Shown: positions 1 through 27,466 of the stretch, one piece after another
How the letters are laid out: each line of letters begins with the position of its first letter
How positions within the stretch are numbered: position 1 is the stretch's first letter
IMG/VR virus record: IMGVR_UViG_3300010885_056274
Span: 1 to 27,466 of that record
Strand: one strand, 5' to 3'
Origin: a virus
DNA length: 27,466 bases
Notes under the pieces: generated by a model
The model's input: the letters and a program-made list of their open reading frames with translations, nothing else
What the model was told of the DNA's origin: nothing
The model's database searches: none
Program-made: the position numbers and the translations under genes

Positions 1-482
1 ATCAGATTCCCTGGGACGGAAAACTGAATTATGATTGGCAACTTTGGATCGACTCGGATATTGTCTTCAATACTGAGAAGTTCTGGCAGTTGATTCTCAT
101 GGACAAAGATATCGCCGCCGGGTGGTATTGTACAGAAGATGGGCAAACTACATCAGTAGCGCATTGGTTAGAAGAAGATGACTTCCGCAATAATGGTGGA
201 GTCATGAATCACGAAACTCTAGAAAGTATCTCGAAGCGTCGTAAGCCATTTACAGTAGATTATACTGGTTTTGGTTGGTTGCTTATTAAGCACGGTGTAT
301 TTGAAGATGATGGCATCAAGTATCCTTGGTTTGCACCAAAGATGCAAGTTTTTGAATCTGGAGAGGTTCAAGATATGTGTGGAGAAGATGTTTCATTCTG
401 TCTCGATGCAATCGCAGCCGGATTTGAGATCTGGTGTGATCCTCGCATTCGTGTTGGACACGAAAAGACTCGGGTGATCTGA
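1..482 (+). CDS. Glycosyltransferase-like protein (GT-A fold), 3' part only
   Basis: The gene enters from the left edge; the reading frame is set by base 3 and 159 residues are visible before the TGA at 480-482. Near the visible start is WIDSDIVF, a DxD-like motif (bases 51-59) of the type that GT-A glycosyltransferases use to hold a metal ion and a nucleotide sugar. Near the end, GEDVSFCLDAIAAGFEIW followed by DPRIRVGHE resembles the acceptor-side segment of family-2-like glycosyltransferases (an ED pair, then an aromatic-rich strand and a conserved His). The acceptor is unknown; phage enzymes of this type may modify host surface sugars, virion proteins or DNA. GC content is visibly higher than in the structural genes downstream. 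The last base of its stop codon is the first base of the next gene's ATG, suggesting coupled translation. The family assignment is from motifs only, and the N-terminal part is missing. Confidence 0.7.
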   Translation, partial: QIPWDGKLNYDWQLWIDSDIVFNTEKFWQLILMDKDIAAGWYCTEDGQTTSVAHWLEEDDFRNNGGVMNHETLESISKRRKPFTVDYTGFGWLLIKHGVFEDDGIKYPWFAPKMQVFESGEVQDMCGEDVSFCLDAIAAGFEIWCDPRIRVGHEKTRVI

Positions 483-643
483 TGACTACGAAGTATAATA
501 TCCTTTGTAATGGACGTAAAATTTACACAAATCTTACAGAGGAAGAATACTTCAATACTATGGAGGACCTGGCAGCTGATTTCTATCAGACAGGTTCTCC
601 AAATCCAAATGAAATTGAAACTGAGGTAATTGAAAATGTCTAA
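482..643 (+). CDS. Small conserved-type phage protein, 53 aa, function unknown
   Basis: The ATG at 482 overlaps the preceding TGA by one base, and the frame is open to TAA at 641-643, giving 53 residues. The protein is acidic, with a TEEEYFNTMEDLAADFYQTG segment that looks helical, followed by a Pro/Asn-rich turn and an acidic tail (ETEVIENV). There is no signal peptide, membrane segment or recognisable catalytic motif. It is sandwiched by overlaps between the glycosyltransferase and the basic 46-residue protein, so the three form a compact operon. From memory, similar small proteins occur in T4-like cyanophages, but I cannot name a function. It is shorter than common gene-calling limits and easily missed. 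Confidence 0.7.
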   Translation: MTTKYNILCNGRKIYTNLTEEEYFNTMEDLAADFYQTGSPNPNEIETEVIENV

Positions 644-776
644 GCGTCCATCGTCGTCTGGTAACATTATTGAATCAAAGCCCAAAAAGACTCGTCAAGG
701 AGCCGGTGCTCATACAAAGTATGCCGCTACTTCTCGTAATAAATCAAAGAAAAAGTACAGAGGTCAAGGAACATAG
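636..776 (+). CDS. Tiny strongly basic protein, 46 aa, function unknown
   Basis: The ATG at 636 lies inside the end of the preceding gene (8-base overlap), and the frame runs to TAG at 774-776. The product has 13 Lys/Arg among 46 residues and only one acidic residue. The C-terminal segment SRNKSKKKYRGQG is especially basic, with Gly- and Ser-rich parts that suggest an unstructured chain. Such composition fits nucleic-acid binding or a packaged virion peptide, but that is inference. From memory, very similar short peptides ending in KSKKKYRGQG recur in T4-like cyanophage genomes, which supports it as a real gene. A terminator follows 9 bases after the stop codon, so it closes this operon. Confidence 0.72.
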   Translation: MSKRPSSSGNIIESKPKKTRQGAGAHTKYAATSRNKSKKKYRGQGT

Positions 777-785
777 AATACAATC

Positions 786-811
786 AAAGCGGGCAAAGGT
801 CCGCTTTTTTT
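786..811 (+). terminator. Rho-independent terminator
   Basis: AAAGCGG (786-792) pairs perfectly with CCGCTTT (801-807) around an 8-base loop, and the T-run continues through 811. It lies just after the stop of the 46-residue gene and before speD, separating the glycosyltransferase operon from the structural region. Confidence 0.85.
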
Positions 812-815
812 ATAC

Positions 816-823
816 AATAAATA
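816..823 (+). promoter_or_regulatory. Possible late-type promoter (AATAAATA)
   Basis: AATAAATA differs by one base from the T4 late consensus TATAAATA and sits directly after a terminator, 38 bases before the speD ATG. The position is right for a promoter, but the same 8-mer also occurs inside gene 6 (3728-3735), so the sequence alone is weak evidence. Confidence 0.4.
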
Positions 824-861
824 TTCAGTTATTTGCCATTACCAAATTGGAAAGATTTTCA

Positions 862-1188
862 ATGGGCAGACACCTTTTATTAGAGGTGTACGATGTTAAT
901 CACGATCTCATTAACGATGGAATTGCCCTTGAAGAGGTAATGCTAAAAGGTATTGTGCGTGGTGGAATGACTGTACTCAATGTTTTTCGGCACGATTTCA
1001 TACCACAAGGATGTACGATTGTAATTGCACTCTCCGAAAGTCATGTGTCGTGCCATACATGGCCAGAAGAGGGTTGTCTGGCAATAGATGTTTACACATG
1101 TGGTGAAGGAAATCCAAAGTTAATTGCACTAGAACTATTAAGATATTTGAATTCTACTAATTATTCTCTGCGAGAAGTAAATCGTTAA
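862..1188 (+). CDS. speD: S-adenosylmethionine decarboxylase proenzyme (SpeD), 108 aa
   Basis: AdoMet decarboxylase makes decarboxylated S-adenosylmethionine, the aminopropyl donor for spermidine synthesis. The family is made as a proenzyme that cuts itself between Glu and Ser, the Ser becoming the pyruvoyl cofactor. Here the site is E59-S60 in ALSESHVSCHTWPEEG, followed by H65 of HTWPE and C80 of VYTCG. The spacings from S60 to H65 (5) and H65 to C80 (15) match Ser63, His68 and Cys83 of the Thermotoga enzyme, so the protein looks catalytically intact. I chose the ATG at 862, preceded by GGAAAG (849-854), because the frame upstream covers a terminator and has no family sequence. The length is slightly short but normal for compact bacterial SpeD. 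speD is a known auxiliary metabolic gene of marine cyanophages. No spermidine synthase gene is in the window. Confidence 0.93.
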   Translation: MGRHLLLEVYDVNHDLINDGIALEEVMLKGIVRGGMTVLNVFRHDFIPQGCTIVIALSESHVSCHTWPEEGCLAIDVYTCGEGNPKLIALELLRYLNSTNYSLREVNR

Positions 1189-1191
1189 ATA

Positions 1192-1249
1192 GGATTAGGG
1201 AGATAGCAACCTCCTTCCAAAAAAGTTCTGTTTTTACAAAAAACAGGAG
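1192..1249 (+). promoter_or_regulatory. Structured leader with ribosome-site-occluding hairpin
   Basis: The 66-base gap after speD can form two hairpins. The second is perfect: CTGTTTTT (1228-1235) pairs with AAAAACAG (1239-1246) around a 3-base loop, extendable by two pairs to 1226-1248. Its 3' arm takes in most of AGGAG (1245-1249), the ribosome binding site 5 bases before the ATG at 1255. The first hairpin pairs AGGGAG (1197-1202) with CTCCTT (1211-1216), with one G-U pair. ACCTCCTT (1209-1216) is identical to the anti-Shine-Dalgarno sequence at the 3' end of 16S rRNA, and its CTCCT could pair with AGGAG instead. There is no T-run after either hairpin, so translational control fits better than termination. 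The regulatory role is inferred. Confidence 0.5.
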
Positions 1250-1254
1250 CTAAA

Positions 1255-1497
1255 ATGTCAAATTTACCAGTAGATAGAGATTTGAATTACATGAAAAATA
1301 TGTGGGGAACCAACAAATTGGTCACGGATTATGCGTATCAACCACAGAAAAGAGTAATTCAGGAAATCATGCACGATCTTGCACCAAAGCACGATTTTTC
1401 AAAACAGGTTGAATTGCACGAAAAAATTCGTAATGATGAAGATTATGATGATTGGGAATATGGAACTGAACCAAATTATGGTTCTTCCTGGAAATAG
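1255..1497 (+). CDS. Hypothetical protein, 80 aa
   Basis: The ATG at 1255 has the best ribosome binding site I saw in the window (AGGAG, 5 bases upstream), although it is buried in a hairpin. The product has a mixed-charge N-terminal two-thirds and an acidic, Tyr/Trp-rich tail (DEDYDDWEYGTEPNYG). I see no membrane segment, signal peptide, Cys/His metal site or enzyme motif, and I do not recognise the family. It lies between speD and the late promoter of gene 25, with a stop at 1495-1497 just before that promoter. It could be a small virion or regulatory protein, but its position is the only clue. Confidence 0.75.
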   Translation: MSNLPVDRDLNYMKNMWGTNKLVTDYAYQPQKRVIQEIMHDLAPKHDFSKQVELHEKIRNDEDYDDWEYGTEPNYGSSWK

Positions 1498-1498
1498 A

Positions 1499-1506
1499 CA
1501 TAAATA
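1499..1506 (+). promoter_or_regulatory. Late promoter upstream of gene 25 (CATAAATA)
   Basis: CATAAATA matches seven of eight bases of the T4 late promoter octamer. It sits 22 bases before the gene 25 ATG and immediately after the preceding stop codon. In T4 this element is read by the gp55 late sigma factor. It would drive genes 25, 6 and the giant gene. Confidence 0.65.
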
Positions 1507-1528
1507 AAAGATAGAAATTTATTTACGA

Positions 1529-1930
1529 ATGGCAGTACAAAGGATATCTAGATCGTTTAAAGATATTAGTTTATCCTTTGTACCTCATCCGGTGACAAAG
1601 GATCTACCAATACTTAAAAATGAAAGAGCGATTACCAGATCAATTCGAAATCTGGTAGAAACAATTCCAACAGAAAGATTTTTTAACTCTCTTCTTGGAT
1701 CTGATATTCGCTCAAGTTTGTTTGAATTTGTAGATTATGGTACTGCATCTATTGTGCAGAATCAAATTGAAACCACAATTGAAAATTATGAACCAAGAGT
1801 GAATAATGTTAAAGTAAATGTAGATCCTAGACCTGATGATAATTCATTTGAAGTTACTGTTGTATTTGATATTATTGGGCAAGAAGTTCCGACTCAGCAA
1901 TTCACATTCTTATTAGAGGCAACAAGATAA
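1529..1930 (+). CDS. 25: Baseplate wedge subunit gp25
   Basis: This 133-residue protein matches T4 gp25 (132 residues) in length and belongs to the GPW/gp25 family, related to TssE of type VI secretion. In T4, gp25 sits with gp6, gp7 and gp53 at the inner wedge and helps start sheath assembly. Visible family features are an N-terminal DISLSFVPHPVTKDL segment, the central LLGSDIRSSLFEF helix region, and the conserved EPR motif (E88-P89-R90 in ENYEPRVNNVKV), followed by beta strands ending in FTFLLEA. Unlike in T4, it is adjacent to gene 6 (gap of one base after its stop), the usual arrangement in T4-like cyanophages. The ribosome binding site is weak; expression probably depends on the late promoter just upstream. 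Confidence 0.95.
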   Translation: MAVQRISRSFKDISLSFVPHPVTKDLPILKNERAITRSIRNLVETIPTERFFNSLLGSDIRSSLFEFVDYGTASIVQNQIETTIENYEPRVNNVKVNVDPRPDDNSFEVTVVFDIIGQEVPTQQFTFLLEATR

Positions 1931-1931
1931 A

Positions 1932-3842
1932 ATGCCTTTTACTAAATTTACAAATCTAGATTTTGATCAAATTAAGACATCCATCAAGGATTATCTCCGT
2001 GCTAACTCTACATTCACGGATTTTGACTTTGAAGGGTCCAATTTTTCAGTACTATTAGATACGTTAGCATATAATACTTATATTACCGCATTCAACTCAA
2101 ATATGATTGTGAATGAATCCTTCTTGGATTCGGCAACTTTGAGAGAGAATGTAGTTTCACTTGCAAGAAATATTGGTTACGTACCACGCTCCAGAACCTC
2201 ATCTAAGGCAATTATATCATTTAGTGGATCAACTGCATCAGATACGGCAACAGTTACCTTAAATGCCGGTTTGGTGTGCGTAGGAAATGCAGATAATACC
2301 TCATATACATTTTCAGTACCCGAGAATATTACTCGACCAGTAGTTAATGGAACTGTAGGTTTTAATAGTATCACAGTTTATCAAGGAACATTTTTAACAA
2401 AACAATTTGTTGTCGATGGATCTTTAGATCAGAGATTTGTTTTAGATAATCCAAATATTGATACTTCTACAATTTCTGTTTATGTTAAAGGTATCAATGA
2501 TAGTGGGCTTGGAATAGAATATTCATTGGTTGAAAATATTTTAAATATCAATTCAACATCAGAAATTTATCTAATACAAGAAGTTCAAGATGAAAAATAT
2601 GAACTTCTCTTCGGGGATGGGCGATTTGGTAGAAAATTAGAGAATAATACAGTTGTAACAGTTCACTATATTGTAACTAATGGAAAAGATGGAAATGGAT
2701 GCTCCAATTTTTCTTTTCAAGGAAATTTAAGATCATCTTCAAATGATCCAATATCATTGGGCACAGTAACCGTTACTACAAATCAATCTTCTCAAAATGG
2801 TGCAGAAATTGAAGATATTACTTCAATTAAATATTTTGCACCAAGAATTTATTCTGCACAGTATAGAGCGGTAACTGCAAGAGATTATGAAGTAATTATC
2901 AAGAAAATATATCCGGATACAGAATCTGTTGCAATTGTTGGTGGTGAAGAATTGGATCCACCAGAATATGGGAATGTAATTATTAGTATCAAACCAAAAA
3001 ATGGTACTTATGTGTCAGACTATAATAAAGAATTGATTAAAAATAAATTAAAGCAATATAGTATTTCTGGAATTAATCAGAAAATAATTGATCTTAAGAT
3101 ATTATATGTTGAGATTGATTCTTCAATCTATTATAATGCATCTCAAACATCTTCTTTAGAGTCTTTAAAGACCAAAGTATCAAATTCTTTGACAAAATAT
3201 GCAGATTCGATAGATTTTAATAAATTTGGTGGAAGATTTAAGTACAGTAAAGTTCTTCAAATCATTGATAATACTGATAATGCAATTACATCGAATATTA
3301 CCAAGATCAGGATGAGAAGAGATCTTAAGGCAACAACAAATCAATTCGCACAATATGAATTGTGTTTTGGTAATAAATTTCATATTAATGCTGAAGGATA
3401 TAATATAAGATCTACTGGTTTTAAAATTTCTAATGAAGTCGATACAGTATATCTAACTGATACTCCATCCAAAGATTCGAGGGGAATTCTAACCGGAACT
3501 GGAATAATTTCAATTGTTAAACCAACTGCAACTCCAGGTAAAATTCAAGTTGTTATAAAATCTGCAGGTAGTATAGATTATATAAAAGGTGAAATTAAAT
3601 TAGGTACTGTTAAAATTATTTCAACAACTAAATCAAATGATATTATTGAGGTTCAGGCATTTCCAGAATCAAATGATGTGATTGGATTGAATGATTTATA
3701 TTTAGTTTTTGGCACTACAACAAGTACAATAAATATGGTGAGAGACGTAATTTCTTCAGGAGATGAGATTTCTGGAACAGTATTTTCTAGAGATTTCTAT
3801 ACGTCAAGTTATCCAAACGATAAACTAATAAGAGTAGTGTAA
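1932..3842 (+). CDS. 6: Baseplate wedge subunit gp6
   Basis: This 636-residue protein is close to T4 gp6 (660 residues), which dimerises into the inner ring joining the six baseplate wedges and is related to the baseplate J family. The N-terminal 100 residues (FTNLDFDQIKTSIKDYLRAN, then LLDTLAYNTY and LARNIGYVPRS) have the family pattern, in which a short helix leads into a chain that packs on gp25 and gp7. The most diagnostic segment is at about residues 317-358: ARDYEVIIKKIYPDTESVAI, then GGEELDPPEYGNVIISIKP. The start codon is one base after the gene 25 stop, and the giant gene begins one base after its own stop. A chance AATAAATA at 3728-3735 lies near its end. Confidence 0.95.
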   Translation: MPFTKFTNLDFDQIKTSIKDYLRANSTFTDFDFEGSNFSVLLDTLAYNTYITAFNSNMIVNESFLDSATLRENVVSLARNIGYVPRSRTSSKAIISFSGSTASDTATVTLNAGLVCVGNADNTSYTFSVPENITRPVVNGTVGFNSITVYQGTFLTKQFVVDGSLDQRFVLDNPNIDTSTISVYVKGINDSGLGIEYSLVENILNINSTSEIYLIQEVQDEKYELLFGDGRFGRKLENNTVVTVHYIVTNGKDGNGCSNFSFQGNLRSSSNDPISLGTVTVTTNQSSQNGAEIEDITSIKYFAPRIYSAQYRAVTARDYEVIIKKIYPDTESVAIVGGEELDPPEYGNVIISIKPKNGTYVSDYNKELIKNKLKQYSISGINQKIIDLKILYVEIDSSIYYNASQTSSLESLKTKVSNSLTKYADSIDFNKFGGRFKYSKVLQIIDNTDNAITSNITKIRMRRDLKATTNQFAQYELCFGNKFHINAEGYNIRSTGFKISNEVDTVYLTDTPSKDSRGILTGTGIISIVKPTATPGKIQVVIKSAGSIDYIKGEIKLGTVKIISTTKSNDIIEVQAFPESNDVIGLNDLYLVFGTTTSTINMVRDVISSGDEISGTVFSRDFYTSSYPNDKLIRVV

Positions 3843-3843
3843 C

Positions 3844-6800
3844 ATGATAGGGACTGGATTTGAATCTAGAGTAAAAGTACAGCAAATAGTTCAAAATCAA
3901 CTTCCAGAATTTATACTGGATGAAAGTCCTAATGCAGTTGATTTTTTAAAGCAATATTATATTTCTCAGGAATATCAAGGTGGTCCTGTAGATATTGCAG
4001 AGAATCTGGATCAATATTTGAAACTTGATAATCTTACTCCAGAAGTTATTGTAGGTAATGTTGGTCTTACTACTAATATTGATTCGAATGCCGGAATTAT
4101 CACAGTAACAAGTACGAAAGGATTTCCCCAAAAATATGGATTAATTAAAATTGATGATGAAATTATTACCTATACTGGAATAACAACAAATACATTTACT
4201 GGTTGTATTCGTGGATTTAGTGGTGTTACTAATTATCATCAAGATTTAAACTCCGAAGAATTGGTATTTTCAGAGTCGGAGAAGGTATCACATGCTGGAA
4301 AGACTTCGGTAGAAAATTTAAGTTCACTATTTTTAAAAGAATTTTATAAAAAGTTAAAAGCATCATTAACTCCCGGATTGGAGAATACTGATTTCGTTTC
4401 CAATTTAAATGTAGGAAACTTTATAAAAAATGCCAGATCTTTTTATCAGTCTAAAGGTACTGATGAATCATTTAGAATTTTGTTCAATGTTCTCTATGGA
4501 ATAACACCAAAAGTAGTAAATTTAGAAGATTTTCTAATCAAACCATCTTCTGCTGAATTTATAAGAAGAGAAGTTGTGGTAGCAGAAAGAATTTCTGGAG
4601 ATCCTACAAGATTAATTGGCCAAACAATCAAAAAATCTACAGATACTATTACTAGTGCATCAGTATCTGAAGTAGAAACATTTACTAGAAAAAATAAACA
4701 ATATTTTAAAATTTCATTTTTTGTTGGATATAATGAATTTTCTGCCGTTGAAGGTAATTTTACAATTACACCAAATACAAAATGTTTAGAAGATGTTGAA
4801 ATTGGATCTTCGGTCATTACTGTAGATTCTACAATCTCATTTCCAGAATCTGGAACTATATTTTCAGGTAATAATGTAATTTCATATACAAGTAAGAGTA
4901 TTAATCAATTTTTTGGTTGTACCGGAATTGCATATAAAATTTCTTTAAGTGATAATATAAGGTCTAATGAGATTTATTATGGATATGAAGATGGAGATAC
5001 TTCTAAGAAAGTTGAATTAAGATTAACAGGAGTATTATCCAAATTTAAACAAATTTCAGAATCCTTGAAGGTGAGTGAGGGAGATGAAATTTTTGTCAGA
5101 AATCTTGGAGAAATTATTAGAAATCCATCAGAAAATAAATCTTATAAGGAAATTTTCGCAAATTCTTGGATATACAATACAAGTTCTAGATATCAAATAT
5201 TAAGTATAAATGGATCTGCATTTGTATTAAGTAGTAAAATTGATAGGTCTAGTTTAAAAGTTGGAGATCGTGTAGAAATTGTTGAGAGGGGTACAAATAA
5301 CATACTTTCAGATCCCCTAAATTTACCTTATATTTCTATAGTTGTTTCCGATACACAGATTAATTTGAATAATCTTTCTGGATTTATTCCAGTTAATGGT
5401 CAGGAATATGATTTGAGAAGAAAAGTTAATAAAGCAAGTAGCTCAATAGTTCCAATTCAATTTGGAAATAATGCACTTCTGTCTGATATACAGAATGTAT
5501 ATAATGAAAATGATGAGTATATATACGTTGCTTCTAATTCATTACCATCAAACAATAATGGATTAATAATTCCATATGCATATCAGATAACAAAAAATAT
5601 TAATACCGTTACTGTTAGTGGACTGGGTGATCAGATTTCTAATGGAAGATACTCTACACTGTTATTCAACACTTCTGTACCATTTATTAATGGTGATCGA
5701 GTTTATTATTCTTCTCCAGAAAATTCTACTTTAGATTTAGAAACTGGAAGTTATTATGTTGAAGTATTATCACCAGGAAATAAGATAAGATTATATGGAT
5801 CGAAGGCATTTGTTGGTACAGATCAATATATAACTTTTATTAATACAAATTTTATATCCCAAACACACATATTTACCCTATATTCACAAAGGTCAGCAAA
5901 AATATCTGCCCAAAAATTACTTAGAAAATACCCATTAAGTTCAAATATTCAAAATGGTATTAATGAATTAACAATTCCAGGATCTATTGGAATGTTAATC
6001 AATGGTGTGGAAATTAAGAATTATAAATCTGATGATAAAATTTATTATGGTCCATTAGAATCAATTAAAGTATTAAATGGTGGGAATGATTATGATGTTA
6101 TCAACCCACCTTTAGTATCAGTATCTCCTGGAGAAGGAGTAAATGCATCAGTTCAACCAGTAGTTAGTGGAAGTATTAAAAAGGTCTATGTTGATAATCA
6201 AGAATTTGATATTAATAATATAATTTCAATTAATGTTACTGGTGGAAATGGTAAAGGAGTTACTTTAGAACCAATTATTAAAAAAAGAGTTAGGGAAGTT
6301 TATTTCGATGCAAGAACTACTGAAGGTATTGATATTACATATGAAACTATTAAGTTTTTAACGAATCATAATTTCACAAGTGGTGATCCAATAATTTACA
6401 ATTCAAATGGAAATTTATCTCTTGGAATAGGAACTTATAGTGGATCAAATTTTGATCAAAATATAACATTAATAAACAATGCAACTTATTATGCAAAAGT
6501 TGATAATAGTACTACAATTAAATTGTATCCTACTCTTTCAGACTACTCTTCAGGAATCAATACAATAGGATTTACTGGAATAAATGCTTCAGGTATTCAT
6601 AAGTTTAGGACTATTTCAAATAAAAAAACATTATCTGAATTAAAAGTAATTGATGGTGGAAGTGATTATACTAATAGAAAGTTAATTGTAACTCCCACCG
6701 GAATATCTACAATTAATCATACAATCAATTTCAATAATCATGGTTTCAATGATGGAGAATTAATATCGTATGATTATCAAACATCAAATATAACTGGTAT

Positions 6801-9800
6801 TTTAACCACAAACCAATATTATATTTTAAAATTTAATGATGATTCTTTTAGATTATGTGATGCTGGAGTTGCTGGAACAAATAGATCCAATTATGATAGA
6901 AAAAAATATGTGAAATTTACTTCTGCCGGTTCTGGTTATCAATATTTTAATTATCCAAAAATTTCTATTTCTATAGAATATTCTCCTGTGGGAGTAAATA
7001 CTGAGGTGCGGACAATTACTGCAACTCCAGTAGTTAAGGGAAGTATTATTGATGCTTATCTGTATGACGGTGGAACTGGATATGGATCAACAATATTGAA
7101 TTTGCACAAAAAACCATTAATAAAAATAAAAACTGGAAAAGAAGCTCAAATAACTCCATCCATTATTAATGGATCAATTGTTTCAGTAAACATAAAATAT
7201 GGTGGATATGAATATTATTCAATTCCAGATTTAATTGTTGAAGACTCTAGTGGATCTGGATCTGGAGCTGAACTTAGAGCAATTGTTACTAATAACAAAA
7301 TTAAATCTGTGAGTATCATAAATCCCGGTATTGGATATTCCAGTTCTTCAACCACTGTTAAAATTATACCATCCGGATCTAATGCAGTTTTAGATTCCAA
7401 TGTTAGATCTTTAAGAGTTAACAATAATGTAAAATTTGGAGATGAATTATTAGTTGAATCTAATATTAATTTACAATATTCAATTTGTGGATACTATGAT
7501 ACTCTGAGATTATCATTGAATGATGATGGCACTCAACATTCTCCAATAATTGGATGGGCATATGATGGAAATCCAATATATGGTGCATATGGATATTCAA
7601 ATCCAGAAGATCCTAATACACCACAAAAAGCATTGACTTCTGGATATGAATTAAATACCTCAAATCTAATTGATAGACCATTACAATTTGCTGATGGATT
7701 TTTTGTAGAAGATTATGAATACAAAAATTCCGGAGATTTGGATGAGAATAATGGAAGATTTGGGAAAACTCCAGAATTTCCAAATGGTGTTTATGCATAT
7801 TTTGCAACCATTGAAGAAGAAACCTTGAAGTCCAAATTTCCATATTTTATTGGAGATACCTATAGATCAAATACAATTAAAGAAAATTTTACATTAAATC
7901 AAAATTATAATTTCAATAATTCAAATTTATTGAGAAATACTTTCCCATATAAAATATCCGAAATATATGCCAACAATGATTTTATAATTGAATCTAATGA
8001 AATTTTAAATCAAAAAACGATTATAGAATCTGTAACAGATGGATATATAAACTCAATCGACATACTAAATTCTGGATATGATTATAAAGTAAATGATATT
8101 TTAGAATTTGATAGTACTGGGACAGAAGGTGGGGGATTGATTACAAAGGTATCATCCGTAAAGGGAAAAGATATTGTATCACTGAATACCTCTGTAGAAA
8201 CTTATAGTAATTCTATTTTTACTTGGAAATCTGCAGATACTGTAAAAGTTTCTATATCACCAAATCATACTCTATCAAATAATGATTATGTTATAATTTC
8301 TGGATTTTCTACAAGTTTATCTAAATTAAATGGTTCATATCAAATAGGCGTTACTTCTTATTATTCAAACGTATTGAAAAGTATTCCAGTATCAACTGCA
8401 GGATTAACGACCGAAATATATCTATCACAATTGCCTTCGGAGAAAGTATCTGTTGGTAGTAGTATTATAATTGGAACAGAAACTTTATCAGTTCTTGAAG
8501 TATTTAAAAATCTTAATATATTGAAGGTACAAAGAGGTTCATCTGGAGTATCTCATACTGCAACCTCTCAAGTAAACTTTATTCCAGATTCTTTTACTAT
8601 TTCTAAAAATATAGATTATTTTGAATCTAATCTTAATGATAAAGTTTATTTTAATCCAACAGAATCAATTGGGATTGGAACTCAAATTGGAATTACGTCT
8701 TCAATAACCTTCCAATTTGGTGATTCTAATACTACAAGAATTATTCCAACTCAAGCAATTTATATTGAAAATCACCCATTCATTACAAATCAGCAAGTTA
8801 TTTTTAGAAGACCCACATTAGAATATATTTCGGTATCAACTTCGCCAACTGGTACACAATTTAATATACCTTCTACCGGAAGTTCTCAAATTTTTTATGT
8901 AGTAAATAAAAATAAAAATGTTATTGGGTTAAAAACTTCCATTAATTCTTCAGAATTATTTTTTGTTAATCTTAATGGTGGAAATAATGATGATTATTAT
9001 TCTCTTGAAAGTACATATTCACAAATATCCGGAAAAGTTGAAAGAATAAAATCTACCGTTTCAGTATCAACCTCACACGAACTATCAAATGGAGATAATA
9101 TTTTACTGAAAGTAGAACCAAATCTTTCAGTTGGAATTGGAACTTCAACATCAGTATATGTAAAAAGAAGTGCAATTAATGGAAATATTTTAATCAATCC
9201 AATAGGATTCAACTCAACAGGTATTAATACCTCGACAAGTACAATTACAATTACTTCTCACAATTTAAATACTGGTGATAAAATATCTTATTCTGCAGAT
9301 TTGGTTGCATCTGGATTATCATCCGATTCATACTATGTTTATAAAATTAATGATAACCAAATTAAACTTTCGGAAACATATTTTGATTGTAAGAATGATC
9401 CACCAATTACAGTAAGTATTGCAAGTACTGGAGGAAAAAATCAATTTATTTCATTAATAAATCCTCAAATTAAATCAATTAAAAGTAATAATTTAGTATT
9501 TAATTTAAGTGATTCATCTTTGACTGGATATAAATTTAAAGTTTATTATGATCAAGAATTTAAAAATGAATTTGTTTCTACCGCAAAAACTACTGGATTT
9601 ACACTTTCTGGTATAGGAACAATTGGAATTTCTTCTATAGCATCACTTACTATTAATTATGATTTATCACTGCCAACAAAATTATATTATAATTTAGAAA
9701 AAAGTGGGCATATAAGTACTTCCGATATTTCTGTAAATAATAATTCTGAAATTTTATTTGTAGATAGTGCATATGATTCAAGTTTTAATTATAATATTTT

Positions 9801-12800
9801 TGGAGTGGGATCTACCACATTCAGTTTTTCTTTGAATAGAATTCCAGAAAAATTATCATATTCCCAAAATGAATGCAATATTTTAGAATACACTACAAAT
9901 TCTTTATCAGCAAAAGGACCAATTAATAAAATTAATATTGTTTCTGGCGGAACTGATTATAAAAAATTACCTACATTTAGTGGATCCAATTCTATTGAGG
10001 GCAAAGACGCTTATCTTATTCCAAAATCAAATACGATAGGAAATATAAGAGAAGTCAGAATTACTAATGAAGGATTTGAATATTCTTCAGATAAAACATT
10101 ACAACCATTTGCTTACATATCACCATTAATTACAATAGAAAATTCAGATACTATTGGCATTGTTACTGTAACCGATGGTGGGACAAACTACATAAGTCCA
10201 CCGTCAATAGTAATTGTAGATACTATAACTGGGAAAAAAATTGATAGTGGAGTATTACAAGCAAAACTAGCAAATAATTCTATTTCTTCAGTAGACATAG
10301 TGCAAAATCCAAAGGGGTTACCTTCCACAACTGTAAAATTGTCTTCAACAAATAATACTAATGGTGTTAGTATACAGTCCGTAGAATCATCCTCTACTGG
10401 AATTTTTACATGTTATATAACAACCCCAATATTGGGATACTCTACAGCACCGTTCAGTGTTGGCAATAAAGTTTTTGTTGAGGGCATAAAAAAAATTGGA
10501 TCTGACGGGACAGGATTTAATTCTGAAGATTATGGATATGAATTTTTAACTGTATCCGGATATCAAGCAACTAATCCAGATAAAGTTATATTTAATATTT
10601 CCAATTTAACATCAAATACCGGATTAGCAAATCAAATTCAAGATTCTTTTGCAACTATTGTAAATTCCAAAAATTATCCCAGCTTTAAAGTAACTCAAAT
10701 ACCTTCATATTTTTTAATTGGTGAAAAAATTATTTCAAACGATATTGAAAGAGATTTAATTATTACAGAGAGTACTAAGACTTTTATCAAAGTATTTGGT
10801 TCTTATGAGTTATCATTAGATGAAGTTATTAAAGGTAAGCAATCTGGAAATATAGCAACTATAAAAAAAATCGAAAACAATACAGGATTATTTGAGATTA
10901 ATTACTCAACTAAAAAAACTATCGGATGGACAAATGATATTGGAAAATTGGATTATGACAACCAATCAATACCAGATAATGACTATTATCAGAATCTTTC
11001 ATATACAGTAAAAAGTCCCATTCAGTATGAAGATCTAAAAACTCCAGTTAATAGTCTTCTTCATACCAGTGGATTAAAAAACTTTGCAGACACTGGAATT
11101 ACATCTACTGCAAGTTCAGAAATATCAGGAAATACTGTAGATTCACTTATTATAGATCTAATTAATGAAAAAAGAGTCGATACAGTTTATAATTTTGACT
11201 TAGTTAAAGATATTGATGTATTAGAAAATTCTTCCAAGACTTTAAAATTAAAAAATATAACATTGACAGATTATATCAAATGTGAGAATAACGTTGTTTT
11301 GGGAATTGACAATATAAATCGCCAATTTTCCAATTTAGAAACAGAACCCAGTGAATATTTGAATATTCTCAAACTGGGATATAATGATTCATACAATAAT
11401 CTAATATTCAGAATTTCTAATTTAGATAATTCTCAAATTCAATTTACAGAATTGGTAGTATTGAATAATACAATCGATACCTTCCTATTAAATAAGAATT
11501 CCATATCCAATACTGGTGATTTATTTGGAGAATTTTCAATATTTACTGACCAATTCAATGATTCATATTTAAGATTTACTCCAACTAATCCATATGATAT
11601 TGATTATGATTTAAAATCTATCAAAACTACGTTTAATACAATTCTTCCAGGAATTGGTACACAATCCATAGGATTTGTGGACTTAACTGGGTTGAATATT
11701 GGTGTGCAATCTGGAATAACTACATCAATTGTATCAGCACAAACTAGTAAATTAAAATCTTTATATGCAGATGTACAAGTAATTGACACCATAACAAATG
11801 AAATGACTTTTGTTGAATTATATTTGGCACATGATGGTACAAATACTTATATTTCAGAATATTATGTTGACTCAGAATCAGAAACTGGCAATTATTCTGG
11901 AAATTTTATAGGATCATTTAGTTCAACAATATCTTCAGGAATATTATCTCTAAAATTCAATAATACCAGCACACATCAAGTTAAACTTAGATCAAAAATT
12001 GTTGGATTTGGATCAACAGCAGTTGGTGTTGGCACTTATAGATTTAAAAAATCTGGACAAATTGGTGGAAATGAAAGAAGTGTAAAATATGAATCACAAT
12101 ATCAGTCTAATGTTTCAACTGCATCAACAGATATAATTTTATTAAATAAAAATAATTTTATTGCACTCAAATCATTAGTTAAAGTGAGTTTTGGATCAAC
12201 CGTCTCTTTACATCAAGTTTCGTTACTTCAAGATACCAATAATATTTTTGTAGAGCAATCTGCATTCCTTTCTGCTGGAAGTACTACCGGTATTGGATCT
12301 TTTGGTGGAGAATATTCTGGAAGTGATTTCATATTAAAATTCTATAAATCGCCAGAAGTATCCAATAATCTTGAAATTTCATCATTCAACCAATGCATTT
12401 ATACTACAATTGATGATATCAATATTCCACCAGATTTAATTTATGGAACTTTAACAGATTCGATTCAAGTTAATTCTTACAATGCTCTAAATGGCGATAG
12501 AATTAATAGAACTGCATTTACTATGACTACTAATGATGGATATCCAATTTTTGCTCAAACTTTTGATCCATTGGATGCATCAGTATTAAATTTATCAACT
12601 GGGTTATTTACAATAGACAATCATTTCTTCAGCAATGGTGAAAGATTAGTATATACTCCAAAATCAACTTTTATTGGAGTTGCCGCCAGTTCTATTATGG
12701 TTGGAATATCGTCACTTCCATCAGAAGTTTATGCTATTAGAGAATCTGCAAATACTTTTAGATTGGCACTTACAAAGAATAATGCTTTATCGGGAATTGG

Positions 12801-15471
12801 TGTAGTATTTTCTTCCGGTGGTTCTGGAAATGCACATCAACTTGAAATGTTCAAGAAAAATGAAAAAGCACTTATTACTTTAGATAATGTAGTTCAATAT
12901 CCATTAATAAGAACTCCAATTGCTCATACCTTATCTGGAAATGGGGGGGGAATTTCCATTGCATCTTCAATATTTGCTCTAAGTGGAATATCTACAATAG
13001 TTCCAAAAGATATTCTTAAAATTGATAATGAATATATGAAAATTGAAAATGTTGGGATAGGTACTACAAATAATGGACCCATCACAAATAGCGGATCAAT
13101 TTCTTTAGTACAAGTTTCTAGAGGATTTGTGGGATCATCTGCATCTACTCATACTGATTCTGCAATAGCAAGAATCTATAAAGGTTCTTATAATATTGTC
13201 GATAATAAAATTCATTTTGCAGAAGCACCTAGAGGAAATCCTCAGATAAGTTTTAATGATGGTAATCTACCATTCCAAACTTCAGATTTTAGTGGAAGAG
13301 TATTTTTGAGAAATGATTATGATACAAATGTGGTTTATGATGATATTTCCAATCAATTTACTGGAATAGGTAGAACCTTCACATTAACTATTGGTGGAAT
13401 TAATACGGTCGGATTGGGAAGTACTGGTGGAAATGGAATTTTATTCATCAATAATGTTTTTCAGACACCAACAACAGATAATAATCCAAACAATAATTTT
13501 AAAATTATTGAGAATTCTATTGCAGGAATTACGAGTGTAGTATTTTCTGGAATTGAAGATCCACAAACTAAAAATATAATAACATCAAAGTATGATGTAA
13601 ATCAAAATCAAACTCCAAGAGGTGGAATAATAATTTCTTTCGGTTCATCTACTGGTTTAGGTTATGAACCTTTAGTAGGAGCATCAGTAACTGCTAAAGT
13701 TGGTGCTGGTGGATCAATTATTTCAATTGGTATTGGAACTACTGTAGGAAATTATGGATCTGGATATAATGGATTAGTTTCTATAGGAGTATCAGTTTAT
13801 GAAAGTGGACATACTGGTGCAGCTGCATCAATAACTGCATCAGTAGGGGTGGGTGGTACATTATCTTTCCAAGTAGTAGGTGGTGGAACTGGTTACACAA
13901 ATCCCAAAATATTTGTTTCAGAACCTTCTTATGAAGATCTTGAAGTTGTTGGAGTGTCTAGATTAGGTATTGGATCAACAACATCTACTGGAACTGGACT
14001 TTTGATGAATGTTGTGGTTGGAGCAAGTTCTACTACTGGAATTGGATCTACTTATTTTGAAGTTACTGGATTTAATATCAATAGACAAGGATATTCATTC
14101 CAACGTGGAGATGTATTTAAACCTGTAGGATTAGTTACTGATAGGAGATTAGCATCCCCATTATCAGAGTTTACTTTAACTGTTCTCGATACTTTTACAG
14201 ATTCTTTTGCTTCTTGGCAATTTGGCGAACTTGACTATATCGATTCGGTTAAAAAATATCAAGATGGGAGTCGTCAGAGATTTCCACTATTTTATAATGG
14301 CGATTTGCTCAGTTTTGAAAAAAATGATGATTCGGATCCTTTATTGGAATTGGATAAATGTCTATTAATATTTGTTAATGGAATTATTCAAGAACCTGGA
14401 TTTGCATACGAATTTGAAGGCGGAACATCGGTGAAATTTACTACAGCACCAAAAAGAGAAGATAATGTTGCAATATTCTTTTATAGGGGAACAAAGGGGG
14501 GAGACAGTGCTCTGATTACAAACGTCAATCAATCATTAAAAGAGGGAGATACTGTTCAAGTATTAAAAAATAATAGTATTCCAGGTACTGTTACGCAAGA
14601 TCAAAGAACTATAACTAATTTAAATTATTCTGATAAATTTGAAACAGATTTATATTCTGGTCAGGGAGTAGATATTAATAATTATAAACCATTAAGTTGG
14701 TTAAAACAGAAAATAGACAGAGTTGTTAATGGTCAAATAGTTTATAAATCAAGAGATTCAATTGAATCTCAAGTATATCCAACTGCAAATATCATAAGAT
14801 CTTTTTCATCTACAGATACTGAAATTTTTGTAGATAATGTTCAATTTTTTGATTCTGATATCAATTTGCTATCTGGCGACACATTTGATGCTTTAATTGT
14901 AAATGGAATTTCTACAACTGCACAATCCTCAGTAGAATTAATTTCAAAAATTAATTCAGTTGACGGATTCTCAGGAATTATAACTGGAATAACAACTACA
15001 ACAGGTACTTTAGGAAATCCTTTAGCAATTAAATTTTTCCTAAAATCTGATACTGGATCGTTTACTGGATTAACCACAGGATATCCAATTTATATTTTCG
15101 ATACTTGTGTCGGAAATGGAGTTACTTCTATTAATAATTCAAATTCTTCCGTGGTTGGTATTGGATCATCCTTCTTAGATAATATATATCACATACATCA
15201 ATTTGTTCCATTTGCATCTAATGCTAGTATTACTTGCAATATTCATTCATCATCTTCAATAGTTGGAATTGCAACCACCGGAAATGTATCAAATCCTTTA
15301 GGAAAATTCTCTTGGGGAAGAATGACCGGATTTACCAGATCAAGTTCACCAATTTCTATAGGAGTTTCTGGAAATACAGTAACTTCGGGATTGTCTACAT
15401 TTGCAACAATTCAAAGAAGAGGTACTGGATTGAGACAAACTGGATCTTTAATTAAAGGTAATATTATCTAA
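3844..15471 (+). CDS. Giant modular baseplate-associated protein, 3,875 aa, in the gene 7 position
   Basis: One uninterrupted frame of 11.6 kb starts one base after gene 6. In T4, gene 7 (1,032 residues, the wedge scaffold) lies between genes 6 and 8, so a gp7-equivalent role is inferred from position, helped by the non-repetitive N-terminal 300 residues (for example LKQYYISQEYQGGPVDIAEN and SFYQSKGTDESFRILF). Beyond that the chain is mosaic. It has Gly-Gly-x-Gly-Tyr beta-repeats at about residues 740-790, 930-950, 1023-1195, 1400-1450, 2028-2178 and 3259-3432. It has a YHYH-family domain at 1220-1343, at least seven copies of an H-x-x-x-x-x-G-D/E module between 836 and 3000, and CxRG-type modules near 84 and 319. 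Two LFVNG-type segments lie near 3180 and 3510. The C-terminal 120 residues (GKFSWGRMTGFTRSSSPISI, then TIQRRGTGLR) resemble ends of cyanophage structural proteins as I remember them. GC is about 26% in samples. The virion role is likely, the exact one unknown. Confidence 0.85.
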   Translation: MIGTGFESRVKVQQIVQNQLPEFILDESPNAVDFLKQYYISQEYQGGPVDIAENLDQYLKLDNLTPEVIVGNVGLTTNIDSNAGIITVTSTKGFPQKYGLIKIDDEIITYTGITTNTFTGCIRGFSGVTNYHQDLNSEELVFSESEKVSHAGKTSVENLSSLFLKEFYKKLKASLTPGLENTDFVSNLNVGNFIKNARSFYQSKGTDESFRILFNVLYGITPKVVNLEDFLIKPSSAEFIRREVVVAERISGDPTRLIGQTIKKSTDTITSASVSEVETFTRKNKQYFKISFFVGYNEFSAVEGNFTITPNTKCLEDVEIGSSVITVDSTISFPESGTIFSGNNVISYTSKSINQFFGCTGIAYKISLSDNIRSNEIYYGYEDGDTSKKVELRLTGVLSKFKQISESLKVSEGDEIFVRNLGEIIRNPSENKSYKEIFANSWIYNTSSRYQILSINGSAFVLSSKIDRSSLKVGDRVEIVERGTNNILSDPLNLPYISIVVSDTQINLNNLSGFIPVNGQEYDLRRKVNKASSSIVPIQFGNNALLSDIQNVYNENDEYIYVASNSLPSNNNGLIIPYAYQITKNINTVTVSGLGDQISNGRYSTLLFNTSVPFINGDRVYYSSPENSTLDLETGSYYVEVLSPGNKIRLYGSKAFVGTDQYITFINTNFISQTHIFTLYSQRSAKISAQKLLRKYPLSSNIQNGINELTIPGSIGMLINGVEIKNYKSDDKIYYGPLESIKVLNGGNDYDVINPPLVSVSPGEGVNASVQPVVSGSIKKVYVDNQEFDINNIISINVTGGNGKGVTLEPIIKKRVREVYFDARTTEGIDITYETIKFLTNHNFTSGDPIIYNSNGNLSLGIGTYSGSNFDQNITLINNATYYAKVDNSTTIKLYPTLSDYSSGINTIGFTGINASGIHKFRTISNKKTLSELKVIDGGSDYTNRKLIVTPTGISTINHTINFNNHGFNDGELISYDYQTSNITGILTTNQYYILKFNDDSFRLCDAGVAGTNRSNYDRKKYVKFTSAGSGYQYFNYPKISISIEYSPVGVNTEVRTITATPVVKGSIIDAYLYDGGTGYGSTILNLHKKPLIKIKTGKEAQITPSIINGSIVSVNIKYGGYEYYSIPDLIVEDSSGSGSGAELRAIVTNNKIKSVSIINPGIGYSSSSTTVKIIPSGSNAVLDSNVRSLRVNNNVKFGDELLVESNINLQYSICGYYDTLRLSLNDDGTQHSPIIGWAYDGNPIYGAYGYSNPEDPNTPQKALTSGYELNTSNLIDRPLQFADGFFVEDYEYKNSGDLDENNGRFGKTPEFPNGVYAYFATIEEETLKSKFPYFIGDTYRSNTIKENFTLNQNYNFNNSNLLRNTFPYKISEIYANNDFIIESNEILNQKTIIESVTDGYINSIDILNSGYDYKVNDILEFDSTGTEGGGLITKVSSVKGKDIVSLNTSVETYSNSIFTWKSADTVKVSISPNHTLSNNDYVIISGFSTSLSKLNGSYQIGVTSYYSNVLKSIPVSTAGLTTEIYLSQLPSEKVSVGSSIIIGTETLSVLEVFKNLNILKVQRGSSGVSHTATSQVNFIPDSFTISKNIDYFESNLNDKVYFNPTESIGIGTQIGITSSITFQFGDSNTTRIIPTQAIYIENHPFITNQQVIFRRPTLEYISVSTSPTGTQFNIPSTGSSQIFYVVNKNKNVIGLKTSINSSELFFVNLNGGNNDDYYSLESTYSQISGKVERIKSTVSVSTSHELSNGDNILLKVEPNLSVGIGTSTSVYVKRSAINGNILINPIGFNSTGINTSTSTITITSHNLNTGDKISYSADLVASGLSSDSYYVYKINDNQIKLSETYFDCKNDPPITVSIASTGGKNQFISLINPQIKSIKSNNLVFNLSDSSLTGYKFKVYYDQEFKNEFVSTAKTTGFTLSGIGTIGISSIASLTINYDLSLPTKLYYNLEKSGHISTSDISVNNNSEILFVDSAYDSSFNYNIFGVGSTTFSFSLNRIPEKLSYSQNECNILEYTTNSLSAKGPINKINIVSGGTDYKKLPTFSGSNSIEGKDAYLIPKSNTIGNIREVRITNEGFEYSSDKTLQPFAYISPLITIENSDTIGIVTVTDGGTNYISPPSIVIVDTITGKKIDSGVLQAKLANNSISSVDIVQNPKGLPSTTVKLSSTNNTNGVSIQSVESSSTGIFTCYITTPILGYSTAPFSVGNKVFVEGIKKIGSDGTGFNSEDYGYEFLTVSGYQATNPDKVIFNISNLTSNTGLANQIQDSFATIVNSKNYPSFKVTQIPSYFLIGEKIISNDIERDLIITESTKTFIKVFGSYELSLDEVIKGKQSGNIATIKKIENNTGLFEINYSTKKTIGWTNDIGKLDYDNQSIPDNDYYQNLSYTVKSPIQYEDLKTPVNSLLHTSGLKNFADTGITSTASSEISGNTVDSLIIDLINEKRVDTVYNFDLVKDIDVLENSSKTLKLKNITLTDYIKCENNVVLGIDNINRQFSNLETEPSEYLNILKLGYNDSYNNLIFRISNLDNSQIQFTELVVLNNTIDTFLLNKNSISNTGDLFGEFSIFTDQFNDSYLRFTPTNPYDIDYDLKSIKTTFNTILPGIGTQSIGFVDLTGLNIGVQSGITTSIVSAQTSKLKSLYADVQVIDTITNEMTFVELYLAHDGTNTYISEYYVDSESETGNYSGNFIGSFSSTISSGILSLKFNNTSTHQVKLRSKIVGFGSTAVGVGTYRFKKSGQIGGNERSVKYESQYQSNVSTASTDIILLNKNNFIALKSLVKVSFGSTVSLHQVSLLQDTNNIFVEQSAFLSAGSTTGIGSFGGEYSGSDFILKFYKSPEVSNNLEISSFNQCIYTTIDDINIPPDLIYGTLTDSIQVNSYNALNGDRINRTAFTMTTNDGYPIFAQTFDPLDASVLNLSTGLFTIDNHFFSNGERLVYTPKSTFIGVAASSIMVGISSLPSEVYAIRESANTFRLALTKNNALSGIGVVFSSGGSGNAHQLEMFKKNEKALITLDNVVQYPLIRTPIAHTLSGNGGGISIASSIFALSGISTIVPKDILKIDNEYMKIENVGIGTTNNGPITNSGSISLVQVSRGFVGSSASTHTDSAIARIYKGSYNIVDNKIHFAEAPRGNPQISFNDGNLPFQTSDFSGRVFLRNDYDTNVVYDDISNQFTGIGRTFTLTIGGINTVGLGSTGGNGILFINNVFQTPTTDNNPNNNFKIIENSIAGITSVVFSGIEDPQTKNIITSKYDVNQNQTPRGGIIISFGSSTGLGYEPLVGASVTAKVGAGGSIISIGIGTTVGNYGSGYNGLVSIGVSVYESGHTGAAASITASVGVGGTLSFQVVGGGTGYTNPKIFVSEPSYEDLEVVGVSRLGIGSTTSTGTGLLMNVVVGASSTTGIGSTYFEVTGFNINRQGYSFQRGDVFKPVGLVTDRRLASPLSEFTLTVLDTFTDSFASWQFGELDYIDSVKKYQDGSRQRFPLFYNGDLLSFEKNDDSDPLLELDKCLLIFVNGIIQEPGFAYEFEGGTSVKFTTAPKREDNVAIFFYRGTKGGDSALITNVNQSLKEGDTVQVLKNNSIPGTVTQDQRTITNLNYSDKFETDLYSGQGVDINNYKPLSWLKQKIDRVVNGQIVYKSRDSIESQVYPTANIIRSFSSTDTEIFVDNVQFFDSDINLLSGDTFDALIVNGISTTAQSSVELISKINSVDGFSGIITGITTTTGTLGNPLAIKFFLKSDTGSFTGLTTGYPIYIFDTCVGNGVTSINNSNSSVVGIGSSFLDNIYHIHQFVPFASNASITCNIHSSSSIVGIATTGNVSNPLGKFSWGRMTGFTRSSSPISIGVSGNTVTSGLSTFATIQRRGTGLRQTGSLIKGNII
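6067..7430 (+). repeat. Gly-Gly-x-Gly-Tyr beta-repeat array in the giant protein
   Basis: Protein-level repeats with a shared pattern: a beta strand, then GG/AG-x-GY or a close variant, then a Pro/Ser-rich strand, then a Gly-rich turn leading to the next strand. Clear copies are VLNGGNDYDVINPPLVSVSP, VIDGGSDYTNRKLIVTP, FTSAGSGYQYFNYPKISIS, LYDGGTGYGST, IKYGGYEYYSIPDLIVED and IINPGIGYSSSSTTVKI. Two H-x-x-x-x-x-G-D/E modules are interleaved. The copies are strongly diverged at DNA level. Similar stretches lie at 8042-8190, 9927-10370 and 13618-14140. Confidence 0.75.
7501..7872 (+). other. YHYH-family domain inside the giant protein
   Basis: Residues 1220-1343 of the giant protein carry the landmarks of the YHYH domain: GWAYDGNPIYGAYGY, LDENNGRFGKTPEFPNG, VYAYFAT and FPYFIGDTY. 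The name-giving Tyr-His-Tyr-His of bacterial members is Tyr-Ala-Tyr-Phe here, so both histidines are absent. The domain's function is not established. It falls between a Gly-Tyr repeat array and a further Gly-Tyr repeat, which fits insertion as a module. Confidence 0.75.
9927..10370 (+). repeat. Second Gly-Tyr beta-repeat array in the giant protein
   Basis: Copies visible at about residues 2028-2178 are IVSGGTDYKKLPTFSGS, ITNEGFEYSSDKTLQPF and VTDGGTNYISPPSIVIVD, followed by a decayed copy (IVQNPKGLPSTTVKLSS). The pattern is the same as in the array at 6067-7430. Confidence 0.7.
12943..12950 (+). repeat. Run of eight G in the giant gene
   Basis: A G8 homopolymer (12943-12950) sits in a very AT-rich gene and encodes Gly-Gly within GNGGGIS. 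It is the longest G run I noticed; the next are six (14496-14501 and 16204-16209). A slip of one base would shift the frame at residue about 3035 and remove the last 840 residues. Confidence 0.85.
13618..14140 (+). repeat. Gly-rich Gly-Tyr beta-repeat array near the giant protein's C-terminus
   Basis: Residues about 3259-3432 are rich in Gly, Ser, Val and Ala with repeated GIGT/GIGS turns. Repeat copies include STGLGYEPLVGASVTAKVG, NYGSGYNGLVSIGVSV, VGGGTGYTNPKIFVSEP and NINRQGYSFQRGDVFKP. The VGAGG and VGVGG turns separate the strands. It is the most Gly-rich part of the protein. Confidence 0.7.
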
Positions 15472-15485
15472 TCTGAATAATATAT

Positions 15486-15493
15486 TATAAATA
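15486..15493 (+). promoter_or_regulatory. Late promoter upstream of gene 8 (TATAAATA)
   Basis: A perfect T4 late promoter octamer in the 42-base gap between the giant gene and gene 8, 20 bases before the ATG. I saw similar octamers inside genes only with a different last base (for example TATAAATT or TATAAATC). It would drive gene 8, the DUF4815 gene and the two small genes after it. Confidence 0.8.
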
Positions 15494-15513
15494 TAGAAAA
15501 AAAGACGATTAAT

Positions 15514-17061
15514 ATGTCAGCAATTGTAACAGATCAATTTAGAATTTTGAATGCTAATAATTTTGTTGACTCTGTAGTAAATACTGCAAATTCATACTAT
15601 GTATTTGTTGGACTTCCAAATCCGGATCCAGAATCGATTGGTTTTGGTAGGGCAGATGACTGGAATACTGATATTCCAGATCCAATCGATAACATTCAAT
15701 ATTTAAATCATTATCGTGATACTTCTATTTTTGGTAAAAAAATTACTAGTTCAAATATTAGAAGAGTTATAAGAAGAATTGATTGGACTGTGAATGTAAA
15801 ATATGAAATGTATAGGCATGATTATAGTATTTTAAATCAGTCGCCAATATCAAACTCAAGTAGACTTTATAGTGCTAATTATTATGTAATGAATAGTGAT
15901 TATAAGGTTTATATTTGTATTGATAATGGTTCTTCTGGGGTAAATCCTAAAGGAAATGGTTCTAAGGATGAACCAACATTTACAGATTTAGAACCATCTG
16001 CAGCTGGAGTAAGTGGAGATGGATATTTATGGAAATATTTGTTTACCGTTTCTCCAAGTGATATTATAAAATTCGATTCTACCGAATATATTACCATTCC
16101 CAATGATTGGAGAACTACATCAGATTCTCAAATTGTTTCAGTTAGAGAAAATGGAGATTCAACTTTAAATAATAATCAGATTAAAAAAGTTTATATTGAA
16201 GATGGGGGGAAAAATTATAGTTCTGGAGAAGTTAATATTCTTGGTGATGGTAATGGTGGAAAGGTTTTAATCAATGTTGATAGTAGTGGATCAATAATTT
16301 CTACTACAGTAACTTCTGGTGGTAGTGGATATACTTATGGAATAGTTGATTTGGGGACTCTGCAACCTCCAGGAAGTATACCATATCCAGCAAAACTTAT
16401 ACCAATTATTCCACCATCAAAGGGACATGGTTATGATCTCTATACAGAACTAGGTGCTGATAAGATATTAATATATGCCAGATTTGACGATTCTACAAAA
16501 GATTTTCCAATTGATACCAAATTTTCCCAAATTGGTATTTTAAAAAATCCAACTTCATATAGTTCCACTTCAATTTTTACTCAAAATCAATATTCTTCAC
16601 TTTATTCTATTAAACTTACATCAGACTTTAATGGAACACCAGTTGTTGGTGATGAAATTTCACAAACAGTAATTGGAGGAACTGCAAAAGGATATGTTGC
16701 ATCTTACGATAGTACTACAAAAGTTTTAAAATATTTTAGAGATAGATCTTTATATTTTGGTGCAACAGGCAATAGTGATGAAACTGACTACATTACAGTT
16801 TCTACTGATGGTAAGGCATTAGAATTTGAATCTTCCACAAATACAATTCTTCCATATTCTGCATCTATTGATAGAACTTTTGGTACTGATAAAGTTACTA
16901 TTGGAACAAAAGTTATAGATTTGGGAGCAACATTTACTGGAGGTCTTGCAAATCCTGAGATAAATAAAGAATCGGGAGACGTTATCTACATCGATAATAG
17001 ACCTTTAGTTTCTAGAAGTTCTAGACAAAAAGAAGACATTAAAATTATCCTGGAATTTTAA
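15514..17061 (+). CDS. 8: Baseplate wedge subunit gp8
   Basis: This 515-residue protein corresponds to T4 gp8 (334 residues), a wedge component that binds gp7 and gp10 in T4. The N-terminal half is the recognisable gp8 core: TDQFRILNANNFVDSV, NSYYVFVGLPNPD, RRIDWTVNVKYEMYRHDY, NYYVMNSDYKVYICIDNG and GDGYLWKYLFTVSPSDIIKF. The extra length comes mainly from an inserted Gly-Gly-x-Gly-Tyr repeat block (about residues 223-280) and a further C-terminal domain after it. The start follows a perfect late promoter; the ribosome binding site is weak (AAAAAGACG). Its stop is three bases before the next ATG. The assignment to gp8 is firm for the first 230 residues; the C-terminal half has no T4 counterpart that I can see. 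Confidence 0.92.
   Translation: MSAIVTDQFRILNANNFVDSVVNTANSYYVFVGLPNPDPESIGFGRADDWNTDIPDPIDNIQYLNHYRDTSIFGKKITSSNIRRVIRRIDWTVNVKYEMYRHDYSILNQSPISNSSRLYSANYYVMNSDYKVYICIDNGSSGVNPKGNGSKDEPTFTDLEPSAAGVSGDGYLWKYLFTVSPSDIIKFDSTEYITIPNDWRTTSDSQIVSVRENGDSTLNNNQIKKVYIEDGGKNYSSGEVNILGDGNGGKVLINVDSSGSIISTTVTSGGSGYTYGIVDLGTLQPPGSIPYPAKLIPIIPPSKGHGYDLYTELGADKILIYARFDDSTKDFPIDTKFSQIGILKNPTSYSSTSIFTQNQYSSLYSIKLTSDFNGTPVVGDEISQTVIGGTAKGYVASYDSTTKVLKYFRDRSLYFGATGNSDETDYITVSTDGKALEFESSTNTILPYSASIDRTFGTDKVTIGTKVIDLGATFTGGLANPEINKESGDVIYIDNRPLVSRSSRQKEDIKIILEF
16180..16350 (+). repeat. Gly-Gly-x-Gly-Tyr repeat pair in gp8
   Basis: Two copies, KKVYIEDGGKNYSSGEVNIL and STTVTSGGSGYTYGIVDLG, are separated by a Gly-rich turn (GDGNGGKVLINVDSSG). 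The pattern is the same as in the giant protein and gp14. Confidence 0.75.
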
Positions 17062-17064
17062 AAA

Positions 17065-20000
17065 ATGGCACAAAAAACAGATTTAAATATCAGTCCATAT
17101 TATGACGATTTTGATGCTGAAAAAAACTTTTATAAAGTACTGTTTAATCCAGGGCGGCCAATCCAAGCAAGGGAATTAACAACTTTACAATCAATTTTAC
17201 AAAATCAAATAGAATCTTTTGGTAGTCATATGTTTAAAGAGGGATCAATGGTGATCCCAGGAAATATTGCATATGACGGACAATTCTATGCAGTAAAATT
17301 AAATCCAACTAACTTTGGAATTGATATTTCACTCTATATTGATAAGTTCTTAGGTAAAAAAGTAGTAGGACAAGTATCAGGAACGACAGCAATTATTCAA
17401 TATGTATCTTTACCTGATAATATTAATGTCGAAGATTTGACCATATATGTAAAATACATAGATTCTGATAATAATTTCATATTCAATCAATTCCAAGATG
17501 GGGAATCTTTGCTTGCAGAAGAAAATATAACTTATGGAAATACTACAATTAATGCAGGTACACCTTTCGCATCTTCAATTTCATTAAATGCAACTTCAAT
17601 AGGATCTGCGGCTTCTATTGGGAATGGTGTATATTTTATTAGAGGTTATTTTGTAAATGTAACTAAGCAGACTTTAATCTTAGATAATTATACAGATACT
17701 CCATCATATAGAGTTGGATTAAAGATTGATGAATTATTAATTAATCCAAAAGATGATGATTCTCTATATGATAATGCAAAAGGATTTACAAACTACGCAG
17801 CACCAGGTGCCGATAGATTAAAAATTAAGTTAACTTTGACTAAAAAGTTATTAAATGATCTTAATGACACCGATTTTGTTGAACTATTAAGAGTTCAAGA
17901 TGGAAAAATTAAAAAAATTGAATCAAAAACTAATTATAATCTAATTAGAGATTATATGGCTGATAGAACATATGATGAATCTGGTGATTATGCAGTAACA
18001 CCATTTACAGTCTCTGTTCATAATTCTTTGAATGATAGATTAGGTAGTAATGGATTATTCTTTGATAATGAAACTACTGATCAAAATAATACACCATCAA
18101 ATGATTTGATGGGAGTCAAAATATCTCCTGGCAAAGCATATGTGAGAGGATATGATGTAGATAAAATTTCAACAACAATTATTGATGTAGAAAAACCAAG
18201 AGAAACTGAAACAATACCAACAATGAATATTCCCTTCGAAATGGGAAATATTTTAAGAGTTAATAAGGTATCAGGAACGCCAAAACAGGGAGAAAGAGTA
18301 GAATTATACAATGAACTGAATAGTAGTGGAGATATAATAGGATATGCTAGAGCATACAGTCTCAGATTAACTGATGCAGCATATAGTGGAAATGCATCTA
18401 AATGGGATTTATGCTTATATGACATACAAACTAATACAAAATTAATTTTAAACAAAAATATAACTACCACCGAACTACCAAAATCATCTTTTGTAAAAGG
18501 TAAGAGTAGTGGTGCTAGTGGGTATGCGACTGCAGATGGTGGGAGTTCTGCAACAATATACTTGAGTCAGACTTCTGGAAAATTTTCTCAGGGTGAGCAA
18601 CTAATAATAAATGGTGTAGATTCTTCCACGTCTATCAAATCGATCACATCGTATGGGACTCAGAACATAAAATCAGTAAAACAAACTGCACCATTTGGTG
18701 GAGGAGATTTTAATGCAAATGCTTTCCTCGAAAGGTTTAATTTTCAAAATAATGTAAGTAAAGTAACTATTACTAGTGGGGGCAATGTAACTTCTGCAGG
18801 GAAAGTGTTTAGTGGTGTACGTGAAAATACGATTATTAGATATCAGAAACAAGGTTCTTCAGTAGAAACATTCAACAAAATAACATCTGTTTCTGCTACA
18901 GGATTATCGATGACTGTTGCAGCAATTACTTCTGTTCCTGGAGTTTTTGATGGTGATCTACCTTCAGGTACAATTGAACCAAATATTCAAATTGGAGCAC
19001 CGATTGTAAGAAATGAATCTACTGGATACTTATATGCCCAATTACCAGATTCAAATATATCTTCAGTAAATCTTTCAGATTCATTATTGACTATTTCTGT
19101 ACAAATTACAGGAAAAACAATAACGGGTGGCCAATTAACTCTCAATTCTTCAGACATTAGTACTATTGGAATTTCCAGTGCATTTTTTGCAGCATTTGAC
19201 GAAGAAAGATATTCAGTTCATTATTCTGCGGGAGGAATTGGTACAGTAACACCAGATTCTTTTAGTCTGAATTCAAATATAGTTACTATTAGTGGATTAA
19301 CCGATGGTAGTAATGCTACTGTAAACGCAACACTAATTAAAAATGGAATTCAAAGTAAGAAAAAGGAATATAATAGAAGTAAAATATCGAATGTTACACT
19401 TTCAAAATATTCACAATCAGGAAGTTCTAACAATTCTTCAATAAATGATGGATTAACATACAATCAATTTTATGGATTGCGAGTTCAGGATGGGGATATA
19501 AGTTTAAATTATCCTGATGTATGTAAGGTTTTGGCAGTCTATGAATCTTATGATTCGTTACCCCCATCACTAGATACAGTACAATTTACGGCCAGTGCCG
19601 ATGTTAGTACTAATGCAATAATTGGCGAAAATATAATTGGAAATACTAGCAAAGCAATTGCAAGAGTTGTTTCTAAACCATCTCTACATGTTTTGGGAAT
19701 TGTTTACCTAAATACAGAACGTTTTTCTGATGGAGAAACTGTAAAGTTTAAAGAATCAAATATAACTGTTGATATTCAATCTATTACTGTAGGAAATTAT
19801 AAAGATATTACATTCACATATCAATTAGATAAAGGTCAGAGAGATCAATATTATGATTATTCTAGATTGGTTAGAAATAAAAATACACCAGAACCTTCCA
19901 AACAATTACTAATAGTATTTGATTATTACTCAGTACCATCGAATGATACTGGGGATGTATTCACGGTTTTAAGTTATGATCAAGAAAGATTTTTAAATGA

Positions 20001-23000
20001 TATTCCATCAATTGGACCTAGAAACGTAAGGGCATCCGATACACTGGATTTTAGACCAAGAGTATCTGTTTTTACCGTTACAAATAAATCACCATTTGAT
20101 TTTGATTCAAGAGACTTTAATTCAAATCCAAAGGTTATTTTATCCTCAAATGAAAGTTCATTAATTGGATATGACTATTATCTCCCAAGAATAGATAAAT
20201 TATATCTTGATAAATTTGGTACTTTTATTCTGGAAAAGGGTGTATCATCGAAAAAACCTAGAGTTCCAAATAAAAAAGGCGATGTGATGGATATTGCAAC
20301 CATTACTTTACCACCATATTTGTACCACCAATCAGATGCTGTTGTCACTCTAATTGACAATAGAAGATTTACTATGAGAGATATTGGAAAAATACAGGAA
20401 AGAGTTTCCAATTTGGAAAGAGTTACTTCATTGTCATTACTAGAAGTAAATACACAAACACTCCAGATTCAAGATTCTGATGGAAGAAATAGATTCAAAA
20501 CCGGATTTTTTGTTGATGACTTTAAAGATTATACCTCAATTAATAGAAGATTGTCCTCAATTCAAATTAACAGTGAATCTAATGAATTAATTCCCATCAT
20601 TAGTAGAAACTCCCTCAAGTCGCAACTTGCACCAGCAACTGCACTTATTGATGGGCAATTAGATCTATCAGTTAATTATGATCTACTAGATCCAAATGTG
20701 CAAAAAACTGGAAATGCCGTAACTTTAAAATATAACTCAGTAGGTTGGATTGAACAACCATTCGCAACAAGAGTTGAGAATGTCAATCCCTTCAATGTTA
20801 TCGTATATATTGGGGACATTAAATTAGATCCAGACAGAGATTATTGGATTAGAACTATCCAACTTCCAGATAGGCATGTATCAAACACGATAGCAATGCC
20901 ATCGATAAATCTCACAAATAATGTTTCAAATAATGTTGTCAATACTACCAATAGTTCCACCAATACAACTGTTGAGAATGTTGTTTATGGTAGAGGAAAT
21001 TGGAGAGAAACAACTACTACTGATCCAACATATTCCCTATCAAGTACATCATCATCGTCAACATCATCAAGTACTGCAAATAATGGCACTATAGCGGATT
21101 ATGATACTACAATTCAAAATATAAAAGTAGCTTCTGCTGAAGAGAAGTTTATAAGATCCAGAAACATTGAGTTTTCAATAACAAACCTGAAGCCATCTAC
21201 ACAATTTTATCTATTCTTTGATTCAAATAGTGCAGTCGATTTTGTTCCAAAATTAGTAGAAATTTCTAATGATACTACATTAGCAAATTATGGTTCTTCT
21301 GGATCGTTTGTTGTTGGTGAAGAAGTTGTTGGTACTAGCAATGGTCAGAATTTAATTTCATTCCGTGTAGCAAGTGCAAATCATAAGTATGGTGCATTTA
21401 ATTCGCCATCTTCAACATATATGATAAATCCATATATTAAAAGTGAATCATTGCCATCAACATATAGTTCATCTTCAAAAGTATTGAATATTGATACATA
21501 TTCATTATCACAAGAAGCACAAGGAAAATATTCTGGTTATTTGGTCAAAGGAATGAGATTGGTTGGACAAACCAGTGGTGCAGTTGCATACGTTAAAGAT
21601 CTCAGATTAATTGCTGATAATTATGGAGATTTAATCGGTACAAGTTTCTTAAAAGATCCAAATACAACTCCACCACCTTCGGTTAGAATTGAAACTGGAA
21701 CTAAGACTTTCAAACTATCTTCAAGTTCAACTAATGCTCTTGGTCGTCCCGGAAGTAATGCAATTTCTTATGCAGAATCAAATTATAGTGCTGATGGTAT
21801 GGTTGAGCAGTGGGAAAATTTGATAACCACAACTATAAGAAATACTGATATAAACACAACTACAGTTACAACTACCAATACAACAAATATAGATCTGAAT
21901 GCTGCTACTACAACAACAGAAACAAGGTATGTGGACCCTCTCGCACAATCATTTGTTGTTGGTGGAAATGTTGAAGCACCTTCACCAACAAATACCAATG
22001 ATGATGTGAATGGTGCCTTCTTAACTGCGGTAGATTTGTACTTTGGAGCAAAGGATGAAGGAAATGCTCCAGTAAAAGTAGAGATAAGAACAGTTGAGTT
22101 AGGAACTCCAACAAGAATTAGAATTGGAAGAGACGTTACATTGAGACCAGATCAAGTTAATATATCTGATGATGCAGAGACTCCAACTAAAGTTACTTTC
22201 CCCGAACCAATTTATCTAGCACCCGGAAGAGAATATGCAGTAGTAATTATTTCGGAAACAAGTGATCAATATGAACTGTGGTGTGCAACAATGGGTGAGA
22301 AGACTGTAAATACTAAGTCATTACCAGATGCTGATAGTGTAAAGTATAGTAAGCAATTCTCGATGGGAAGTTTATTCAAATCCCAGAATGGATCTATATG
22401 GACAGCAAACCAGTATCAGGATCTTAAATTTAAACTTTATAAAGCAGAGTTTACATCACCTACTGGAACTGCATTTTTCTACAATCCAACATTGGATAAG
22501 AGTAATGGATACGTTCAAAAGTTGCCGAATAATCCATTAAAAACTTTACCAAAAACCGTTACTATCGGATTTACAACATCAACTAGTCTTTCATCAGCAT
22601 TAACAAATGGAAGAAAAACTGTAGGATCACAATCTGCTACTTATGGATATATTGTTGGTTCTGGAAGTTCTGTTGCATCAGTAGGACTTACTACTGGTGG
22701 AAGCAATTATGCTACTGATACTAATGTAGATACATTCAATATAATTGGAACAGGTTCTGGACTTGTGTTGAATATTAGTGCGACAAATGGTGTAATTACT
22801 GGAACTCCAACAATTGTAAGACGTGGGAATGGTTATGCTGTTGGTGATGTTGTTGGTATTGTAACCTCCACGGTATCTTCTAATACTGGTACTGGAGCAA
22901 ATATTACTATCAGCGGAATTACTGGATTAGATACATTACAACTTTCGGGAGTTCAAGGGAAAACCTTCAATGTTGGCGCCGGATTGAGTTATTATAATGA

Positions 23001-24402
23001 TGCCGGTCAAATTGTATCTCTTGCGAGTACTACAATTAGAAGTTTTTCAGAATCTGGAAATATAAATTCTGGCAACTATATTAAAGTTGATCATTTTAAT
23101 CATGGAATGTATTCAAATACAAATAAACTGGTTATTAGTGGTGCAGAATCTAGTGTTCCTGCAACAACACTTTCCACAAAACTTCTAAAAACTGATGTTT
23201 CTGTTGTTAGTATTGCCGATACTTCAAACTTTGGAACTTTTGAAGGGGCTTCAGTTAATGGAAACAATCCGGGATATATAAAAATTGAAAATGAAATTAT
23301 TTCATACACCTCAGTTGGTAATGGTACATTAAATGGCGTAACTAGGGCAATTGATTTGACCAAATCATTAGATTATGAAATTAATAGTTTGGTGTATAAG
23401 TATGAGATGAATGGTATTTCGTTGAGAAGAATTAATACATCTCACGATATTAGTGATTTTGGGGTAGAAATGGATAGTTATTATATTCAAATTGATAGGA
23501 CATCAAACGGTATTGACAGATCTTCAGATTTGCCAGGACTTCCAGAATTATCATTTACAAATGAATCAAATGCTGGAGGATCTAGCGTATATGCAACGAC
23601 AAATATATTGTATAATGCACTAGTTCCCAGTTATGATCTTATTACTCCAGGAAATACCTTTGCTACTGCAGTAATCAGAACTACGAGTGGTACTAGTGCT
23701 GGAGGAGATGAAACTTCATTCCTTGATAATGGATTTGAACCAGTTCAATTAAATACCCTAAATGTATTTGAATCGGTAAGATTAGTATGCTCTAAAGAGA
23801 ATGAAACTACTTATTTGGGCAATTTACCTAGAAATAAGTCATTTACTACAGGAATAACTTTAAATAGTTCTGACAAATATCTATCGCCATTAATACATTT
23901 GGGGAATTCATCTACAGAGTTTAGGAATAATCGTATAGACAATCCAATTTCGGATTATATAACGGATTCCAGATCTAATTCTATAACAAATGATCCCCAT
24001 GCAGCTTCATATGTTTCCAGACTTGTATCATTGACTCAACCTGCATCATCTCTCAAGGTTATTTTATCCGCATATAGGCATTCATCTTCAGACTTTAGAG
24101 TTCTTTATAGTTTAATTAGAGCAGATTCTAGTGAGGTTCCTCAAGCATTTGAATTATTTCCCGGATATAACAATCTACAGTACAGTGATACGAGTCAATA
24201 TTTTGTTATAGATCCGGCAAAAAATGATGGTTTACCCGATTTATTTGTTAGACCAAGTTTAGATAATGAATTTTTAGAATATCAATTTACTGCAGATAAT
24301 CTAGATTTATTCACTGGTTATGCAATTAAAATTGTAATGTCAGGAACAAATCAAGCACATCCAGTAAGAATCAAAGAACTTAGAGCAATTGCAGTACGAT
24401 GA
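17065..24402 (+). CDS. DUF4815-type virion structural protein, 2,445 aa
   Basis: The N-terminus (NISPYYDDFDAEKNFYKVLF, then PGRPIQARELTTLQSILQNQ, then HMFKEGSMVIPG) is the signature of the DUF4815 family, large structural proteins of T4-like cyanophages. Residues 1104-1128 (KIQERVSNLERVTSLSLLE) look like a short coiled coil, followed by NRFKTGFFVDDFKDY, another family landmark. Two Ser/Thr/Asn linkers (about 1280-1345 and 1587-1625) flank a beta-rich section; the second leads into YVDPLAQSF and a beta-sandwich-like segment. Gly-Tyr repeats lie at about 1869-1960 and a CxRG-like module (NEIISYTSVGNGTLNGVTRA) at about 2070-2095. The C-terminal 150 residues end in RIKELRAIAVR. It takes the place of T4 genes 9-12 between genes 8 and 13, so a role at the baseplate periphery or in fibre attachment is inferred. 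It is much longer than any T4 baseplate protein. Confidence 0.85.
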   Translation: MAQKTDLNISPYYDDFDAEKNFYKVLFNPGRPIQARELTTLQSILQNQIESFGSHMFKEGSMVIPGNIAYDGQFYAVKLNPTNFGIDISLYIDKFLGKKVVGQVSGTTAIIQYVSLPDNINVEDLTIYVKYIDSDNNFIFNQFQDGESLLAEENITYGNTTINAGTPFASSISLNATSIGSAASIGNGVYFIRGYFVNVTKQTLILDNYTDTPSYRVGLKIDELLINPKDDDSLYDNAKGFTNYAAPGADRLKIKLTLTKKLLNDLNDTDFVELLRVQDGKIKKIESKTNYNLIRDYMADRTYDESGDYAVTPFTVSVHNSLNDRLGSNGLFFDNETTDQNNTPSNDLMGVKISPGKAYVRGYDVDKISTTIIDVEKPRETETIPTMNIPFEMGNILRVNKVSGTPKQGERVELYNELNSSGDIIGYARAYSLRLTDAAYSGNASKWDLCLYDIQTNTKLILNKNITTTELPKSSFVKGKSSGASGYATADGGSSATIYLSQTSGKFSQGEQLIINGVDSSTSIKSITSYGTQNIKSVKQTAPFGGGDFNANAFLERFNFQNNVSKVTITSGGNVTSAGKVFSGVRENTIIRYQKQGSSVETFNKITSVSATGLSMTVAAITSVPGVFDGDLPSGTIEPNIQIGAPIVRNESTGYLYAQLPDSNISSVNLSDSLLTISVQITGKTITGGQLTLNSSDISTIGISSAFFAAFDEERYSVHYSAGGIGTVTPDSFSLNSNIVTISGLTDGSNATVNATLIKNGIQSKKKEYNRSKISNVTLSKYSQSGSSNNSSINDGLTYNQFYGLRVQDGDISLNYPDVCKVLAVYESYDSLPPSLDTVQFTASADVSTNAIIGENIIGNTSKAIARVVSKPSLHVLGIVYLNTERFSDGETVKFKESNITVDIQSITVGNYKDITFTYQLDKGQRDQYYDYSRLVRNKNTPEPSKQLLIVFDYYSVPSNDTGDVFTVLSYDQERFLNDIPSIGPRNVRASDTLDFRPRVSVFTVTNKSPFDFDSRDFNSNPKVILSSNESSLIGYDYYLPRIDKLYLDKFGTFILEKGVSSKKPRVPNKKGDVMDIATITLPPYLYHQSDAVVTLIDNRRFTMRDIGKIQERVSNLERVTSLSLLEVNTQTLQIQDSDGRNRFKTGFFVDDFKDYTSINRRLSSIQINSESNELIPIISRNSLKSQLAPATALIDGQLDLSVNYDLLDPNVQKTGNAVTLKYNSVGWIEQPFATRVENVNPFNVIVYIGDIKLDPDRDYWIRTIQLPDRHVSNTIAMPSINLTNNVSNNVVNTTNSSTNTTVENVVYGRGNWRETTTTDPTYSLSSTSSSSTSSSTANNGTIADYDTTIQNIKVASAEEKFIRSRNIEFSITNLKPSTQFYLFFDSNSAVDFVPKLVEISNDTTLANYGSSGSFVVGEEVVGTSNGQNLISFRVASANHKYGAFNSPSSTYMINPYIKSESLPSTYSSSSKVLNIDTYSLSQEAQGKYSGYLVKGMRLVGQTSGAVAYVKDLRLIADNYGDLIGTSFLKDPNTTPPPSVRIETGTKTFKLSSSSTNALGRPGSNAISYAESNYSADGMVEQWENLITTTIRNTDINTTTVTTTNTTNIDLNAATTTTETRYVDPLAQSFVVGGNVEAPSPTNTNDDVNGAFLTAVDLYFGAKDEGNAPVKVEIRTVELGTPTRIRIGRDVTLRPDQVNISDDAETPTKVTFPEPIYLAPGREYAVVIISETSDQYELWCATMGEKTVNTKSLPDADSVKYSKQFSMGSLFKSQNGSIWTANQYQDLKFKLYKAEFTSPTGTAFFYNPTLDKSNGYVQKLPNNPLKTLPKTVTIGFTTSTSLSSALTNGRKTVGSQSATYGYIVGSGSSVASVGLTTGGSNYATDTNVDTFNIIGTGSGLVLNISATNGVITGTPTIVRRGNGYAVGDVVGIVTSTVSSNTGTGANITISGITGLDTLQLSGVQGKTFNVGAGLSYYNDAGQIVSLASTTIRSFSESGNINSGNYIKVDHFNHGMYSNTNKLVISGAESSVPATTLSTKLLKTDVSVVSIADTSNFGTFEGASVNGNNPGYIKIENEIISYTSVGNGTLNGVTRAIDLTKSLDYEINSLVYKYEMNGISLRRINTSHDISDFGVEMDSYYIQIDRTSNGIDRSSDLPGLPELSFTNESNAGGSSVYATTNILYNALVPSYDLITPGNTFATAVIRTTSGTSAGGDETSFLDNGFEPVQLNTLNVFESVRLVCSKENETTYLGNLPRNKSFTTGITLNSSDKYLSPLIHLGNSSTEFRNNRIDNPISDYITDSRSNSITNDPHAASYVSRLVSLTQPASSLKVILSAYRHSSSDFRVLYSLIRADSSEVPQAFELFPGYNNLQYSDTSQYFVIDPAKNDGLPDLFVRPSLDNEFLEYQFTADNLDLFTGYAIKIVMSGTNQAHPVRIKELRAIAVR
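21041..21080 (+). repeat. ATC-rich trinucleotide tract encoding a Ser/Thr linker
   Basis: The tract is built from ATC/TCA trinucleotides with CAAGTAC occurring at both ends, and encodes part of the linker SLSSTSSSSTSSSTA. It is a simple-sequence stretch in which linker length could vary by whole codons. Confidence 0.6.
22670..22930 (+). repeat. Gly-Tyr beta-repeats in the DUF4815 protein
   Basis: Two copies, VGLTTGGSNYATDTNVDTF and IVRRGNGYAVGDVVGIV, are linked by a GTGSGLVLNI turn and followed by GTGANITISG. They show the same strand-GGxxY-strand-Gly turn pattern found in the giant protein, gp8 and gp14. Confidence 0.65.
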
Positions 24403-24605
24403 TAAGAGTAGAAGGACATCCAAATCTTTATAGAGATGAAAAGTCTGGAGCAATTATAAATTGCGATTCGGTTGCATATAATCAGTATGTTAATTCATTA
24501 AATGTTAGAGATTCTCAAAAAAGAGAAATTGATAATATAAAAAATGATATAAATGAGATAAAATCTTTACTTAAACAATTGTTGGAAAAAAATGAATCCA
24601 TCTAA
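24399..24605 (+). CDS. Small coiled-coil-type protein, 68 aa
   Basis: The ATGA at 24399-24402 overlaps the stop of the DUF4815 gene, so translation is probably coupled. The N-terminal half (MIRVEGHPNLYRDEKSGAI, then INCDSVAYNQYVNS) is compact and mixed; the C-terminal half (KREIDNIKNDINEIKSLLKQ) has heptad-spaced Ile/Leu and looks like a coiled coil. From memory, short proteins starting with VEGHPNLYRD are common in T4-like cyanophages next to structural genes. Its function is unknown; a chaperone or small virion component for the protein encoded just upstream is a reasonable guess. It overlaps the next small gene by 14 bases. Confidence 0.8.
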   Translation: MIRVEGHPNLYRDEKSGAIINCDSVAYNQYVNSLNVRDSQKREIDNIKNDINEIKSLLKQLLEKNESI

Positions 24606-24762
24606 TATTACTCTTAATAGTGTGAATAAATTATTTGAATATGAAAAAATTTCTAGAGAAATTGATAGTTGTGAAGATTTGATCTTATTAAAAAATATTG
24701 CAAAATCTTATGTAAAACTACATCTTGCACAACAAGAAATTCTTTCAGATATTACTAGTTAA
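24592..24762 (+). CDS. Small hypothetical protein, 56 aa
   Basis: The ATG at 24592 lies inside the end of the 68-residue gene, and the frame runs to TAA at 24760-24762, giving 56 residues starting MNPSNITLNSVNKLFEYEKI. The rest is largely helical-looking and charged (SREIDSCEDLILLKNIAKSY, then VKLHLAQQEILSDITS), with no membrane segment or known motif. It fills what would otherwise be an unexplained 157-base gap and ends exactly where the next late promoter begins. The overlap, the codon usage like its neighbours, and the lack of any competing frame support it as real. I recall similar peptides in cyanophage genomes but no function. Confidence 0.72.
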   Translation: MNPSNITLNSVNKLFEYEKISREIDSCEDLILLKNIAKSYVKLHLAQQEILSDITS

Positions 24763-24770
24763 TATAAATA
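24763..24770 (+). promoter_or_regulatory. Late promoter upstream of the neck cluster (TATAAATA)
   Basis: A perfect late promoter octamer beginning on the base after the preceding stop codon, 28 bases before the ATG at 24799. It would drive the two small beta-rich genes, gene 13 and gene 14. Confidence 0.8.
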
Positions 24771-24798
24771 AAAAGTAGATCTAAAATCTAAAGAATAA

Positions 24799-25143
24799 AT
24801 GGCAGCTGTATATGTCAATAATTTAGTAATAAATGCTGGATCCGATTTCACACAAACTTTCACTTTGGAAGGAACTGATACGAATTCCTCATTTAATTTA
24901 ACAGGATATACAGTCTCTGCTCAGATGAGAAAGTGGTCTGGAAGTTCTACTGCAATAAATTTTACAGCAAATATTGTTGATCCAGCATACAATGGTACAA
25001 TATTATTAAAATTGACTGCTACCCAAACAAAAAATATTAGACCTGGAAGATATGTGTATGACGTAATAATTACAGATTCATATGCAGTTAAAAATAGAGT
25101 TATTGAGGGTATGGTTCTCCTAAGAGAAGGAGTTACCCGATAA
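24799..25143 (+). CDS. Beta-sandwich putative virion protein, 114 aa
   Basis: The sequence alternates hydrophobic and polar residues in about eight predicted strands. Its pattern is FTQTFTLEG near the start, LTGYTVSAQMRK, then a Gly-turned LTATQTKNIRPGRYVYDVII and a C-terminal RVIEGMVLLREGVTR. This pattern (GYtvsaqmR, then T..i.pG.YvYDv, then vieG.v.l...VTR) is common in small Ig-like phage baseplate or tail proteins, including the N-terminal domain of BppU-type upper baseplate proteins. That link is from general pattern, not a search. It is the first gene after a perfect late promoter and overlaps the next gene by one base (TAATG). It occupies the region where T4 has gene wac (fibritin), but it has no coiled coil, so it is not a fibritin-like protein. 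Confidence 0.75.
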   Translation: MAAVYVNNLVINAGSDFTQTFTLEGTDTNSSFNLTGYTVSAQMRKWSGSSTAINFTANIVDPAYNGTILLKLTATQTKNIRPGRYVYDVIITDSYAVKNRVIEGMVLLREGVTR

Positions 25144-25544
25144 TGGCAGACATAAGAGTCAGAGTAGGTCAAGAAAATGCAATAAAAGTTGTTGCAAGTG
25201 TTTCTGGATCTGCCGGAGGACGAGCAGTAACTGCTGAAAATGTAATTGGTGGAATTGGATCTATTACCCAACTATCCGTAAGTGGATCGGTATCAATTGG
25301 TGGTAGTTTATCTGTAGGACAATTTTCTGTAGATAAATTTAGTGCAGGAATTGCATCAGTAACAGATAAATTATATTATCCTACATATAAATCCGGAGTT
25401 GCTTATTTTGATCCCTCCGGTCTTGTAGTTTCTACTGGAGCTGCTTCAACAGCAAATTCAATAGATTATAGCAACTATGTTCTAACGACTAATAATGTTG
25501 GAATTATCACCTGGACAAGTGTATTAGATGGAGGTACTTACTAA
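25143..25544 (+). CDS. Gly/Ser-rich putative virion protein, 133 aa
   Basis: This protein has an N-terminal beta segment (ADIRVRVGQENAIKVVAS), a Gly/Ser/Val repeat stretch around residues 40-70 (LSVSGSVSIGGSLSVGQFSV), and a C-terminal segment (LYYPTYKSGVAYFDPSGLVV, then NNVGIITWTSVLDGGTY). The alternating Ser-Val-Gly pattern is typical of fibre-like beta structures. The C-terminal YVLTTNNVGIITWTS looks like segments I recall from cyanophage tail proteins, but I cannot assign a family. It overlaps its neighbours by one base on each side (TAATG at 25141 and 25542), so it is translated in step with gene 13. A small fibre or neck appendage is possible; this is inference from composition and position. 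Confidence 0.7.
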   Translation: MADIRVRVGQENAIKVVASVSGSAGGRAVTAENVIGGIGSITQLSVSGSVSIGGSLSVGQFSVDKFSAGIASVTDKLYYPTYKSGVAYFDPSGLVVSTGAASTANSIDYSNYVLTTNNVGIITWTSVLDGGTY

Positions 25545-26386
25545 TGGCAAAACCAAGTAGTCGTCAAGAACTTATAGATTACTGTTTAAGGCGTCTAGGT
25601 GCTCCTGTACTGGAGATTAACGTCGATGATGACCAAATAGATGATTTGGTTGATGATGCCCTTCAATTGTTCTATGAGAGGCATTTTGACGGTGTTGAAA
25701 GAATGTATTTAAAATATAAGATAACACAAAAAGATTTGGATAGAGGTCGTGGCAAAGGAACAAATGGAGTTGGAATTGTAACCACTACGGGATCTGCAAA
25801 TATTAGTGGTATTGGTACTACAACTTTTAATTTTTACGAGACTTCAAATTTTATTCAAGTTCCAGATTCTGTAATTGGAATTGAAAAAGTATATAAATTT
25901 GATACTAGTGATATTTCTGGTGGAATGTTTAGTATTAAATATCAATTATTTTTGAACGATTTATATTATTTCAATTCTGTAGAACTTCTACAATTTGCTA
26001 TGGTTAAAACGTATTTGGAAGATATTGATTTTCTATTAAAAACTGATAAGCAAATAAGATTTAATAAAAGACAAAATAGGATGTACCTTGACATAGATTG
26101 GGGCGCACAAAAATTAGATACATTTTTTGTTATTGATTGTTATCGGATATTAGATCCCAATGATTTTACTAAAGTTTATAATGATAGTTTTATTAAAAAA
26201 TATCTCACAGCATTAATTAAAAGGCAGTGGGGGCAAAATCTAATCAAATTTAGAGGAGTTAAATTACCTGGTGGTATTGAATTAAATGGTAGAGAAATAT
26301 ATGATGATGCCGAAAAAGAAATTCAATCGATAATGGATAGAATGTCAATGGATTATGAACTTCCACCTTACGATTTTATTGGATAA
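25544..26386 (+). CDS. 13: Neck protein gp13
   Basis: This 280-residue protein corresponds to T4 gp13 (309 residues), which forms the head-to-tail neck with gp14 and completes heads for tail joining. The N-terminus is diagnostic for the T4-like neck family: SRQELIDYCLRRLGAPVLEI, then NVDDDQIDDLVDDALQLFYE, then RHFDGVERMYLKYKIT. The middle region (LYYFNSVELLQFAMVKTYLE) and C-terminal half (KYLTALIKRQWGQNLIKF, then LPGGIELNGREIYDDAEKEI) also follow the family. A short Gly/Thr stretch (GVGIVTTTGSANISGIGTTT) at about residues 75-95 is probably a surface loop. One-base overlaps on both sides (TAATG) mark it as a translationally coupled middle gene. Confidence 0.95.
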   Translation: MAKPSSRQELIDYCLRRLGAPVLEINVDDDQIDDLVDDALQLFYERHFDGVERMYLKYKITQKDLDRGRGKGTNGVGIVTTTGSANISGIGTTTFNFYETSNFIQVPDSVIGIEKVYKFDTSDISGGMFSIKYQLFLNDLYYFNSVELLQFAMVKTYLEDIDFLLKTDKQIRFNKRQNRMYLDIDWGAQKLDTFFVIDCYRILDPNDFTKVYNDSFIKKYLTALIKRQWGQNLIKFRGVKLPGGIELNGREIYDDAEKEIQSIMDRMSMDYELPPYDFIG

Positions 26387-27466
26387 TGGCACTCAATCCC
26401 TTCTTTTTACAAGGATCTCCTGGAGAACAAAGACTCATTCAGGAGTTAATAAATGAACAATTGAAAATTTATGGTGTAGAAGTATCTTACATACCAAGAA
26501 AATTTGTAAGAAAAGAAACTATCATAAGAGAAGTTACATCTTCAAAATTTGATGATAATTTTGCATTGGAAGCTTATGTGAGTAATTATGAAGGATATTC
26601 CGGATCTGGAGATATTTTAACAAAATTTGGAATGAATTTGAAGGATGAGATAACTTTAATTATTTCTAGAGAGAGATTTGAGGATTTTATATCACCTTTT
26701 TTAGCGGTTGATGGAGGATATGAATTATCAACCAGACCAAGAGAAGGAGATATTGTATATTTCCCTCTAGGTAGAAGATTGTTTGAAGTTAAATTTGTGG
26801 AACATGAGAAACCATTTTATCAATTAGGAAAAACTTATGTCTATGAATTGCAATGTGAACTATTTGAACTTGAAGATGAGGTTGGTGGATTTGGCAATTT
26901 AAATGCAACTGTGCAAGATATTGATAGTACTTTAGAAAATCAAGGATATATTACTTCTTTACAATTATTTGCTACTGGACAAACAGCAATTGCAAATTGT
27001 GGTATTAGAAGTGGATATGTTAGAAAAGTTACGTTGACTAATGATGGTTATGATTATGTGGGAATTCCAACGGTAGGGTTTACTCCATCACCTGCTGGTG
27101 GAACTACTGCTTCAGCAGTTGCAATAACAAAATGTTCTGGTGGTGTTTGTTCAATTAAAGAAATTTTATTGGTAAATCCAGGATCTGGATATACTGTAGC
27201 ACCTTCAGTTACAGTTTATTCAAATGGCAGCGGCGCTGGAGCCGAAGCTAAAACAGTTTTGGTCAAAGATTCTTATGGAATTGGACCCGTTCAAATTACA
27301 TCTATTGGTGCTGGATATGTAAATCCACCAACAGTGTCATTCAGTTCTCCAGGATTAGGAAATATTGCACAAGGTAGATGTATTGTTGGAACTTCTGGAA
27401 GTATATCACAAATTCTTATTGAAGATGCTGGAACTGGATATTCTTCACAACCAACTATAACTATAG
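26386..27466 (+). CDS. 14: Neck protein gp14, 3' end beyond the window
   Basis: 360 residues are visible and the frame is still open at the right edge. The first 180 residues are the gp14 core: MALNPFFLQGSPGEQRLIQE, YIPRKFVRKETIIREVTSSK, DEITLIISRERFEDF, RPREGDIVYFPLGRRLFEVK and FVEHEKPFYQLGKTYVYELQ. T4 gp14 has 256 residues; this one is already over 100 longer because residues from about 210 on form a Gly-Tyr beta-repeat array. The gene starts by overlapping gene 13 by one base. In T4, gp14 and gp13 together form the neck ring to which the tail is joined. The family call is secure; the total length cannot be given. Confidence 0.93.
   Translation, partial: MALNPFFLQGSPGEQRLIQELINEQLKIYGVEVSYIPRKFVRKETIIREVTSSKFDDNFALEAYVSNYEGYSGSGDILTKFGMNLKDEITLIISRERFEDFISPFLAVDGGYELSTRPREGDIVYFPLGRRLFEVKFVEHEKPFYQLGKTYVYELQCELFELEDEVGGFGNLNATVQDIDSTLENQGYITSLQLFATGQTAIANCGIRSGYVRKVTLTNDGYDYVGIPTVGFTPSPAGGTTASAVAITKCSGGVCSIKEILLVNPGSGYTVAPSVTVYSNGSGAGAEAKTVLVKDSYGIGPVQITSIGAGYVNPPTVSFSSPGLGNIAQGRCIVGTSGSISQILIEDAGTGYSSQPTITI
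27013..27466 (+). repeat. Gly-Tyr beta-repeat array in gp14 extension
   Basis: Four copies are visible before the edge: KVTLTNDGYDYVGIPTVGFT, ILLVNPGSGYTVAPSVTVYS, QITSIGAGYVNPPTVSFSS and ILIEDAGTGYSSQPTITI. Spacing is about 30-40 residues, with Gly/Ala-rich turns between copies. The array is the cleanest in the window and serves as a reference for the decayed copies elsewhere. Confidence 0.8.

Follow-up and report, generated by a model that had tools for sequence, protein, structure and literature searches.

Virion genes of the window and their repeat units

The window analyzed here is a stretch of 27,466 bases of a virus record and belongs to a Kyanoviridae-like cyanophage. Its nearest named relative is Synechococcus phage S-SRM01, in which the gene order is identical, followed by Prochlorococcus phage P-SSM2 and then by others. 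All annotated genes lie on the forward strand, and no tRNA or RNA features were found in the window. Pfam and PHROGs searches identified genes for gp25, gp6, a giant protein in the gp7 position, gp8, a DUF4815/VrlC protein, a gp13-like protein, and gp14. The gp8 protein (PF09215, E 9.8e-13; phrog_438) is homologous to T4 gp8 in its N part and at its C terminus, and PDB 1n7z aligns at both ends. The DUF4815/VrlC protein contains the DUF4815 domain (PF16075, E 2.3e-59; phrog_358) and has a solved relative (9euf, E 9e-41). The core barrel of gp14 (PF11649, E 1.5e-29; phrog_460, Hc2/gp14) is homologous to that of T4 gp14 (PDB 9mkb, E 3.7e-23; Foldseek 1.7e-5), which aligns only to residues 11-158 of the window gp14. 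The gp14 gene is cut by the window end, so that its fourth repeat copy is incomplete; complete gp14 proteins of relatives have ~465 residues.

Four of these proteins carry a repeat unit of ~38-45 residues with the order strand-GGxGY-short strand-strand, in which a long strand ends at GGxGY and is followed by a short PxVxI strand and a long AxAxAxV strand. The conserved positions are Gly, Tyr, and Pro, which are turn-like, and form no conserved polar cluster; tandem arrays reach up to six units. By motif, the giant protein contains 14 GxG/D/NY sites with repeat-like flanks, gp8 and the DUF4815 protein two each, and gp14 four. The first-pass annotation had counted at least a dozen copies in the giant protein, two each in gp8 and the DUF4815 protein, and four or more in gp14. 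This count was retained for the giant protein (~12), gp8 (two), and gp14 (four, the last one cut), whereas the DUF4815 protein has one clear copy and a second that is weak here (Table 1).

A second shared motif, module B (GExVxGxxSGATA; F-x-GE-x-V-x-G-SGATA-x-V in gp14), follows the gp14 repeats and also occurs in the DUF4815 protein (two good copies), the giant protein, and gp8. The gp14 of phage S-PM2 lacks the GGxGY array and keeps module B (60 bits). Because module B is shared and is kept in S-PM2 gp14, these proteins share a small kit rather than a single part.

Table 1. Coordinates of the giant gene, GGxGY repeat units, module B copies, and an adjoining domain in the window
Feature	Residues	Position	Strand	Evidence
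Giant protein, gp7 position	3,875 aa	3844..15471	+	phrog_2885 baseplate wedge subunit; synteny with P-SSM2 gp7
Giant repeat unit	736-769	6049..6150	+	25.4 bits; strands in model
Giant repeat unit	931-950	6634..6693	+	10.9 bits
Giant repeat unit	1023-1055	6910..7008	+	8.4 bits; inside segment linked to gp14 at 99%
Giant degenerate repeat unit	1066-1083	7039..7092	+	4.1 bits; strand pattern
Giant repeat unit	1110-1148	7171..7287	+	39.6 bits; beats all controls with gp14-only profile
Giant repeat unit	1151-1181	7294..7386	+	27.7 bits; beats all controls with gp14-only profile
Giant YHYH domain (PF14240), C-terminally adjoining the repeat array	1228-1327	7525..7824	+	E=3.1e-28
Giant repeat unit	1400-1431	8041..8136	+	31.5 bits
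Giant repeat unit	2025-2058	9916..10017	+	34.9 bits
Giant repeat unit	2066-2085	10039..10098	+	14.2 bits
Giant repeat unit	2103-2130	10150..10233	+	20.9 bits
Giant module B (SGxxA type)	2324-2354	10813..10905	+	12.0 bits, best control 7.5; hhalign to gp14 61.9%
Giant C-terminal repeat units (two)	3282-3379	13687..13980	+	hhalign to gp14 91.7%; 10.0 bits
gp8 repeat units (two), between T4-like N part and conserved C-terminal 34 residues	218-283	16165..16362	+	93.8% to gp14; 13.3 and 10.9 bits
gp8 module B	374-407	16633..16734	+	hhalign 87.4% to gp14 module B
DUF4815/VrlC module B	476-523	18490..18633	+	12.1 bits; 93.8% to gp14
DUF4815/VrlC module B	855-907	19627..19785	+	13.3 bits; 92.1% to gp14
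DUF4815/VrlC repeat unit	1868-1911	22666..22797	+	11.0 bits; hhalign 95.6% to gp8, 93.6% to giant
DUF4815/VrlC weak second repeat unit	1916-1948	22810..22908	+	4.5 bits; 12.0 bits in S-SRM01
gp14 repeat unit 1	209-250	27010..27135	+	profile searches; model pLDDT ~92 in L002 homologue
gp14 repeat unit 2	253-294	27142..27267	+	profile searches
gp14 repeat unit 3	295-334	27268..27387	+	profile searches; fastest-evolving unit, 38% mean identity
gp14 repeat unit 4, cut by window end	336-360	27391..27465	+	profile searches; complete in relatives, then module B and conserved tail

Homology and predicted structure of the repeat

To compare the copies, we took a profile of the gp14 family alone and used it to search 142 fragments of the window, together with 1,420 control fragments made by shuffling or reversal. 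Fragments of 120 residues were used because a search of the whole giant protein with a 40-residue model loses matches to length correction. All four gp14 units of the window were found, and two giant units scored above all 1,420 controls (17.8 and 15.2 bits; best control 14.6), while seven other sites in the giant protein, the two in gp8, and one in the DUF4815 protein were among the best real matches but fell below the best control. The picture was similar in S-SRM01 and, for the giant protein and gp14, in P-SSM2. Iteration of the profile with relatives recovered ~11 giant units, which scored 8-40 bits with E values as low as 3e-12, and gave 13.3 and 10.9 bits for gp8 and 11.0 and 4.5 bits for the DUF4815 protein. 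One shuffled control, however, reached 20.4 bits through a chance GGSDY motif, and single short matches in gp8 or the DUF4815 protein are therefore insufficient alone.

Profile-profile alignment (hhalign) of eight repeat segments from the four protein families gave 28 pairs, with a median probability of 89% and 13 pairs at 90% or above. The links gp14-giant (99.0%), gp14-gp8 (93.8%), gp8-DUF4815 (95.6%), and DUF4815-giant (93.6%) were high; the direct gp14-DUF4815 link was weak (36%) and is firm through gp8 and the giant protein. Among the controls, 96 pairings with other parts of these proteins stayed at or below 22.2% and 56 reversed-family pairs at or below 6.5%. PHROG profiles gave independent support, in that the window gp14 matched several giant, tail-fiber, and baseplate families and the window gp8 matched the gp14 family. 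The first-pass annotation had envisaged a profile built from the four gp14 copies of the window, which proved too narrow to link the proteins, and a gp14-family profile had to be used. Judged by these profile comparisons, the four proteins carry one homologous module, directly or via one another, as had been supposed from the strand-GGxGY repeat common to them.

To obtain structural information on the unit, we performed AlphaFold prediction for a complete gp14 (the L002 homologue, 61-sequence alignment) and for residues 691-1419 of the giant protein (53 sequences). Confidence was high in the gp14 repeat region (pLDDT ~92) and in the giant segment (mean 86), whereas the gp14 core was poorly resolved (pLDDT 40-60). 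The comparison of strand patterns, which covers the gp14 and giant models, showed one common string: a stretch of 8-9 strand residues, then GGxGY, which holds one bridge residue, then a 4-6-residue strand at PxVxI with a gap on either side, and finally 6-7 strand residues. For these two proteins, the matching predicted pattern agrees with the shared fold on which the earlier proposal depended, and the GGxGY repeat is described here as an old, homologous, predicted three-stranded beta unit. Convergence of low-complexity Gly/Thr/Ser beta sequence would be a very unlikely substitute for homology: the unit is short and biased in composition, and lone gp8 and DUF4815 matches fail to clear shuffled controls, but profile pairs at 90-99% contrast with at most 6.5% for reversed versions of equal composition, the gp14 and giant units share the same strand register, and the independent PHROG profiles agree.

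In a Foldseek search against the PDB, the gp14 model matched the T4 gp14 core only, with no solved counterpart for the repeats, and the giant segment model gave no significant match. No solved structure of these cyanophage proteins was found. A BFVD search with the gp14 model also matched cyanophage structural, tail-fiber, and baseplate proteins. Apparent matches with BURRH and RFC, obtained when the unit profile was run against the PDB, were repeat or composition artefacts. A candidate existing structure is, by sequence, the tailspike depolymerase Dpo31/Dpo36 (PDB 28lx, 28mg, 8ck1), residues ~445-513 of which read ...ITIDDAGAGY... and ...VSAITITDGGSGYSG... The match is weak (gp14 family profile E 0.031; repeat HMM 2.2e-4 in a PDB-sized search, with none in reverse). 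This protein differs in having two probable units only, within a tailspike, and it was missed by Foldseek and matched by sequence alone.

No Pfam family reached the cut-off with the repeat consensus (Big_12 appeared only at E 3.8), none matched more than one of 58 separate units, and NCBIfam gave no match. A text search for a published name (GGSGY) returned nothing relevant in a limited library, so that namelessness is not proven. Among known modules, the repeat comes closest to the promiscuous Ig-like accessory domains that phage virions carry and that have been discussed in connection with tail sheath proteins (PMC9230969). Like Ig-like domains, the repeat is an all-beta accessory module found on many virion proteins of unrelated phages and outside the assembly core; the function proposed for Ig-like domains is weak cell-surface binding or particle stability. 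This repeat is nevertheless a different unit, nameless in the libraries searched: it has ~40 residues, three strands, tandem arrays of up to six, and the GGxGY signature, and its copies here are old and vertically inherited. Consistent with this difference, the window proteins contained no Pfam Ig family and the Foldseek searches no significant Ig-like match.

Distribution and inheritance of the copies

We surveyed 12 phages for the repeat. The giant proteins at or next to the gp7 position carried it in every Kyanoviridae member tested, as did gp8 of several surveyed phages, VrlC of several, and gp14 of most, though not of S-PM2; in several phages, gp7, gp8, and the DUF4815 protein carried it together. 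The first-pass annotation had spoken of four virion proteins, which is an undercount. The repeat was also present in the hub lysozyme of S-PM2 and S-SRM01, a distal tail fiber of S-SRM01, and a baseplate/tail-fiber protein of S-SRM01 and P-SSM2. Two tail sheaths carried it as well, that of S-PM2 with a weak match and that of Xanthomonas phage X1 with 38.7 bits. It was never seen in gp13, gp6, gp15, gp19, gp20, or gp23 where these were tested in the 12-phage survey, and a scan of whole records was consistent with the survey. In T4, neither the gp14-family profile nor the survey nor the whole-record scan detected the repeat; its absence from T4 gp5-gp15 bears out the expectation that the T4 counterparts would be free of it. 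The window protein is thus a gp14 whose core barrel is like that of T4 and which has an added extension.

The consensus matched 21 PHROGs, of which 18 are annotated as connector, tail, baseplate, or virion structural proteins and three are without function. The repeat is contained in phrog_460 (Hc2/gp14), 438 (gp8), 2885, 708, 32294, and 719 (baseplate wedge), 701, 4406, and 19630 (virion structural), 5342 and 17885 (tail fiber), and 1922 (hub lysozyme), and the consensus matched these 12 profiles at E 1.5e-8 to 3e-27. They are whole-protein families, none of which names or isolates the repeat. In bacterial genomes, prophage-type proteins carried it as insertions, namely a Nostoc tail sheath (six units), a lambda-type tail tube (two), and two head-cement proteins. 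Other bacterial carriers begin with signal-peptide-like sequences, and some of them contain multicopper-oxidase domains; the GGSGY proteins of this kind from Neobacillus, Anaeromyxobacter, and Cellulomonas have the same unit in long tandem arrays but differ in being cellular, probably extracellular proteins and not components of virions. The repeat is an old accessory part that many phages carry on their virion proteins and that also occurs on probably secreted proteins of bacteria.

Identity comparisons covered 68 gp14 proteins with four units. Units at the same position in different phages were 57% identical, compared with 33-34% for units at different positions, within or between phages, and this pattern indicates that the units stayed put for as long as these phages diverged. 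Between gp14 and giant (gp7) units, identity was 31.4% when both came from one phage and 30.4% when they came from different phages, and none of 85 units from the window and the named phages had its nearest neighbor in another protein of the same phage. At the level of sequence identity, these comparisons show vertical inheritance at fixed positions, the copies being position-orthologous across phages. They reject recent exchange, contrary to the earlier suggestion that the module had spread by recombination between genes: the unit is common to several neighboring genes, and in some phages one of these genes is without it, yet with copies in different genes of one phage no closer than copies of different phages, recent spread of this kind is extremely improbable. 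An ancient duplication between genes may have taken place. Gains and losses of the repeat separate deeper clades, and copy number in gp14 ranges from zero in S-PM2 through two in S-ShM2 and three in S-RIM8 to four in S-SM2, while the giant proteins of these phages keep the repeat.

Placement and possible role on the virion

The stretch of T4 gp14 outside the barrel, residues 178-256, makes contact with gp15 (PMC12270204). Cyanophage gp14 carries the repeats and module B as an insertion that follows the barrel and precedes the last 30 residues, which are conserved; the corresponding part of T4 gp14 is the stretch in contact with gp15. Both would therefore be expected outside the neck ring, which, if gp14 is a hexamer as the analogy suggests, 24 units would surround. 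The gp8 units come after the T4-like part and before the conserved C terminus. Thus, in both gp14 and gp8, the repeats lie outside the T4-like cores. Mean identity among gp14 proteins was 76% for the core and 64, 58, 38, and 47% for the successive units.

We consider it fairly probable that the repeats serve as an outward accessory arm or spacer on virion proteins. Three-stranded units strung in tandem would form beta-rich arms, set at permissive sites outside the assembly cores, where they may be exposed at the surface; in gp14, the site follows the core barrel that closes the neck ring, and the conserved C-terminal tail comes after it. Such arms would lengthen and cover the neck, baseplate, and fibers, and in some phages the sheath, tube, and head cement, and they may weakly contact neighboring subunits or the cell surface. 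Several observations run against arms or spacers: most giant units belong to one baseplate protein, where some could be buried; a lambda-type tail tube and hub lysozymes also carry the module, which is thus not confined to the periphery; and the lower conservation of the repeats could reflect relaxed constraint.

Other roles for the same units were weighed against arms or spacers. As structural glue, repeats of different proteins would pack together or on their neighbors, lending rigidity to the neck and baseplate of a large virion. This idea draws on the joint presence of the repeat in gp7, gp8, and the DUF4815 protein of one assembly in several surveyed phages, and on phage-tail beta arms that augment neighboring sheets, such as the tail-terminator arm of phage Milano, which augments the topmost sheath subunit (PMC10491603). 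We regard it as rather doubtful, given that S-PM2 gp14 lacks repeats while other S-PM2 proteins keep them, that the gp14 copy number varies from zero to four, and that the repeats change more quickly than the core. A receptor- or glycan-binding role, in which every unit would bind a cyanobacterial surface sugar or a common decoration and the whole particle would become sticky, is unlikely. ORFs 081, 084, 086, and 088 of S-PM2d carry the module, and during coevolution with Synechococcus, mutations arose early in ORFs 081, gp8, 084, and 088 and late in 086 (PMC9910659); in evolution experiments with S-TIM4, mutations fell in tail-fiber and baseplate genes (PMC6224464). These mutations are compatible with a host-contact role but are confounded by gene length, the S-PM2d ORFs being huge. 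Two probable copies in the solved tailspike depolymerase chain also point toward glycans, whereas the turn-like conservation of Gly, Tyr, and Pro without a polar cluster and the occurrence of the unit in tail tube and hub proteins point away from them. More generally, the first-pass annotation had envisaged a common task for the copies, for example attachment to one decoration or glycan; this suggestion was not supported, and the module comes and goes independently, with zero to four copies in gp14 while the giant proteins keep it.

The repeat adds a non-Ig case of a promiscuous virion module, one that in cyanophages is inherited and not traded between genes. On a broader reading, which we put forward tentatively, the repeat might be a general-purpose, so far unnamed virion element of many tailed-phage lineages, tunable in copy number and fitted to nearly every outer layer (neck, baseplate, fibers, sheath, tube, and head cement). 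It would then form a system of arms similar to the Ig-like domains, though with a different fold and, in cyanophages, inherited and not shuffled. Among marine phages, Kyanoviridae are abundant; to our knowledge, their baseplate giants and VrlC proteins are mostly without annotation. The single module explains part of the gp7-like giants, VrlC, gp8, and gp14, and phages differing solely in gp14 repeat number would be predicted to differ in neck surface and not in assembly. The repeat profile also flags likely virion proteins.

Small modules of the giant protein and its neighbors

The GExVxGxxSGATA module was found as a second module common to the same virion proteins as the GGxGY repeat, a β unit of ~38–45 residues, and gp14 of cyanophage S-PM2 retained this module in the absence of the GGxGY array. 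In the giant protein occupying the gp7 position, the repeat array was immediately followed by a YHYH domain, whose core, GWAYDGNPIYG, was almost unchanged among 53 relatives. The E1_FCCH-like segments of the giant are possibly a third small β module: residues 1465–1508 gave a weak Pfam match to E1_FCCH, and the AlphaFold model of residues 691–1419 matched a Uba6 chain with a Foldseek probability of 0.96 over 121 columns, but with an E-value of 0.27.

Features in the window and related sequences
Feature	Location	Match or content
Partial gene, glycosyltransferase-like	3-482	phrog_34859, 4e-5; phrog_1574, 2e-83
S-adenosylmethionine decarboxylase (PF02675)	670-1188	E 6e-28
E1_FCCH-like segments, giant	~6301-6618, 8236-8367 (residues ~820-925, 1465-1508)	
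YHYH domain (PF14240), giant	7525-7824	Pfam E 3.1e-28
GExVxGxxSGATA, giant	10813-10905	
GExVxGxxSGATA, gp8	16633-16734	
GExVxGxxSGATA, DUF4815/VrlC protein	18490-18633; 19627-19785	
GExVxGxxSGATA, gp14 C-terminus	residues 369-434 of complete gp14 in relative L002	
LtfC-like/L-shaped tail fibre assembly family protein	24799-25143	phrog_3304, 6e-34
Small variable gene between DUF4815 gene and gp13	25143-25544	
Tail sheath (PF17482), Nostoc foliaceum	L368:4065-6164	six GGxGY units
Lambda-type tail tube, Pseudomonas ovata	L406:4662-5387	two GGxGY units
Structural cement protein, Acetobacter	L371:4803-5546	two GGxGY units
Structural cement protein, Komagataeibacter	L413:4752-5750	two GGxGY units

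GGxGY units in bacterial genomes

The GGxGY module of the window proteins is also present in a cyanobacterial gene for a contractile particle: the units of the N. foliaceum tail sheath were inserted N-terminal of the conserved C-terminal sheath domain. The tail tube and cement genes are presumably prophage genes.

Other genes of the window

The decarboxylase gene lies immediately upstream of the baseplate genes, a placement shared with Synechococcus phage S-SRM01, and the partial gene at the window start resembles phage glycosyltransferase families. The S-SRM01 counterpart of the small variable gene encodes 213 aa, with a TFKxDVYxDGDL segment duplicated internally.
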